From Frigoribacterium sp. MEB024 (GTDB taxonomy: Bacteria > Actinomycetota > Actinomycetes > Actinomycetales > Microbacteriaceae): DNA of 64,000 nucleotides. Shown here piece after piece: positions 1 through 64,000 of this stretch. Numbering within the stretch: position 1 is the stretch's first letter; each line of letters opens with the position of its first letter. The notes below the pieces were generated by a model that searched no databases, was not told the DNA's origin, and was given only the letters and a program-made list of their open reading frames with translations. The stretch covers positions 1-64,000 of the forward strand of contig NZ_JXQZ01000001.1 in the NCBI RefSeq assembly GCF_000878135.1, read 5' to 3'. Position numbers and translations under genes: made by a program.

Positions 1-84
1 GGCCGGCCCGCCCGGCCCGCCCGCCCGGCCCGCCCCGCCCGTCCCGCATCTCCCCACGTGCCCGCCTCCAGTCCCGGCCCCCGC
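1..84. repeat. Low-complexity GC stretch at window start
   Basis: The first 50 or so bases are an irregular run of GGCCCGCCC-like units with no convincing coding frame. It lies upstream of the palindromic element and of lepA. It may be the 3' flank of a gene outside the window. I see nothing else in it. Confidence 0.4.
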
Positions 85-171
85 GTCGGCAACTCCTGTC
101 TGCCGTCGTGGCGCGAGCCGGAGATCGATGAGGTGCGGTGCCGTCCGTGGCACCGGGCAGGAGTCGTCGAC
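85..171. repeat. Palindromic repeat element, copy A (degenerate right arm)
   Basis: The left arm GTCGGCAACTCCTG (85-98) faces an imperfect right arm CAGGAGTCGTCGAC (158-171), which has two changes from the family consensus CAGGAGTTGCCGAC. The element is 87 nt long and lies upstream of lepA. Other copies are at about 20.6, 27.4, 28.4 and 46.3 kb. Confidence 0.7.
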
Positions 172-261
172 GGGCGGGCCCCTCGCGGCTCGACGCCCGA
201 TCCGTCGCCCGGGCGTGGGAGAATCGTGCGGTACCCCCGCCCACCACCCCCAGAGGATCGT

Positions 262-2112
<1,851 letters not shown>

Positions 2113-2117
2113 GGCGC

Positions 2118-2891
2118 ATGCGTCGAGCCACCCACACCGAGACCCGCACGACCTACGGCGAGGTCGGGGCGACGCAGGCCCCCGACCTCATGCAGTACCC
2201 GCCGAAGGGCTTCAAGCCGGCCGAGTACCGGGCGCGCGTCGGCCACGGCGACGCCCGCTTCGCCGCGGCCTGGATCGCCACGATGACCTGGCAGATCCAG
2301 GAACGCAGCGGCATCCGCGTCCGGGTCGACAGCGTGCCGCCGGCCGACGAGAGCGAGTACACGCCCGTCCAGTTCGACGAGCACGGGCAACCGGTCGACG
2401 CGGCCGAGTGGACGACCGCGCGCGACGAGTCGCGGTACTCGCCCGACGGCACACCCCTCCTCACGGCGGGCACGACGGCCACGCTCAGCATCGAGGCCTA
2501 CGGGCGCACGGTCGAGGCGCCGGTCCGCGTCGTCTACGTCATCGACGAACCGAAGCGCAAGGGCTTCGCGTACGGAACCCTCGACGGCCACCCCGAGAGC
2601 GGCGAGGAATCCTGGATCGTCGACCAGACCGACGACGGTTCGGTCTGGCTGTCCATCAGGTCGTTCTCCAAGCCGTCGAGCGCGAAATGGCGCCTCGTGG
2701 CACCTTTCCTGCGACGCACGCAGGCGCAGTACACGAAGCGGTACCTGCGGGCCCTGAGCCTCAACGAGAAGGGCGAGCAGACCGACGAGGTCGTCGTCGT
2801 GGAGGACACCGAGGCCGGGGTCGGCGATCCCCGCGGCGACGACCGGCCCCCGACCGGTCCGCGCGGCGACGCCTCGGGAACCGGCGCCTGA
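2118..2891 (+). CDS. DUF1990 (UPF0548) family protein
   Basis: This 257-residue protein matches the DUF1990 pattern as I know it: an N-terminal YGEVGAT motif, a central strand-rich region, then RVVYVIDEPKRKGFAYGTLDGHPESGEESW and a C-terminal FSKPSS...RRTQAQYTKRYLRAL segment. The last 35 residues are a low-complexity acidic and proline tail. It has no signal peptide or membrane segment, and its biochemical role is not known to me. It sits 5 nt after lepA and 2 nt before hemW, so the three probably form one transcript. Confidence 0.85.
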   Translation: MRRATHTETRTTYGEVGATQAPDLMQYPPKGFKPAEYRARVGHGDARFAAAWIATMTWQIQERSGIRVRVDSVPPADESEYTPVQFDEHGQPVDAAEWTTARDESRYSPDGTPLLTAGTTATLSIEAYGRTVEAPVRVVYVIDEPKRKGFAYGTLDGHPESGEESWIVDQTDDGSVWLSIRSFSKPSSAKWRLVAPFLRRTQAQYTKRYLRALSLNEKGEQTDEVVVVEDTEAGVGDPRGDDRPPTGPRGDASGTGA

Positions 2892-2893
2892 CG

Positions 2894-4120
2894 GTGCCCG
2901 GAGCCCTTCCCCTCGGCGATCCCGCCCCCGTCGACGGACGCCTGCCCGAGACCGTCGCGGTCGGCGCGGACGACCGCAACTTCGGGGTCTACCTGCACGT
3001 CCCGTTCTGCCGCGTGCGCTGCGGGTACTGCGACTTCAACACGTACACCGGCGACGAACTGCGGGGCGCACGCCGGGACGACTACGCCGGGCAGGCCGTC
3101 GCCGAGATCGAGCTCGGGGGACGTGTGCTGCGCGAGGCGGGTCTGCCGCCGCGCCGCGCCTCCTCGGTGTTCTTCGGCGGGGGCACCCCGACGATGCTGC
3201 CCGCGGGCGACCTGACGTCGATGCTGCACGCGATGGTCGACACCTGGGGTCTCGAGCCCGGCGCCGAGGTGACGACCGAGGCGAACCCCGACTCGGTCGA
3301 CGCCGCGTACCTGCAGCAGCTCGCCGACGCCGGGTTCACGCGCGTCAGCTTCGGCATGCAGTCGGCCGTGCCGAGCGTGCTCGCCACCCTCGAGCGCACG
3401 CACGATCCCGAGCGCATCCCGTTCGTGGTGCGCTGGGCGCGTGACGCCGGGCTCGACGTCAGCCTCGACCTCATCTACGGCACGCCCGGCGAGACCCTCG
3501 ACGACTGGAGGCGTTCTCTCGACGTCGCCCTCGAGCAGCAGCCCGACCACCTCTCCGCCTACTCGTTGATCGTCGAGGACGGCACGAAGCTCGCCCGCCA
3601 GATCAAGCGCGGCGAGGTCCCGATGCCCGACGACGACACCGCGGCCGACATGTACGAGATCGCTGACGACCGGCTCGCCGCGGCCGGGTACGACTGGTAC
3701 GAGGTCAGCAACTGGTCGCGTGGCGTCGAGCACCGCTCCCGCCACAACCTGGCCTACTGGCAGGGCCACGACTGGTGGGGCGTCGGCCCGGGCGCGCACA
3801 GCCACGTCGGCGGCGTCCGGTGGTGGAACGTCAAGCATCCGGCTGCCTACCAACAACGCATGGCCGCGGGCGAGTCACCGGCCGCGGGGCGCGAGACCCT
3901 CGACGACGAGACCCGTCGGGTCGAGCGCGTCCTGCTCGGGGTGCGCATCCGCGAGGGGCTGCCGACCTCCGAGCTCGACGACGACGGGCGCCAGGCGGTC
4001 GCCGGCCTCATCGCCGACGGCTGGGTCGAGGGGCGCCCGGCCCTGCAGGGTCGCGTGGTGCTCACCCGTGAGGGTCGCCTCATGGCCGACTCCGTCGTGC
4101 GGCGCCTGCTGCCCGACTGA
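2894..4120 (+). CDS. hemW: HemW, radical SAM heme chaperone (HemN-like)
   Basis: This is a 408-residue radical SAM protein. The CxxxCxxC cluster motif is at Cys39, Cys43 and Cys46 in the context VPFCRVRCGYCDFN, followed by FFGGGTPTML and the S-adenosylmethionine-binding region. The downstream YEVSNWSR and the late GVGPGAHSHVGG motifs fit HemW, the lepA-linked HemN paralogue. HemW binds and delivers heme rather than oxidising coproporphyrinogen. The GTG start lies 2 nt after the DUF1990 stop. A hairpin terminator follows at 4215-4244, shared with the convergent DUF4870 gene. Confidence 0.93.
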   Translation: MPGALPLGDPAPVDGRLPETVAVGADDRNFGVYLHVPFCRVRCGYCDFNTYTGDELRGARRDDYAGQAVAEIELGGRVLREAGLPPRRASSVFFGGGTPTMLPAGDLTSMLHAMVDTWGLEPGAEVTTEANPDSVDAAYLQQLADAGFTRVSFGMQSAVPSVLATLERTHDPERIPFVVRWARDAGLDVSLDLIYGTPGETLDDWRRSLDVALEQQPDHLSAYSLIVEDGTKLARQIKRGEVPMPDDDTAADMYEIADDRLAAAGYDWYEVSNWSRGVEHRSRHNLAYWQGHDWWGVGPGAHSHVGGVRWWNVKHPAAYQQRMAAGESPAAGRETLDDETRRVERVLLGVRIREGLPTSELDDDGRQAVAGLIADGWVEGRPALQGRVVLTREGRLMADSVVRRLLPD

Positions 4121-4214
4121 CCCGGCGTGCCCGGATCGAGTCACGTTCTCGGTCGGCGCCCCGAGGCGACGGACCCGGAGGCACGGGCCCGGGAGGCACG
4201 GGCCCGGAACGCAG

Positions 4215-4244
4215 GAGGCGCGGCTCCCGGGGGAGTCGCGCCTC
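4215..4244. terminator. Bidirectional hairpin between convergent hemW and DUF4870 gene
   Basis: GAGGCGCGGCTCCC (4215-4228) pairs with GGGAGTCGCGCCTC (4231-4244) with one G-T pair. There is no T-tract. The stem contains one copy of the GGAGGCGCG motif that recurs through the window. Confidence 0.65.
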
Positions 4245-4274
4245 GCGTCGTGCCCGTCCGGGCCGGTCGACCGC

Positions 4275-4766
4275 CTACTTGATGAACTCGATGGTCAGCG
4301 GGTACTTGTACCACTGGCCCTTGTTGGCCGCGACGGCGGCGATGATCGAGAAGATGATGACGAGGATGCCGGCGACGAGTGCGAGCACGCCTCCGATGAC
4401 GATGATCGACAGGATCGCCGAGATCACGTAGACGATGGCCATCGTGATCTGGAAGTTCAGCGCGGTCTTGGTGTGTTCCCGGATGAACGGGCCACGGTCC
4501 TTCAACACGAGGTAGCCGACGAGAGCCGGGACGAACGCGAAGATGATGCCGCCGAGGTGGATGAGCGTCGACCACAGCTTCTCGTCCTCGGGGCGCATCG
4601 GCTGGACGGGCTGCGGCTGGTAGCCGGGCTGCTGGCCGTAGCCGGCGCCGGGCTGCTGGCCCTGACCGGGCTGCTGGCCGTGGCCGTAGGGCTGGCCGGG
4701 CTGCCCGTTCTGGCCGGGTCGCCCGTTCTGCGGGCCGTTCGGCTGGGCGGGAGGGTTCTCGGTCAT
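4275..4766 (-). CDS. DUF4870 membrane protein with Gly/Gln/Pro-rich N-terminus
   Basis: This 163-residue protein has a soluble N-terminus of about 65 residues made of repeated GQQPGQ/GYGQQP-type units. The DUF4870 core follows, starting near EDEKLWSTLIHLGG. It contains a short loop DRGPFIREHTKTALNFQ between hydrophobic helices and a last long helix ending AAVAANKGQWYKYP. It is probably an inner-membrane protein with about three transmembrane segments; the function of the family is unknown. It is monocistronic, convergent with hemW and divergent from hrcA. Confidence 0.85.
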   Translation of the reverse strand: MTENPPAQPNGPQNGRPGQNGQPGQPYGHGQQPGQGQQPGAGYGQQPGYQPQPVQPMRPEDEKLWSTLIHLGGIIFAFVPALVGYLVLKDRGPFIREHTKTALNFQITMAIVYVISAILSIIVIGGVLALVAGILVIIFSIIAAVAANKGQWYKYPLTIEFIK

Positions 4767-4857
4767 GGCTGCACCTGTTCGTGAGTGTCCTGCGGATGTC
4801 CCCGCCACCCTAGGGCAGCCGGGCGCGGCGCGAGTAGGCCTCGCGACGGAGGTGTCG

Positions 4858-4889
4858 TACGATTGGCAGTCCGGCACGACGAGTGCCAG
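4858..4889 (+). promoter_or_regulatory. CIRCE-like operator overlapping the hrcA promoter
   Basis: TTGGCAGTC (4863-4871), a 9-nt spacer, then GAGTGCCAG (4881-4889) gives the geometry of the CIRCE element (TTAGCACTC-N9-GAGTGCTAA). The right arm is near consensus in its GC-rich form, and the arms mismatch at two positions. A -10-like TACGAT (4858-4863) runs into the left arm, so HrcA binding would cover the start point. This suggests autoregulation of hrcA-dnaJ. Confidence 0.75.
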
Positions 4890-4944
4890 GACCGGTCGCC
4901 CGGCGGGCGGACGACCCGGGGCGTCGAGCGAGGAGAGGTGCGTC

Positions 4945-5967
4945 ATGGTCTCCGAACGCGGTCTCGAAGTCCTGCGCGTCATCGTGCACGACTACGTCGC
5001 GTCCCGTGAGCCCGTGGGCTCCAAGTCCATCGTCGAGCGACACCAGTTCGGCGTCTCGGCGGCGACGATCCGCAACGACATGGCGCTGCTCGAAGAAGAA
5101 GAGCTCATCGCGGCCCCGCACACCTCGTCGGGTCGGGTGCCGACCGACAAGGGCTATCGGCTCTTCGTCAACCAGCTCGCCGACCTGAGACCCCTCAGCG
5201 CCGCCCAGCGTCAGGCCATCGAGACCTTCCTCGGCGACTCCACCGACCTCGACGAGGTGCTCGGGCGGACGGTCCGTCTGCTGTCGCAGCTCACGAACCA
5301 GGTGGCGCTGGTGCAGTACCCCACCTTCTCCCGGGCCCGCGTGCGTCACGTCGAACTGGTCAGCCTGGGCGACGGCCGCGTCATGACGGTGCTCATCACC
5401 GACAGCGGCCAGGTCGAGCAGCGGGTCGTCGACATCCGCACGGCCGTCGACGAGTCCTTCCTGTCCGAACTGCGGGCCGCCATCAACGCCGCGGTCGGCG
5501 GACGGCCCCTCGGTGAGGCCTCCACGGCCCTCACCGACCTGCCGACGCGCTTCCGCCCCGATCTCGCGGCGGTCGTCGGCGTCGTCGTCGCGAGCCTCAC
5601 CGAGCAGATCGCCGCCGGACGCCAGGACCGCCTCGTCATGGCCGGTGCGGCGAACCTGGTGCGCACGGGCGACGACTTCAGCGGTGACCTCTTCCCGGTG
5701 CTCGAGGCGATCGAAGAACAGGTCGCCCTGCTGCGGTTGTTCGGCGAGATGCAGCTCGACGCCGTCGACGTGGCCGCGAGCATCGGACGGGAGAACGCCT
5801 CGTTCGGGTTGTCGCAGGCGTCGGTGCTGGCCAGCGGGTACTCGACGCAGGGCAGCGAGATCGCGAGGCTCGGCGTCCTCGGGCCCATGCGCATGGACTA
5901 CTCGACCAACATGGCGGCGGTGCGTGCCGTCGCCCGTTACCTGTCGTCGCTGCTCGCCGAGCGGTAG
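4945..5967 (+). CDS. hrcA: HrcA, heat-inducible transcription repressor
   Basis: This 340-residue repressor has an N-terminal winged helix ([20 protein letters not shown], then [17 protein letters not shown]). The [14 protein letters not shown] segment is diagnostic of HrcA. The C-terminal GAF-like dimerisation region includes [22 protein letters not shown], also diagnostic. HrcA binds CIRCE operators and needs GroEL for activity; a CIRCE-like site lies 56 nt upstream of this ATG, so it probably represses its own operon. dnaJ follows about 107 nt downstream. The start was chosen at ATG 4945 because the upstream frame lacks family similarity. Confidence 0.96.
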
Positions 5968-6074
5968 CCGACGCCGACGGCCCCGGCCGTCCCACGACCC
6001 CATCCCGTCCCGGTCCGCCGGGCCCGGCCCCGCCGGGAAGACCACCACACCACACCAGAGGCAGACGAGAACCA

Positions 6075-7190
6075 GTGGCAGATCATTACGACGTCCTCGG
6101 AGTCGACCGTCAGGCGACCCCGGAAGAGATCAAGAAGGCGTACCGCAAGCTCGCTCGCGAGCTGCACCCCGACGTCAATCCCAGCCCCGACGCGTCCGAA
6201 CGGTTCAAGGACGTCACGCACGCCTACGACGTGCTCAGCGACCCGCAGCAACGCGAACGCTACGACCTGGGTCCGCAGCCCGGCTTCGGCGGCGGTGGCG
6301 GTGGCGGGGCCGCCGGCTTCGGCGACATCTTCGACGCGTTCTTCGGCGGTGGTGGTCAGGGCCAACGTCAGGGGCCGCGGTCCCGGCGCGAACGCGGGCA
6401 GGACGCGCTCCTGCGCCTCGAGGTCGACCTCGAGGACATCGTCTTCGGCACGCAGCGCGACATCGAGGTCGACACGGCCGTCCTCTGCGACACGTGCAGC
6501 GGCTCGTGCTGTGCACCCGGCACCTCGCCCCAGACCTGCGACATCTGCGGTGGCTCCGGGCAGATCCAGCGCACCGTGCGCTCGCTGCTCGGCAACGTCA
6601 TGACGTCGAGCCCGTGCGGAACCTGCCGTGGGTACGGCACCGTCATCCCCAACCCCTGCCCGACGTGCCAGGGCCAGGGGCGCGTCCGGGCCCGGCGTTC
6701 GATCCCCATCGACATCCCCGCGGGCGTCGACACCGGGCTCAGGCTCCAGTTGCCCGGTCAGGGCGAGGTCGGCCAGGCCGGCGGCCCGAACGGCGACCTC
6801 TACCTCGAGGTCAAGGTGCGGCACCACGACACCTACAGCCGCAACGGCGACGACCTGCTGGCGACGCTCGAGGTGCAGATGACCGACGCCATCCTCGGCA
6901 CGACGACGACGCTCACCGGGCTCGACGGCGAGATCGAGGTCGAGATCAGGCCCGGCACCCAGAGTGCCGACATCCTCACCGTGAAGGACCGCGGCATCAC
7001 CCGACTGCGCGGAACGGGTCGCGGCGATCTCAAGATCGGCGTCCAGGTGGTCACCCCGACCAAGCTCAGCCACAAAGAGCGCGAGTTGATGGAGAAGTTC
7101 GCCTCGGGTCGGCGCTCTGCGGCTCCCGAGCTGTCGCACTTCCAGCAGGGCCTCTTCGGCAAGTTGCGCGACCGCTTCCTCAACTTCTGA
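6075..7190 (+). CDS. dnaJ: DnaJ (Hsp40) co-chaperone
   Basis: This is a 371-residue type I DnaJ. The J domain carries HPD at residues 31-33, followed by a Gly/Phe-rich linker. The zinc-binding domain has four repeats: [24 protein letters not shown] and CPTCQGQG. The first repeat ends in Cys rather than the usual Gly and is followed by another Cys. The C-terminal substrate-binding domains include [21 protein letters not shown]. It stimulates DnaK ATPase activity. Start is GTG 6075. rsmE begins 2 nt after its stop. It is probably cotranscribed with hrcA under CIRCE control. Confidence 0.95.
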
Positions 7191-7192
7191 TC

Positions 7193-7936
7193 GTGGCGCA
7201 CTTCTACCTGGTCGACGACCTGGTCGCCGCCGAGGTCGGTTCGACCGTCGAGCTGACCGGTTCCGAGGCGCGGCACGCGGTGACGGTCAGCCGTGTCCGG
7301 GTGGGCGAAGCGCTCACCCTCGGCAACGGTCGGGGCTTGGTGGTCCAGGGCGAGGTGAGCGAGGCGGCGCCCGAGCGGCTGGTGCTGCTCGCGACGCGGG
7401 TGGTGCGGCACGAGGCGCCGACGACGCGGCTGGTCCTCGCCCAGGCCCTCGCCAAGGGCGACCGCGACGAGCTCGCGGTACAGGCCGCGACCGAGCTCGG
7501 CGTCGACGAGATCGTCCCGTGGGCCGCGGCCCGCAGCATCTCCCGTTGGGAGGGTCCCAAGGTCGCCAAGGGGCTCACCCGCTGGTCGTCGATCGTGCGC
7601 GAGGCGACCAAGCAGTCGATCCGTCCGTGGGCGCCCGAGGTGTCCGGGCTCGCGACGACGCGGCAGCTGGCCGAGCGCGCCTCCCGCGATCTCGTCCTCG
7701 TGCTCGAGCCGTCGGCCGAGCAGGCGCTCACGGCGGTCGACCTCACCGCAGGAGGCGCGGTGCCCGACCGCGTCGTCGTGGTCGTCGGTCCCGAGGGCGG
7801 GGTGTCGCCCGCCGAGCTGCAGCAGCTAGCCGAGGCCGGTGCCCGCGCCGTGCGCCTCGGGGACGCCGTCCTGCGTACCTCCACGGCCGGTCCGGCCGCC
7901 CTGTCCGTGCTGAGCGTGCGTCTCGGCCGCTGGTGA
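7193..7936 (+). CDS. rsmE: RsmE, 16S rRNA m3U1498 methyltransferase
   Basis: This is a 247-residue SPOUT-class methyltransferase. It has the N-terminal PUA-like region (SEARHAVTVSRVRVGE), then QALAKGDRDELAVQAATELGVDEIVPW, REATKQSIRPWAPEV and the knotted SAM-binding end VGPEGGVSPAEL...RLGDAVLRTSTAGPAALS. These are the diagnostic RsmE motifs. It methylates N3 of U1498 in 16S rRNA. The GTG start lies 2 nt after dnaJ, in the usual actinobacterial hrcA-dnaJ-rsmE arrangement. Confidence 0.95.
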   Translation: MAHFYLVDDLVAAEVGSTVELTGSEARHAVTVSRVRVGEALTLGNGRGLVVQGEVSEAAPERLVLLATRVVRHEAPTTRLVLAQALAKGDRDELAVQAATELGVDEIVPWAAARSISRWEGPKVAKGLTRWSSIVREATKQSIRPWAPEVSGLATTRQLAERASRDLVLVLEPSAEQALTAVDLTAGGAVPDRVVVVVGPEGGVSPAELQQLAEAGARAVRLGDAVLRTSTAGPAALSVLSVRLGRW

Positions 7937-7973
7937 CCGCCACGCCCCCGGGGGTCGTGTCGGTGGTCGTCGC

Positions 7974-7979
7974 TACGAT
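7974..7979 (+). promoter_or_regulatory. -10 hexamer TACGAT, likely leaderless start of HIT gene
   Basis: TACGAT is followed by 7 nt and then the ATG at 7987. That places the expected transcription start at or next to the start codon. Confidence 0.5.
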
Positions 7980-7986
7980 GGGCAGC

Positions 7987-8364
7987 ATGTCCGAGACCTC
8001 CGACGAGCCCACCGTCTTCAGCCGCGTCGTCGCGCGCGAGATCCCCGCCGACATCGTGTTCGAGAGCGACACGGTCATCGCGTTCCGCGACATCGCGCCC
8101 CGGGCACCCGTCCACCTGCTCGTGGTGCCCAAGACCCAGGCGTACCGCGACGTCGTCGAACTCGCCGAGGGCGACCCCGCGCTGCTCGCCGAGCTTGTGG
8201 CGACCGCCTCCCGGCTCGCGGCCGACCCGGCGGCGTTCGGGGAACACTCCGGGTCCGAGTTCCGTTTGATCTTCAACACCGGCGCATCCGCCGGGCAGAC
8301 CGTGTTCCACGTGCACGCCCATGTGCTCGGCGGACCCCTGGAGGAAGGCACCCTTGCCCACTAG
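7987..8364 (+). CDS. HIT-domain nucleotide hydrolase
   Basis: This 125-residue histidine-triad protein carries the catalytic HVHAH motif near the C-terminus (FHVHAHVLGG), the early signature IVFESDTVIAFRDIAPRAPVHLLVVPK and the NTGASAGQTVFH segment. HIT proteins of this class hydrolyse purine nucleoside phosphoramidates. ATG 7987 is preferred over the in-frame ATG 7978 because 7978 falls inside the -10 hexamer. The end overlaps the phoH start by 11 nt, with phoH's ribosome-binding site GGAGGA inside this gene. Confidence 0.9.
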   Translation: MSETSDEPTVFSRVVAREIPADIVFESDTVIAFRDIAPRAPVHLLVVPKTQAYRDVVELAEGDPALLAELVATASRLAADPAAFGEHSGSEFRLIFNTGASAGQTVFHVHAHVLGGPLEEGTLAH

Positions 8365-9469
8365 CGACACGAACGCCACCGGCCCCTCGACACCGACGAC
8401 GGGCGACGACGTCCGGCGCGTCGACGTCACCGTCGACGGCGTCGCCATGGTCCAGCTGCTGGGCCCGCAAGACCGCCTGCTGCGTGCGGTCGAGAAGCAG
8501 TACCCCGAGGTCCGCGTGCTCGTGCGCGGCAACGAGGTCACCCTCGAGGGGCCCTCGTCCGCGGTCGGCCGGGCCGAGGGGCTCGTCGACGAGCTCGTCT
8601 CGATGGTCCGCGGCGGCCACGACCTCGGCCCGGCCGAGGTCGCGACGTCGGCCCGTCTGCTCGACTCGGGGCAGGGCAGCCCGTCCGAGGTCTTCGGGCA
8701 GCCCATCGTCACCAGCCGCGGCAAGGGCGTGCGGGCGAAGACACCGGGTCAGAAAGAGTACGTCGACGCGATCGACCAGCACACCATCACGTTCGGCATC
8801 GGCCCGGCCGGTACGGGCAAGACCTACCTGGCCATGGCCAAGGCCGTCCAGGCACTGCAGCGCCGCGAGGTCCAGCGGATCATCCTGACGCGCCCCGCGG
8901 TCGAGGCCGGCGAGCGGTTGGGCTTCCTGCCCGGCACCCTCACCGACAAGATCGACCCGTACCTCCGACCGCTCTACGACGCGCTCAACGAGATGATGGA
9001 CCCCGAGATCGTGCCCAAGCTGCTCGCGGCCGGCACCGTCGAGGTGGCCCCTCTGGCCTACATGCGCGGTCGGACGCTCAACGACGCGTTCGTCGTCCTC
9101 GACGAGGCGCAGAACACGACGCCCGAGCAGATGAAGATGTTCCTCACCCGGCTCGGCTTCGGCTCGCGCATGGTCGTCACGGGCGACGTCACCCAGGTCG
9201 ACCTGCCCACGGGGGCCAGCGGGCTCCAGCTCGTCACGACGGTGCTCGACGGCATCGACGACATCCATTTCGCCCGCCTCACCAGCGACGACGTGGTGCG
9301 GCACACGCTCGTGGGCCGCATCGTCGACGCGTACACGACCTACGACGCCGAACGTCAGGCCCAGCAGCACCGCCGTCACGAAGCGGCGAACGACCAGGTC
9401 GAAGCGGGCAACCGCTCCGAGCGCCGGGCCGACGCCCGCGACCGCCTGCCGAAGAAGGGAACCCGGTGA
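8354..9469 (+). CDS. phoH: PhoH-like ATPase (PhoH/YbeZ family)
   Basis: This is a 371-residue cytosolic P-loop ATPase. An N-terminal KH-like region (residues about 20-90) precedes the PhoH domain, which has Walker A GPAGTGKT and Walker B VVLDEAQN followed by [24 protein letters not shown]. The TTG start at 8354 is supported by GGAGGA eight nt upstream and by the 11-nt overlap with the HIT gene; the frame upstream of it is not family-like. YbeZ-type proteins work with YbeY in ribosome and RNA maturation, and ybeY overlaps its stop by 4 nt (GTGA). Confidence 0.93.
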
Positions 9470-9927
9470 GCATCGAGGTCGCCAACGAATCCGCCGTCGA
9501 GGTCGACGAGGCCACGATCCAGCGCCTGGCCACCTTCGCGCTCGACCAGATGCACGTGCATCCCGAGGCCGAGCTCGCGATCGTGTTCGTCGACGAGGCC
9601 GCGATGGAGCAACTCCACGTCCAGTGGATGGACGAACCCGGCCCGACCGACGTGCTGAGCTTCCCGATGGACGAGCTGCGTCCGGGCACCGAGGACGAGC
9701 CGACGCCGGCCGGCCTGCTCGGCGACATCGTCGTGTGTCCGCAGGTGGCCGTCGCACAGGCCGCCACGGCGGGGCACAGCCCCCTCGACGAGATGCTGCT
9801 GCTCACCTGTCACGGCGTCCTGCACCTCCTCGGGTTCGACCACGCGGAGCCCGACGACGAGCGCGAGATGTTCGGTCTGCAGCGCGAGATCCTCGCGGCC
9901 TTCGCCGCGGCCGACACGAGTCGGTGA
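9466..9927 (+). CDS. ybeY: YbeY, rRNA maturation endoribonuclease
   Basis: This 153-residue metalloenzyme has the zinc motif [11 protein letters not shown], that is HxxxHxxxxxH, near residue 120. The preceding [10 protein letters not shown] and [12 protein letters not shown] strands are diagnostic of YbeY/UPF0054. It takes part in 16S rRNA 3'-end processing and ribosome quality control. GTG 9466 overlaps the phoH stop as GTGA, so the two are translationally coupled. The next gene starts 4 nt after its stop. Confidence 0.95.
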
Positions 9928-9931
9928 CGCC

Positions 9932-11233
9932 GTGATGGTCACGGTCTTCGTCGTCGTGGCGGTCTTCCTGGTGGTCTTCGGTGGCCTGTTGGCCGCGGCC
10001 GACTCGGCCCTCGGCGTGCTCAGCCGCCAGGACCTCCTCGACGAGGCCGACGACGATCCGCGCCACGCGACGGCGTTGACCGCCATCGCCGCCGACGTCG
10101 GGGCGCACGTCAACGCCGTCAACTTCGTGCGCATCCTGGCCGAGACGTCGGCGGCCGTCCTCGTGTCGCTGTCGTTCGCGTTCTCGGTCGAGCCCTGGTG
10201 GTTGGCCCTCCTGCTCTCGGCGCTCATCATGACGGTCGTGTCGTTCGTCCTCGTCGGCTCCAGCCCGCGCAGCGTCGGTCGCGCCCACGCTCGTGGTCTC
10301 GTGCGGCTCACCTCGGGGCTGGTGCGGTTCGTCCGGGTCGTCCTCGGGCCCCTGGCCGACGCCCTGGTGGCCGTCGGCAACCGGGTGACCCCCGGTCGTC
10401 CGCGCAGCGCGTCGTTCTCGTCCGAAGAGCAGTTGCTCAGCATGGTCGACGAGGCGACCGAGCTCGACGTCCTCGAAGAGGACGACCGCGAGCTCATCCA
10501 CTCGATCTTCGAGTTCAGCGACACCGTGGTCCGCGAGGTCATGGTGCCCCGCACCGACATGGTCACCCTCGACGCCACCGCCTCCGTCGGATCGGCGATG
10601 AGCCTCTTCCTCGGCCGAGGCGTGTCCCGCGTGCCCGTCGTCGGCCGCGATTCCGACGACGTCGTCGGCATCGTCTACCTGCGCGACCTCGCCCGACGAT
10701 TGCACGAGCACAGCGGCGACGACTCGGCTCCCGTCACGACCCTCGCCCGTCCGGCGGTCTTCGTGCCCGAGTCCAAGAAGGCCGACGACGCCCTCCGGCA
10801 GATGCAGCTCGACAAGAACCATCTCGCGATGGTCGTGGACGAGTACGGCGGCATCGCCGGCCTGGTCACGCTCGAGGACCTCATCGAAGAACTCGTCGGC
10901 GACATCAGCGACGAGTACGACCGCGAGGTCGCTCCGCAACGCGAGGTCTCCGCGGGGGTGTTCCGGGTGAGTGCCCGTCTCCCCGTCGACGAGCTCGGCG
11001 ATCTCTTCGGCCTCGAACTCGACGACGACGACGTGGACTCGGTGGGAGGGCTGCTCACCAAGGTCCTGGGACGCCTGCCCGAGCAGGGCTCGGTCGTCCG
11101 CGTGTCGGGCCTCGTCCTCACGGCCGACCGAACCGAAGGGCGTCGGCACGACCTGCAGACCGTGCTCGTCGAGCGCGATCCCGACCTCGCGGACGCCCAG
11201 GCCGCGTTCGCCGACGCCGCTCGCGACGACTGA
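9932..11233 (+). CDS. CNNM/CorC-type membrane transporter with CBS pair
   Basis: This 433-residue membrane protein has an N-terminal helix, two further hydrophobic segments (about residues 70-115), and a linker with SSEEQLLSMVDEA. Then follow two CBS domains (MVPRTDMVTLDATASV and DKNHLAMVVDEYGGIAGLVTLEDL) and a C-terminal CorC/HlyC transporter-associated domain. The family is linked to magnesium or cobalt efflux and is often annotated as hemolysin-like; substrate here is not evident. Two starts are possible, GTG 9932 and ATG 9935. It sits between ybeY and era, as in many actinobacteria. Confidence 0.9.
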   Translation: MMVTVFVVVAVFLVVFGGLLAAADSALGVLSRQDLLDEADDDPRHATALTAIAADVGAHVNAVNFVRILAETSAAVLVSLSFAFSVEPWWLALLLSALIMTVVSFVLVGSSPRSVGRAHARGLVRLTSGLVRFVRVVLGPLADALVAVGNRVTPGRPRSASFSSEEQLLSMVDEATELDVLEEDDRELIHSIFEFSDTVVREVMVPRTDMVTLDATASVGSAMSLFLGRGVSRVPVVGRDSDDVVGIVYLRDLARRLHEHSGDDSAPVTTLARPAVFVPESKKADDALRQMQLDKNHLAMVVDEYGGIAGLVTLEDLIEELVGDISDEYDREVAPQREVSAGVFRVSARLPVDELGDLFGLELDDDDVDSVGGLLTKVLGRLPEQGSVVRVSGLVLTADRTEGRRHDLQTVLVERDPDLADAQAAFADAARDD

Positions 11234-11294
11234 GCGTCCGGTCGTCGCGACCCTCCACCTCCCACCCGTTCCCGCACGTTCACGAAAGGCCCCC

Positions 11295-12233
11295 ATGTCG
11301 ACCACCGGAGACGACCTCACCCCCTCGGCCGCGCCTCCTCGGGGGTCGACCTACCGCGCGGGGTTCGTCTCGTTCGTCGGGCGGCCCAACGTCGGCAAGT
11401 CGACGCTGACCAACGCCCTCGTGGGGCAGAAGGTGGCCATCACCTCGTCGAAGCCGCAGACGACTCGACGAGCGATCCGCGGCATCGTGCACCAGGCGAC
11501 CGGCCAGCTCGTCCTGGTCGACACCCCGGGCATGCACCGTCCGCGCACGCTGCTCGGCGAGCGGCTCAACGACATCGTCCAGACCACGCTCGGCGACGTC
11601 GACGTCATCGGGTTCTGCGTGCCGGCTGACGAGAAGCTGGGCCCGGGCGACCGGTTCATCAACGAGCAGCTCGACCAGTACCCGAGGGCCAAGAAGGTCG
11701 CGATCGTCACCAAGACCGACGCGACGTCGCGGCCGGCGGTCGCCGAGCAGTTGCTGGCGGTCAGCCGGCTGCGCGACTGGGAGGCCATCATCCCGTTGTC
11801 CGCCGTCAGTGACGTGCAGCTCGACGTCCTCACCGCCGAACTCATCAAACTCATGCCGGTGTCGCAGCCGCTCTACCCGTCCGACGCGGTGACCGAAGAG
11901 GGCCTGACCGACCGGGTGGCCGAGTACGTGCGTGAGGCCGCCCTCGAGGGCGTGCAGGACGAGCTGCCGCACTCGCTCGCCGTGACGATCGACGACATGG
12001 TCGAACGTGACGACAAGGACCTCCTCGAGATCTACGCGAACCTCTTCGTCGAGCGCGACAGCCAGAAGGCCATCGTCATCGGCAAGGGGGGTCAACGCCT
12101 GCGCGAGGTGGGTGAGCGTGCTCGGGCGCAGATCGAGCCGCTCATCGGCAAGCAGGTCTTCCTGTCGATCCGCGTGAAGGTCGCGAAAGACTGGCAGCGC
12201 GACCCGAAGCAGCTCGGTCGGCTGGGGTTCTGA
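11295..12233 (+). CDS. era: Era, ribosome-assembly GTPase
   Basis: This is a 312-residue GTPase with an N-terminal G domain: GRPNVGKST (G1), QTTRRAIRG (G2), DTPGMHRPR (G3) and VTKTDAT at the G4 position, where NKxD is usual. A C-terminal KH domain carries IGKGGQRLREVGERA. Era binds 16S rRNA and helps 30S maturation. AAAGG lies 7 nt before ATG 11295. It ends the phoH-ybeY-CNNM-era cluster. Confidence 0.96.
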   Translation: MSTTGDDLTPSAAPPRGSTYRAGFVSFVGRPNVGKSTLTNALVGQKVAITSSKPQTTRRAIRGIVHQATGQLVLVDTPGMHRPRTLLGERLNDIVQTTLGDVDVIGFCVPADEKLGPGDRFINEQLDQYPRAKKVAIVTKTDATSRPAVAEQLLAVSRLRDWEAIIPLSAVSDVQLDVLTAELIKLMPVSQPLYPSDAVTEEGLTDRVAEYVREAALEGVQDELPHSLAVTIDDMVERDDKDLLEIYANLFVERDSQKAIVIGKGGQRLREVGERARAQIEPLIGKQVFLSIRVKVAKDWQRDPKQLGRLGF

Positions 12234-12356
12234 CACCCTCTCCCGGTCGCTCGGCGCGTCCCGGGCGGGCGGTTGGCCCTCGTCCCTGCGGATGATCGTG
12301 ATGGTCCCGAGGTCGTTCACGCACGGCGGCCGGCCCGGACGGGCCACCGCAGGTCG

Positions 12357-12362
12357 TACGGT
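12357..12362 (+). promoter_or_regulatory. -10 hexamer TACGGT of the two-component operon
   Basis: TACGGT is followed by 6 nt and then GTG 12369, which suggests a leaderless transcript. The rest of the 135-nt gap after era shows nothing recognisable. Confidence 0.5.
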
Positions 12363-12368
12363 GGTCGG

Positions 12369-13631
12369 GTGATCTTCCGACGCCTCGCTCCCTACCAGGT
12401 CGCCGTCGACCTGTCGGCGGCGTTCCTGCTCGGCGTGGTCGGCCTGGTCTTGTCGGACGGCGTCGTGACGACCCCGTTCGTCGTGCTGGGCATGACGGTC
12501 ACCTTCGCCCTGAGGCGGCTGTCGCCCGGGCTCGCCCTCACTCTTGCCTGGCTGGTCGCCGCGTCCCAGATGGTCACGGGCAGCACGCCCGGTGTCACGA
12601 ACCTCGCGATCTGCGCGGTGCTGTACTCCACGGCCGCGTACGGCACCGACCGGGTCAAGTGGTCGGGCCTGGTCTCCGTGGGCGTGGGCGCCCTCCTGGG
12701 CACGTTCTACCTCTCGTTCGTGCAGCAGAGCCTGTTCGGCGTCGACTACGACATCTACGCGGTGACCGACGTCGTCCGCATCCTCCTGCAGCTGGGGATC
12801 AGCCTCCTCGGATTCCTCGCCCTGCTCGGTCTGCCCTGGGCCGGCGGGCTGCTGGCCCGGGCGAGATGGTCCGAGCGGCTCAGCCGTGAGGCGCGGCTCG
12901 TCGCCGAGCGCGAGACCGCCCGTGCCGAGAACGACGCCGCCCGGGCCGAGCGCGAGGCCGCCCGAGCCGAGCGGGACATCGCCGTCGAGCAAGAACGCAA
13001 CCGGATCGCCCGGGACATGCACGACGTCGTCGCCCACTCGCTGGCCGTCGTGATCGCCCAGGCCGACGGGGCCCGTTACGCCGCCCGGGTCGACCCGACC
13101 TCGGTGGACGGGGCGCTCACCACCATCGCCACGACGGCTCGGGAGGCCCTCGGCGACGTCCGCGTGCTCCTCGGTCAACTGCGGCACAGCCAGGGAGAGG
13201 CGCCGCAGCCCGCCCTCGGCGATCTCGACCGGCTGCTCGACCAGATGCGCGGCTCGGGCCTCACGGTCGACCTGCGCGTGACGGGCGAACCCCAGGTGCT
13301 CGGGACCAACCGGCAGCTCGCCGTGTTCCGCATCGTGCAGGAGAGCCTGACCAACGTCCTCCGGCACGGTGCCGTCGACCAGCCCGTCGGCCTGCACTTC
13401 GACTGGCGCTACGAGGCCCTGCACCTGGTGGTCTCGAACGTCGTGCGACCGCCGACACGTCCGGTCGACACGACCGGCGACGAGCGGCGGGGCGGCCACG
13501 GGCTCGACGGCATGCGAGAGCGTGCCACCCTGGCGGGCGGCTCGCTCACCACCCAGAACGCCGACGGACGCTTCGTCGTCCACGCCATCGTGCCGACCCT
13601 GGCACTGACCCAAGAGGTACGCATCCGATGA
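12369..13631 (+). CDS. Sensor histidine kinase (HisKA_3, NarL-type partner)
   Basis: This 420-residue protein has four to five N-terminal transmembrane helices (about residues 10-165), then a charged coiled-coil made of AERE/ARAE repeats (about 175-210). The HisKA_3 dimerisation domain has the phospho-acceptor His218 in RDMHDVVAHSLAVV. A HATPase domain follows with a Glu/Asn box (FRIVQESLTNVLRHG) and GHGLDGMRERA. It would autophosphorylate and pass phosphate to the response regulator whose ATG overlaps its stop (ATGA). The signal is unknown, as there is no sizeable extracytoplasmic domain. Confidence 0.9.
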   Translation: MIFRRLAPYQVAVDLSAAFLLGVVGLVLSDGVVTTPFVVLGMTVTFALRRLSPGLALTLAWLVAASQMVTGSTPGVTNLAICAVLYSTAAYGTDRVKWSGLVSVGVGALLGTFYLSFVQQSLFGVDYDIYAVTDVVRILLQLGISLLGFLALLGLPWAGGLLARARWSERLSREARLVAERETARAENDAARAEREAARAERDIAVEQERNRIARDMHDVVAHSLAVVIAQADGARYAARVDPTSVDGALTTIATTAREALGDVRVLLGQLRHSQGEAPQPALGDLDRLLDQMRGSGLTVDLRVTGEPQVLGTNRQLAVFRIVQESLTNVLRHGAVDQPVGLHFDWRYEALHLVVSNVVRPPTRPVDTTGDERRGGHGLDGMRERATLAGGSLTTQNADGRFVVHAIVPTLALTQEVRIR

Positions 13632-14320
13632 TCGACATGCCCGGCCGCTCGACGGCACCCATCCGCGTCGCGCTGGTCGACGACCAGGCACTGTTCCGTG
13701 CGGGCATCAAGATGCTGGTCGGCTCGCAACCCGACCTGAAGTTCGTGGGCGAGGCCAGCAACGGCGACGAGGGCGTGGCGATGGTCGCGCGCGCCACCCC
13801 CGACGTCGTCCTCATGGACATCCGCATGCCCGTCATGGACGGCATCGCCGCCACCACCGCCGTCCTGGCGCAGGCCGAGGCCGCCTCGCGCCGTCCGCCG
13901 CGCATCATCGTGCTGACGACGTTCGACCTCGACGAGGCCGCCACCCGCGCCATCCGCGGAGGCGCGAGCGGTTTCGTCCTCAAGGACGCCGACCCCGAGT
14001 TCCTGCTCGCCGCGATCCGCACCGTGCACGCGGGCAACGCCGTGATCGCGGCGTCCGCCACGCGAGAGCTCTTCGAGCACTTCGACGGGCGTGCCTCACG
14101 CGCCCGGGCCGTGCCCGAGTCGTTCGGCACCCTCACCACCCGGGAGCGGGACATCTTCGACCTCGCGGCGCGGGGCCTCAGCAACTCCGAGATCGCGTCG
14201 CGGGAGTTCCTCAGCGAGGCGACCGTCAAGACCCACATCAGCCGTGTGCTGTCGAAGCTGTCCCTGCGTGACCGGGTGCAGCTCGTGGTCTACGCGTACG
14301 AACACGGGCTCGCCGAGTAA
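13628..14320 (+). CDS. LuxR/NarL-family response regulator
   Basis: This 230-residue protein has a receiver domain with phospho-acceptor Asp64 (VVLMDIRMPVMDG), the acidic pair DDQ near residue 18, Thr in VLTTFD and Lys in FVLKDA. A C-terminal LuxR helix-turn-helix follows (LTTRERDIFDLAARGLSNSE, then EATVKTHISRVLSKL). It is the partner of the overlapping kinase. Target genes cannot be read from the sequence. The 238-nt gap downstream carries a short 12-bp repeat. Confidence 0.92.
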   Translation: MIDMPGRSTAPIRVALVDDQALFRAGIKMLVGSQPDLKFVGEASNGDEGVAMVARATPDVVLMDIRMPVMDGIAATTAVLAQAEAASRRPPRIIVLTTFDLDEAATRAIRGGASGFVLKDADPEFLLAAIRTVHAGNAVIAASATRELFEHFDGRASRARAVPESFGTLTTRERDIFDLAARGLSNSEIASREFLSEATVKTHISRVLSKLSLRDRVQLVVYAYEHGLAE

Positions 14321-14396
14321 GTCCGAGCGCGGGGCGAGTCCCTGGCCGACGTCGACAGGACGCCGGTCGGGCGCCGTGCCAGGGCCTTCACGCGTA

Positions 14397-14428
14397 CCGG
14401 CGCCGGCACCGGCGCCGGCACCGGCACC
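14397..14428. repeat. Tandem GGCGCCGGCACC repeats
   Basis: Two and a half copies of the 12-mer GGCGCCGGCACC lie between the response regulator and the esterase gene. The remainder of this 238-nt gap (14321-14558) holds no evident gene. Confidence 0.55.
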
Positions 14429-14558
14429 GTGCAGAGACTGACCGCAACTGATGAGGATGCTGTGACCGAGCGGCGTGGCTCGTGTCGGCTCGCTCCGTGG
14501 CGGCAGAGTGTCACCTGGGTGGTCATCACCCCGATCCTCCGCCGAAAGAAGCTCTCGA

Positions 14559-15890
14559 ATGAACTGGTTGCTGTCGGTCCCGTTGTTGTCGTCGACGTCG
14601 CTGCTGGTGGTGGACGTGGTCGCCGTCCTGATCGCGATCGCGCTCCTCGTCCGTCCGCGGACCCGACGGACGTGGTGGCGGTGGATCGCCCTCGCGGTCC
14701 TCGCCGGGGCCGGCCTGGGCGCCGTCGTCACCTGGTGGCTCGGCGACGTGCGCGACGTGCTGGGACTGTCGCCCACCTGGGTGGACCGTTTCTGGGTCGC
14801 CGCGGTGGTCGCCGGCCTCGGGGTGGTCGTCGTCAACCTCATCCGCACCCGGTGGTGGCGCAAGGTCGTGGCCGTCGTGGCGGTCCTGGTGTTCGCCCTG
14901 GCCGGCGGACTGGCGCTGAACCGGGACGGCAGCGTGTACCAGAACCTGTCGCAGGCGCTCGGCCTGGACGAGGTGCCGGCTCTTCCGGCGACCGCCACCG
15001 CGCCTCCGTCCGCGGCCTCCGCGTCGACGGAGTTCGACCCGACCCTCTGGTCGACCTGGAAGGCCCCGTCCGACCTGCCCGCCACGGGCCGGTACGGCAG
15101 CGTGTCCATCCCCGGCACGGTCTCGCACTTCCCGGCACGCGACGCCGTCGTCTACCTGCCTCCGGCGGCCCTCGTGGCGAACGCCCCCGCCCTCCCCGTG
15201 ATGATCATGATGTCGGGGCAACCGGCCGAACCGAGCTCGGTGGTCACGGCCGGCCACCTCGTCGAGACGCTCGACGCCTTCGCGGCGAAGAACCATGGTC
15301 TCGCACCGATCGTCGTCGTCCCCGACCAGTTGAGTGCCGACGCGCACAACCCGATGTGCGTCGACGGCGTCCTGGGCAACAGCGCCACCTACATCACCAC
15401 CGACGTGGTCGACTACATGACGAGCCACTTCCACGTGGCCTCCGGCCCGAGGGCGTGGGCGGTCGGCGGGTTCTCGCAGGGCGGTACCTGCTCGATCCAG
15501 TTCGCCGCGTCGCGACCCGACCTGTTCTCGACCTTCATCGACGTGTCGGGTGAACTCGGCCCGTCGATCGGCGACGAGAAGACCACGATCGACCAGGGCT
15601 TCGCCGGGAACCGAGCGGCCTACGAGGCGGCCCAACCGCAAGCGATCATGGCGAAGCACGGGCCCTACGCGGACACCGCGGCGTTCTTCGCCGTCGGTGC
15701 GACCGACGGCCCGTACGGTCAGATCATGACGGTGAACTCGGCGGCGGCGGCGAAGGCGGGCATGGCGGTGACGCGCTACGTCTCACCGGGCAGCGGACAC
15801 GACTGGACGACCGCGACCAACGGCTTCGCCCACGGCATCGGGCAGTTCTACCCGCGCCTCGGCCTGAGCGCGGCGGTGCAGACCCCGTGA
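14559..15890 (+). CDS. Membrane-anchored alpha/beta-hydrolase (esterase, Ag85-like fold)
   Basis: This 443-residue protein begins with four hydrophobic helices (about residues 1-125). An extracytoplasmic serine-hydrolase domain follows with the nucleophile elbow GGFSQGGTCSIQFAA, a strand LPVMIMMSG for the oxyanion region, and a C-terminal His in SPGSGHDWTTA. The layout resembles esterase D or mycolyltransferase-like proteins. ATG 14559 is preferred because GAAAGAAG lies just upstream and the first helix starts here. The stop overlaps the next start as GTGA, so it is coupled to the DUF2156 gene. The substrate is unknown; a lipid or envelope ester is plausible. Confidence 0.82.
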   Translation: MNWLLSVPLLSSTSLLVVDVVAVLIAIALLVRPRTRRTWWRWIALAVLAGAGLGAVVTWWLGDVRDVLGLSPTWVDRFWVAAVVAGLGVVVVNLIRTRWWRKVVAVVAVLVFALAGGLALNRDGSVYQNLSQALGLDEVPALPATATAPPSAASASTEFDPTLWSTWKAPSDLPATGRYGSVSIPGTVSHFPARDAVVYLPPAALVANAPALPVMIMMSGQPAEPSSVVTAGHLVETLDAFAAKNHGLAPIVVVPDQLSADAHNPMCVDGVLGNSATYITTDVVDYMTSHFHVASGPRAWAVGGFSQGGTCSIQFAASRPDLFSTFIDVSGELGPSIGDEKTTIDQGFAGNRAAYEAAQPQAIMAKHGPYADTAAFFAVGATDGPYGQIMTVNSAAAAKAGMAVTRYVSPGSGHDWTTATNGFAHGIGQFYPRLGLSAAVQTP

Positions 15891-18487
15891 GCGCCGACGT
15901 GACCGAGGCCGGCCCGGACGCACCGACACCGCCCGATCCCCACGAGCCCGTGCCCCACGAGCCGGGGCGGGTGCGACAGGTCGCAGAGGGCATCGGCACC
16001 CGTGTGGTGGCGTTCGCCCGCGTCCGTCCCGTGAGTCTCGCGCTCGCGCTGCTGCTCGTCGTGCTGGCTCTCGCCTCGGGCAGCCTCACGCACGCTCCGA
16101 GCGAGCGGCTGCGGGAACTCGTCGGCGCGGGGCTCGACCCCTTCGAGGACCGCACCTCATGGCTGCTCGTCTTCGGGTCGGTGTTCTTCGCCGGCGGTCC
16201 CGCCCAACTCGTCCTGGCCGTGGTCGGCGTCCTCGTGCTCGTGGGCGCCGCCGAGCGCCGCATGGGCCCGCGCCGCACGGTCGCGGCCTACCTCGTGACG
16301 GCCGTCGTGGCGACCGGCGTCGGCGTCGCGGTCCAGGCCCTGGGGCAGGCGCTCGGCGAGACCTGGGCCGTCGAGGTGGCCGCCGAGTCCACCCTCCACC
16401 CGCTCACGCCGGCCCTCGGCACGATCATGACCGCCAGCGCGTTCTCCGGACCGCTCTGGCGACGCCGCATCCGGCTGGTCGGCTTCTCGTTCGTGTTCGC
16501 CTTCGTGCTGTACGACGGGCATCCCTCGGGTCTCTACGCGCTCCTCGGCGCCCTGGTCGGGCTCGCGTTCGGGGTGGTCCTGGCCGGCCGTCCCGCCGAG
16601 CGCGGATGGCTGCGCAGCTCGCACCACGAGGTGCGACGCCTCGCCTCGACCATAGTCGCCGTGACGGCCCTCGGTCCCGTCCTGACCCTGCTCACCCGCA
16701 GCCCCATCGGGGCGCTCTCGCCCCTCGGCATGCTGTTCCGTGACGTCCTGCCGGGGCGGTCGCTCTCGGCCGCCTGCGCGGCGGCGGGACAGGGCGCACC
16801 CGACCGGCACGCGCCCCCGATCGGGGCCTGCGCGCGGGCCGCGGCCCTCGCGGGCATCGACACCGTGCCGACGGTCCTGCTCAGCCTCCTCCCGCTGGCG
16901 GTGCTGCTCGTGTGCGCCTGGTACCTGCGGCGTGGTCGTCGCCTGGCCCTCGACGTGGCCGTCGCGGTCAACGGGCTGCTCGCCGTCTTCGCCGGTCTCT
17001 ACTACGTGGTGCTCCCCGTCACGACCGATCCGGTCGTCGACCAGCCCCGCCACGTGGTCGAGAGGGGCGTGCTCGCCGTGCTGGCGGTCGCCGTGCCGGC
17101 CGCGGTCGCCGTCGGACTGTTCCTCCTCCGTCGTCACTTCGGCATCGGGGCCGAGGGGACGCGACGGCCGCGGTTCGCCCTCGTCGTCGTGCTGTCGGGT
17201 GTCGTGCTGGCGGTGACGTTCGCCGTCCTCGCGTGGCTGGGGCGCGCCTCCTTCGTGCCGACGATCGAACCGTGGACGCTGCTGCTCGACGTGCCCGAAC
17301 GCTTCGTGCCGGTCGGTTTCGTCGGGCTCACCCGCATCGGGCCGGTGCCCGACGGCGGCGTCGTCCGGGCCGCGTTCGAGTGGGTGGGGCCGCTCTGGTG
17401 GCTCGTCGTGCTGGTCGGGCTCGTGGTGGGTGCGACACGGCCGGGGGACGTCCGTCCCGACGCGGCGCGTGCCCAGGTGCGCGAGATCGTCCACCGGGGT
17501 ACGCCGGGCACGTTGTCGCACATGGCCTTGTGGGAGGGCAACCGGTACTGGTTCACGGCCGACGCTCGCGCGGCCGTCGCCTATCGCGTCGTCGCGGGGA
17601 TCGCGGTCACCACGGGTGAGCCCTTGTGCCCGGCCGACCGGCTCCCCGAGGTCACGCGTGAGTTCGCGCGCTGGTGCGACGACCAGGGGCTCACCCCGGT
17701 CTTCTACAGCGTGAGGGGCGAACTCTCGCCCCTCTTCGCCGACATGGGCTGGTCGACGCTGCCCGTCGGCGAAGAGACCGTGCTCCACCCGGCCACCTTC
17801 GCCATGACCGGCAAGAAGTGGCAGGACGTCCGGTCGAGCATCAACCGCGCGACCAAGAACGGGGTCCGGGCCGAGTGGACCCGCTACGCGGAGCTCCGGC
17901 CCGCGGTCGCCCGCCAGATCGGCGAGATCAGCGAGCAGTGGGTCGCCGAGAAGAACCTGCCCGAGATGGGCTTCACACTCGGCGGCGTGGACGAGTTGCG
18001 TGACCCCGACGTGGCGCTGATGCTCGCACTGGACGAGGACGACTCGGTCCAGGCCGTGACGAGCTGGTTGCCCTCCTGGCGCGACGGAGAGGTCGTCGGC
18101 TGGACGCTCGACTTCATGCGACGCCGACCCGACAGCATGAACGGCGTGATGGAGTTCGTCATCGCCTCGTCGGCACTGGCCATGAAAGAGCAGGGGGTCG
18201 AGTTCCTCAGCCTGTCGGCGGCACCGCTCGCGACGAGCGCGTCCTCCGACGGCCCGGCGTCACAGACCGAACGTGTGCTCACCTTCCTCGGACGGGTGCT
18301 CGAACCGGCCTACGGCTTCCGGACCCTGCTGACCTTCAAGAAGAAGTTCCAGCCCGAGTTCGTGCCCCTCGTCATGGCCTTCCCCGATCCCGTGCAGCTG
18401 CCGGCCATCGGCACGGCCCTCGGTCGCGCCTACCTGCCCGACCTCTCGGTCGGTGCCGTCGTGCGGCTCGTCCGCACGGTGGTCTGA
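15887..18487 (+). CDS. MprF-like DUF2156 protein with rhomboid-like membrane region
   Basis: This 866-residue protein has multiple transmembrane helices from about residue 40 to 515. The early ones (FFAGGPAQLVLAVVG, then RRTVAAYLVTAV) look rhomboid-like, but no catalytic Ser/His pair is obvious. The C-terminal 330 residues form the DUF2156 (LPG synthase) domain, with GNRYWFTADARAAVAYRVV, GEPLCP, SVRGELSPLF, WQDVRSSINRATKNGVR and FLSLSAAPLA. MprF enzymes transfer lysine or alanine from tRNA to phosphatidylglycerol. It lies downstream of, and coupled to, the membrane esterase, suggesting a joint role in envelope lipid modification (inference). A strong hairpin follows at 18501-18545. Confidence 0.85.
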   Translation: MSADVTEAGPDAPTPPDPHEPVPHEPGRVRQVAEGIGTRVVAFARVRPVSLALALLLVVLALASGSLTHAPSERLRELVGAGLDPFEDRTSWLLVFGSVFFAGGPAQLVLAVVGVLVLVGAAERRMGPRRTVAAYLVTAVVATGVGVAVQALGQALGETWAVEVAAESTLHPLTPALGTIMTASAFSGPLWRRRIRLVGFSFVFAFVLYDGHPSGLYALLGALVGLAFGVVLAGRPAERGWLRSSHHEVRRLASTIVAVTALGPVLTLLTRSPIGALSPLGMLFRDVLPGRSLSAACAAAGQGAPDRHAPPIGACARAAALAGIDTVPTVLLSLLPLAVLLVCAWYLRRGRRLALDVAVAVNGLLAVFAGLYYVVLPVTTDPVVDQPRHVVERGVLAVLAVAVPAAVAVGLFLLRRHFGIGAEGTRRPRFALVVVLSGVVLAVTFAVLAWLGRASFVPTIEPWTLLLDVPERFVPVGFVGLTRIGPVPDGGVVRAAFEWVGPLWWLVVLVGLVVGATRPGDVRPDAARAQVREIVHRGTPGTLSHMALWEGNRYWFTADARAAVAYRVVAGIAVTTGEPLCPADRLPEVTREFARWCDDQGLTPVFYSVRGELSPLFADMGWSTLPVGEETVLHPATFAMTGKKWQDVRSSINRATKNGVRAEWTRYAELRPAVARQIGEISEQWVAEKNLPEMGFTLGGVDELRDPDVALMLALDEDDSVQAVTSWLPSWRDGEVVGWTLDFMRRRPDSMNGVMEFVIASSALAMKEQGVEFLSLSAAPLATSASSDGPASQTERVLTFLGRVLEPAYGFRTLLTFKKKFQPEFVPLVMAFPDPVQLPAIGTALGRAYLPDLSVGAVVRLVRTVV

Positions 18488-20455
<1,968 letters not shown>

Positions 20456-20558
20456 GCGGCCCGCTCCGTCCCGACCCGCCCCCGGTGCCCTCGGCGCCGG
20501 GGGCGTCGTCGTGTGGCCGGAGGTGTCGTGCGGCCGGACGTGTCGTGTGGCCGCAGGT

Positions 20559-20644
20559 GTCGGCAACTCCTGGCTGGTGTCGCGCGCGGGTGCGGTTCTG
20601 CGGCGTGTCGGGGTCCGCTGGCGCAGGGTGCAGGAGTTGCCGAC
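20559..20644. repeat. Palindromic repeat element, copy B1
   Basis: The left arm GTCGGCAACTCCTG (20559-20572) and right arm CAGGAGTTGCCGAC (20631-20644) are exact complements. The element is 86 nt long and is the first unit of a 90-bp tandem array. Confidence 0.85.
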
Positions 20645-20650
20645 GGGGGC

Positions 20651-20734
20651 GGGCAACTCCGGGCTGGGGTCGCGCGCGGGTGCGGTTCTGCGGCGTGTCG
20701 GGGTCCGCTGGCGCAGGGTGCAGGAGTTGCCGAC
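20651..20734. repeat. Palindromic repeat element, copy B2
   Basis: This is the second tandem unit, differing from B1 at about four positions over 90 nt. The left arm is altered (GGGCAACTCCGG, from 20651) while the right arm CAGGAGTTGCCGAC (20721-20734) is intact. Confidence 0.85.
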
Positions 20735-20740
20735 GAGAGC

Positions 20741-20775
20741 GGGCAACTCCTGCCTGGTGTCGCGCGCGGGTGCGG
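20741..20775. repeat. Palindromic repeat element, half copy B3
   Basis: This third unit starts GGGCAACTCCTG and matches B1 for roughly 35 nt, then diverges. No right arm is present before the TRIC-like gene end. Confidence 0.75.
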
Positions 20776-20827
20776 CGGCGCGGCCGGCGGCGTGCCGGTA
20801 CAGAGAGCCGAGCGCCGGCGGCCGGGG

Positions 20828-21490
20828 TCAGCGGGGCCGGCGCCAGCGGGGGAGCCGGCTGAGGGCGCGCTGCTCGGGCAGGGTCCAGCCGAACCGCACG
20901 GCCAGCATCCGGATGACCAGCGTGATCGACGTGCCCGCGATGGCGGACACGGCCACGGGTGCGCCGAGCGACACCGCCACGACCAGCACGATGGTCCCTC
21001 CGGCCGCCGCGACGGCGTAGAGCGAACCGACGTGCATCATCGCGATGGTGAGGTTCATCAGCAGGTCGCGCAGCACCGAACCGCCGACGGCGGCGATGAC
21101 CCCGACGAACACGGCAGGGATCTCCGGCAGTCCGAGCGAGAGTGCCTTGGTCGACCCGATCGCACCGAGCAGTCCGATCGTCAGGGCGTCGAGCACGGTG
21201 ATGACTCCGGCCAGCCGGGTGAACACCCGCTGCAGCGCCATGCCGACGATCGCGGCCGCGACGGCGACGAGCAGGTACCAGTTGCTCGTCATGGCCCGTG
21301 GCACCTCGCCGAGCAGGACGTCGCGCAGCACGCCGCCGCCGAGACCGGTGGCGATGCCGATGATGGCGATGCCGAGCAGGTCGAGACGACGGTCCTTGTA
21401 CTCGGACGCGAACATCGCCCCCTGCAGGCTGCCGATGCCGACGGCGAGGAGGTCCACCCACAGGGGTACGGCGAAGGCTGTGGCGTGCAC
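20828..21490 (-). CDS. TRIC-like (UPF0126/YicG family) membrane protein
   Basis: This 220-residue integral membrane protein has about seven hydrophobic helices and two family repeats with the glycine motifs ATGLGGGVLRDVLLGEVP and AVGGSVLRDLLMNL. These are typical of bacterial trimeric intracellular cation channel homologues (UPF0126). A monovalent-cation channel role is known for some relatives; the substrate here is not established. It starts with GTG 21490 and is divergent from recO. TACAAA (complement of 21497-21502) lies 6 nt before the start codon. Confidence 0.88.
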   Translation of the reverse strand: MHATAFAVPLWVDLLAVGIGSLQGAMFASEYKDRRLDLLGIAIIGIATGLGGGVLRDVLLGEVPRAMTSNWYLLVAVAAAIVGMALQRVFTRLAGVITVLDALTIGLLGAIGSTKALSLGLPEIPAVFVGVIAAVGGSVLRDLLMNLTIAMMHVGSLYAVAAAGGTIVLVVAVSLGAPVAVSAIAGTSITLVIRMLAVRFGWTLPEQRALSRLPRWRRPR

Positions 21491-21496
21491 CTGACG

Positions 21497-21518
21497 TTTG
21501 TACCACGCGTGCGATGCT
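21497..21518. promoter_or_regulatory. Divergent -10 elements for TRIC-like gene and recO
   Basis: On the minus strand TACAAA (21497-21502) lies 6 nt before GTG 21490. On the plus strand GATGCT (21513-21518) lies 6 nt before GTG 21525. The gap of 34 nt leaves no room for 5' leaders in either direction. Confidence 0.4.
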
Positions 21519-21524
21519 TGGTCG

Positions 21525-22268
21525 GTGCCCGTCTACCGTGATGAATGCGTCGTGTTGCGCACCCACAAGCTGGGTGAGGCCGACCGCATCCTCACGATGC
21601 TCAGCCGCAACCACGGCAAGATCCGGGCCGTGGCCAAGGGCGTCCGGCGGACGGCCTCGAAGTTCGGCGCGCGCCTCGAGCCGATGATGGTCGCCGACCT
21701 CCAGCTGTACGAAGGCCGCTCGCTCGACATCGTGCAGCAGGCCGAGTCGCTCGGCTCGTACGGCGCCGTGATCGCGGCCGACTACGAGAGCTACACGGCC
21801 GGCAGCGTCATGGTCGAGACGGCCGACAAACTGACCGAGGCCGAGGCGGGTCTGCAGCAGTACCTCCTGCTCGTCGGGGCCCTCCGTTCGCTTGCGCGGC
21901 ACGAGCACGCCCCCCAGCTCACGCTCGACTCGTACCTCCTGCGTGCGCTCAGCATCGCGGGCTGGTCGCCGAGCTTCGGCGACTGTGCCGTGACCGGTGC
22001 CCCCGGGCCGCACTCGGCCTTCGTCGTCCAGCTCGGTGGCGTGGTGACCGACTCGCACGCGCCTCCGGGCGCTCCGCGGTTGACGCAGGAGGCGCTGGCC
22101 CTGTTGGGCGCGCTGCTCACGGGGGACTGGGACCACGCCGAAGACGCGCCCGACGCGACCCGCAACCAGGCGAGCGGCGTCGTCGCCGCCTACACGCAGT
22201 GGCACCTCGAACGGGGACTGCGATCGCTGCAGCACGTCGACCGGGTGCCCGGAAGGGAGAGACAGTGA
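21525..22268 (+). CDS. recO: RecO, DNA repair and recombination mediator
   Basis: This 247-residue protein has the N-terminal OB-fold with [32 protein letters not shown] and the helical RecO_C domain (residues about 90-240, [18 protein letters not shown]). RecO loads RecA with RecR on SSB-coated single strands. The usual CxxC zinc pair is not obvious; only one cysteine occurs in the FGDCAVTG region. The start at GTG 21525 is fixed by the divergent gene and the -10 spacing. It overlaps uppS by 4 nt (GTGA). Confidence 0.93.
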
Positions 22269-23062
22269 AGAAGACCCACCGCGACGCCGCCGACTTCCGC
22301 CCCCTCGACTGGACCGGCGTCCACCCGCCGGCGATGCCGCGGGGCGCCGTGCCCGAGCACGTCGCGATCGTCATGGACGGCAACGGCCGCTGGGCGAACG
22401 GGCGGGGGCTCACCCGCGTCGAAGGGCACAAGGCCGGCGAGATGTCGCTGCTCGACGTGGTCGCCGGGGCGATCCAGATCGGCGTGAAGCACCTCAGCGT
22501 CTACGCGTTCTCGACCGAGAACTGGAAGCGCTCACCCGACGAGGTGCGCTTCCTGATGGGGTTCAACCGCGACGTCCTGCACCGTCGACGCGACCAGCTG
22601 AACGCCTGGGGAGTGAGGGTCCGCTGGGCCGGGCGGAAACCGCGGCTGTGGGGGTCGGTGATCAAAGAACTGCAGTTCGCCGAAGAGCTGACCAAGGGCA
22701 ACGACGTCCTGACGCTGACGATGTGCGTCAACTACGGCGGGCGGACCGAGATCGCCGACGCGGTGCGCTCCATCGCCGACGACGTCGCTGCCGGGCGGCT
22801 CAAGCCCTCGGCCGTCGGCGAGAAGCTGATCCAAAAGCGGCTCTACGCGCCCGAACTGCCCGACGTCGACCTGTTCGTGCGCAGCTCGGGCGAGCAGCGC
22901 ACGAGCAACTTCATGCTCTGGCAGTCCGCCTACGCCGAGATGGTGTTCCTCGACCGACTGTGGCCCGACTTCACCCGCACCGACCTGTGGCAGGCCGTCG
23001 AGACGTACGCCTCGCGCACCCGACGGTTCGGGGGAGCGGTGGACGCCCCCAGCCCGGCCTGA
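22265..23062 (+). CDS. uppS: Undecaprenyl/polyprenyl diphosphate synthase (UppS, cis-prenyltransferase)
   Basis: This 265-residue cis-prenyltransferase has the signature [13 protein letters not shown], carrying the catalytic Asp, followed by RVEGHKAGE. Later motifs are [25 protein letters not shown] and [20 protein letters not shown]. It makes the polyprenyl carrier lipid for cell-wall synthesis at the cytoplasmic membrane face. The final chain length cannot be read from sequence; actinobacteria often keep two such enzymes. The GTG start overlaps the recO stop, with GGAAGGGAGA upstream. Confidence 0.94.
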
Positions 23063-23073
23063 CCGGACGTCCG

Positions 23074-23745
23074 TCAGAACTGGATGTTCGCGCCCAGGAA
23101 GATCCGCTCGGCCGGCCACAGGAACTGCAGGGTCAGCGGTCCGTCGCTCGCCCGGTGGAACCAGGCGTTGGCGAAGACCGTGGACTCGCCGGGCAGCAGG
23201 TACCAGTTCGCGCTGTCGGCCGGGAACTTCGACTCGAGCGAGGTCTCGTAGCCCATCTCGGTCAAAAGGTCCTGCCCGGCGAAGACGTCCTGCGTGGCGA
23301 GGTCGTTGCCGTACGACGAGTAGTCGGCGCTCAGGTCGGTCAGGTCGAGCCGACGCTGCGAGTTGTTCGTCAGGACGTATGCCGTGACCTGGACGTCGGT
23401 GCCCGCCGGGTAGGGGTCGGTGCCGTCGGGGCGGGCGTAGATCGAGGGTGCCGAGGTCGTCAGCTCGCCGACGCCGTAGACGTAGATCGTGAGGTCCTTG
23501 TAGTTGACCTGGCCGAGCAGCGTGCCGCCGGGGGCGAGGGCGTCGGGTTGCGACCCCGAGCCGCCTCCGGTGCCGGGGGCGCCGGTCACCTGGGGCTGCG
23601 GCGCGCCGGTGGCACCCGGGCCCGAGGTCGGCGCCGACCCGCCTGCGCCGACGGGCGTCAGGTCGTCGAGGCTCGGGAAGCAGCCGGTCAGCCCGACGAG
23701 GGCCAGCACCGAGACGGCGATGCCGACGGTCAGTCTTCTGCGCAC
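23074..23745 (-). CDS. Secreted lipoprotein, unknown function
   Basis: This is a 223-residue lipoprotein. The signal peptide MRRRLTVGIAVSVLALVGLTGC ends in lipobox LTGC with Cys22. A Gly/Pro/Ser/Thr linker (about residues 28-70) and a beta-rich globular domain follow, with YKDLTIYVYGVGEL, VQVTAYVLTNN and a terminal FLGANIQF. I do not recognise the domain. GTG 23745 is preferred over GTG 23754 because GGAGAGG has good spacing to it. It is convergent with uppS, 11 nt away, and followed by the LysR gene on the opposite side. Confidence 0.8.
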   Translation of the reverse strand: MRRRLTVGIAVSVLALVGLTGCFPSLDDLTPVGAGGSAPTSGPGATGAPQPQVTGAPGTGGGSGSQPDALAPGGTLLGQVNYKDLTIYVYGVGELTTSAPSIYARPDGTDPYPAGTDVQVTAYVLTNNSQRRLDLTDLSADYSSYGNDLATQDVFAGQDLLTEMGYETSLESKFPADSANWYLLPGESTVFANAWFHRASDGPLTLQFLWPAERIFLGANIQF

Positions 23746-23777
23746 GACCTGCACCTCTCCTGGTTCGTCGGGCCAGC

Positions 23778-24734
23778 CTAACCCGGCGCCGTCGACGGCT
23801 CGCCCCGACGGACCGGCACGAGGCCCAGCGCGTCGCCGTCCACCTGCTCGAAGGCGTCGAGGACCGCCCGCACGCTCGGCACCCGGTCACCCCCGCGCCC
23901 GTGGACGACGTGCACCACCCGGGCGAGACCCTCGTCCAGTCCGACCACGCGCACGCCGGGAGGCACGGCGGCGGACACCAACGACAGCCCCGGCAGCAGG
24001 GCGACGCCGAGCCCCGCCGCGACGAGACCGAGCACGGCGAGGGCGTTGTCCGTCTCGAGCACGATCTCGGGCTCGAACCCCGACGCGGCACAGGTGGCGA
24101 GCAGATGGCCTCGGCAGCGGGGACAGCCGCCGATCCACCTCTCGTGCGCCAGACCCGCGAAGGCGTCGCCCCGGGCGAACGGGTGCGCCGTCGGCAGGGC
24201 CAGCACCGTGCGGTCGACGAAGGAGGCGCGGTGCAGCAGCCCGTCGAGGTCGCGTTCGCCCCCGGCGTCACCCCCGTGGCGGAAGGTGATCGCGACGTCC
24301 GCCGAGCCGTCCCGCAGTCGTGCCAGCGCCTCCGGCGGTTCCGCCTCGACGTAGTCGACCGTGAGGCCGGGGTGCCGGTCGCGCAGGCGCGACAGCACGT
24401 CGGGGACGATCGTGGACGACGCGCTGGGGAAGCCTGCCAGCGTGACGCGACCCGTGGCGACGCCGCCCAGGGCGTCGAGGTCCTGCCGCGCGGCGTCGAG
24501 GGCCGCCTGCACGTGGACGGCGTGGGCCGCGAGCCTCCGTCCGGCGTCGGTGAGCGCGACACCGCGTCCTGCCCGCAGCACGAGCGGCTGACCGACCTGG
24601 CGTTCGGCCCGCCGGAGCTGCTGGCTGACGGCGGGTTGGCTGTAGCCGAGCAGGGCGGCGGCCGCCGTGATCGTGCCGGTGTCCGCGACGGCGCGGACGA
24701 CGCGCAGCGACGCGAGGTCGAGATCGTCGGTCAT
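23778..24734 (-). CDS. LysR-family transcriptional regulator
   Basis: This 318-residue regulator has an N-terminal winged helix (LASLRVVRAVADTGTITAAA, then SQPAVSQQLRRAERQVG) and a two-lobed effector domain (residues about 90-300). A Cys pair lies in GGCPRCRGH of the effector domain. LysR regulators usually control the divergent gene, here the class V aminotransferase 81 nt away. On the minus strand TATGAT lies 6 nt before ATG 24734, so the mRNA is probably leaderless. Confidence 0.92.
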   Translation of the reverse strand: MTDDLDLASLRVVRAVADTGTITAAAALLGYSQPAVSQQLRRAERQVGQPLVLRAGRGVALTDAGRRLAAHAVHVQAALDAARQDLDALGGVATGRVTLAGFPSASSTIVPDVLSRLRDRHPGLTVDYVEAEPPEALARLRDGSADVAITFRHGGDAGGERDLDGLLHRASFVDRTVLALPTAHPFARGDAFAGLAHERWIGGCPRCRGHLLATCAASGFEPEIVLETDNALAVLGLVAAGLGVALLPGLSLVSAAVPPGVRVVGLDEGLARVVHVVHGRGGDRVPSVRAVLDAFEQVDGDALGLVPVRRGEPSTAPG

Positions 24735-24740
24735 GCTCGA

Positions 24741-24746
24741 ATCATA
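24741..24746 (-). promoter_or_regulatory. -10 hexamer TATGAT of the LysR gene
   Basis: This is a near-perfect -10 on the minus strand (forward ATCATA), 6 nt before the ATG at 24734. The 81-nt divergent region should also hold the LysR operator. Confidence 0.6.
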
Positions 24747-24815
24747 AGTCGTCGTGATGGATGACCTCAGACACTGGCGGTTGTCCTGCGATCTCGACGA
24801 GAGGAGCCTGAGGAC

Positions 24816-25856
24816 ATGACCGAGCCCCGTCCCGACCTCTTCGCCCCTGCCCCGGGCTACCTCGCGGCCTGCACCATGGGCCTGCCGATGCGGTCGACGG
24901 TCGAGGCGTTGCGGGCCGACCTCGACCGGTGGTCGTCCGGTCGGGCCGGTCCCGTCGCCTACGGCGCCGTCGTCGAGGAGGCGCGCGCGGCCTTCGCCCG
25001 GCTGGCCCGGGTCGACGTCGGCCGCGTCGCCATCGCGTCCCAGACGTCGGCGATGGTCGCGGTGGTCGCGGCCTCGGTGCCGGACGGTGCCGAGGTGCTC
25101 GTGCCCACGGGCGACTTCAGCTCGATCGTCTACCCCTTCGTGGTGCAGGAGGCGCGAGGCGTCCGGGTGCGGAGCGTGCCGCTCGACGAGCTGGCCGGCT
25201 CCGTCGGGCCCGACACGCACCTCGTGGCCTGGTCGGCCGTCCAGTCCGCCACGGGCGAGGTCGCCGACGACGCGGCCGTCGTCGCCGCGGCGGCCCGCCA
25301 CGGGGCGCTGACGCTGTGCGACCTGACCCAGGCCGCCGGCGTGCGACCCGTCGACGCCTCACGGTACGACGCCAGCGTCACGCACGCCTACAAGTGGTTG
25401 TGCTGCCCGCGCGGGGTGGCGTTCCTCACCCTGGGGGAGCGGCTGCAGCGCATGACGGTGCCGGCGCAGGCCGGTTGGTACGCGGGCGACGACGTGTGGG
25501 GCTCGTGCTACGGCCCCGAGATGCGGCTCGCCGCGGACGCCCGGGCGTTCGACGTCTCGCCCGCCTGGCAGGCCTGGGCCGGAGCGCTTCCCGCGCTCCG
25601 CACGTTCGCCGGGCTCGACGCCGACGAGACCTGGGCGCACGCCGCCGGGACGGGCGACGCGCTCTGCGCGCGGCTCGGGATCGAGGCGCAGGGCCGAGCG
25701 ATCGTGACCTGGGCCGATCCCGACGGACGCGACCAGCGCCTCCTCGGCGACGCCGGTCTCGTGGTCTCGGCACGCGCCGGTCGCGTCCGCGTGGCGTTCC
25801 ACCTCTGGAACGACGAGAGCGACGTCGAGGCCGTCGCCGCCGCGCTCGGCCGGTGA
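24816..25856 (+). CDS. Class V aminotransferase (PLP-dependent)
   Basis: This 346-residue fold-type I PLP enzyme carries QTSAMVAVVAASV for phosphate binding, CDLTQAAGVRPVD for the PLP aspartate region and the Schiff-base Lys in HAYKWLCCPRG. It belongs to the cysteine desulfurase/kynureninase-like group, but the substrate cannot be assigned. GAGAGGAGCC lies just before ATG 24816. It is divergent from a LysR regulator, which probably controls it. Confidence 0.85.
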   Translation: MTEPRPDLFAPAPGYLAACTMGLPMRSTVEALRADLDRWSSGRAGPVAYGAVVEEARAAFARLARVDVGRVAIASQTSAMVAVVAASVPDGAEVLVPTGDFSSIVYPFVVQEARGVRVRSVPLDELAGSVGPDTHLVAWSAVQSATGEVADDAAVVAAAARHGALTLCDLTQAAGVRPVDASRYDASVTHAYKWLCCPRGVAFLTLGERLQRMTVPAQAGWYAGDDVWGSCYGPEMRLAADARAFDVSPAWQAWAGALPALRTFAGLDADETWAHAAGTGDALCARLGIEAQGRAIVTWADPDGRDQRLLGDAGLVVSARAGRVRVAFHLWNDESDVEAVAAALGR

Positions 25857-25867
25857 CGCTCCGCCGC

Positions 25868-25873
25868 TAGAGT
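25868..25873 (+). promoter_or_regulatory. -10 hexamer TAGAGT upstream of glyS
   Basis: TAGAGT lies 61 nt before the glyS start codon, giving a 5' leader of roughly 55 nt. No -35 of note is visible. Confidence 0.35.
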
Positions 25874-25934
25874 TGCCGGGTACCTCGACCGACCGGGCAC
25901 CCAGCTCGCGCCTCAACTCATCGGAGCATCACAC

Positions 25935-27320
<1,386 letters not shown>

Positions 27321-27361
27321 CCGCCCGCGTCGTGTACCCGCCGGGCGTCGCACCGACCTTC

Positions 27362-27444
27362 GTCGGCAACTCCTGCCTGCTGCTGCGACCTGACCCCAGC
27401 ACGCGGCGTGTCGTCCGTCGACGACGCACGAGGCAGGAGTTGCC
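27362..27444. repeat. Palindromic repeat element, copy C
   Basis: The left arm GTCGGCAACTCCTGCCT (27362-27378) pairs with AGGCAGGAGTTGCC (27431-27444); the last three bases of the right arm deviate. The element is 83 nt long, directly after glyS. Its centre looks inverted relative to copies B1/B2 (GACCCCAGCACGCGGCG). Confidence 0.8.
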
Positions 27445-27565
27445 CGCGCCCGACTGGCGCTCCGTGCGACGAGGACTCGCCCCCAGGGTTCCCGGGCGAG
27501 GCCGCCGTCCCCATGCCGCCCGTACTGCCCACGGCCGGCGGGCACCGCTCGGGACGCTGTGGGGC

Positions 27566-28525
27566 ATGACCACGATCTCCGAACTCGTCTCCGACGCCGG
27601 TGGCTTGCTGCACAAGCGTGATCTCGTCGCGCTGGGTGCGACGGACCGCCATCTGACCGTCGCCGTCCGCTCCCGCGCGGTCCGTCGCCCGCGACGCGGC
27701 TGGTACTCGACGTGGCCGCGCCATGATCCGCGTTTCGTGGCCGTCGCGGTGGGGGGACGCCTCACCGGTGCCGCCGCCCTGCACCAGCTCGGGGCGTGGT
27801 CGTGGCGACGTCCGCCGATCACGGTCTCGGTGCCCGAGACCGCGTCCCGCCTCCGACGGCGACGGGGCGTCCGCATCGTCTGGGACTCCGTCGAGCTCGG
27901 GTCCCGTGGCTCGACCTGGGCGGTGGACCCGCGAGTCGCCCTCGCCCGCGCGGTGGTCGAAGCGGAGTCCCTCGAGGACGCGGTCATCTTGGTCGACTGG
28001 GCACGGAGCGTCGGTGTCGTGACCGACGACGAGGACGCCGCCGAGGTCCTGGCGCGGAAACGCGCCGACGCTGCTGGGCTGGTGGCCTGGAGCGACGGGG
28101 GAGCCGAGAGCATCCTCGAGTCGACGGCCGGGACGAGGCTCCGTCGGGCCGGGCACCACGTCGTGCGACAGGTGCCCGTCGGCACCACGGGCAAGATCCT
28201 CGACATGCTCGTCGACGGTGTCGTCGGTCTCGAGACCGACGGTCGCGTGCACCACGAGAGCCGCTTCGACCGGGACCGCCTCAAGGACGCCGACATCGCC
28301 CTCGACGGACATGTTCCGTTCCGGGCGGGGACGATCATGGTGCGTGACCTGTGGGTCCGCACGTCGGCCGCGATCGAGGCCCTGATCACCACGGCGGGCG
28401 GCCCGAGACCGCCGTCACGTGTCGGCAACTCCTGCCTCCCGCGAGTGCTCGGGCCCCGAGGCCGCAGGAACTGGCGGCTCGCGCCACCGGGCCGACGCAG
28501 GGGGCAGGAGTTGCCGACAGGGTGA
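27566..28525 (+). CDS. AbiEi-type antitoxin domain fused to a Vsr/DUF559-like nuclease domain
   Basis: This 319-residue protein starts with a winged-helix region typical of AbiEi-like antitoxins (ISELVSDAGGLLHKRDLVALGA, then RSRAVRRPRRGWYS and LTGAAALHQLGAW). The C-terminal part has [32 protein letters not shown] and HHESRFDRDRLKD, a pattern like the DUF559/very-short-patch-repair endonuclease fold (possible D...ExD catalytic residues). No AbiEii toxin gene is adjacent. The last roughly 34 residues and the stop codon are encoded by palindromic element D, so the original C-terminus was probably near residue 285. It is bracketed by elements C and D. Confidence 0.75.
   Translation: MTTISELVSDAGGLLHKRDLVALGATDRHLTVAVRSRAVRRPRRGWYSTWPRHDPRFVAVAVGGRLTGAAALHQLGAWSWRRPPITVSVPETASRLRRRRGVRIVWDSVELGSRGSTWAVDPRVALARAVVEAESLEDAVILVDWARSVGVVTDDEDAAEVLARKRADAAGLVAWSDGGAESILESTAGTRLRRAGHHVVRQVPVGTTGKILDMLVDGVVGLETDGRVHHESRFDRDRLKDADIALDGHVPFRAGTIMVRDLWVRTSAAIEALITTAGGPRPPSRVGNSCLPRVLGPRGRRNWRLAPPGRRRGQELPTG
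28421..28518. repeat. Palindromic repeat element, copy D (within AbiEi-like gene end)
   Basis: The left arm GTCGGCAACTCCTG (28421-28434) and right arm CAGGAGTTGCCGAC (28505-28518) are exact complements, with further partial pairing inside. It is 98 nt long, overlaps the 3' end of the AbiEi-like frame and lies 93 nt before the DsbA-family start. Confidence 0.85.
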
Positions 28526-28610
28526 GGCGGGTGAGGGCGAGGCGCGACGGGGCGATGGAAGTGCCGAGGGCGCGGGGAATGGGGAGGGCCCGGCACGAGT
28601 TGGGCCTGCC

Positions 28611-29279
28611 GTGACCGTAGACTCCGCCACCCCGTCCGCGACCGTCAAGGTCGACATCTGGTCCGACATCGCCTGCCCCTGGTGCTTCATCGGCAAGCGC
28701 AAGTTCGAGGAGGCCGTGCGACGCTTCGGCGGCCCCGTCGAGGTCGAGTACCACTCGTTCGAGCTCTCTCCCGACACCCCGGTCGACTTCGAGGGCGACG
28801 AGGTCGACTTCCTCTCGAAGCACAAGGGCATGCCCGCCGACCAGGTCCGCGGGATGCTCGACACCGTGGCCGGCATCGCGTCCGAGGTCGGCCTCGCCTA
28901 CGACTTCGAGCACCTGCAGCACACCAACACGGTCAAGGCGCACGAGCTCCTGCACTTCGCCAAGGCGAACGGTCGTCAGACCGAGATGAAGGAACGCCTG
29001 CTCCACGCCTACTTCGAGGAGGGCCGACACGTGGGCCGCGTCGACGATCTCGTCGCGCTGGCCGTCGAGGTCGGCCTGGACGAGCAGGAGGCGCGCGAGG
29101 CACTCGAGACCGGGCGTCACCTCGACGACGTGCGGGCCGACCAGGCCCAGGCGCAGGCCTTCGGCATCACCGGAGTCCCGTTCTTCGTCCTCGACGGCAA
29201 GTACGGCATCTCGGGCGCCCAGGCTCCCGAGACCTTCGTCCAGGCCCTTGAGCAGGTCGCCTCCGAGGTGGCCCGATGA
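28611..29279 (+). CDS. DsbA-family oxidoreductase (FrnE-like)
   Basis: This 222-residue thioredoxin-fold protein has the redox motif CPWC at Cys22-Cys25 (WSDIACPWCFIGKRKFEEA) and the cis-proline loop GITGVPFFVLDGKYGISGAQ. A large helical insertion (about residues 60-165) is typical of the FrnE/2-hydroxychromene isomerase-like DsbA subgroup. It has no signal peptide, so it is likely cytosolic. The start at GTG 28611 is uncertain because no strong ribosome site precedes it. Its stop overlaps the next small frame as ATGA. Confidence 0.88.
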   Translation: MTVDSATPSATVKVDIWSDIACPWCFIGKRKFEEAVRRFGGPVEVEYHSFELSPDTPVDFEGDEVDFLSKHKGMPADQVRGMLDTVAGIASEVGLAYDFEHLQHTNTVKAHELLHFAKANGRQTEMKERLLHAYFEEGRHVGRVDDLVALAVEVGLDEQEAREALETGRHLDDVRADQAQAQAFGITGVPFFVLDGKYGISGAQAPETFVQALEQVASEVAR

Positions 29280-29455
29280 GAGAGCCCGTCGGGGTCGAGG
29301 TCGATACGCCGACCACGACGTTCACCATGCTCGGCTCACCGGACGCCGCCGCCTGCGAGGGGGACTCCTGCCTCGTCGTCCCGCCCGGCATCGCCGACAC
29401 GTCCGTCGACCGGACCTCGGACGACGAGCCCGGGAGGCGCGGCGTCAGTCGGTGA
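29276..29455 (+). CDS. Small hypothetical protein coupled to the DsbA-family gene
   Basis: This 59-residue frame starts with the ATG of an ATGA overlap at the end of the DsbA-family gene. It contains VDTPTTTFTMLGSPDAAACEGDSC and ends GRRGVSR, overlapping the convergent YbaK gene end by 11 nt. The compact CEGDSC pair and the exact overlap suggest a real, translationally coupled peptide. I do not recognise a family. Confidence 0.55.
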   Translation: MREPVGVEVDTPTTTFTMLGSPDAAACEGDSCLVVPPGIADTSVDRTSDDEPGRRGVSR

Positions 29456-29978
29456 TGTCGGCCACGGTCGCGTCATACCCGGCGACCAGGTCGTCGGCGT
29501 CGACGAAGGCGCTGAAGCCGTGGGCTCCGGCACCCAGGGCGACGCGCCTCCCCACGATGCGGGAGTCCGCGACCACCGGCCAGGCTGTCGAGCTGCCCAG
29601 GGGAGTGATCGTGCCCCGTTCGTACCCGGTGACCTCGAGGGCGACGTCGGCGCTCGGCATCGACAGCTTGTTGACGCCGACGACCGCTCGGAGCTTCGCC
29701 CACGAGATCTGCCGGTCGCCCGGGACGAGCGCGAACAGGAACGACCCGTCGTGTCGCTTGACGACGAGGCTCTTGACGATGTCGGAGGACCGCAGTCCGA
29801 GCAGCGCGGCAGCGGCCTCGAGCGAGTCGGCCGCAGGACGCGCCACGATCTCGACGGCGAGACCGCGGGCGGCGGCGTCCGTGCGCACCCGCCCCGTGCC
29901 GTCGACCGACCTCGGGGCGCCCCCGGCACCCCCGACGTCCGCGTCGTCCACACCACTCGTCAGCCCGCCGTCGCTCAT
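29445..29978 (-). CDS. YbaK/EbsC-type aminoacyl-tRNA deacylase
   Basis: This 177-residue protein consists mainly of a YbaK/ProX domain (residues about 45-175): SSDIVKSLVVKRHDGSFLFALVPGDRQISWAKL with the conserved Lys, then GYERGTITPLGSS and LGAGAHGFSAFVDADDL. Such proteins hydrolyse mischarged Cys- or Ala-tRNA. The acidic, glycine-rich first 35 residues are atypical. On the minus strand TACGAT lies 6 nt before ATG 29978. It is divergent from dusB, with the two promoters overlapping. Confidence 0.86.
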   Translation of the reverse strand: MSDGGLTSGVDDADVGGAGGAPRSVDGTGRVRTDAAARGLAVEIVARPAADSLEAAAALLGLRSSDIVKSLVVKRHDGSFLFALVPGDRQISWAKLRAVVGVNKLSMPSADVALEVTGYERGTITPLGSSTAWPVVADSRIVGRRVALGAGAHGFSAFVDADDLVAGYDATVADITD

Positions 29979-29980
29979 GG

Positions 29981-29990
29981 GAGAATCGTA
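29981..29990. promoter_or_regulatory. Overlapping divergent -10 elements of ybaK-like gene and dusB
   Basis: In only 15 nt between the two ATGs, GAGAAT (29981-29986, plus strand) is 7 nt before dusB, and TACGAT (complement of 29985-29990) is 6 nt before the YbaK start. Both transcripts would be leaderless and the polymerases would compete. Confidence 0.5.
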
Positions 29991-29993
29991 ACG

Positions 29994-31151
29994 ATGTCCA
30001 CCACCACCCTGCCCTCGCGCGGCCTCTCGATCGGACCGATCGACGTGGCCTCGCCCGTCGTGCTCGCCCCCATGGCCGGCATCACCAACACGGCCTACCG
30101 CCGCCTGTGTCGCGAGTACGGCGCCGGTCTCTACGTGAGCGAGATGATCACGAGTCGGGCTCTGGTCGAGCGCACGCCCGAGTCGATGCGCCTCATCCAG
30201 CACCACGAGTCCGAGACCCCCCGCAGCATCCAGCTCTACGGCGTCGAGCCCAACACGGTGGCCGAGGCGGTCACGATGCTCGTCGCCGAGGACCGCGCCG
30301 ACCACATCGACCTCAACTTCGGCTGTCCGGTCCCCAAGGTCACCCGCAAGGGCGGCGGCTCGGCCCTGCCCTGGAAGATCGGCCTCTTCCGCGAGATCGT
30401 CGAGGGTGCGGTCAAGGCCGCCGGTGACATCCCGGTGACCGTCAAGATGCGCAAGGGCATCGACGACGACCACCTCACCTACCTCGAGGCCGGTCGAGCC
30501 GCGCAGGGCGCTGGTGTGGCGAGCATCGCGTTGCACGCGCGCACGGCGGCCGACTTCTACTCGGGCACGGCCGACTGGTCGGCCATCGCGACCCTGAAGC
30601 AGACGATCACCGACGTGCCGGTCCTCGGCAACGGCGACATCTGGTCGGCGACCGACGCCCTGCGCATGGTCGACGAGACCGGCTGCGACGGTGTGGTCGT
30701 CGGCCGGGGCTGCCTCGGCCGCCCGTGGCTGTTCGGTGACCTCGCCGCGGCCTTCCGCGGCGAAGACCTGAAGGCCGAGCCGACCCTCGGCGAGGTGGGT
30801 CGGGCCTTCCGGCGTCACGCCGAGCTCATGGTCGAGTTCTGGTCGGGCGACGAGGGGCGGGCCTGCCGTGACATGCGCAAGCACGTCGCCTGGTACTTCA
30901 AGGGTTACCCCGTGGGCGGCGAGGTCCGGGCGGCTCTCGCCCTGGCCGACTCGCTGCAGCAGATCGACGACCTGCTCGCCACGATGGACCCCGACGAGCA
31001 GTACCCCGGCGAGGCGGCCGAGGGGCCGCGGGGGCGCGCAGGCAGCCCCAAACGTCCTGCTCTTCCCGACCGGTGGCTCGAGAGCCGCGACCTCGACGAT
31101 GCCTTCAAGGCCGAGCTCGCCGCCGCCGAGCTGCACCACAGCGGCGGCTAG
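29994..31151 (+). CDS. dusB: tRNA-dihydrouridine synthase (DusB family)
   Basis: This 385-residue flavoenzyme reduces uridines in tRNA D-loops. TIM-barrel motifs include VVLAPMAGITNTAYRRLCREYGAGLYVSEM, the catalytic cysteine region HIDLNFGCPVPKVTRKGGGSAL, ITVKMRKG-like PVTVKMRKGID, LHARTAADFYSG and GNGDIWSATDA with VVVGRGCLGRPW. The C-terminal helical domain has DMRKHVAWYFKGY. Start is ATG 29994. dgt follows after 47 nt, and the pair probably forms an operon. Confidence 0.95.
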   Translation: MSTTTLPSRGLSIGPIDVASPVVLAPMAGITNTAYRRLCREYGAGLYVSEMITSRALVERTPESMRLIQHHESETPRSIQLYGVEPNTVAEAVTMLVAEDRADHIDLNFGCPVPKVTRKGGGSALPWKIGLFREIVEGAVKAAGDIPVTVKMRKGIDDDHLTYLEAGRAAQGAGVASIALHARTAADFYSGTADWSAIATLKQTITDVPVLGNGDIWSATDALRMVDETGCDGVVVGRGCLGRPWLFGDLAAAFRGEDLKAEPTLGEVGRAFRRHAELMVEFWSGDEGRACRDMRKHVAWYFKGYPVGGEVRAALALADSLQQIDDLLATMDPDEQYPGEAAEGPRGRAGSPKRPALPDRWLESRDLDDAFKAELAAAELHHSGG

Positions 31152-31198
31152 GCACACCCGTCCCCGACATCCCTTCCCGTCCCGACCGAGAGGCCCCG

Positions 31199-32470
31199 GT
31201 GTCCACCGAAGCCCTGCCGAGTGCTGCCCCCGGGTACGACCCCGCCGACTCCGAGCGCTGGTTGCCCGAGCAGCACTCCAACCGGCGCAGCGACTTCGCC
31301 CGCGACCGGGCCCGTCTGCTGCACTCGAGCGCGCTGCGCCGCTTGGCGGCCAAGACGCAGGTGCTCAGCCCCACCGCCGGCCTCGATTTCGCCCGCAACC
31401 GGTTGACGCACTCGCTCGAGGTCGCGCAGGTCGGTCGTGAGCTCGCGACGAGCCTCGGCCTCGACCCCGACGTCGTCGACACGGCCTGCCTCGCGCACGA
31501 CCTCGGCCACCCGCCGTTCGGGCACAACGGTGAGCGAGCCCTGAACGAGTGGTCGTCCGACATCGGGGGCTTCGAGGGCAACGCGCAGACCCTGCGGCTG
31601 CTGACCCGCATCGAACCCAAGGTGATCGACGCGACCGGGCGGAGTTTCGGGTTGAACCTGACCCGCGCGAGCCTCGACGCCAGTTGCAAGTACCCGTGGC
31701 CGGCAGCGCAGGGCATCCCCGACCCGGGCGGTCGCATGAAGTTCGGCTTCTACGACGACGACACGGCCGCCTTCGAGTGGCTGCGCCGGGGCGCCCCGCG
31801 TCGGCGACGGTGCGTCGAGGCCCAGGTGATGGACCTCAGCGACGACATCGCGTACTCCGTGCACGACTTCGAGGACGCCGTCGTCAACGGGTACGTCGAC
31901 GTCGCGGCCCTGGGGGCCCGGGTCGACCACGACTCGCTCGTCACGGCCATGCACGCGTGGGTCGGCGGCGAGCTCAGCCGCGACGAGCTGACCGAGGCCT
32001 TCGACCGGTTGCAGGCACTGCCGTTCTGGCTCGAGTCGTACGACGGCAGCCGGTTCGCGCAGGCCCGCCTCAAGAACCTCACGAGCCAGCTGATCGGCCG
32101 GTTCGCCGGTTCGGCCACGCAGGCGACCCGCGACTCGTATCCCGGTGACGCCCTGATGCGCTTCGGTGCCTCGGTCGTCGTGGCCCCCGACGTGATCGGC
32201 GAGATCGCCGTGCTCAAGGGCATCGTCGCGGCGTTCGTCATGACGAGCGACGACCGGCAGCCGATCTACCTGCGGCAGCGCGAGGTGCTCACCGGCCTCG
32301 CCGACGCCCTCTGGCAGGCGGGCCCTTCCGAACTCGACCGGGGGTTCGCGGCCGACTGGGCCTCGGCCGACGACGACGCCGCGAGGCGTCGCGTCGTGGT
32401 CGACCAGGTCGCCTCCCTGACCGACCAGAGCGCCACGGCCTGGCACGACCGGCTGACCGCCGACCGCTGA
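31199..32470 (+). CDS. dgt: Deoxyguanosinetriphosphate triphosphohydrolase-like protein
   Basis: This 423-residue HD-domain phosphohydrolase has the His in RLTHSLEVAQVGRE, the HD pair in CLAHDLGHPPFGHNGERAL and an Asp in VMDLSDDIAYSVHDFEDAV, which together form the metal site. The N-terminal RRSDFARDRARLLHSSALRRLAAKTQV is typical. Relatives split dNTPs to nucleoside and tripolyphosphate. GAGAGG lies just before GTG 31199. The order dusB-dgt-dnaG is a common actinobacterial arrangement. A hairpin follows the stop. Confidence 0.94.
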   Translation: MSTEALPSAAPGYDPADSERWLPEQHSNRRSDFARDRARLLHSSALRRLAAKTQVLSPTAGLDFARNRLTHSLEVAQVGRELATSLGLDPDVVDTACLAHDLGHPPFGHNGERALNEWSSDIGGFEGNAQTLRLLTRIEPKVIDATGRSFGLNLTRASLDASCKYPWPAAQGIPDPGGRMKFGFYDDDTAAFEWLRRGAPRRRRCVEAQVMDLSDDIAYSVHDFEDAVVNGYVDVAALGARVDHDSLVTAMHAWVGGELSRDELTEAFDRLQALPFWLESYDGSRFAQARLKNLTSQLIGRFAGSATQATRDSYPGDALMRFGASVVVAPDVIGEIAVLKGIVAAFVMTSDDRQPIYLRQREVLTGLADALWQAGPSELDRGFAADWASADDDAARRRVVVDQVASLTDQSATAWHDRLTADR

Positions 32471-32481
32471 GGCGACCCCCC

Positions 32482-32519
32482 AGGAGGCGCGGGTCCTCCC
32501 CAGCCCCGCCGCGCCTCCT
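32482..32519. terminator. Hairpin terminator after dgt, paired GGAGGCGCG motifs
   Basis: AGGAGGCGCGG (32482-32492) is the exact complement of CCGCGCCTCCT (32509-32519), with a 16-nt loop and no T-tract. It separates dgt from the dnaG promoter. Confidence 0.7.
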
Positions 32520-32570
32520 CGTCCTCCCGCGGTCGGCCCTCCCGGGGTCGGTGCGGTCGGTGGCGCGACC

Positions 32571-32576
32571 TAGAAT
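32571..32576 (+). promoter_or_regulatory. -10 hexamer TAGAAT of dnaG
   Basis: TAGAAT is followed by 6 nt and then GTG 32583. No ribosome-binding site precedes the start codon, so the transcript is probably leaderless. Confidence 0.55.
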
Positions 32577-32582
32577 CGACAG

Positions 32583-34490
32583 GTGCCCGGCCTGATCAAA
32601 CGCAACGACATCGACGAGGTCCGGTCGCGCACCAACATCGCCGACATCGTGGGCGACCACGTCACGCTCAAGGGCGCGGGCGTGGGGTCGCTCAAGGGCC
32701 TCTGCCCGTTCCACGACGAGCGCAGCCCGAGCTTCCACGTGCGGCCCCAGGTGGGTCGGTACCACTGCTTCGGTTGCGGCGAGGACGGCGACGTCTTCAG
32801 CTTCGTGATGAAGACCGACCACACGACCTTCCAAGAGGCGGTCGAGCGCATGGCCGCGCGCATCGGCTTCGAGCTGCACTACGAAGACGGCGGTCAGGCC
32901 AGCGACCACGGCAACCGGGCGCGGCTGATCTCGGCGAACGAGGCGGCTCGAGAGTTCTTCGTGGACCACCTGACGGCCGCCGACGCCGAGCCCGCCCGGC
33001 GGTTCCTCGGCGAGCGGGGTTTCGACCCGGCCGCGGCCGAGCGGTTCGGCGTCGGCTTCGCCCCCAAGTCGTTCGACGCCCTGCGGTCGCACCTCAAGGG
33101 GCTCGGCTACCGCGACGACGAACTCGTCACCGCGGGGCTGTTGAGCCAGGGCGACCGCAGCCCCTACGACCGCTTCCGGGGGCGGCTGGTGTGGCCGATC
33201 CGCGACGTCACGGGGTCGACCATCGGGTTCGGCGCCCGTCGGTTGCTCGAGGACGACAAGGGGCCGAAGTACCTCAACACCCCCGAGACGCCGATCTACC
33301 ACAAGTCCCAGGTGCTCTACGGGCTCGACCTCGCCCGCCGGGACATCTCGAAGGGCAAGCAGGTCGTCATCGTCGAGGGCTACACCGACGTCATGGCCTG
33401 CCACCTGGCCGGGGTCACGACGGCCGTGGCGACCTGCGGCACCTCGTTCGGCGTCGACCACATCAAGGTGCTGCGTCCCATGCTCGGCGACGTCAGCGGG
33501 GCCGACACGTCGACCGGCGGCGAGGTCGTCTTCACCTTCGACCCCGACGAGGCGGGCCAGAAGGCGGCGTCCCGCGCGTTCGCCGAAGAGCAGCGGTTCG
33601 CCGCACAGACCTTCGTCGCCGTCGCACCCGACGGGCTCGACCCGTGCGACCTGAGGCTGAACCGCGGCGACGACGCCGTGCGCCGCCTCATCTCGACCAA
33701 GCGGCCGATGTTCGAGTTCATGATCCGTCGACTGATCGACGGGCACGACCTCGAGACCGTCGAGGGCCGGGTGTCGGCGCTCCGGGCGGCCTCCCCGGTG
33801 GTGGCCGGCATCCGTGACCGGTCGATGACGCAGGGCTACGTGCGGTCGCTGGCGGGTTGGCTGGGGCTCGACCCGGCGGACGTGGCGCGGTCCGTCGACG
33901 ACGCGGGTCGCGCCTCCTCGGCCCAGAACGCGCTCGAACGGTCACAGCCGAAGAGCGTCTCCGACGGTCGGCAGTCGATCACGAGCCTGCCCCCGGTGCC
34001 CGACGAGCCGGCCGGTCCGAGCCTGTTGACGCTGCCGGCCGACCTGACGACCCGTACCGAGCGCGACGCGCTCATGGCGATGCTCCAGCACCCGGCGACG
34101 GTCGGCTTCGAGCTCATGCAGCGTGCGGCCCGGGCGCGCATCGAGAACAGCGCCCTGGCGGTCGTCCGGGACGCGATCGGGGCGAGCCTCGACCGCTTCG
34201 ACTCGGCCGACTGGCTCGACGTCGTGCTCGGCCAGACCCCGTCGCCGTTCGACACCCTCGCCAAAGAGCTCGCCGTCGCCCCGATCCCCGAGCGCGAGGG
34301 GCGCGAGATCACGACCTACTGTCGGGGCATCGTCGTCTCGATCGTCGAACGCGACCTGATCCGCGAGAAGTCCGAACTGCTCGGGCAGTCGTTCCGCACC
34401 GACATGAAGACCGAACCCGAACGCTGGCGCGAGATCCAGGTGCGCATCGCCGCGGTCGAGGCCGAGCGCCGGTCCGTCCGACAAGAGTGA
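32583..34490 (+). CDS. dnaG: DNA primase (DnaG)
   Basis: This 635-residue primase has an N-terminal CHC2 zinc domain (CPFHDERSPSFHVRPQVGRYHCFGCG), the RNA polymerase-like core with RFRGRLVWPIRDVTG and FGARRL, and a TOPRIM motif VVIVEGYTDVMA followed by FDPDEAGQKAASRAF. The C-terminal DnaB-interacting domain ends near residue 630. It synthesises RNA primers at the replication fork. It begins with GTG directly downstream of a TAGAAT hexamer. It is the last gene before the peptide transporter operon. Confidence 0.96.
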   Translation: MPGLIKRNDIDEVRSRTNIADIVGDHVTLKGAGVGSLKGLCPFHDERSPSFHVRPQVGRYHCFGCGEDGDVFSFVMKTDHTTFQEAVERMAARIGFELHYEDGGQASDHGNRARLISANEAAREFFVDHLTAADAEPARRFLGERGFDPAAAERFGVGFAPKSFDALRSHLKGLGYRDDELVTAGLLSQGDRSPYDRFRGRLVWPIRDVTGSTIGFGARRLLEDDKGPKYLNTPETPIYHKSQVLYGLDLARRDISKGKQVVIVEGYTDVMACHLAGVTTAVATCGTSFGVDHIKVLRPMLGDVSGADTSTGGEVVFTFDPDEAGQKAASRAFAEEQRFAAQTFVAVAPDGLDPCDLRLNRGDDAVRRLISTKRPMFEFMIRRLIDGHDLETVEGRVSALRAASPVVAGIRDRSMTQGYVRSLAGWLGLDPADVARSVDDAGRASSAQNALERSQPKSVSDGRQSITSLPPVPDEPAGPSLLTLPADLTTRTERDALMAMLQHPATVGFELMQRAARARIENSALAVVRDAIGASLDRFDSADWLDVVLGQTPSPFDTLAKELAVAPIPEREGREITTYCRGIVVSIVERDLIREKSELLGQSFRTDMKTEPERWREIQVRIAAVEAERRSVRQE

Positions 34491-34569
34491 GGTCGGCGGC
34501 CGTCACGTGGTGCCCGGGCCTGAACGCGCATACATCGCGACGATGCGCCGCCGGCCCCGAGACGACCAG

Positions 34570-34598
34570 TTGGCAAGGGTTCGTTGCGGGCCTGTAAA
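34570..34598 (+). promoter_or_regulatory. Promoter of the peptide ABC transporter operon
   Basis: TTGGCA (34570-34575), a 17-nt spacer and TGTAAA (34593-34598) give a sigma-70-like promoter. A leader of about 110 nt follows before ATG 34719. The rest of the 228-nt gap after dnaG shows nothing else clear. Confidence 0.55.
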
Positions 34599-34718
34599 CA
34601 GTTGCGCGATGAGCCCGTCTCAGGCTCACGTGTGTGTTACCAATGGACGTTCCCTGAAACGGCCGCGTCCACAGCACGGCCCGGGGCCCCTTGCACACAG
34701 AGAAAGAGGTAACCGGAT

Positions 34719-36341
34719 ATGACATCCGACTCCACGCTCGCCCGACGCGCCCTCGCCGTCGTCGGTGGCGCCGCTGCCACCGCACTCGTCCTCTCGGGCT
34801 GCGCCTCCGGTGGTGACGCGACCGACGCCCTCGACGGTCTCAGCATCGGCACGACCGACGTCATCACGTCGCTCGACCCGGCCGGTTCGTACGACAACGG
34901 CTCGTTCGCCGTCCAGAACCAGGTGTTCGGGTTCCTGACGAACGCCCCGTACGGCAGCCCCGACGTCGAGCCCGACCTGGCCGAGTCCGCCGACTTCACC
35001 AGCCCGACCGAGTACACGGTCACGCTGAAGGACGGACTGACCTTCGCGAACGGCAACGCGCTCACCTCGAGCGACGTCAAGTTCAGCTTCGACCGCCAGC
35101 TGGCCATCGCCGACCCCAACGGCCCGTCGTCGTTGCTCGGCAACCTGGCCAGCACCGACGCGCCGGACGACACGACCGTCGTCTTCACGCTCAAGTCGGC
35201 CGACCAGACCTGGCCCCAGGTGCTCTCGAGCCCCGCCGGCCCGATCGTCGACGAGGACGTCTTCTCGGCCACCGGGCTGACCGACGCCGACGACATCGTC
35301 AAGGGCAACGCCTTCTCGGGTCAGTACACGATCACCGACTACTCGCAAAACGAGACGATCGCCTACGCGGCGAACGACGCCTACGACGGCGTGCTCGGTG
35401 CTCCGAAGACCGACTCGGTCACGGCGACGTACTACACCGAAGAGACCGACCTGAAGCTCGCCGTCCAGAACGGCGACGTCGACGTCGCGAACCGCAGCCT
35501 GAGCCCGACCGACCTGGCCGACCTGGCGAAGGACGACGCGCTCACGGTGCACAACGGCCCCGGCGGCGAGATCCGCTACCTGGTGTTCAACTTCAACACC
35601 ATGCCCTACGGCGCCACGCAGCCCGACGCCGACCCGGCCAAGGCCCTGGCCGTCCGTCAGTCGGTGGCAGACACGGTCGACCGTGCCGCCCTCGCCAAGG
35701 ACGTCTACAACGACACCTACACGCCGCTCTACTCGGTCGTCCCCGACGGCCTGACCGGTGCGACCAAGCCCCTCGAGAGCCTCTACGGCGACGGCCAGGG
35801 CGGCCCCGACGTCGACAAGGCCGCCGCGGCCCTGTCGGCCGCCGGCGTCAGCACCCCGGTGTCGATCGACCTGCAGTACAGCCCCGACCACTACGGGGCG
35901 TCGAGCGACGAAGAGTACGCCCTGATCAAGTCGCAGCTCGAGGCGAGCGGCCTGTTCACCGTGAACCTGCAGTCGACCCTGTGGGACACCTACAGCACCG
36001 AGCGCCGCGAGGACGCCTACCCCGTGTACCAGCTGGGTTGGTTCCCCGACTTCTCGGACGCCGACAACTACCTGACGCCGTTCTTCAGCGCGGACAACTT
36101 CGTCGGCAACCACTACGACAGCCCGACCGTCCAGGGTCTGCTGACGCAGGAGATCGGTGAGCAGGACGCCTCGGCCCGCGAGGCGACCATCGGCCAGATC
36201 CAGGACGCCGTCGCGGCCGACCTGCCCACGCTGCCGCTCTTGCAGGGCACGCAGGTCGTCGTCTCGCAGTCCGACGTGAAGGGCGTGGACGACACGCTCG
36301 ACGCGTCGTTCAAGTTCCGTTACGGTGCGCTGAGCCGCTGA
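34719..36341 (+). CDS. Peptide/nickel ABC transporter substrate-binding lipoprotein (SBP family 5)
   Basis: This 540-residue lipoprotein has a signal peptide with lipobox LSGC (Cys28). The mature protein matches family 5 solute-binding proteins: LDPAGSYDNGSFAVQNQVFGFL, the long two-lobed fold, and LGWFPDFSDADNYLTPFF near the C-terminus. It would capture oligopeptides or similar ligands outside the membrane and pass them to the permeases encoded next. It is the first gene of a five-gene transporter operon with a dehydrogenase. AAAGAGG lies about 11 nt before ATG 34719. Confidence 0.92.
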   Translation: MTSDSTLARRALAVVGGAAATALVLSGCASGGDATDALDGLSIGTTDVITSLDPAGSYDNGSFAVQNQVFGFLTNAPYGSPDVEPDLAESADFTSPTEYTVTLKDGLTFANGNALTSSDVKFSFDRQLAIADPNGPSSLLGNLASTDAPDDTTVVFTLKSADQTWPQVLSSPAGPIVDEDVFSATGLTDADDIVKGNAFSGQYTITDYSQNETIAYAANDAYDGVLGAPKTDSVTATYYTEETDLKLAVQNGDVDVANRSLSPTDLADLAKDDALTVHNGPGGEIRYLVFNFNTMPYGATQPDADPAKALAVRQSVADTVDRAALAKDVYNDTYTPLYSVVPDGLTGATKPLESLYGDGQGGPDVDKAAAALSAAGVSTPVSIDLQYSPDHYGASSDEEYALIKSQLEASGLFTVNLQSTLWDTYSTERREDAYPVYQLGWFPDFSDADNYLTPFFSADNFVGNHYDSPTVQGLLTQEIGEQDASAREATIGQIQDAVAADLPTLPLLQGTQVVVSQSDVKGVDDTLDASFKFRYGALSR

Positions 36342-36422
36342 CGCGCCTCCCTGGTCCCTGAGCCCCGCCGGTCCGCCGGCCGGGCTCGGGGGCCGGGGGA
36401 CTCCGCACCACGGCCGCACGCC

Positions 36423-36458
36423 GAGGGGGCGACCCGCGACACCGCGGGGCGCCCCCTC
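36423..36458 (+). terminator. Intra-operon hairpin between binding protein and permease genes
   Basis: GAGGGGGCG (36423-36431) pairs exactly with CGCCCCCTC (36450-36458), with additional inner pairing of CCCGCG with CGCGGG. Such hairpins downstream of binding-protein genes often reduce read-through or protect the upstream mRNA. The gap 36342-36499 also includes one CGCGCCTCC motif at 36342. Confidence 0.5.
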
Positions 36459-36499
36459 CGGCCTGCGACCGGCACCACACCATCGAAAGGCCCAACGAC

Positions 36500-37594
36500 G
36501 TGACCCTGATCACCGACGGCTCCCTCACGGCGCCGCCCACCTCCAGCCCCGGGAAGTCCCGAAGTTCCGGGGGCGGCGGCCTCGGACGCTACATCGTGAT
36601 CCGCGCGATCCTGATCGTGCCCACCGTGTTCATCCTCGTCACGCTCGTGTTCTTCCTGATGCGCGTGGTCGGCAACCCGATCACCGCCTCCGTCGGCGGC
36701 CGTCTCACCGAGGCCCAGCTGCAAGAGCGTCTCGCCGCCGCCGGCTACGACCGACCCGTGATCGTCCAGTACCTCGAGTACCTCGGCCAGATCGTCCGGG
36801 GCGACTTCGGCACCACCGCCACCGACAACCGCGAGATCAGCGGCATCCTGCTCCAGTACGGCAGTGCCACCATCGAACTCGTCTTCTACGCGCTGATCGT
36901 CGCGCTCGTGCTGGGCATCCCGCTGGGCATGCTCGCCGCCTACGTCCGTGACCGCTGGCCCGACGCGATCCTGCGCGTGCTCGCGATCCTCGCCTACGCC
37001 ACCCCGGTGTTCTTCGCCGGCCTGCTGCTCAAGCTCACCTTCTCGGTCTGGCTCGGCTGGCTGCCCCTCGGCGGTCGTGCCAGCACTCGGGTCGCCATCG
37101 CCCTGGGGCGCATCGACCACCCCACGGGCATCTACATCGTCGATGCCCTGCGCACCGGCAACTCGACGATCATCGTCGACGTCCTCTCGCACGCCGTGCT
37201 GCCCGCCCTCGCGCTCGGCGTCCTGACCGCCGGCATCTTCCTGCGACTCGTGCGCACCAACGTCATCGGCACGCTCGGGTCCGAGTACGTCGACGCGGCC
37301 CGCTCGCGGGGCGTCAGCGAGTTCCGGCTCGTCCGGGCGCACGCGCTCAAGCCCGCCCTCATCCCGATCATCACCGTCATGGGCCTCCAGATCGCGATGC
37401 TGCTCGGCGGCTCGGTGCTCACCGAGACGACCTTCGGCTGGCGGGGGCTCGGCTTCCAGTTGCAGCAGTACCTGTCGGCCCGCGACTTCATCGCCGTGCA
37501 GGGCATCGTCGCCGTGCTCGCCGTCATCGTCGCCGTGACCAACTTCGTGGTCGACGTGATCGCCGCCCTGATCGACCCCCGCGTGAGGTACTGA
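36500..37594 (+). CDS. Peptide ABC transporter permease (DppB/OppB-like)
   Basis: This 364-residue inner-membrane protein has six predicted helices. A long N-terminal soluble stretch rich in Ser/Gly precedes the first helix (IVIRAILIVPTVFILVTLVFF). The EAA-type loop that contacts the ATPase is EYVDAARSRGVSEFRLVRAHALKPALIP. It pairs with the next permease. The GTG start has GAAAGG upstream. The next gene starts 2 nt after the stop. Confidence 0.92.
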   Translation: MTLITDGSLTAPPTSSPGKSRSSGGGGLGRYIVIRAILIVPTVFILVTLVFFLMRVVGNPITASVGGRLTEAQLQERLAAAGYDRPVIVQYLEYLGQIVRGDFGTTATDNREISGILLQYGSATIELVFYALIVALVLGIPLGMLAAYVRDRWPDAILRVLAILAYATPVFFAGLLLKLTFSVWLGWLPLGGRASTRVAIALGRIDHPTGIYIVDALRTGNSTIIVDVLSHAVLPALALGVLTAGIFLRLVRTNVIGTLGSEYVDAARSRGVSEFRLVRAHALKPALIPIITVMGLQIAMLLGGSVLTETTFGWRGLGFQLQQYLSARDFIAVQGIVAVLAVIVAVTNFVVDVIAALIDPRVRY

Positions 37595-37596
37595 CC

Positions 37597-38610
37597 ATGA
37601 CCGATGCAGCCGTCGCGGCCGACCGCCGCGAACCCCTCTACAAGCGCCTTCCCGTCGTCGCCCAGATCCGCCGCTCGGTGGGACTGCAGCGCGGCATGTT
37701 GCTGACCGGCGTCGTCATCGTCGCCGTGTTCGTGCTGCTGGCGATCTTCGCCCCGCTCATCGCGCCCTACGGCTTCGGCCAGCTGCGCGGTGCCACCGAG
37801 GCCTTCCCGCGCCAGGCGCCGCCCTCGGCCGAGCACCTGTGGGGCACCACGGTCGGCGGCTACGACGTGTTCAGCCGCGTCATGTGGGGCACCCGCACCG
37901 CCGTGGCCGTGGTCATCGTGGCCGTCGTGCTGTCGATCACGATCGGCGTGACGCTCGGCCTGATCTCGGGCTACCTCGGCGGGTGGCTCGACCGGGTGCT
38001 CGTCGTCATCGCCGACGCGGTCTACGCGTTCCCGTCGCTGTTGCTCGCCATCGTCGTCTCGATCGTCATCAGCGGGGGCCAGTCCAGCCTCTGGGGTGGC
38101 ATCGTCTCGGCGGGCATCTCGATCACCGTGGTCTACGTCCCGCAGTACTTCCGGGTCGTCCGTGCCGAGGCCACGAGGCTCAAGGCCGAGGCGTTCGTCG
38201 AGTCGGCGAAGGTGAACGGCAGCAGCACGGGCCGCATCATGTTCAAGCACGTCCTGCGCAACGCCACGCGCAGCCTGCCCCTGATCCTCACGCTGAACGC
38301 GTCCGAGGCGATCCTGACCCTGGCGGCCCTCGGCTTCCTCGGCTTCGGCATCGGCCCGACCGCGGCGGCCGAGTGGGGCTACGACCTGAACCGCGCCCTG
38401 TCCGACACGGCCAGCGGCATCTGGTGGACCGGCGTCTTCCCCGGCGCGGCGATCGTCCTGATGGTGCTCGGCATCACGTTGATGGGCGAGAGCCTGAACG
38501 ACCTGGCCGACCCGCGCCTCCGGACCCGCCGTCGCGCGAAGCGCAAGACGAAGGCCGGCCGCGGTGCCGAGCAGGCACCGACCACGACGAACGACGAGGT
38601 GACCGCATGA
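37597..38610 (+). CDS. Peptide ABC transporter permease (DppC/OppC-like)
   Basis: This 337-residue inner-membrane protein has an N-terminal first helix (MLLTGVVIVAVFVLLAIFAPLIAPYG), the OppC signature HLWGTTVGGYDVFSRVMWGTRTAV, and the EAA loop EAFVESAKVNGSSTGRIMFKHVLRN. The C-terminal 35 residues are a basic, low-complexity tail. Its stop overlaps the ATPase start as ATGA. Confidence 0.92.
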   Translation: MTDAAVAADRREPLYKRLPVVAQIRRSVGLQRGMLLTGVVIVAVFVLLAIFAPLIAPYGFGQLRGATEAFPRQAPPSAEHLWGTTVGGYDVFSRVMWGTRTAVAVVIVAVVLSITIGVTLGLISGYLGGWLDRVLVVIADAVYAFPSLLLAIVVSIVISGGQSSLWGGIVSAGISITVVYVPQYFRVVRAEATRLKAEAFVESAKVNGSSTGRIMFKHVLRNATRSLPLILTLNASEAILTLAALGFLGFGIGPTAAAEWGYDLNRALSDTASGIWWTGVFPGAAIVLMVLGITLMGESLNDLADPRLRTRRRAKRKTKAGRGAEQAPTTTNDEVTA

Positions 38611-40349
38611 GCGCCGACACGACCACGACCGGCCGACCGGCGGCCCCGCGCGACGAGCGCCCCGTCGCCGTCGGCATCACCGACCTCGAGGTCACCTTCG
38701 CGACGGACGGCGGTGACGTCGCCGCCGTGCAGGGCGTGACGCTCGACGTCCGCGCGGGCGAGGTGCTGGCGATCGTCGGCGAGTCGGGCAGCGGCAAGAC
38801 CGTGACCGCCAAGACGATCCTCGGCCTGTTGCCCGAGACGGCGGTCGCCACCGGCGCGGTGCTGCTCTCGGGGCAGAACGTCCTCGAGGTCGGCCCCAAG
38901 AAGGTCCGCGAGCTGCGCGGCACCGACGTGGCCATGGTCTTCCAAGAGCCGTCGACCGCACTCAACCCCGTCTACACGGTGGGTTGGCAGATCGCCGAGG
39001 GCCTCCGGGCCCACGGCAAGGTCGGACGCAAGGAGGCGCGGGTCAAGGCGATCGACATCCTGCGTCGCGTGGGCATCCCCGACCCCGAGGCCCGCGTCGA
39101 CTACTACCCGCACCAGTTCTCGGGCGGGCAGAAGCAGCGCGTGGTCATCGCGATGGCGCTCGTCCTCGACCCGTCGGTGATCGTCGCGGACGAGCCGACC
39201 ACGGCCCTCGACGTGACCGTGCAGGCCGAGATCCTCGACCTGCTGCGCCGCTGCCGCGACGAGTTCGGCACGGCCATCGTGCTGATCACGCACAACATGG
39301 GCGTCGTCGCCGACCTCGCCGACCGCGTCGCCGTCATGTACCTCGGCAAGGTCGTCGAGCAGGCCCCGGCCGTCGAGCTGTTCGCGAACCCGCAGGACGA
39401 CTACACCAAGCGCCTGCTCGGCTCGGTCCCGAAGCTCGAGGCCCGCGGTCACACGCAACAGGAGCAGCCCGCCGACAGCGAGGTCGTCGTTCGTGCCCGG
39501 GGACTCGAGATCGAGTACCCCGGTCGCCTCGGCCGCGGCGGCTTCCGGGCCGTCAAGGGAGTCGACTTCACCATCGCCCGCGGCGAGGTCCTCGGCCTGG
39601 TCGGCGAGAGCGGTTCGGGCAAGACGACGATCGGACGGGCCATCGCCGGGCTGACGAAGGTCACCGGCGGGTCGCTCGAGGTGCTCGGCATCGAGATGAA
39701 CGGGGTGCACGAGCGCGACTTCAAGCGGAAGCGCGCCGACATCGGCTTCGTCTTCCAGGACCCCGCGTCGAGCTTCAACCCGTTGCTGACCATCGCCGAG
39801 TGCGTGGCCGAGCCGCTCATCGTGCACGGCCGTGCGAAGGACGCCCGGGCCGCCCGTCCGCGCGTCGACGAACTGCTCGAGGCGGTGCAGCTGCCGAAGT
39901 CGTTCGCCGACCGCTACCCCCACGAGCTCAGCGGCGGGCAGCGTCAGCGGGCGAGTCTCGCCCGGTCGCTCGCCCTCGACCCGACGTTGCTGATCGCGGA
40001 CGAGCCCACCAGCGCCCTCGACGTGTCGGTGCAGGCCCGCGTGCTCGAGCTCTTCACCGAGTTGCAGGCGCAGCTGGGCTTCGCCGCCCTGTTCATCAGC
40101 CACGACCTGGCCGTCGTCAACATGCTGGCCGACCGGATCGGCGTGCTGTTCCACGGCGACCTGATCGAGAGCGGTCCGAACGACCAGGTCCTCGGCGCAC
40201 CCGAGCACCCCTACACGCAACGCCTGCTGGCGTCGTTGCCGGTGCCCGATCCGATCGAGCAGGCGTCTCGTCGTGAGCGCCTGGCCGCCCTGGACCGCCG
40301 CGCGGCGGGCGACGCCGCCCTCGGAACCACGACCGGCGGGGTGGCCTGA
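38607..40349 (+). CDS. Fused tandem ATPase of the peptide ABC transporter (DppD-DppF)
   Basis: This 580-residue cytosolic protein contains two complete nucleotide-binding domains. Domain 1 has Walker [13 protein letters not shown], signature FSGGQKQRV and Walker [15 protein letters not shown]. Domain 2 (from about residue 300) has [31 protein letters not shown] and [14 protein letters not shown]. Each is followed by the OppD/F C-terminal extension ([12 protein letters not shown]). The two would drive one transport cycle. Start is ATG 38607, overlapping the permease stop. Confidence 0.94.
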
Positions 40350-40351
40350 CG

Positions 40352-41251
40352 GTGCCGGGCCGCGAGCTCGACCTCGACCAGCCGGTCGTCACCGACGACC
40401 TGTCGCTGCTCTACCCGGCGCGGGCGGGCCACCCGGCCGTGCGGGCCGTCGACGGGGTGACCCTGCGGGTCGAGCCGGGCGAGATCGTCGCCGTGCTCGG
40501 CGAGAGCGGCTCGGGCAAGTCGACGCTCGCGATGGCCCTGGCCGGGCTGACCGGCACGGGACGCGTCGACGAGGGGCGACCCCGTCTGGTCGGTGGCACC
40601 GCGCGCGTCTTCGGCCAGGACGTCGGCAAGCTGTCGGGCCGGCGACGCGACCGGCTCTCGGCCATGGTCGGCTATCTGGCGCAGGACGACGGCGAACGGC
40701 TCAGCCCCGACCTGACCGTCGGCGAGGCCATCGCCGAACCCATCTACCTGCGCGACCGGAAGTTCGACCGCACCGAGGCCGGACGCATCGTCGCCACGCT
40801 CGTCGACGGCGTGCACCTGCCGCTCGGCACCATGCTCAAGCAGACCTGGGAGCTCAGCTCGGGTCAGCGGCAGCGTGTCGCCCTGGCTCGCAGCCTCGTC
40901 CTCGAGCCGCCCCTCCTGATCGCCGACGAGCCCGCTCGCGGGGTGGACGTGCTCGTCCGCCAGGCCGTCCTCGACGTGATCAAGAACCTGCACGAGGGGC
41001 GTCAGTTCTCGGCTCTCGTGGTCACCTCGTCGGTGGCCGAGGCGCGGGCGATCACCGACCGCGTCGCCGTCATGCGGGGCGGTCGCCTGGTCGGGCTGGG
41101 CGACATCGACGACGTGCTCCGGACCGGCATCGACCCGTACGTCAAGGTCCTCTCGCAGACCACGCCCATCGACATCATCCGCCCCGAAGAACGTGAGTCC
41201 GGGCGTCCGCTCGATCCCGACGCCGAGCCCCGCGGCGAGCAGGCACCGTGA
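40352..41251 (+). CDS. Additional ABC transporter ATP-binding protein
   Basis: This 299-residue protein is a third nucleotide-binding domain in the operon. Walker A is GESGSGKSTLAM, the signature is ELSSGQRQRVALARSLVLEP and Walker B LLIADEPARGVDV. The signature has SSGQ where SGGQ is usual, and the D-loop is RGVDV. A C-terminal extension ends with IDIIRPEERE. It starts 2 nt after the fused ATPase and overlaps the dehydrogenase start by 4 nt. Its role beside an already complete ATPase pair is unclear; it may be regulatory or form an alternative pair. Confidence 0.85.
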   Translation: MPGRELDLDQPVVTDDLSLLYPARAGHPAVRAVDGVTLRVEPGEIVAVLGESGSGKSTLAMALAGLTGTGRVDEGRPRLVGGTARVFGQDVGKLSGRRRDRLSAMVGYLAQDDGERLSPDLTVGEAIAEPIYLRDRKFDRTEAGRIVATLVDGVHLPLGTMLKQTWELSSGQRQRVALARSLVLEPPLLIADEPARGVDVLVRQAVLDVIKNLHEGRQFSALVVTSSVAEARAITDRVAVMRGGRLVGLGDIDDVLRTGIDPYVKVLSQTTPIDIIRPEERESGRPLDPDAEPRGEQAP

Positions 41252-42324
41252 CCACCGAGCCGGCCTCGGGCCCTGCCGCGGCGGACGCCGCCCCCGCCTC
41301 GGCGGACGCCGCCGTCGTGACCAGCCCGGGAGGCGCGCGCGGCCACCGCGCGGTCGTCACCCCGGGTCCCGTCCTCGCGCCGGGGCGTCGTCCGACCCCG
41401 GGCGCCGTCTCGGTGGCCCCCCGTCCGACCCCGGTCTTCGTCGACGCCGTGCGTGCCGGGGGAGCGGACGTCGTCCCGCTCGGCCCGGACACCCGCGGCC
41501 TCGTCTGGCTCTCGTACCGCGACCCCGACGGCCTCGCGCGGGCCCTCGACGAGAACCCGGGCGTCGAGTGGGTGCAGCTGCCCTACGCCGGGGTCGACGC
41601 CTTCGCCGAGGTCATCGCCGCACGGGCCGACCGCGCGCTGCCGCTCTGGACCAGCGCCAAGGGGGCGTTCGCCGAGCCCGTGGCCGAACACGCCCTCATG
41701 CTGGTGCTGTCGTTGCTGAGGGTCGTGCCCCAGCGCGTGCGCGCGACGTCCTGGGCCACCGAACAGCAGGGCCGCTCGCTCTACGGCCGGCACGTCGTCG
41801 TCGTCGGCGCCGGCGGCATCGCGATCGAGCTGATGCGCCTCCTGGCCCCGTTCGACGTCCGGGTGACGATCGTGCGCCGATCGGACGAGCCCGTGCCCGG
41901 AGCAGACCGGACGCTCTCGGTCGGGCGCCTGGACGAGGTGCTGCCCACCGCCGACGTCCTCGTCCTCGCCGCCGCCGCGACGCCCGGGACGGCAGGCCTG
42001 CTGGACGCGCGTCGGCTCGCCCTGCTGCCGTCGACGGCCGTGGTCGTGAACGTCGCCCGGGGCAGCCTGGTCGACACGGACGCCCTCGTCGAGGCGGTCA
42101 GGGCGGAGCGTCTCTGGGGCGCGGGGGTGGACGTCACGACGCCCGAGCCGCTCCCCGACGGCCACCCGCTCTTCGGCGAGCCGCGCGTCATCGTCACGCC
42201 GCACCAGGCGGACACCCCCGAGATGACGGCCCCGCTGCTGGCCGAGCGCATTCGCCACAACGTGCGGGCCTTCCTCGGCGACGGCGACTTCGTCGGGGTC
42301 GTCGACCCGCACGACGGGTACTGA
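41248..42324 (+). CDS. D-isomer 2-hydroxyacid dehydrogenase family protein
   Basis: This 358-residue NAD(P)-dependent dehydrogenase has the Rossmann motif VVVGAGGIAIELMRLL, the catalytic Arg in NVARGSLVDTDALVEAV, Glu near GVDVTTPEPLPDGHPLF, and His in VIVTPHQADT. The usual catalytic context is HxxN/S; here it is PHQADT. The first about 50 residues are low-complexity Ala/Pro. It is translationally coupled to the transporter ATPase (GTGA overlap), suggesting it processes an imported or related 2-keto or 2-hydroxy acid. The substrate is unknown. Confidence 0.85.
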   Translation: MTTEPASGPAAADAAPASADAAVVTSPGGARGHRAVVTPGPVLAPGRRPTPGAVSVAPRPTPVFVDAVRAGGADVVPLGPDTRGLVWLSYRDPDGLARALDENPGVEWVQLPYAGVDAFAEVIAARADRALPLWTSAKGAFAEPVAEHALMLVLSLLRVVPQRVRATSWATEQQGRSLYGRHVVVVGAGGIAIELMRLLAPFDVRVTIVRRSDEPVPGADRTLSVGRLDEVLPTADVLVLAAAATPGTAGLLDARRLALLPSTAVVVNVARGSLVDTDALVEAVRAERLWGAGVDVTTPEPLPDGHPLFGEPRVIVTPHQADTPEMTAPLLAERIRHNVRAFLGDGDFVGVVDPHDGY

Positions 42325-42391
42325 CGTCGCGGTCGCGGACGTCCGACGCGCCGCGTCACCACCGTGGTCCGTCGGGGCCTCAGATCTTTGC

Positions 42392-42397
42392 TAGTGT
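42392..42397 (+). promoter_or_regulatory. -10 hexamer TAGTGT of tRNA-Asn
   Basis: TAGTGT lies 41 nt upstream of the mature tRNA 5' end. No strong -35 is visible. Confidence 0.35.
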
Positions 42398-42438
42398 TGT
42401 CTCCGCTGTCACGGACGAAAGTCCGGGGCGGTTGCCAT

Positions 42439-42511
42439 TCCTCGATAGCTCAATTGGCAGAGCAGCCGGCTGTTAACCGGCAGGTTGTTGGTTCGAGTCC
42501 AACTCGGGGAG
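42439..42511 (+). tRNA. tRNA-Asn (anticodon GTT)
   Basis: This 73-nt cloverleaf has acceptor stem TCCTCGA paired with TCGGGGA, with discriminator G. The anticodon arm is CCGGCTGTTAACCGG with anticodon GTT, and the T-loop is TTCGAGT. CCA is not encoded. Confidence 0.95.
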
Positions 42512-42513
42512 CG

Positions 42514-42548
42514 AAGGCCCAGAGGCTCCACCCTCTGGGCCTTTTCTC
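42514..42548 (+). terminator. Rho-independent terminator of tRNA-Asn
   Basis: AAGGCCCAGAGG pairs with CCTCTGGGCCTT around a short loop and is followed by TTCTCTT. It begins 2 nt after the tRNA. Confidence 0.85.
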
Positions 42549-42602
42549 TTGCCCGGCCCGTCCCGGGTCGTTCTTCACGCCCGGTCCGTCCCGGGCCGAA
42601 CG

Positions 42603-42645
42603 CGAAGGAGGCGCGTCCTGCTGTTCGCAGGACGCGCCTCCTTCG
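42603..42645. terminator. Perfect 19-bp hairpin between tRNA-Asn and def
   Basis: CGAAGGAGGCGCGTCCTGC (42603-42621) is the exact complement of 42627-42645 with a 5-nt loop. Both arms carry GGAGGCGCG. It lies 23 nt after the def stop and probably terminates both strands. Confidence 0.8.
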
Positions 42646-42668
42646 TCCAGGGGCGGCTCGGTCCGAGG

Positions 42669-43235
42669 TCAGTCCTCGAGGTGGTCGACTCCCGGCAGCC
42701 AGGTGCTGCCCGGCTGGCCCCAGCCCTTCTTGCGGACGGCCTTGGCGGCCGCCTTGTGGAACGGGTGCTCGAGCCGGTCCGCGTACAGGATGCCGTCGAG
42801 GTGGTCGTACTCGTGTTGGAAGATGCGGGCGAGCCAACCCCAGGCCTCGATCTCGACCTCGTCGCCGTCGAGGTCGGTGGCCCGCAGCACGACGCCGTCG
42901 GCGCGGCGCAGCGGGAACCTCTCACCCGGCACCGACAGGCACCCCTCGGACTCGGAGTCGTCGTCGAGCGGCTCGATCGAGAGCGGGCTCTGCCACAGCG
43001 TCGGGTTGATCGCGACGCCCCGCCACAGCTCGCCGTCGTCGTCGGTCCACGAGTAGACGAACAGGCGCTTGCCGACGCCCACCTGAGGGCCCGCGAGGCC
43101 GACGCCCGGGGCGGCGTCCATCGTCTCGAACATGTCCGCGACCAGCGTGCGCAGCTCGTCGTCGACGACGGTCACCTCGGAGGCGGGGGAGTGGAGCACG
43201 GGGTCACCCGTGATGGAAATGGGTCGAACGGCCAT
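42669..43235 (-). CDS. def: Peptide deformylase
   Basis: This 188-residue metallo-hydrolase removes the formyl group from nascent proteins. The three family motifs are present: GVGLAGPQ (motif 1), EGCLSVPG (motif 2, metal Cys) and QHEYDHLDG (motif 3, an HExxH variant in which Y/D replace the usual pair, keeping both metal His). The C-terminal helix is Lys-rich. On the minus strand TAGTCT lies 6 nt before ATG 43235. It is divergent from the NIPA-like transporter gene. Confidence 0.95.
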   Translation of the reverse strand: MAVRPISITGDPVLHSPASEVTVVDDELRTLVADMFETMDAAPGVGLAGPQVGVGKRLFVYSWTDDDGELWRGVAINPTLWQSPLSIEPLDDDSESEGCLSVPGERFPLRRADGVVLRATDLDGDEVEIEAWGWLARIFQHEYDHLDGILYADRLEHPFHKAAAKAVRKKGWGQPGSTWLPGVDHLED

Positions 43236-43241
43236 TCGTCC

Positions 43242-43269
43242 AGACTATCCAGCGCCACGGCGCTAGCGT
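43242..43269. promoter_or_regulatory. Divergent -10 elements of def and the transporter gene
   Basis: TAGTCT (minus strand, 43242-43247) is 6 nt before def. TAGCGT (plus strand, 43264-43269) is 7 nt before GTG 43277. Both arrangements imply leaderless transcripts. Confidence 0.55.
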
Positions 43270-43276
43270 GGACGCC

Positions 43277-44191
43277 GTGACGACGGACATCGGGGAGCTC
43301 ACCCAGCAGGTATCCCTGACCCCCTATCAGGCGCTCGGCATCCCCATCGCCCTGATCGGTGCGGTGTTCCTCTCGATCGGCGCGCAGCTGCAACACCAGG
43401 GCGTCGCGAAGGTCGAGCGGCGGATCGGTGCGGCCAAGAGCGGCATGAACGTCCGTCAGGTGCTCGCCCTGGTCGGCCGCCCCTCGTGGGTGCTGGGCAC
43501 GCTGATGCTCGGCCTCGCCATCCTGTTCCAGTTGACCAGCCTGCGCATCGCGCCGTTGCTCGTGGTGCAGCCGCTCGGCGCGGTCGCACTGGTGATCACG
43601 GCGATCCTCAACTCGCGGTCCACCGGTCGACGACTCGACCGCCGCGCCAAGCGGGCGATCCTGTTCTGCGTCGGCGGGGTCGGGCTCTTCGTCACCGTGG
43701 CGGCCTTCACGGCCATCGAGCCCGAGATCACCACGCGGCAGCTCGTCACCGTCCTCGTGATCCTCGCCGTCGTCGGCTCCGTGCTGGGCGTCGCCTTCGC
43801 CCTGTTGCGCCGTCGTCGCAGCGCGCTGTTCTACATCATCGCGGCGGGCGTGCTCTACGGCTTCGTCGCGACCCTCGCCAAGGTCGTCCTCAACCGGGTC
43901 TTCGCCGGCAACTTCGACTGGTTGACGATCGTCTGCATCGTCTTCCTGCTCGCCGCGGGTCTGCTCGGCGGGTACTTCGTCCAGAACGCCTACTCGTCCG
44001 GCCCGCCCGACCTCGTCATCGCCGGCCTCACCGTCGTCGACCCGCTCATCGCGGTCGGCATCGGCATCGTCGTGCTCGGCGAGGCACAGAACGCCCCCGC
44101 GATCGCCGGGGTCTTCTTCGTCGTCGCGGCCGCGATCGCGGTCTACGGCGTGTTCCAGCTCGCCAAATACCATCCCCAGACCCGAGCCTGA
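43277..44191 (+). CDS. DMT-superfamily (NIPA/EamA-like) transporter
   Basis: This 304-residue integral membrane protein has nine to ten hydrophobic helices, beginning ALGIPIALIGAVFLSIGAQLQHQG. The pattern GAVALVITAILNSRSTGRRLDRRAKRAILFCVGGV and the late VVDPLIAVGIGIVVLGEAQN are like NIPA magnesium transporters and EamA proteins. The substrate is not evident. GTG 43277 is preferred to GTG 43268 because the latter overlaps the -10 hexamer. Confidence 0.85.
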   Translation: MTTDIGELTQQVSLTPYQALGIPIALIGAVFLSIGAQLQHQGVAKVERRIGAAKSGMNVRQVLALVGRPSWVLGTLMLGLAILFQLTSLRIAPLLVVQPLGAVALVITAILNSRSTGRRLDRRAKRAILFCVGGVGLFVTVAAFTAIEPEITTRQLVTVLVILAVVGSVLGVAFALLRRRRSALFYIIAAGVLYGFVATLAKVVLNRVFAGNFDWLTIVCIVFLLAAGLLGGYFVQNAYSSGPPDLVIAGLTVVDPLIAVGIGIVVLGEAQNAPAIAGVFFVVAAAIAVYGVFQLAKYHPQTRA

Positions 44192-44193
44192 GC

Positions 44194-44199
44194 TAGCGT
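44194..44199 (+). promoter_or_regulatory. -10 hexamer TAGCGT upstream of the GT4 gene
   Basis: TAGCGT lies 87 nt before the chosen GTG start of the glycosyltransferase, leaving a leader of about 80 nt. Confidence 0.35.
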
Positions 44200-44286
44200 G
44201 GGGTCGTCTCGTCCGTCGATCTCACGACCGTTCGGATGCCTGACGCGACGCACACCTCACCGAGCACGAGAAGGACGCCACGACCC

Positions 44287-45570
44287 GTGACACCTGCCCC
44301 GACGCCCTCGGAACCCGGCCGACCCGACGACGCGACGTCGGCTGACGCCGCGACCCGCGCCTCCTCGGGGTCGTCCGGCCGGCTGACCGTCCTCATCGCG
44401 GGCGACACGTTCCCGCCCGACGTCAACGGTGCCGCCAACTTCACCGAGCGGCTCGCCGTCGGTCTCGCCCGGCGTGGGCACGACGTCCACCTCATGGTGC
44501 CGGCGGCCAGCCGCCACCACGGCACCTTCCTCGAGCAGCACGGCGGCGTCACGTTGACCGTCCACCGGCTCTACTCGACGCGCTGGCCCCTGCACGACTG
44601 GCTGCGCTTCGCGACCCCGTGGCGCGTGCAAGAGCACGCCGAGAAGATCTTCGACGAGATCCACCCCGACGTCGTGCACATCCAGTCGCACATCGTGATG
44701 GGCCGCGGCGTGGCGCAGGTCGCCGAGCGCCGGGGCGTGCGCATCGTGGCGACGAACCACTTCATGCCCGAGAACCTGCTCGAGCACACCGGCCTGCCCA
44801 AGGGGCTGCGCGCCAAGGCGACCCAGATGGCGTGGAACGACGCGAGCAAGACCTTCCGCAAGGCCGCGGCCATCACGACACCCACACAGAAGGCCGCGAC
44901 CTTCCTCGAGAAGTCGGTCTCGGTCACCGGTGTGCTCGCCGTCTCGTGCGGCATCGAGGCCGGCCACTACACGGCCCTCGACACCCGCCCCGAGACGAAC
45001 CGCATCGTCTTCGTCGGCCGGGTCACGGCCGAGAAGCAGATCGACGTGCTGCTCAAGGCGATGACCCTCCTCGACCCGGCGCTCGGCGCCACCTTGACGA
45101 TCGTGGGCGGGGGAGATCTGTTCAAGCAGCTCCAGACGACCAGTCGCGACCTGGGGCTGGCCGACGTGGTCACCTTCGCGGGCTATCTGTCCGACGACGA
45201 GTTGCGCCACACGCTCACCGAGTCGACCGTGTTCGCGATGCCCTCGATCGCCGAGTTGCAGAGCATCGCCAGCCTCGAGGCGATGGCGTCCGGGCTGCCG
45301 ATCGTCGTGGCCGACGCGATGGCTCTGCCGCACCTGGTCGACGAGGGCGAGAACGGCTACCTCTTCCGTCCGGGCGACAGCCGCGACCTCGCCGACAAGC
45401 TCACGACGGTGCTGACCGCACCCGACGACGAGTACCTCGCCATGCGCCGGGCCAGCCTGAAGATGATCGAGGGGCACGACATCGAGCGCACGCTCAGCGT
45501 GTTCGAGAGCCTGTATCGTGGTCAGCCGGTGGTTCCCTCCACCGACGCGGCGTCCGACCGCGCGCACTGA
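44287..45570 (+). CDS. Family 4 glycosyltransferase (GT-B fold)
   Basis: This 427-residue cytosolic or membrane-associated enzyme has an N-terminal GT4 domain (VLIAGDTFPPDVNGAANFTERLAVGLARRGH, HIQSHIVMGRGV, ATNHFMPENLLEH) and a C-terminal donor-binding domain (IVFVGRVTAEKQIDVLLKAM, then MPSIAELQSIASLEAMASGLPIVVADAMALP with the ExxxxxxE-type motif). It resembles phosphatidylinositol or glycolipid mannosyltransferases of actinobacteria, but the acceptor cannot be fixed. GTG 44287 is preferred over ATG 44236 because the upstream frame is untypical; GAGAAGGA lies about 13 nt before it. Confidence 0.88.
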   Translation: MTPAPTPSEPGRPDDATSADAATRASSGSSGRLTVLIAGDTFPPDVNGAANFTERLAVGLARRGHDVHLMVPAASRHHGTFLEQHGGVTLTVHRLYSTRWPLHDWLRFATPWRVQEHAEKIFDEIHPDVVHIQSHIVMGRGVAQVAERRGVRIVATNHFMPENLLEHTGLPKGLRAKATQMAWNDASKTFRKAAAITTPTQKAATFLEKSVSVTGVLAVSCGIEAGHYTALDTRPETNRIVFVGRVTAEKQIDVLLKAMTLLDPALGATLTIVGGGDLFKQLQTTSRDLGLADVVTFAGYLSDDELRHTLTESTVFAMPSIAELQSIASLEAMASGLPIVVADAMALPHLVDEGENGYLFRPGDSRDLADKLTTVLTAPDDEYLAMRRASLKMIEGHDIERTLSVFESLYRGQPVVPSTDAASDRAH

Positions 45571-45626
45571 CGGTCGACCGCGGCTCCGCCCCGGCCGGCC
45601 CCGGCTCGCACCGGTGGCCGTCGCGA

Positions 45627-45700
45627 GGGGCGGTAGCTCAGCCGGTTAGAGCAGTCGACTCATAATCGATCGGTCACGGGTTCAAGTCCCGTCCGCCCTA
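45627..45700 (+). tRNA. tRNA-Met (anticodon CAT)
   Basis: This 74-nt cloverleaf has acceptor stem GGGGCGG paired with CCGCCCT, with discriminator A and a G-U pair at 1-72. The anticodon loop is CTCATAA. An elongator Met identity fits, but tRNA-Ile2 with a lysidine-modified CAT cannot be excluded from sequence. The initiator is unlikely. CCA is not encoded. Confidence 0.85.
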
Positions 45701-45812
45701 CAGGGTCTCCGGGCGCGGTCCTTCGTGTCCCGGCGAGCCGCGGCCTCCGGGCCTGCTGTGAGCGCGGCCGCGTCGTCGCCCGGCGCGCGTCGTGCGTGGC
45801 ACGATGTCGTCC

Positions 45813-46154
45813 ATGTTCACCAAACGGCCCCGACAGCCGGAACCCGAACCCGACGCCTGGGGCGGCGATTCCTCCGACGGCGACGGTCGATCCGGTCCGG
45901 CGCGCATGGGCGTGGGTGCGCAGGTGTACGTGCTCGACTCGGACGAGGACCCGGCCACGCCGTTCCCGTACGGCCCGACCGGCATCGTGGTCCGGGCCGG
46001 CGGCAGCGCCTGGCAGGGAGTGTCGGCGATCGGCGGATCGGCCCGCACCTGGTGGGTCGAGTTCGACTCGCCCCAGATCGACCGCGACGGCGACGGGCCC
46101 GTCTCGCAGGCCCAGGTCGCGGAGCGCTGGCTGCGCCTCGCCCCCCTCGCCTGA
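45813..46154 (+). CDS. Small conserved-looking hypothetical protein
   Basis: This 113-residue acidic protein has an N-terminal disordered stretch (MFTKRPRQPEPEPDAWGGDSS) and then a compact region: VGAQVYVLDSDEDPATPFPYGPTGIVVRAG, TWWVEFDSPQIDRDGDGPVSQAQV and ERWLRLAPLA. It looks like a small SH3-like or PRC-like beta barrel, but I do not recognise a family. ATG 45813 is chosen because CACGAT lies 7 nt upstream in the leaderless pattern; in-frame ATG 45804 falls at that hexamer. A palindromic repeat lies downstream. Confidence 0.65.
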   Translation: MFTKRPRQPEPEPDAWGGDSSDGDGRSGPARMGVGAQVYVLDSDEDPATPFPYGPTGIVVRAGGSAWQGVSAIGGSARTWWVEFDSPQIDRDGDGPVSQAQVAERWLRLAPLA

Positions 46155-46260
46155 ACCGCCGCCCGGCAGCGACCGCCCGCCACCGCGCGTGCTGTCGCCG
46201 AGAGTGCCGCGCTTCTCGCACGACGTCCTGCCGCGGTGGCTTCGGCCACCCCGCCGCGTG

Positions 46261-46356
46261 GTCGGCAACTCCTGCCCCCTGCTGCGTCGTTCCTCGGCGG
46301 CCCCGTGTTTCCGGGCCCTGACTTCGGCGGTGCAGCACCAGCCCTGAGTTGCCGAC
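46261..46356. repeat. Palindromic repeat element, copy E
   Basis: The left arm GTCGGCAACTCCTG (46261-46274) faces GAGTTGCCGAC (46346-46356). The right arm is one or two bases short of consensus at its inner end. The element is 96 nt long, between the 113-residue gene and the LLM operon. Confidence 0.75.
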
Positions 46357-46487
46357 ACGTCGCACGTCGCCCGCCGCTCGCCGAGGTCGAGGTCGAGGTC
46401 GAGGTCGAGGCCACGACGGCCGCGACACGTTCCTGTGTCTGTCGCACGGTCCGGGAATGCCACGCCCCACCCTCCGGTTCACCGAAG

Positions 46488-46518
46488 TGCATGCAAACGC
46501 ATGCAGATGTTCTAAGGT
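46488..46518 (+). promoter_or_regulatory. LLM operon promoter with inverted-repeat operator
   Basis: The perfect inverted repeat TGCATGC-AAAC-GCATGCA (46488-46505) covers the expected -35/spacer region. TAAGGT (46513-46518) is 6 nt before ATG 46525. The position suggests a repressor site, for example of MarR or TetR type. The regulator gene is not in the immediate vicinity. Confidence 0.6.
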
Positions 46519-46524
46519 GGAGCA

Positions 46525-47661
46525 ATGCAGTTCGGAATCTTCAGCGTCGGCGACATCACGACCGACCCCACCACCGGTGCCACCCCGACCGAGGGCGAGC
46601 GCCTCCAGGCGATGGTCACCATCGCGAAGAAGGCCGAAGAGGTCGGCCTCGACGTCTACGCCGCAGGCGAGCACCACAACCCGCCCTTCGTGAACTCGAG
46701 CCCGACGACCCTCCTCGCCTACATCGCCGCGCAGACCGAGCGCATCGTGCTCAGCACGGCCACGACCCTCATCACCACGAACGACCCGGTGAAGATCGCC
46801 GAGGACTTCGCGATGCTCCAGCACCTCGCCGGTGGCCGGGTCGACCTCACGCTCGGCCGCGGCAACACGGGCCCGGTCTACCCCTGGTTCGGCAAGGACA
46901 TCCGCCAGGGCATCAACCTGGCGATCGAGAACTACGCCCTGCTGCACCGTCTCTGGCGCGAGGACGTCGTCGACTGGAAGGGTCACTTCCGCACCCCGCT
47001 GCAGGGCTTCACGTCGACCCCGCGTCCGCTCGACGGCGTCGCGCCCTTCGTCTGGCACGGCTCGATCCGCAGCCCCGAGATCGCCGAGCAGGCCGCGTAC
47101 TACGGCGACGGATTCTTCGCCAACCACATCTTCTGGCCCGCCTCGCACACGAAGCAGATGGTCGAGCTCTACCGCAGCCGCTTCGAGCACCACGGCCACG
47201 GGCGTGCCGACCAGGCGATCGTCGGCCTCGGCGGTCAGGTCTTCCTGGCCAAGAACTCGCAGGACGCCAAGCGCACCTTCCGTCCCTACTTCGACAACGC
47301 CCCGGTCTACGGCCACGGCCCCTCGATGGAGGACTTCACGAGCCAGACCCCGCTCACCGTCGGCAGCCCGCAGGAGGTCATCGACCGCACCCTCGGCTTC
47401 CGCGACTACGTCGGCGACTACCAGCGCCAGCTCTTCCTCATGGACCACGCCGGCCTGCCCTTGAAGACGGTCCTCGAGCAGCTCGACATCCTCGGCAGCG
47501 AGGTCGTACCGGTCCTGCGTCGCGAGTTCGCCGCGAACCGTCCGGCCGACGTGCCCGACGCCCCCACGCACGCCTCGCTCGTCGAGGCCGCGACCCGGGC
47601 ATCGCAGTCCACGACCGAACCCACCGCGCACGACGCGCTCACCGCGTCGTCCGCCCGCTGA
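46525..47661 (+). CDS. Luciferase-like FMN-dependent monooxygenase (CE1758 family)
   Basis: This 378-residue LLM-class flavin enzyme carries QFGIFSVGDITTDPTTGATP, the conserved GEHHNPPFVNSSPTTLLAYIAAQT strand, ILSTATTLITTNDPVKIAEDFAMLQHLAGGRVDLTLGRGN and FFANHIFWP. These match the CE1758 LLM family as I know it, which is encoded beside a dedicated FMN reductase. It uses reduced FMN and oxygen; the substrate is unknown. The next gene is that reductase, 19 nt downstream. Expression is probably controlled by the palindromic operator upstream. Confidence 0.9.
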   Translation: MQFGIFSVGDITTDPTTGATPTEGERLQAMVTIAKKAEEVGLDVYAAGEHHNPPFVNSSPTTLLAYIAAQTERIVLSTATTLITTNDPVKIAEDFAMLQHLAGGRVDLTLGRGNTGPVYPWFGKDIRQGINLAIENYALLHRLWREDVVDWKGHFRTPLQGFTSTPRPLDGVAPFVWHGSIRSPEIAEQAAYYGDGFFANHIFWPASHTKQMVELYRSRFEHHGHGRADQAIVGLGGQVFLAKNSQDAKRTFRPYFDNAPVYGHGPSMEDFTSQTPLTVGSPQEVIDRTLGFRDYVGDYQRQLFLMDHAGLPLKTVLEQLDILGSEVVPVLRREFAANRPADVPDAPTHASLVEAATRASQSTTEPTAHDALTASSAR

Positions 47662-47680
47662 GACACGCAGGAGGCGCGCC

Positions 47681-48322
47681 ATGAGCACCAAGAAGATCGT
47701 CGCCCTGTCCGCGGGGCTGAGCCAGCCCTCGTCCACCCGTCTGTTGACCGACCGTCTGGTCGAGGCCACCACGCGCGACCTCGTTGGCCGCGGCTCGTTC
47801 GTCGAGGTCGAGGTCGTCGAGCTGCGTGACCTCGCGCACGAGGTGACGGACGCGATGCTCACCGGCTTCGCGCCTCCTGCCCTCGCCGAGGCGCTCGAGA
47901 AGGTGTCGAGCGCCGATGGCGTGATCGCGGTCACACCCGTCTTCTCGTCCTCGTACAGCGGCCTGTTCAAGTCGTTCGTCGACGTGATGGACCACAAGGC
48001 GCTCACGGGCACGCCCGTGCTGATCGGGGCGACCGGAGGCACGGCCCGCCACTCGCTCGCCCTCGAGTACGCGGTGCGACCGCTGTTCGCCTACCTCCAG
48101 GCCGTCGTCGTGCCCACCTCGGTGTTCGCGGCGTCCGAGGACTGGGGAGAGGGCGACGGCACCTCGACCACGCTGCCCGAGCGCGTGACGCGGGCCGCGG
48201 GGGAGTTCGCCGAGCTCGTCGCCCGGCACGAGGGCGCGCTCGACGACCCGTTCGCCGCGGTCGTCCCCTTCGACGAACAGCTGCGACGCCTCGCCGTGGG
48301 CGGCGACGACCCGCAGCCCTGA
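47681..48322 (+). CDS. LLM-partner FMN reductase (CE1759 family)
   Basis: This 213-residue NAD(P)H-dependent flavodoxin-fold reductase carries IVALSAGLSQPSSTRLLTDRL (phosphate-binding loop), ADGVIAVTPVFSSSYSGLFKSFVDVMD and VLIGATGGTARHSLALEYAVRPLF. It supplies reduced FMN to the monooxygenase encoded just upstream. The ribosome-binding site AGGAGG is part of an AGGAGGCGCG motif (47669-47678). A hairpin of paired motifs follows the gene. Confidence 0.9.
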   Translation: MSTKKIVALSAGLSQPSSTRLLTDRLVEATTRDLVGRGSFVEVEVVELRDLAHEVTDAMLTGFAPPALAEALEKVSSADGVIAVTPVFSSSYSGLFKSFVDVMDHKALTGTPVLIGATGGTARHSLALEYAVRPLFAYLQAVVVPTSVFAASEDWGEGDGTSTTLPERVTRAAGEFAELVARHEGALDDPFAAVVPFDEQLRRLAVGGDDPQP

Positions 48323-48331
48323 GACGCCGGA

Positions 48332-48395
48332 CGAGGAGGCGCGGTGCCGGTCTCGACCACGTCCCGCCCGTCGGGGCATGAACCGCGCCTCCTCG
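48332..48395. terminator. Hairpin of paired GGAGGCGCG motifs after the FMN reductase
   Basis: CGAGGAGGCGCGGT (48332-48345) is the exact complement of ACCGCGCCTCCTCG (48382-48395), with a 36-nt loop. It ends the LLM operon; the DUF1684 gene starts 33 nt later. Confidence 0.65.
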
Positions 48396-48427
48396 GCGTT
48401 GCCCATCGTCAGACCCCAGGAGGACCG

Positions 48428-49285
48428 ATGACCGACAGCACCGCCGACACCACCCGCACGCCCGACGACGCCGCGCAGGCCGAGCTCGACCGATTCCACG
48501 CCCTGCGGAGCACCCGTGTGGTGTCGCCGCAGGGGCCGCTCGCCCTGACCGGAACGCAGTGGGTCGACCTCGAGCAGACCGTCTGGGGCGTGCCGGGCCG
48601 TTGGGCGCCGACCCCGCAGGGCGTGTCGGGGTTGGCACTGACGGCGGTCGCCGCGGACGGCATCCACGTCGACGGCGATCTGGTCGACGGCACCGTGATC
48701 GTGGCGGGCGACGACGCGACGGCCCCGAGCAGCCTCCGGTTCTCCGAGACCACGACCGGCACGGTGATCGCGAACGACGACCACACCGGGTACGCCCTGC
48801 GCGTCTGGGACTCCGCGTCGGACGCCGTCACGGGGTTCGGCTCGATCGACGCCTTCCCGTTCGACCCCGACTGGGTCGTCACGGCCGAGTTCGTGCCGAC
48901 CGCGCCCGACACCCAGGTCGACATCCGCCACCAGGCGGACCTCGAGCTCAGTCGGCCCAAGCCGTTGCCCGGGCTCATCCGCTTCACCCGCGACGGGGTG
49001 GACCACGAACTCGCGGCGTTCCCGTCGGGTGACGGCGATCGGTTGCAACTCGTCTTCGGCGACGCGACCAACGGCGACAGCACGTACTCCGTCGGCCGGT
49101 TCCTCTTCCCGACCCCGAACGGCGACGGCACCATCACGCTCGACTTCAACCGGGCCGTCCTGCCGCCCTGCGCCTTCTCGTACGCCTTCAACTGCCCGAT
49201 CCCGCCGGCCCAGAACCGGTTCGCGTCGCCGATCGAGGCCGGCGAGAAGAACGTCCTCGACTCCGCCGGGCACCCGCTGCACTAG
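48428..49285 (+). CDS. DUF1684 family protein
   Basis: This 285-residue protein carries the DUF1684 hallmarks: W...FDPDWVVTAEFVPT, YSVGRFLFPTPNGDGTITLDFNRAVLPPCAFSYAFNCPIPP and NRFASPIEAGEKN at the C-terminus. It has no signal peptide, so it is likely cytosolic. Its molecular function is not known to me. ATG 48428 has AGGAGGACC just upstream. Confidence 0.88.
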   Translation: MTDSTADTTRTPDDAAQAELDRFHALRSTRVVSPQGPLALTGTQWVDLEQTVWGVPGRWAPTPQGVSGLALTAVAADGIHVDGDLVDGTVIVAGDDATAPSSLRFSETTTGTVIANDDHTGYALRVWDSASDAVTGFGSIDAFPFDPDWVVTAEFVPTAPDTQVDIRHQADLELSRPKPLPGLIRFTRDGVDHELAAFPSGDGDRLQLVFGDATNGDSTYSVGRFLFPTPNGDGTITLDFNRAVLPPCAFSYAFNCPIPPAQNRFASPIEAGEKNVLDSAGHPLH

Positions 49286-49315
49286 GCACGGGCCGACGGT
49301 GTCGGTGCGGGGTGG

Positions 49316-49321
49316 GATGAT
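49316..49321 (+). promoter_or_regulatory. -10-like hexamer GATGAT of the polymerase gene
   Basis: GATGAT lies 6 nt before GTG 49328, in the same geometry as other start-proximal hexamers here. Confidence 0.4.
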
Positions 49322-49327
49322 CAGGCG

Positions 49328-50989
49328 GTGTTCTTCCTGCTGCGTCGCCTGCCCGACGGCGACGTCGAGCTGACGCGGTACGAGCGCGGCGCGTCGGGGC
49401 GACTCGAGGCGGCAGGGGTCGACGTCATCCCCGCGGCCGACCTGCCGGGGCGCGTGGCCGCCCTCGAGCGCGAGGCCTCGCCCCGCTGGGTCTGGGACGA
49501 CACCCCGCGGTGGTACCCGCGCCTCCTCGACGCCGGGGTCACGGTGGCCCGCTGCGTCGACCTCCGGCTCGTGCACGCCATCCTGCGGCGCTCGACGGCG
49601 GCCCCCGGCTTCCCGGTCGGAGGTGCGGCTCCCGGGCCGTGGGACGTCCCCCAGGCGGCGCCGGGGGAGTCCGACGGCCTCTTCGAGGTCGTCCCCGACT
49701 CGCTGCCGGACCCGGCCGCCGAGTTCCTCGCCCAGCGCGACGCGGTCGAGGCCTCTCCGACCCGGGGTCGACTCGAGCTGCTCGTCGCCGCCGAGTCCAC
49801 CGGCGCGTTGATCGCGGCCGAGATGCGCCACCGGGGCATCCCGTGGTCGCCTCGGGTGCACGACGAACTGCTGACCGCCGCCCTCGGGCCGAGGCCCACC
49901 CCGGGTGAGCGACCGGCCCGCATGCGCGACGCCCTCGACGAGGTGCGGCAGGCGCTCGAGGCGCCCGACCTCAACCCCGACTCGCCGGCCGAGCTCATCA
50001 GGGCACTGAACCGCGCGGGCGTGCTCGTGCAGTCGACGCGTCAATGGGAACTGCAACGGCACGAGCACCCCGCGATCGAACCCCTGCTCCGCTACAAGAA
50101 GATGCAACGACTGCTCGTCGCCAACGGCTGGGCCTGGCTCGACGCCTGGGTGCACGGCGGGCGCTTCCGCCCCGACTACGTGCCGGGCGGAGTCGTGACC
50201 GGCCGCTGGGCCACGAGCGGAGGAGGCGCGCTGCAGCTTCCGCGGGCCGTCCGCGGCGCCGTCGTGGCCGACCCGGGCTGGAAGCTCGTGGTCGCCGACG
50301 CCTCGCAACTCGAGCCGCGCATCCTGACCGGGTTGTCGGGCGACCGCTCGATGGCCCGGGCCGGATCGGGCGACCTCTACGAGGGCATCGTCGCCAGCGG
50401 AGCCGTCGCGACCCGCGCCGAGGCCAAGGTCGCGATGCTCGGTGCGATGTACGGCGCGACGCAGGGCGAGAGCGGCCGCCTCGTGCCCCGCCTGGCCCGA
50501 CGGTTCCCCGACGCCATGGCACTCGTCGAGTCGGCGGCCCGCACGGGTGAGGCCGGGGGAGTCGTCGACACCCTGCTCGGTCGGAGTTCGCCGCGTCCGT
50601 CCGACGACCCGGCCGCTTCCGGGGGCGCCGGGGCGGGCGCACTGCCTCCCGAGATGGGCGTGCGGCCCGCCGATCGCGACGCGCGCTCGTGGGGGCGGTT
50701 CACCCGCAACTTCGTCGTCCAGGGCACGGCCGCCGAGTGGGCCCTGTGTTGGATGGGTGCCCTGCGCCGACGCCTGCACGAGAGGTGGGGGGCCGGCGTC
50801 CCGGCACCCCACTTCGTGTTCTTCCTGCACGACGAGGTGGTCGTGCACGCACCGGCCGCCGCCGCCGACGAGGTCGCCGCGCTGGTCGCCGAGAGCGCGG
50901 TCGAGGCCGGTCGACTGCTGTTCGGCGACGCCCCGGTCGCCTTCCCGGTGACGGTCGCCGTCGTGGACGACTACTCGCAGGCGAAGTGA
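49328..50989 (+). CDS. Family A DNA polymerase (bifunctional 3'-5' exonuclease/polymerase type)
   Basis: This 553-residue enzyme has an N-terminal degenerate 3'-5' exonuclease-like region (about 1-170) and a polymerase domain: motif A VVADASQLEPRIL, motif B RAEAKVAMLGAMYGATQGESG and motif C FFLHDEVVVHAP. YKKMQRLL marks the thumb. It lacks the 5' nuclease domain of Pol I and is much shorter than PolA, so it is a second, accessory family A polymerase, as seen in many actinobacteria. Motif A has EPR where ELR is usual. GTG 49328 fits the frame. Confidence 0.88.
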   Translation: MFFLLRRLPDGDVELTRYERGASGRLEAAGVDVIPAADLPGRVAALEREASPRWVWDDTPRWYPRLLDAGVTVARCVDLRLVHAILRRSTAAPGFPVGGAAPGPWDVPQAAPGESDGLFEVVPDSLPDPAAEFLAQRDAVEASPTRGRLELLVAAESTGALIAAEMRHRGIPWSPRVHDELLTAALGPRPTPGERPARMRDALDEVRQALEAPDLNPDSPAELIRALNRAGVLVQSTRQWELQRHEHPAIEPLLRYKKMQRLLVANGWAWLDAWVHGGRFRPDYVPGGVVTGRWATSGGGALQLPRAVRGAVVADPGWKLVVADASQLEPRILTGLSGDRSMARAGSGDLYEGIVASGAVATRAEAKVAMLGAMYGATQGESGRLVPRLARRFPDAMALVESAARTGEAGGVVDTLLGRSSPRPSDDPAASGGAGAGALPPEMGVRPADRDARSWGRFTRNFVVQGTAAEWALCWMGALRRRLHERWGAGVPAPHFVFFLHDEVVVHAPAAAADEVAALVAESAVEAGRLLFGDAPVAFPVTVAVVDDYSQAK

Positions 50990-51036
50990 GCCTCCGGGTA
51001 CAGCGAGACTCCGCGCCATTCGCAGGTGTTACACAG

Positions 51037-51066
51037 TTGTGATTTCCCAGCCCGGTCGGTCATAAT
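51037..51066 (+). promoter_or_regulatory. Promoter of the DUF3145 gene
   Basis: TTGTGA (51037-51042), an 18-nt spacer and CATAAT (51061-51066) make a recognisable promoter in an unusually AT-rich patch. It leaves a leader of about 115 nt. The rest of 50990-51185 holds no gene. Confidence 0.6.
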
Positions 51067-51185
51067 TCACAGAACGGGCACCGTCCCGCGTACCACCGGG
51101 CTCCGGCCCGCACAATCGAAGAACGCACACGAATCACGTCTGACAGGTCGATGGGGAAGTCGCACCTGAACCAGATGGAGGAATC

Positions 51186-51689
51186 GTGGCTGCTGCAATC
51201 GCTCGGGGAGTGCTCTACGTGCACTCGTCCCCTCGTGCACTGTGCCCACACGTCGAGTGGGCCGTCGGTCGTGCCCTCGGGCACGGCGTGAACTTCGCCT
51301 GGGTCGACCAGCCCGTGCTGCCCGGCGCCCGCCGCACCGAGTTCTCGTGGCAGGGCGACGAGGGCTCCGGCGCCCGCATCGCCTCCGCCCTGCGCGGGTG
51401 GGAGCACCTGCGCTACGAGGTGACCGAAGACCCGGGTGAGTCCCACGACGGCGGTCGCTGGATGCACTCGCCCGACCTCGGCGTCTTCTTCGCACAGACC
51501 GACACGGCCGGCAACACGGTCATCCCGGAGGACCGCATCCGCTACGCGATGGAGATCGCGGGGTCGAACACCCTCGAGCTGCACCGCGAGCTGCGTCTCG
51601 CCCTCGGCCAGGCCTGGGACGACGAACTCGAACCGTTCCGTCACAGCGGCGAGGGCAACCCCGTCGTCTGGCTGCACAAGGTCGGCTGA
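51186..51689 (+). CDS. DUF3145 family protein
   Basis: This 167-residue actinobacterial protein has the DUF3145 start GVLYVHSSPRALCPHVEWAVG, the middle RTEFSWQGDEGSGARIASALRGWEHLRYEVTEDP and the end RLALGQAWDDELEPFRHSGEGNPVVWLHKVG. The family is conserved across Actinobacteria and its function is unknown to me. GTG 51186 has GGAGGAATC upstream. It is followed by a perfect palindromic terminator shared with fabF. Confidence 0.92.
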   Translation: MAAAIARGVLYVHSSPRALCPHVEWAVGRALGHGVNFAWVDQPVLPGARRTEFSWQGDEGSGARIASALRGWEHLRYEVTEDPGESHDGGRWMHSPDLGVFFAQTDTAGNTVIPEDRIRYAMEIAGSNTLELHRELRLALGQAWDDELEPFRHSGEGNPVVWLHKVG

Positions 51690-51738
51690 CCCGCCCCTCG
51701 GGCTCGGTGCGCGCCGGGCCACCCCGGTGACGACGAAC

Positions 51739-51774
51739 GAGGCGCGGGTGGCGTGATCACGCCACCCGCGCCTC
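51739..51774. terminator. Perfect 36-nt palindromic terminator between DUF3145 gene and fabF
   Basis: GAGGCGCGGGTGGCGTGA (51739-51756) is followed directly by its exact complement, giving 18-bp arms with no unpaired loop. The right arm contains CGCGCCTCC; the left copy lacks the first G of the motif. It serves convergent genes. Confidence 0.8.
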
Positions 51775-51791
51775 CTGCGCTGCCCGCCCGG

Positions 51792-53030
51792 TCAGACCGA
51801 GCGGAAACCGACGACGGCGTTGTGGCCGCCGAAGCCGAACGAGTTGCTGATCGCGACGATCTCGCCCTCGGGCAGGGGGCGGGGTTCGCCGACGACGACG
51901 TCCATGTCGATCTCGTCGTCCATCTGCGTGACGTTAATCGTCTGCGGTGCGAGGCGCTCGTGCAGGGCCTTGACCGTGAACAGCGCCTCGATGCCGCCCG
52001 CGCCGCCGAGCAGGTGGCCCGTGGCCGCCTTGGTCGCCGAGACGATCAGCTTCGAGGTGTGGTCGCCGAAGACGCGCTTGATGGCGTGGTACTCGGCGAT
52101 GTCGCCGACCGGGGTGCTCGTCGCGTGGGCGTTGACGTGGACGACCTGGTCGCGGTCGACCCCGGCGTTCTCGAGCGTCGCGATGACGGCCCGGGCGGCG
52201 CCGGTGCCCTCGGGGTCGGGAGCGGTGATGTGGTACGAGTCGCTGGTGACCGCACCACCGATGAGCTCGGCGTAGATGCGGGCCCCGCGGGCCAGGGCGT
52301 GCTCTTCCGTCTCGAGGACGAGCGCAGCACCGCCTTCGGCGAGGACGAAGCCGTCGCGCGTGACGTCGTAGGGACGGGATGCCGTGGCGGGGTCGTCGTT
52401 GCGCTTCGAGAGAGCCTGCATGGCGGCGAACGAGGCCAGGGGCATCGGGTGGATGGCCGCCTCGGAGCCGCCGGCGACGGCGATGTCGGCCAGGCCGGAC
52501 TGCAGGTGCTCGTAGGCCATGGCGATCGACTCGGTGCTGGAGGCGCAGGCCGAGACGACCGTGCGGGCTCCGGCGCGCGCACCCAGGCTCATCGAGATGG
52601 CGGCGGCGGGACCGTTCGGCATGAGCATGGGGACGGTCATCGGCAGGACGCGTCGCGGGCCCTTCTCGCGCAGGGTGTCCCACCCGTCGAGCAGCGTCCA
52701 GACGCCGCCGATGCCGGTGGCCCAGTCGACGATGAAGCGCTCGGGGACGACCTCGGGCGAGCCGGCGTCGGCCCAGGCCTCGCGGGCGGCGGTGAGCGCG
52801 AACTGGCTCGACGGGTCGAGGCGCTTGATCTCTCGACGGTCGAGCACGTCGGCCGAGGGGGTGCGTGCCTGGCCGGCGAAGGTGACGGGCAGCTCGTACT
52901 TGGCGACCCAGTCCTGTTCGAGCGTGGTGATGCCCGACTGGCCGGCGAGCAGGTTCTGCCAGCTCTCGGTGGCGGTGCCACCGAGCGGACTCGTGGCGCC
53001 GAGTCCGGTGACGACGATCTTCTTGGTCAT
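51792..53030 (-). CDS. fabF: Beta-ketoacyl-ACP synthase II (FabF)
   Basis: This 412-residue condensing enzyme elongates acyl-ACP with malonyl-ACP in type II fatty acid synthesis. Active-site Cys is in VVSACASSTESIA, and the two catalytic His in NAHATSTPVGD and ATKAATGHLLGGAGG. The terminal NSFGFGGHNAVV is typical. It is the last gene of the minus-strand operon fabD-fabH-acpP-fabF. AGAAGGA lies 8 nt before ATG 53030. A 156-nt gap separates it from acpP, with nothing evident in it. Confidence 0.96.
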   Translation of the reverse strand: MTKKIVVTGLGATSPLGGTATESWQNLLAGQSGITTLEQDWVAKYELPVTFAGQARTPSADVLDRREIKRLDPSSQFALTAAREAWADAGSPEVVPERFIVDWATGIGGVWTLLDGWDTLREKGPRRVLPMTVPMLMPNGPAAAISMSLGARAGARTVVSACASSTESIAMAYEHLQSGLADIAVAGGSEAAIHPMPLASFAAMQALSKRNDDPATASRPYDVTRDGFVLAEGGAALVLETEEHALARGARIYAELIGGAVTSDSYHITAPDPEGTGAARAVIATLENAGVDRDQVVHVNAHATSTPVGDIAEYHAIKRVFGDHTSKLIVSATKAATGHLLGGAGGIEALFTVKALHERLAPQTINVTQMDDEIDMDVVVGEPRPLPEGEIVAISNSFGFGGHNAVVGFRSV

Positions 53031-53186
53031 TGACGTTCCTTCTGGGAGGGCCGGTCGGTGGGCTGTGCCGATGTACGACGACGCCGTGACCCGGGCTGCA
53101 GCCGAGGCTGGTGGCGTGGGGTCGACGGCGTCGAGGGCACAGCGGCGGGGCCCGATCGCCCTCAAGGCGACCGGGCGGCCGACGTC

Positions 53187-53435
53187 TTAGTTCTGCGCCT
53201 TGTGGATGTACGTGACGGCGTCGCCGACGGTCTTGAGGTTCTTGACCTCTTCGTCGGGGATCTTGACGTCGAACTTCTCTTCGGCGTTGACGACGATGGT
53301 CATCATGGAGATCGAGTCGATGTCGAGGTCGTCGGTGAACGACTTGTCCATCTCGACGGTGTCGGTGGCGATCCCGGTCTCGTCGTTGACGAGCTCGGCG
53401 AGGCCGGCGAGGACTTCTTCGGTGGACAGTGCCAT
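53187..53435 (-). CDS. acpP: Acyl carrier protein
   Basis: This 82-residue acidic four-helix protein carries the growing acyl chain on phosphopantetheine at the Ser of DLDIDSISMM. Most ACPs have DSL at this site; here it is DSI. The C-terminus KNLKTVGDAVTYIHKAQN is typical. It lies between fabH and fabF on the minus strand, with GGAGAC before the ATG. Confidence 0.96.
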   Translation of the reverse strand: MALSTEEVLAGLAELVNDETGIATDTVEMDKSFTDDLDIDSISMMTIVVNAEEKFDVKIPDEEVKNLKTVGDAVTYIHKAQN

Positions 53436-53516
53436 GGTGTTGTCTCCTTGAGGGGGTGTCGATGTGACCGGGGTAAAGCCTATACAGCGCCCCGCGGTCG
53501 GGCGGGCAGCGGCGCG

Positions 53517-54527
53517 CTAGGGCAGCACGACCACCTGGGCGCCGAACACGAGTCCGGCACCGAAACCGATCTGCAGGGCGAGGCCGCCGCTGAGCTCGGG
53601 GTGCTCGTCGAGCAGTCGGTGGGTCGCGAGCGGGATGCTCGCGGCCGAGGTGTTGCCGGTGGTCGCGATGTCGCGACCGATCACGACGGACTCGGGCAGG
53701 CCGAGCTGCTTGGCGAACTCGTCGATGATGCGCATGTTGGCCTGGTGCGGCACGAAGGCCGAGAGCTGGTCGGCGGTGATGCCCGCGCGGTCGAGGGCCT
53801 CTTTCGCGACCTTCGCCATCTCCCAGACGGCCCAGCGGAAGACCGTCTGACCTTCTTGGCGGAGGGTCGGCCAGGGGACCTCACCCGCGCCCTCGCGGTA
53901 TTCGGCCATGGTGTTGGTCATGCCGATGGCGTCCCACTTGGAGCCGTCGGAGCCCCAGACCGTCGGGCCGATGCCGGCACTGTCGGACGGACCGACGATC
54001 GCCGCACCCGCTCCGTCGGCGAGGAGGAACGAGATCGTGCGGTCGGTCGGGTCGATGACGTCGCTGAGCTTTTCGGCACCCACGACGAGGACGTACTCGG
54101 CGAGGCCCGACTTGACGAACGAGTCCGCCTGCGCGATGCCGTAGGTGAAGCCGGCACAGGCTGCCGAGATGTCGTAGGCGGCGGCCGGGTTCGCACCGAC
54201 GCGTTCGGCGAGCAGCGAGGCTACCGACGGAGTCACGACGCCGGCACCGATGGTCGACACGAGGACGGCACCGATCTGGTCGGGGCGGATGCCGGACTTG
54301 GCGATGGCCTCGGTGGCGGCGGCCTCGGCGAGGTCGACGACCTTGACGTCCTTGCCCGCGCGGCGACGGGTGATCACTCCGGTGCGCTGCTGGATCCACT
54401 CGTCGCTGGAGTTGATCGGTTCGATGATGTCGGCGTTCGGCACCACGTTCTCGCCCCGGGCGGCGCCGAGTGCGTAGATGCGGGTGAACTGCGCACCGGT
54501 CGTCTGGTTGAGCTGGGGGGTGGTCAT
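53517..54527 (-). CDS. fabH: Beta-ketoacyl-ACP synthase III (FabH)
   Basis: This 336-residue enzyme starts fatty acid synthesis by condensing acyl-CoA with malonyl-ACP. The catalytic triad is visible: Cys in YDISAACAGFTYG, His in VPHQANMRIID and Asn in TGNTSAASIPLA. The early SSDEWIQQRTGVITRR is conserved. ATG 54527 overlaps the fabD stop as ATGA. In branched-chain actinobacteria it selects branched primers, which cannot be judged here. Confidence 0.96.
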   Translation of the reverse strand: MTTPQLNQTTGAQFTRIYALGAARGENVVPNADIIEPINSSDEWIQQRTGVITRRRAGKDVKVVDLAEAAATEAIAKSGIRPDQIGAVLVSTIGAGVVTPSVASLLAERVGANPAAAYDISAACAGFTYGIAQADSFVKSGLAEYVLVVGAEKLSDVIDPTDRTISFLLADGAGAAIVGPSDSAGIGPTVWGSDGSKWDAIGMTNTMAEYREGAGEVPWPTLRQEGQTVFRWAVWEMAKVAKEALDRAGITADQLSAFVPHQANMRIIDEFAKQLGLPESVVIGRDIATTGNTSAASIPLATHRLLDEHPELSGGLALQIGFGAGLVFGAQVVVLP

Positions 54528-55444
54528 GCTGCTCCCTCGATGAGGTCGACGGCGGCCTGCAGGTCGTCGGGTGTCTTGACGGCGACCGAGGGGACACCCC
54601 TCAGCGCACGCTTGGCGAGACCGGTGAGGGCTCCCGCCGGGGCGAGTTCGATGATTCCCGTGACGCCGGCGTCGGCGAACGAGCGCATGGTCGCGTCCCA
54701 TCGGACGGGGGACGAGACCTGACCGACGAGCAGCTCGACGAAGCGGGCGCCCGAGGTGACCGCGCTGCCGTCGTGGTTGGTCCAGAGCGTCGTGGACGGG
54801 TCGGCGGCCGCGACCGAGGCGGCGGCTGAGCGGAGGCGGTCGACGGCGGGCTGCATGTATCGCGTGTGGAAGGCGCCGGCGACCTGGAGGGGCACGACGC
54901 GGCTCTTGACCGGCGGGTCGGCCGCGAGCTCGGCGAGGGCGGCGGTCTCGCCGGCGACGACGATCTGGCCGCCACCGTTGTAGTTGGCGGGGAAGAGCCC
55001 GAGGGCGTCGAGACGGGCGAGCAGTTCGGCCTCGTCGCCTCCGAGCACGGCGCTCATGCCCGTCTCGACCAGGGCGGCGGCGTCGGCCATGGCCCGGCCC
55101 CGTTCGGCGACGAGCGTGACGGCGTCGACGTCGCTCAGCACGCCGCTGACGGCCGCGGCGGTGAACTCGCCGACCGAGTGGCCCGCGACGCCGGCGACCG
55201 CGGAGCGGTCCACGCGGTGGAAGAGGGCACGGGCGGTCAGGACGCCGGCGGCGACGATGAGGGGCTGCGCGACGGCGGTGTCGCGGATCGTGGCGGCGTC
55301 CGACGTCGTGCCGTGTGCGACGAGGTCGACGCCGGCCGCGTCGGAGAGCGACGTCAGCAGGTCACGCTGGTCGGGTTCGGCCAGCCAGGGTTCGAGGAAT
55401 CCGGGAGTTTGGGAGCCCTGACCGGGCGCTACGACAACGATCAC
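54524..55444 (-). CDS. fabD: Malonyl-CoA:ACP transacylase (FabD)
   Basis: This 306-residue acyltransferase loads malonate onto ACP. The nucleophile serine is in AGHSVGEFTAAA (GHSxGE), the Q near the start in APGQGSQTPGF, an Arg in AERGRAMADAA and a His in VAGAFHTRYMQPA. GTG 55444 is the first family-like start; CATGAT lies 6 nt upstream on the minus strand (forward 55451-55456), the leaderless geometry. It heads fabD-fabH-acpP-fabF. Confidence 0.95.
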   Translation of the reverse strand: MIVVVAPGQGSQTPGFLEPWLAEPDQRDLLTSLSDAAGVDLVAHGTTSDAATIRDTAVAQPLIVAAGVLTARALFHRVDRSAVAGVAGHSVGEFTAAAVSGVLSDVDAVTLVAERGRAMADAAALVETGMSAVLGGDEAELLARLDALGLFPANYNGGGQIVVAGETAALAELAADPPVKSRVVPLQVAGAFHTRYMQPAVDRLRSAAASVAAADPSTTLWTNHDGSAVTSGARFVELLVGQVSSPVRWDATMRSFADAGVTGIIELAPAGALTGLAKRALRGVPSVAVKTPDDLQAAVDLIEGAA

Positions 55445-55450
55445 TGGTCC

Positions 55451-55456
55451 ATCATG
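55451..55456 (-). promoter_or_regulatory. -10-like hexamer CATGAT of the fab operon
   Basis: On the minus strand CATGAT lies 6 nt before GTG 55444. The roughly 105-nt gap up to the regulator gene is the likely site of fatty-acid-dependent control. Confidence 0.4.
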
Positions 55457-55550
55457 CCAATGAGTAGCGGGTCTGCGGTGTAGCAACTCGACCAAAGATG
55501 GGCGGGAACGTTGTCGAAGCGCACAGACGGACCCCAGGGATGGCCGACGA

Positions 55551-56777
55551 TCACTTGCGGCGGACCCCGGACCCGTCGGGGTCGGCGATCGATCCGAGCA
55601 CGAGTGCGGATTGCAGGATGAGCGCCTCGCGCGCACCCGTGGCGTCCCACCCGATGACGTCCGTGACGCGCTTGAGACGGTAGCGCACGGTGTTCGGGTG
55701 CACGAAGAGTTCGCGAGCCGTGGCCTCGAGCGAGCGCCCGTTGTCGAGGTAGCACCACAGGGTGGTCAACAGCTCGGTGGAGTGCGCCTTGAGTGGCTTG
55801 TAGATCCGGTTGACGAGCGTCGATCGCGCCACCGGGTCGCCGGCGAGGGCACGCTCGGGCAACAGGTCGTCAGCGAGGACGGGGCGGGGTGCGTTCCGCC
55901 AGGCCCGGGCGACGGCAAAACCGGCGAGGGCGGCCTTCGCGCTCTTCGAGGCGTCGACGAGGCTCGGCACTTCGTGGCCCAGCACGAGGTGCCCGTCACC
56001 GAAGCCGGGTTCGAGGGCGTGCGCGATCTCGGTGAAGCTGGGGTGGGTCGAGGAGGTGCTGCTCTCGTCGAGAGGGTCGGCCCGCCCGATGACCAGCACC
56101 AGTCGGCTGCCCTGCACTCCGATCAGCACGTCGGCTTCTCGGTGCCGGGCGGTGCGCCGCAGCATGTCGACGTCGAGCATCCGAGGGGCCGTGCCGACGA
56201 GGACGGCGACCTCGCCGTGACCGTGCCAGCCGAGCGCGGCGATGCGGCTGGGCAGCTCGTCGTCGTACTCGCCGCTGAGGATCGAGTCGACGACCAGGGC
56301 TTCGAGACGGGCGTCCCAGAGTCCGCGGGCCTCGGCGGCCCGGGCATAGACGTCGGCTGAGGCGAAGGCGATCTCGCGAGAGTAGAGCAGGATCGCCTCG
56401 CGGAGCGAGTCGTCCCCGTCCTTGACACGTTCTTCGACCACCTCGACGGTGATGCGGATGAGCTGCAGCGTCTGGGTCAGGCTGACCGAGCGCAGCAGCT
56501 CACGCGGGGCGGCGCCGAACACGTCCGCCGCGATCCAGGGGGTGGACCGGGGGTCGGCGAACCAGCTGATGAACGAGGTGATGCCGGCCTGGGCGACGAG
56601 CCCGACCGCCGAACGGCGCCCCGGGGGCATGTCTCCGTACCACGGCAGCGTCTCTTCGAGGCGCTTGATGGTCGCGGTGGACAACTCGCCCGAGACCGTC
56701 CGCAGCCACGCGAGCGTGCGCTCTTTCGTGGCCGCGGACGGCTGGAGGGGCGAGGTGGGCACCCGCTCGGTGCTCAC
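55551..56777 (-). CDS. PucR-family regulator, FasR-like (fatty acid synthesis)
   Basis: This 408-residue protein has a central GGDEF-like/CdaR-type domain and a C-terminal PucR helix-turn-helix: TTLWCYLDNGRSLEATARELFVHPNTVRYRLKRVTDVIG. In Streptomyces a PucR-type activator called FasR sits directly upstream of fabD and activates the fab operon; the same position here supports that role (inference). GTG 56777 lies only 7 nt after the aceE stop, so it may be cotranscribed with aceE. Confidence 0.85.
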   Translation of the reverse strand: MSTERVPTSPLQPSAATKERTLAWLRTVSGELSTATIKRLEETLPWYGDMPPGRRSAVGLVAQAGITSFISWFADPRSTPWIAADVFGAAPRELLRSVSLTQTLQLIRITVEVVEERVKDGDDSLREAILLYSREIAFASADVYARAAEARGLWDARLEALVVDSILSGEYDDELPSRIAALGWHGHGEVAVLVGTAPRMLDVDMLRRTARHREADVLIGVQGSRLVLVIGRADPLDESSTSSTHPSFTEIAHALEPGFGDGHLVLGHEVPSLVDASKSAKAALAGFAVARAWRNAPRPVLADDLLPERALAGDPVARSTLVNRIYKPLKAHSTELLTTLWCYLDNGRSLEATARELFVHPNTVRYRLKRVTDVIGWDATGAREALILQSALVLGSIADPDGSGVRRK

Positions 56778-56784
56778 GGGGTCG

Positions 56785-59529
56785 TCAGGCCTCCCCACCG
56801 GCGGTGCCGCTGGTACCGGCGGTGACGTCGTGCAACTGGTACCGGTCGATCGCTTGCTGGACGACGCCCGGGTCGACCTCGCCCCGGCGGGCCAGGGCCT
56901 GCAGGGTGCGGACGACGACCGACGGGCCGTCGATCTTGAAGAAGCGGCGGGCAGCCGCCCGGGTGTCGCTGAAGCCGAAGCCGTCGGCACCGAGCGTCAG
57001 GTAGTCGCCGGGCACGTACTCGCGGATCTGGTCGGGCACGGCCGCCATGAAGTCGCTGGTGGCGATGAACGGACCCTCGGCACCCTGCAACTTCTCGGTC
57101 ACGTAAGGCGTCTTGGGCTCGTCGTTCGGGTGCAGGAAGTTGTGCTCTTCCGCGGCCAGGCCGTCGCGGCGCAGTTCGGTCCAGCTGGTGACGCTCCAGA
57201 CGTCGGCCGCGACGTTCCAGTCGTCGGCGAGCAGCTGCTGGGCCTCGAGCGCCCACGGCACACCGACGCCCGACGCGAGCAGCTGGGCACGGGGGCCCAG
57301 GTTCTCGGCGTCCTTGAGCTTGTAGATGCCGCGCACCACACCGTCGACGTCGAGGCCCTCGGGCTCGACGGGCTGGGCCATCGGCTCGTTGTAGACGGTG
57401 ATGTAGTACATGACGTTCGGGTCGGTGTGCGACGCGTTGCCGTGCTCGTCGGTGCCGTACATGCGGTCCATGCCCGACTTGACGATGTGGCCGAGCTCGT
57501 AGCCGAAGGCCGGGTCGAACGAGACGACCGCGGGGTTCGTCGAGGCGAGCAGCGGCGAGTGGCCGTCGGCGTGCTGGAGGCCTTCGCCGGTCAGTGTCGT
57601 GCGCCCGGCGGTGGCGCCGATGATGAACCCGCGGGCCATCTGGTCGCCGGCTGCCCACATGGCGTCGCCGGTGCGCTGGAACCCGAACATCGAGTAGAAG
57701 ACGTAGACCGGGATGAGCGGTTCGCCCTGCGTGGAGTACGAGGTGCCGACGGCGGTGAAGGCCGCGAACGCACCGGCCTCGTTGATGCCGACGTGGATGA
57801 TCTGGCCCTGCGGGCTCTCCTTGTAGGCGAGCAGCAGTTCGCGGTCGACCGACGTGTAGTGCTGGCCGTTCGGGTTGTAGATCTTGGACGTCGGGAAGTA
57901 GGCGTCCATGCCGAAGGTGCGGGCCTCGTCGGGGATGATCGGCACGATGCGGTGCCCGAAGTCGGGCGAGCGCAGCAGGTCTTTCAGCAGGCGGGCGAAC
58001 GCCATCGTGGTGGCGACCTCTTGCTTGCCCGAGCCCTTCTTGACGACGTCGTACGTCTTCGCCTCGGGGACGGCGATCTGCGTGTACTTGCTGCGGCGCT
58101 CGGGCACGTAGCCACCGAGCGCGCGACGACGCTCTTGCATGTACTGGATCGCGTCGTCGTCCTGGCCGGGGTGGTAGTACGGCGGCAGGTACGGGTTCTC
58201 GTCGAGCTGGGCGTCGGTGATCGGGATGCGGAGCTCGTCGCGGAACTGCTTGAGGTTGTCGAGCGTGAGCTTCTTCATCTGGTGGGTCGCGTTGCGGCCC
58301 TCGAAGGACTTCCCGAGGCCGTAGCCCTTGACCGTCTTGGCGAGGATGACCGTCGGCTGGCCCGTGTGCTCGGTCGCGGCCTTGAACGCGGCGTAGACCT
58401 TGCGGTAGTCGTGGCCGCCGCGCTTGAGGTTCCAGATGTCGTCGTCGGAGTAGTCCGCGACGAGTTCGAGCGCGCGGGGGTCGCGGCCGAAGAAGTTGTC
58501 GCGGACGTAACCGCCGCTCTCGGCCTTGTAGGTCTGGAAGTCACCGTCGGGCGTGGTGTTCATGAGGTTGAGCAGCGCGCCGCTCGAGTCGTTGGCGAGG
58601 AGGGAGTCCCACTCGCGACCCCAGACGACCTTGATGACGTTCCAGCCGGCGCCGCGGAAGAACGACTCGAGCTCTTGGATGATCTTGCCGTTGCCGCGGA
58701 CCGGACCGTCGAGGCGCTGCAGGTTGCAGTTGATGACGAAGTTCAGATTGTCGAGGCCTTCGTTGGCCGCCACCTGCAGCTGACCGCGGCTCTCGACCTC
58801 GTCCATCTCGCCGTCGCCGAGGAACGCCCAGACCTGCTGGTCGCTGGCGTCCTTGATGCCGCGGTTGGTGAGGTACTTCGCGACCTGCGCCTGGTAGATG
58901 GCGTTGATCGGCCCGAGGCCCATCGACACGGTCGGGAACTGCCAGAACTCGGGCATGAGGCGCGGGTGCGGGTACGAGCTGAGTCCGCCGGAGGCGTGCG
59001 ACTTCTCCTGGCGGAAGCCGTCGAGCTGGTCGGTGCCGAGACGGCCCTCGAGGTAGGCGCGGGCGTACATGCCGGGGGAGGCGTGGCCCTGGAAGAACAC
59101 CTGGTCGCCGCCACCGGAGTGGTCCTGACCGCGGAAGAAGTGGTTGTTGCCGACCTCGTACAGGGCGGCCGACGAGGCGTAGGTCGAGATGTGGCCGCCG
59201 ACGGAGATGCCGGGGCGCTGTGCGCGGTGCACGGTGATCGCGGCGTTCCAGCGGACCCACTTGCGGTAGCGGCGCTCGAGTTCTTCGTCACCGGGGAACT
59301 CGGGCTCGTCTTCGGGGGCGATGGTGTTGACGTAGTCCGTCTTGGGGACCATCGGCACGCCCAGGTGCAGCTCGCTCGACCGGGTGAGCAGGCTCTTCAT
59401 GATCTCGCGGGCACGTTCGTGACCCTGCGCCTTCACGAGAGCGTCGAGCGACTCGCGCCACTCGGCGGTCTCTTCGGGATCGCGATCGGCCTTGTCGACC
59501 GTGTACGGGTCCTGATCGTTAACCGTCAC
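56785..59529 (-). CDS. aceE: Pyruvate dehydrogenase E1 component, homodimeric
   Basis: This 914-residue thiamine-diphosphate enzyme decarboxylates pyruvate and acetylates lipoyl-E2. The ThDP motif is [13 protein letters not shown] ending at [13 protein letters not shown]. Other landmarks are [67 protein letters not shown] and [21 protein letters not shown] 59529 is chosen over TTG 59541 because the family start MTVND-like begins here and AAGG precedes it. Located upstream of the PucR-type regulator and the fab operon, it links acetyl-CoA supply with fatty acid synthesis. Confidence 0.96.
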
Positions 59530-59542
59530 CCTTGACCTCAAT

Positions 59543-59655
59543 CATCTGTGTGGAGCAGCCGTCTCTTGGAGGGCCACCGCGTGGAGTGGACAAACAGATG
59601 TCAGGCCCGTCGTGCCCGGGTTCCGAGACGCACTCCGCCTGACCAGCCCACTCTA
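59543..59655 (-). promoter_or_regulatory. aceE promoter and leader with inverted repeat
   Basis: On the minus strand a TAGAGT hexamer (forward 59650-59655) gives a leader of about 115 nt. In the leader CATCTGTGTG (59543-59552) faces CAAACAGATG (59591-59600), complementary at 9 of 10 positions. This could be an RNA hairpin or a protein site. Confidence 0.4.
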
Positions 59656-59712
59656 GTTGCCCGGACCGATGCAGGCTCGGCACGCGCTGGGAACGCCCGG
59701 CCACGCCGCCGC

Positions 59713-59740
59713 TTGAAATCCGACGCGTGAGGCGTAGGAT
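59713..59740 (+). promoter_or_regulatory. Promoter of the peroxiredoxin gene
   Basis: TTGAAA (59713-59718), a 16-nt spacer and TAGGAT (59735-59740) form a clear promoter. A leader of about 47 nt precedes ATG 59794. Confidence 0.6.
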
Positions 59741-59793
59741 CGGCGATCGTGTCAGTCGCCGACCGCCCGGGTCGACGCGAAAGGAACGCACCC

Positions 59794-60267
59794 ATGGCTC
59801 TGGAGAACGCCATCCAGGCTCCCGACTTCGACCTGCCGAACCAGTTCGGCGAGCGAGTCCGGTTGAGCGACTTCCGGGGCGTCAAGCCCGTGGCCCTGGT
59901 GTTCTTCCCCCTGGCGTTCAGCAGCACCTGCACCAAAGAGCTCTGCACGTTGCGCGACAACCTCGCGATGTTCCAGGACCACCGCGTCGAGTTGCTGGTC
60001 GTCTCCGTCGACTCCAAGGCCACGCTGCGCGCCTTCGCCGAGGAGAAGGGCTACGACTTCACCCTGCTGGCCGACTTCTGGCCGCACGGCGAGGTCTCGA
60101 AGGAGTACGGCGTCTTCCTCGAGAACAAGGGATTCGCGACCCGCACCACCTTCCTGATCGACGTCGACGGCGTCATCCGCGAGCACTTCGGCACCGAGCC
60201 CGGTCAAGAACGTTCGCTCGCCGACTACCGCGCCGCGCTCGACCTCCTCGTCCCCGTCACGGCCTGA
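59794..60267 (+). CDS. Peroxiredoxin (AhpE/Bcp-like)
   Basis: This 157-residue thioredoxin-fold peroxidase reduces hydroperoxides. The peroxidatic Cys46 is in FFPLAFSSTC, a pattern like actinobacterial AhpE, and a possible resolving Cys51 lies five residues on (TKELC). Later VVSVDSKATLRAFAEEKGYDFTLLADFWPHG and TTFLIDVDGVI are conserved. AAAGGAA lies 7 nt before ATG 59794. It is monocistronic and followed by tRNA-Val. Confidence 0.92.
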   Translation: MALENAIQAPDFDLPNQFGERVRLSDFRGVKPVALVFFPLAFSSTCTKELCTLRDNLAMFQDHRVELLVVSVDSKATLRAFAEEKGYDFTLLADFWPHGEVSKEYGVFLENKGFATRTTFLIDVDGVIREHFGTEPGQERSLADYRAALDLLVPVTA

Positions 60268-60314
60268 GTCCCCGGGCCACTGCCCAGGAGGCGCGGGTCG
60301 GCTCGTCCACCCGC

Positions 60315-60320
60315 TAACCT
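60315..60320 (+). promoter_or_regulatory. -10 hexamer TAACCT of tRNA-Val
   Basis: TAACCT lies 31 nt upstream of the mature tRNA 5' end. A single AGGAGGCGCG motif (60286-60295) lies between it and the peroxiredoxin gene. Confidence 0.4.
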
Positions 60321-60351
60321 GTACTCGCTCGCCCGGCTCGTCCCGGTGCGA

Positions 60352-60424
60352 GGGCCTTTAGCTCAGTTGGTAGAGCGCCACGTTTACACCGTGGATGTCA
60401 TCGGTTCGAGCCCGGTAGGGCCCA
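60352..60424 (+). tRNA. tRNA-Val (anticodon TAC)
   Basis: This 73-nt cloverleaf has acceptor stem GGGCCTT paired with AGGGCCC (ending in a G-T pair), discriminator A, anticodon arm CCACGTTTACACCGTGG with anticodon TAC and T-loop TTCGAGC. CCA is not encoded. The following 200 nt (60425-60624) have unusual composition and no convincing gene. Confidence 0.95.
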
Positions 60425-60612
60425 CCCTGAGACGTGCTGGTCAGCAATGACCCTCTGAGCAAGACGACCGTGAGCACATTCGGGAAGCGGCCACTGGCAT
60501 CGCGCTTCAGGAAGTGGCTGACGAACGTGACGTCGTCACACACAGCCACGGTGGTGTTCTCGACGAGTACCTCGGCCGAATCGGGGCGGAGCTCGAGGAC
60601 TTTCTGGCCTGG

Positions 60613-60618
60613 CATAGT
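60613..60618 (+). promoter_or_regulatory. -10 hexamer CATAGT of the repeat-protein gene
   Basis: CATAGT lies 6 nt before ATG 60625, matching the leaderless geometry seen elsewhere and supporting this start. Confidence 0.45.
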
Positions 60619-60624
60619 CGATTC

Positions 60625-61719
60625 ATGTGGTGGAGGAAGACGAGCGACGAGGGAGCGGTCCCGGCCGTCTCGCTGGAGACTTCCCGTCACACGGCTGTCC
60701 CGGCGGCGCACCCGTTCTTCACCGGTGACGGGTTCACCCTGTCGAACCCGGAGCGGGAGACCATCGTTTACTCGGAGGGCGACCGGCGCTGGTCGCTGCT
60801 GGCGGCGTGGGGTGTGTCGCCTCCGGAAGTCCGTGTCCCACGTCCCGAGGTGTGGGACGCGGTCGTCCCGCCGTGGCTCCGCGGCCGGCACGACATCGTC
60901 ACCAGCCGGCTCATCGAGCATTCGGGTCACACGGTCGTGTTCGACCCTGACTCCTGGTACGACGAGACGCTGCAGTTCGTCGGCATGGAGACCGGCGGCA
61001 CCCGGCAACCATGCCCGTGCTGCGACGCGGAGGCCATGACGGTCGAGCAGACGTACCCATCCGGGCAGGTCGCCCTCGAAGTCGGACCGACGCAACGTGC
61101 CATCGAAGAGCGTCTGTCCGATGGCCGGTTCGAGGTCATCCGCGCCGACGTCCCTGTCGACGAGATCGTCGACTTGCTGATCAGCGACACGAAGTACACC
61201 ATCATCACGTACCTGCGCTGCACCGTGTCGAACGAGACCATCCTGTGGGGCCTCGCCATCCGCGGCACCCCCATCTACCAGCACGTCCTGCCCATGGCGC
61301 CGTTCGTCCGGCGCTGGGAAGACGGCTACCCGCGCGTGGACAACGCACCCGACCGGCCGACGCTGAACCCCGACGCGAAAGTCTCCCCGGGCGTGCTTCC
61401 GGTGCCTGTACCGCCGTCGCGTCCGAGGCTGGCCGGCACCCGTCCCGGGGCCGACAGAGACCTCCACATCGGTGTCGGTTACTCCATCGCCGAGGCGAGC
61501 GACGGCGTCGCCTACCTTGTGCCGTTCCGCGGCCGTCACGTGTTCCCGACCCGGTGGACCGGCCGGAGGCCTGCTGTGCTCCTGCCCCGGCCCGAGCTGT
61601 GGGACGCGAATGTCCCACGGTTCCTTCGTGGGAGACGGGAGATCGTCGCCGCGCGGCTGCAGGAATGGAGCGGCCACGACGTCGAGTCCGTCACCGACGG
61701 CGTCGACGTCGAGGAGTGA
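60625..61719 (+). CDS. Unrecognised protein with N- and C-terminal internal duplication
   Basis: This 364-residue protein is one I do not recognise. Two similar blocks lie near residues 67-110 and 316-358. Both contain PRPE-x-WDA-x-VP, LRGR-xx-IV and a following RL-x-E-x-SGH, about 15 identities in a 21-residue core. Between them are a CPCC cluster (near residue 130), VDEIVDLLISDTKYTIITYLRCTV and a proline-rich linker. It has no signal peptide or obvious helix span. Third-position GC appears somewhat lower than in neighbours, and it lies just downstream of a tRNA, so horizontal acquisition is possible. The start is set by the CATAGT hexamer. Confidence 0.7.
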   Translation: MWWRKTSDEGAVPAVSLETSRHTAVPAAHPFFTGDGFTLSNPERETIVYSEGDRRWSLLAAWGVSPPEVRVPRPEVWDAVVPPWLRGRHDIVTSRLIEHSGHTVVFDPDSWYDETLQFVGMETGGTRQPCPCCDAEAMTVEQTYPSGQVALEVGPTQRAIEERLSDGRFEVIRADVPVDEIVDLLISDTKYTIITYLRCTVSNETILWGLAIRGTPIYQHVLPMAPFVRRWEDGYPRVDNAPDRPTLNPDAKVSPGVLPVPVPPSRPRLAGTRPGADRDLHIGVGYSIAEASDGVAYLVPFRGRHVFPTRWTGRRPAVLLPRPELWDANVPRFLRGRREIVAARLQEWSGHDVESVTDGVDVEE

Positions 61720-61898
61720 CACCGCACGTCAGGTGACCTGTCGGGGGTCGTCGTCGCGGCAGTCGTCGGATGTCCGACCGGTTGTCGCCGGGGCCACGTC
61801 GACGTGGTCGTCGCGACCCACGCCGGTCAGGAGGAGTGTCCCGCAGTCCTTCGTCTCGATGGACCAGGATGGGCTGAGGACGTCGACAGGGGGCTGGG

Positions 61899-62759
61899 AT
61901 GGACGGACGACCACAGGAGCCGGTCGACGGGGCGCAGGTCGAGGGCGCAGCGACCGAGCACACGACGACGACCGGTCGGGGCAGCGGCGTCGCGGTCGCC
62001 CTGACGTTGCCGGTGGCCCTCGTCGTGGGCTGGATCGTGCAACTCGCGGCCGTCCTCTCGCGCCTCCTCGAGCCGACCGACGATCCGACGGGCGGCTTCG
62101 GCCTCACCGGGTGGCTCGTCGTCGGTGCCGCGATCGGCGTCGGCGTGCCGCTGGTCGTGTTCGTCGGGCAGGTGCGCGCCCGGCGCCGCGACCCGTCGCT
62201 CTCGGGCGTGGCCTTCGTCGTGGCCACCCTCGTGCTCGTGGTCGGACTCGTGACCTGTGGACTCGCCGTCGTCCTGCAGTTCTCCTCTGTGGCGGCGGAC
62301 CGGTACCGGACGGCGCAGCCGCCGTCCGTGGCCGAGCAGCGGTACACGGGCGAGGAGGCCGGCGACGAGCTGCGCGCGCTCGGTGACGACACCGTCCGAG
62401 CCCTCGGCGGCGATCCGACCGAGGGCTTGCGCGCCGACGGCTCGACCGTCCGGGCGTACAGCGAGGAGTGCCTCCTCGACAACGACAATCCCGGGGTCGT
62501 GTGGAGCTACTCGTACTCCGCGGACGGCCTCGTCGACGCGTCCGGCGGACCACTGCTGCCCGACGGGGTCCACGTGCTGCCGGGCACCCGCACCGACCTC
62601 GACGGCGTGCGCGAGCTCTGGTCGAGCGAGGGGATCGGGGCCGAGCAGGACCTGGTCGACTTCGACCAGATCGTCCCCGAAGCCGACTGGCTCGAGCGGT
62701 GGTCGTATGTACGGGCCGGGCCGACGGTCGACATCACGACGATCTGCCTGGTGCCGTGA
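61899..62759 (+). CDS. Hypothetical membrane protein with extracytoplasmic C-terminal domain
   Basis: This 286-residue protein has a Thr/Gly-rich N-terminus and then three hydrophobic helices: about 30-52, 69-90 and 104-126 (FVVATLVLVVGLVTCGLAVVL). The remaining 155 residues form an acidic, probably extracytoplasmic domain with two Cys (EECLLDND and TTICLVP) that could form a disulfide. I do not recognise a family. ATG 61899 is preceded by ACAGGGGG. The 179-nt gap before it shows no clear gene. Confidence 0.65.
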   Translation: MDGRPQEPVDGAQVEGAATEHTTTTGRGSGVAVALTLPVALVVGWIVQLAAVLSRLLEPTDDPTGGFGLTGWLVVGAAIGVGVPLVVFVGQVRARRRDPSLSGVAFVVATLVLVVGLVTCGLAVVLQFSSVAADRYRTAQPPSVAEQRYTGEEAGDELRALGDDTVRALGGDPTEGLRADGSTVRAYSEECLLDNDNPGVVWSYSYSADGLVDASGGPLLPDGVHVLPGTRTDLDGVRELWSSEGIGAEQDLVDFDQIVPEADWLERWSYVRAGPTVDITTICLVP

Positions 62760-62819
62760 CGGTCGAGTCCGGTCCGGCGCCGGCGCGCTGATCGGCACTC
62801 ACCCGGGCGGCAGCCGGGG

Positions 62820-62825
62820 TATCGT
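62820..62825 (+). promoter_or_regulatory. -10 hexamer TATCGT of the esterase gene
   Basis: TATCGT lies 7 nt before GTG 62833. Confidence 0.45.
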
Positions 62826-62832
62826 CGCGGCC

Positions 62833-63801
62833 GTGACCACGCGCCTCCCTCGGATGCCCTCCCGCGCCTCCCGCACCTCCCGCGAGACCGTCCGGGTGCC
62901 CCTCGCCGCGAGGCTCGTCCTGCCCCGGGCGGCGGTCCCGGCGTTCCTGCGGGCGACGGGGGCGAACCGCACCTTCGTCACCGAGGCCGGGGCGCGTCGG
63001 CGCATCCGTCGGTCGTCCCTCCGCCCGGCACCGTACGGCCCGCCTGCCGTCCTCCGGGACGACGTCCGGGTCGACGTCGAGCAGCGCGGCGGCTGGCCGG
63101 TCTACACGATCACGCGGCGTGACGGTGCGTCGCGCGGCACCGTCGTATACGCCCACGGCGGCGGCTGGGTGGGCGAGATCGTGTCGCAGCACTGGCACCT
63201 CGCCGCCCAGCTCTCCGCCGAGGTCCGCACGACGGTCGTCCTGCCGATCTACCCGCTGGTCCCGTACGGGACGGCCGAGGAGGCGCGGGTCGGCATCCTC
63301 GACCTGGTCGCGTCGGCAGACGGCCCGGTCGCCCTCGCCGGGGACTCGGCCGGCGGCCAGATCGTGCTGTCGGCCGCCCTGTCGTTGCGTGACGCGGGCG
63401 TCGTCGTCGCCCGCACGGTGCTGATCGCCCCCGCGCTCGACCTGACCTGGGGCAACCCCCGCATCCCCGAGGTGCAGCCGTCCGACCCGTGGCTCGGGAC
63501 GCCCGGCGGACGCGTGCTCGCCGAGCACTGGCGGGGCGAGCTCGACCTGCGCGACCCCGTCGTCAGCCCCTTGTTCGGCGACCTCTCGCGGCTGGGCCCG
63601 GTGACGGTGTTCACGGGGACGCGGGACGTCCTGAACCCCGACGCGCACCTCCTTCGCGACCGTGCCGCGGCGGCCGGCGTCGAGCTCGAGTGGCACGAAG
63701 GGGAGGGCGACGTGCACGCCTACCCGCTGCTGCCCACTCGATCGGGTCGTGCCGCCCGGGCGCAGATCGTCCGGACGCTCCGCCGCTCGCTCGCGTCCTG
63801 A
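62833..63801 (+). CDS. Alpha/beta hydrolase, HSL (family IV esterase) type
   Basis: This 322-residue esterase has the oxyanion-hole motif VVYAHGGGWVGE, the nucleophile Ser in LAGDSAGGQIVLSAA, the acidic residue near GTRDVLNPDAHLL and His in GDVHAYPLLPT. This is the hormone-sensitive-lipase layout. There is no signal peptide; the N-terminal 50 residues are Arg-rich. The substrate is unknown. The start rests on the TATCGT hexamer 7 nt upstream of GTG 62833. Confidence 0.85.
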   Translation: MTTRLPRMPSRASRTSRETVRVPLAARLVLPRAAVPAFLRATGANRTFVTEAGARRRIRRSSLRPAPYGPPAVLRDDVRVDVEQRGGWPVYTITRRDGASRGTVVYAHGGGWVGEIVSQHWHLAAQLSAEVRTTVVLPIYPLVPYGTAEEARVGILDLVASADGPVALAGDSAGGQIVLSAALSLRDAGVVVARTVLIAPALDLTWGNPRIPEVQPSDPWLGTPGGRVLAEHWRGELDLRDPVVSPLFGDLSRLGPVTVFTGTRDVLNPDAHLLRDRAAAAGVELEWHEGEGDVHAYPLLPTRSGRAARAQIVRTLRRSLAS

Positions 63802-63909
63802 CCCGGGGGCGAGTACCGATCGGGTCGGCCCGACGGTGCGGTGCGCGTGCTCCTGCGTCGGTGCGACCCGGGGCGGCCGTGGCACAGCCACCCCGGCGGC
63901 GACCGGGGG

Positions 63910-64000
63910 TCAGCGGCGAGCGGCGCCGCGGCGACCCGAGACGGCGACCCAGATCACCAGGACGACGATCGCGCCGATGATCGAGCCGATGATGCCGGCG
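63910..64000 (-). CDS. GlsB/YeaQ/YmgE-family membrane protein (partial)
   Basis: This is the C-terminal end of a minus-strand gene that runs off the window. The readable part has the glycine-zipper helix GIIGSIIGAIVVLVIWVAVSG and a short RRGAARR tail. This fits the transglycosylase-associated (GlsB/YeaQ) stress protein family. It is convergent with the esterase gene across a 108-nt gap. Confidence 0.7.
   Translation of the reverse strand, partial: AGIIGSIIGAIVVLVIWVAVSGRRGAARR

Follow-up and report, generated by a model that had tools for sequence, protein, structure and literature searches.

The repeated word and its copies in the window

The window, a 64,000-nt stretch of contig C1 of a Frigoribacterium genome, carries lepA near its start (58-2112), followed by genes that include dnaG (32583-34490), peptide deformylase (42669-43235, minus strand), a glycosyltransferase, an FMN reductase and a DNA polymerase A-like protein. 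Its most frequent 9-mer and 10-mer, with strands merged, are GGAGGCGCG and AGGAGGCGCG. The 9-mer occurs 18 times on the plus strand and 21 times on the minus strand; an earlier sequence-only reading had the plus-strand count right and the minus-strand count (19) too low, and each of the 19 coordinates it listed was recovered in the recount. The 10-mer occurs 28 times (15 plus, 13 minus), matching the earlier figure of about 28. In 100 dinucleotide shuffles of the window it appeared 0.84 +/- 0.88 times (maximum 3), in agreement with the earlier expectation of less than one. Unless another basis is given, the entries below come from the window count.

3155..3164, minus: AGGAGGCGCG
4213..4222, plus: AGGAGGCGCG
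7676..7684, minus: GGAGGCGCG (9-mer)
7750..7759, plus: AGGAGGCGCG
11330..11339, minus: AGGAGGCGCG
13958..13966, plus: GGAGGCGCG (9-mer)
14999..15007, minus: GGAGGCGCG (9-mer)
17243..17252, minus: AGGAGGCGCG
18504..18513, plus: AGGAGGCGCG, left arm of inverted pair (fold -37.7 kcal/mol, z -3.61)
18533..18542, minus: AGGAGGCGCG, right arm, partner 18504..18513 (window count, fold)
22058..22066, minus: GGAGGCGCG (9-mer)
24221..24230, plus: AGGAGGCGCG
24976..24985, plus: AGGAGGCGCG
25147..25156, plus: AGGAGGCGCG
29086..29095, plus: AGGAGGCGCG
29433..29441, plus: GGAGGCGCG (9-mer)
29543..29551, minus: GGAGGCGCG (9-mer)
32482..32491, plus: AGGAGGCGCG, left arm of inverted pair upstream of dnaG (fold -23.6 kcal/mol, z -2.79)
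32510..32519, minus: AGGAGGCGCG, right arm, partner 32482..32491 (window count, fold)
33909..33918, minus: AGGAGGCGCG, within dnaG
36342..36350, minus: GGAGGCGCG (9-mer)
38513..38521, minus: GGAGGCGCG (9-mer), identical in all 13 aligning genus genomes (14 compared)
39031..39040, plus: AGGAGGCGCG, identical in 11 of 13 aligning genus genomes (14 compared)
41329..41337, plus: GGAGGCGCG (9-mer); in 3 of 14 relatives an A precedes it and completes the 10-mer
42606..42615, plus: AGGAGGCGCG, left arm of perfect hairpin (-44.3 kcal/mol, z -7.93)
42633..42642, minus: AGGAGGCGCG, right arm, partner 42606..42615 (window count, fold)
44356..44365, minus: AGGAGGCGCG in the glycosyltransferase gene; of 14 genus genomes only the five nearest have it intact
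47669..47678, plus: AGGAGGCGCG, two bases ahead of the ATG of the FMN-reductase gene
47869..47878, minus: AGGAGGCGCG (window count, genus comparison)
48334..48343, plus: AGGAGGCGCG (window count, genus comparison)
48384..48393, minus: AGGAGGCGCG (window count, genus comparison)
49518..49527, minus: AGGAGGCGCG in the DNA polymerase A-like gene, unchanged in all 14 genus genomes compared
50221..50230, plus: AGGAGGCGCG, also in that gene, with point variants at the same position in relatives
51739..51746, plus: GAGGCGCG (8-mer), left arm of hairpin (fold)
51767..51776, minus: AGGAGGCGCG, right arm, partner 51739..51746 (-38.8 kcal/mol, z -5.80)
60286..60295, plus: AGGAGGCGCG
62059..62068, minus: AGGAGGCGCG
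62840..62848, minus: GGAGGCGCG (9-mer)
62863..62871, minus: GGAGGCGCG (9-mer)
63278..63287, plus: AGGAGGCGCG

The perfect hairpin at 42606..42642 is located downstream of the peptide deformylase gene.

Abundance, sharpness and genomic context

The over-representation first proposed from the window extends to the whole 3.41-Mb genome, which holds 1,420 copies of AGGAGGCGCG (722 plus, 698 minus) against 10 of the reversed word (5 on each strand). The word is also sharply defined. In 224 kb of C1 there are 70 exact copies, while one-mismatch words number 0 to 6 each, apart from changes at base 1 (13 copies with C, 14 with G). G202, a 3.71-Mb single-contig Frigoribacterium genome sampled as twenty 20-kb pieces, gives a similar picture, with single deviations rare except at base 1 and slightly at base 10 (30 variants vs 164 exact). 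The conserved unit in the 224 kb spans about 10 bases, and its flanks carry little signal.

Copies are nearly equal on the two strands (34 plus and 36 minus in the 224 kb; 81 and 83 in the G202 samples, irrespective of gene direction), bearing out the symmetry suggested earlier. Inside genes they occupy all six frames in both genomes and exceed what codon usage predicts. For the 224 kb, where a GC-frame heuristic stood in for a standard gene finder, there are 37 copies in coding sequence (16 sense, 21 antisense), compared with 6.5 +/- 2.4 in 200 synonymous-codon shuffles (maximum 14). For 18 of the 20 G202 samples, the two copy-free ones being omitted, 80 coding copies compare with 10.4 +/- 3.0 in 100 shuffles (maximum 17). 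The claim that copies sit within genes in different frames is thereby upheld. Parity with matched 10-mers, parity with codon-shuffled genes and a lack of genome-wide enrichment, named earlier as grounds for abandoning the signal, were none of them observed.

Density is highest after gene ends. In the 224 kb, convergent gaps hold 15 copies in 4.3 kb, tandem gaps 15 in 13.3 kb and divergent gaps 2 in 5.1 kb; depletion of divergent gaps is weak in G202 (17 copies in 15.0 kb). Inverted pairs less than 60 bp apart account for 18 of the 70 copies, and each of the four pairs that were folded forms a hairpin, in line with the inverted pairs at gene ends described from the window. These hairpins may terminate transcription. 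Only 1 of the 70 copies, presumably 47669..47678, occupies a Shine-Dalgarno position, in sense orientation shortly before a start. Two low-GC 20-kb stretches of G202, the only two examined and accessory by our reading, have 0 copies in 40 kb.

Genus restriction and turnover

All 16 Frigoribacterium genomes searched carry AGGAGGCGCG, at 513 to 1,570 copies each. The next-highest count among 195 genomes from 84 other genera of the family is 216 (control 75), so the excess is confined to Frigoribacterium.

Individual copies are conserved above expectation overall. Across 14 relatives, 72 of 123 aligned site-by-genome cells are intact, compared with 41.4 expected from neighbouring 10-mers; 31 of the 154 cells are not fully aligned, and the genomes are not independent. 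Five of the 14 relatives (G035, G110, G207, G208 and G199) are near expectation. In the reverse comparison, 104 of the relatives' 117 copies align fully to the window, where 72 are identical, 18 differ by one base and 14 by two to four. Copies are gained and lost by point mutation.

Uptake machinery and related words in other genera

In the window's genome there are a type IV pilus operon (pilB-pilT-pilC-pilM), genes for ComEA and ComEC, and a Tad-like locus. The latter lies on contig C61 and includes an ATPase scoring 152 bits to T2SSE, together with TadE- and TadB-like genes assigned by reading only. The comEA-comEC-holA genes are found near the end of contig C92, followed by an rpsT-like gene and two more called genes. 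A comparison of four genomes gives the PilW-like minor pilin, a candidate reader of the word, a pI of 9.2 to 9.8. AGGAGGCGCG is not enriched around the pilus operon: the 20-kb stretch L143 holds 7 copies, where the mean density of the genome predicts about 8. ComEC is not discriminating, because 197 of 199 family genomes have it, and it was set aside as a marker.

Related words occur elsewhere in the family. The core GGAGGC is found in Frigoribacterium (g1) and in genus g55, and GGATGC in other genera; the two cores may be dialects of one signal. The word of genome G150, CAGGATGCCC, is of the GGATGC type. AGGATGCCC was rejected as the word of the whole genus g5, being in excess only in G150 among its three genomes; it is also in excess in G057, which has neither PilT nor PilB. 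In a tree of pilus genes (pilB, pilC, pilM), G150 sits between the two GGAGGC groups, so that a single dialect change is insufficient. No clear word was seen in the pilus-bearing genera represented by G132 and G071.

Presence of PilT is associated with an excess of GGATGCCGC (median ratio 6.2 vs 2.2, Mann-Whitney p 4.8e-7, ignoring phylogeny), although the reversed word serves poorly as a reference here, with ratios above 2 even without PilT. An excess, defined as no fewer than 200 copies and a count no lower than four times that of the reversed word, occurs in 27 of the 99 family genomes lacking PilT (2,858 copies in G142). PilB is absent from all 27, three of which have a completeness of at most 90%. 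The type IV pilus is therefore not the whole story, and the 199-genome count does not bear out a strict dependence of GGATGC words on it. If GGATGCCGC belongs to the same word family, the pilus is unnecessary for keeping it. Since GGATGC words are enriched without PilT and PilB, another uptake route or another function may be at work. A smaller set of four pilus-lacking genomes (G014, G017, G024 and G034) gives a clean contrast, in a sample too small to carry weight.

A putative DNA uptake sequence

We read AGGAGGCGCG as a probable DNA uptake sequence, with a probability of roughly 0.6. The sequence-only reading had proposed the same, and density, sharpness, strand symmetry, use of all frames, gene-end density and pairs, genus restriction, turnover with conservation in many relatives, the related words of other genera and the encoded machinery all speak for it; GGATGC words in family members lacking PilT and PilB speak against it. 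Under the uptake model, the DNA-uptake apparatus would prefer this short tag, so that competent Frigoribacterium cells take in mainly DNA of their own genus. Point mutation would create and erode copies, and biased uptake followed by recombination would spread the versions that carry the word. Copies would survive where their cost is small, both at gene ends and within genes at positions that tolerate them, and opposed pairs at gene ends may also serve as terminators. The word would thus be read during DNA uptake, in Frigoribacterium probably by the type IV pilus, perhaps through the basic PilW-like minor pilin, and not by the Tad-like filament. Some carriers of related words have neither PilT nor PilB, so that the reader may be something other than a type IV pilin, or Tad pili may take over the role in those genomes.

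Other functions would leave different traces. Chi, KOPS and AIMS-type signals are skewed toward one strand per replication arm. AGGAGGCGCG shares their brevity, G-richness, lack of a palindrome and over-representation, and its near-equal strand counts in the 224 kb and in G202 led us to reject a recombination site or replication-oriented signal as very improbable. It also includes AGGAGG, and some copies form hairpins or, in the one case above, precede a start; a mere sum of terminator stems, Shine-Dalgarno sites and codon bias is nonetheless most unlikely, given that codon shuffles yield only about one-sixth to one-eighth of the coding copies, that antisense copies are as common as the 16 and 21 above indicate, and that other family genera lack the excess. 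Shine-Dalgarno sites or codon bias alone are rejected by the same shuffles and by the single suitably placed copy. A mobile or repeat element (REP-like or miniature transposable) might account for many, often intergenic copies in both orientations, but the 10-base unit with little flanking signal, and point changes in aligned flanks instead of insertions at most orthologous places, make it barely credible; it was rejected on this point-by-point turnover.

Two explanations leave more room. Some chromosome protein, of the nucleoid, condensin-like or repair kind, might bind GGAGGC here and GGATGC elsewhere, independently of uptake. A symmetric genome-wide spread fits such a structural role, as do GGATGC words in genomes without PilT and PilB, while gene-end clustering, hairpin pairs and differing cores follow the pattern described for uptake sequences in the available parts of PMC3630211; we regard this alternative as unlikely. 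A methylation target or biased-repair site is more doubtful still. Its precedent is cyanobacterial HIP1, likewise an iterated, genome-wide, group-specific word and tied to orphan methyltransferases, as far as the accessible text of PMC4390886 goes, but HIP1 is a palindromic octamer, whereas AGGAGGCGCG is a non-palindromic 10-mer clustered at gene ends.

Comparison with known uptake sequences

The uptake reading finds its closest models in two Gram-negative families. The DUS of Neisseriaceae is a 10-mer with about 1,900 copies in meningococcus and gonococcus, permissive intergenic regions, inverted pairs at terminators, group-specific dialects and a type IV minor pilin as reader (available sections of PMC3630211 and PMC6370729). 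AGGAGGCGCG resembles it in length, abundance, intergenic tolerance and pairing, and perhaps in having dialects by group. It differs in the word itself (GCCGTCTGAA in Neisseriaceae), in its high-GC actinobacterial host and in that a related word also occurs in genomes without PilT and PilB. The USS of Pasteurellaceae, a roughly 9-base word with hundreds to thousands of copies and dialects (PMC5031613 and PMC12616744, in the portions accessible), is similar in length and copy number, and perhaps in dialects; word and phylum differ, and uptake has been shown for USS and is predicted for AGGAGGCGCG. Micrococcus luteus, an actinobacterium transformed by means of an Flp/Tad pilus, ComEA and ComEC (PMC4322843, PMC6370729), shares with Frigoribacterium ComEA, ComEC and a Tad-like locus; Frigoribacterium adds the pilB-pilT-pilC-pilM type IV pilus. 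The available parts of these Micrococcus accounts do not mention an uptake word.

The accessible part of a 2025 paper names Neisseriaceae and Pasteurellaceae as the only families known with such tags. In the open-licence literature, neither AGGAGGCGCG nor its complement was found in print, nor was an uptake sequence linked to Frigoribacterium or Microbacteriaceae; no actinobacterial uptake word was found there in titles and the beginnings of abstracts. Because its repetition resembles that in Neisseria and Haemophilus and variant words exist in related genera, AGGAGGCGCG may be the first such tag for self-DNA in a Gram-positive lineage. We lean slightly towards the broader view that Microbacteriaceae have a self-DNA code of their own, with GGATGC in many genera and GGAGGC in Frigoribacterium and g55, read by the uptake apparatus.

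If that view is true, uptake sequences would have originated independently for a third time, and for the first time among Gram-positive bacteria. Such a third system, found in a monoderm phylum, would mean that tags for self-DNA have evolved repeatedly; it would suggest natural transformation within a large actinobacterial family, and reader and word could be compared across many genera. In practice, donor DNA supplied with the word might allow harmless members of the genus to be transformed in the laboratory. G150 and Frigoribacterium would then form a close lineage pair capturing a dialect change; CAGGATGCCCG of G150 and CAGGAGGCGCG of the window's genome are alike at 9 of 11 bases.

Abundance and distribution of the word

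Across the whole genome of Frigoribacterium sp. MEB024 (3,406,371 bases, 136 contigs), the 10-base word AGGAGGCGCG occurs 1,420 times and its reversed control 10 times. In the window, an exact count of the 9-mer GGAGGCGCG gives 18 copies on the plus strand, as counted in the sequence-only reading, and 21 on the minus strand rather than the 19 reported there. Of these 39 copies, 28 extend to AGGAGGCGCG. Dinucleotide shuffles of the window yield 0.84 copies of the 10-mer, in agreement with the earlier estimate of less than one by chance.

In 224 kb of the window's own contig (C1), the exact word occurs 70 times and each one-mismatch word 0 to 6 times, except at base 1, which is loose (C 13, G 14, T 2). 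In 400 kb of G202, a 3.71-Mb single-contig genome of the same genus, the exact word occurs 164 times. Base 1 is again variable (C 48, G 32, T 9), base 10 is slightly loose (A 8, C 9, T 13), and the remaining one-mismatch words occur 0 to 7 times each.

One of the window's proteins has a 99% match in Frigoribacterium sp. Leaf8. All 16 Frigoribacterium genomes, MEB024 included, carry the word, with 513 to 1,570 copies versus 10 to 51 of the reversed word. In a draw of 199 Microbacteriaceae genomes from 85 genera, to which Frigoribacterium contributed four, the highest count outside the genus was 216 versus a control of 75 (G055, genus g55). Small excesses were also present in G008 (52 vs 14), G119 (41 vs 13) and G051 (10 vs 2).

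Genomic context and strand orientation

Copies were positioned relative to genes called with a GC-frame heuristic of our own. In the 224 kb of C1, where 89.6% of bases are coding, 37 of the 70 copies are coding and 33 are intergenic or span a gene edge. The coding copies occupy all six frames (sense 1, 10, 5; antisense 10, 7, 4), so the earlier description of copies in both orientations, in differing frames and between genes holds. The coding excess also persists against the codon-aware background that had been proposed as a check, with synonymous-codon shuffles giving 6.5 +/- 2.4 copies versus 37 in C1, and 10.4 +/- 3.0 versus 80 in G202 (18 of 20 samples, the two samples lacking any copy being excluded). 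By gap type, C1 has 15 copies in 4.3 kb of convergent, 15 in 13.3 kb of tandem and two in 5.1 kb of divergent gaps, with one unplaced. For G202, 76 of the 84 other copies were placed: 28 in 7.9 kb convergent, 31 in 21.2 kb tandem and 17 in 15.0 kb divergent. Only one of the 70 C1 copies lies at a Shine-Dalgarno position. Inverted pairs less than 60 bp apart comprise 18 of the 70, and four inverted pairs in the window are predicted to fold as hairpins (-23.6 to -44.3 kcal/mol).

The proposed strand symmetry is evident both genome-wide (722 plus, 698 minus) and in twenty 20-kb samples of G202 (81 plus, 83 minus). Individual G202 samples are near-balanced irrespective of gene direction, more closely than chance alone would give (lower-tail P 0.0012; chi-square 5.05, 18 df), including when close inverted pairs are removed (chi-square 5.63, lower-tail P 0.0025). 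At spacings of 200 to 500 bp, adjacent copies are opposed in 6/6 cases on C1 and 11/11 in G202, 17/17 together, and in G202 neighbours under 60 bp apart are opposed in 11 of 18. Opposition at 200 to 500 bp is a strong tendency and not an absolute one, because it holds in 7/9 cases across 14 additional Frigoribacterium loci, orthologues of a section of the window, and, among the matches listed for contigs C2 to C4 and read by eye, three such pairs are opposed and one is alike.

Turnover between relatives

Conservation was assessed for 11 copies at 37.5 to 57.5 kb of the window against 14 Frigoribacterium genomes. After 31 of 154 site-by-genome cells were dropped for incomplete alignment, 72 of 123 were intact; the 10-mers lying no more than 150 bp away predict 41.4. 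Intact copies exceed expectation in the five nearest relatives as well as in G200, G210, G203 and G167, whereas the excess is slight or absent in G035, G110, G207, G208 and G199. The relatives hold 117 copies, of which 104 align fully to the window; their counterparts are identical in 72 cases and differ by one change in 18, two in 3, three in 9 and four in 2. Copies are therefore gained and lost via point changes in place.

Uptake machinery in the genome

A run of pilus genes adjoins rpoC- and rpoB-like genes (as read) on contig C106, and genes for ComEA and ComEC lie on contig C92. As to the expectation of comEC just upstream of lepA and outside the window, lepA is at the start of the window and comEC lies on another contig.

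Candidate uptake genes and profile scores
C106: PilT/PilU family, 466 bits (above cut-off 319.1)
C106: PilM, 157.1 bits (above cut-off 133)
C106: PilC, T2SSF profile above cut-off
C106: prepilin peptidase, its domain profiles above cut-off
C106: PilA and a PilW-like protein, prepilin N-terminal domain profile above cut-off
C106: PilB, equivalog 626.4 bits (under cut-off 675.65); T2SSE domain 466.4 bits
C106: PilV, 26 bits (under cut-off 52.2)
C92: ComEA, HHH_3 73.3 bits (cut-off 27); comE subfamily 96 (under 152.35)
C92: ComEC, Competence 124.3 bits (cut-off 23); equivalog 134.2 (under 190.05)
C61, L144:10260-13313: Tad-like locus with ATPase, TadB-like and TadE-like genes, by reading

PilX-like and PilN/O-like proteins had no profile match and are named from position. 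With the Tad-like locus besides the pilus operon, the genome has two candidate filaments. In the present assembly, comEC and holA form a single 1,161-aa reading frame (L112:7586-11071, C92). Within the pilus operon (L143:2937-6816), two minor-pilin-like genes encode long proteins (471 and 593 aa), and the three minor-pilin-like proteins diverge strongly across genomes (42 to 65% identity).

Related words and the uptake reading

Related words appear in other genera. Among 6-mers, with 40 to 224 kb sampled per genome, the Frigoribacterium core GGAGGC ranks first in MEB024, G199 and G055; in G178 and G021 it comes second. Of 16 other pilus-bearing genera, 6 have the related core GGATGC at the top of the ranking and 10 have it among the first 11; it ranks 56 to 892 in pilus-lacking genomes (n=4 only). 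In named loci, which are partly orthologous to each other, GGATGC heads the list for Cryobacterium (132 kb, z 9.6) and takes sixth place for Agromyces (104 kb), where GGATGCCGC occurs 62 times; GGATGCCGC occurs 0 to 5 times in those of Streptomyces, Micromonospora, Nonomuraea, Actinoplanes and Nocardiopsis. Within the draw, counts of GGATGCCGC in the four Frigoribacterium are like those of the control (96/100, 91/121, 107/124 and 106/104), while in other genera they rise into the hundreds and up to 2,858. A tree of 21 pilus loci places G150 closest to Frigoribacterium. In a search of 50 genomes, AGGATGCCC has 500 copies in G150, 353 in G057 and 14 to 164 in each of the remaining 48, its reversed word being low in every genome and hence a poor baseline.

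PilT (E up to 1e-60) was found in 100 of the 199 genomes. Genomes with PilT show the higher GGATGCCGC excess (median ratio 6.2 with vs 2.2 without, p 4.8e-7, phylogeny not corrected for), and at least 200 copies with a ratio of at least 4 occur in 64/100 genomes with PilT versus 27/99 without. A PilB search of 70 genomes gave matches in three, all PilT-carrying (G195, G025, G063), and none among 67 of the 99 PilT-less genomes, the 27 GGATGCCGC-rich ones included. In genus g79, the PilT-bearing genome has 681 copies, fewer than the two PilT-less genomes (932 and 2,858). Either another filament is active in such genomes, or they lost the pilus in the recent past, or something else reads the word. 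For another filament, two papers offer a precedent in Micrococcus luteus, where Tad pili do the work (PMC4322843, PMC6370729). Because the GGATGCCGC excess extends to these 27 genomes without PilT and PilB, the probability that AGGAGGCGCG is a DNA uptake sequence is put no higher than roughly 0.6. No case of an actinobacterial uptake word was found among the papers listed in an open-licence library.

Other repeated words

A second repeat of the window, CAGGAGTTGCCGA, has eight exact copies and none in 100 shuffles.

Copies of CAGGAGTTGCCGA in the window
86
20560
20631
20721
27363
28422
28505
46262

At about 20560 to 20760 it belongs to a longer, partly repeated unit. CAGGAGTTGC is also recurrent in G199. 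A further over-represented word is GAAATTCAGG in G111 (L169 to L171; 67% GC), with 11 copies in 60 kb and 0.09 expected. GAGCTG/CAGCTC is strongly over-represented in named Micromonospora loci (z 18.1), G178 (L200 to L202; 8.7) and named Streptomyces loci (8.2). In G034 (L194 to L196), the top 6-mer is the palindromic GGATCC, at 131 places in 60 kb (262 over both strands, z 9.7), which could be a methylation-linked word.
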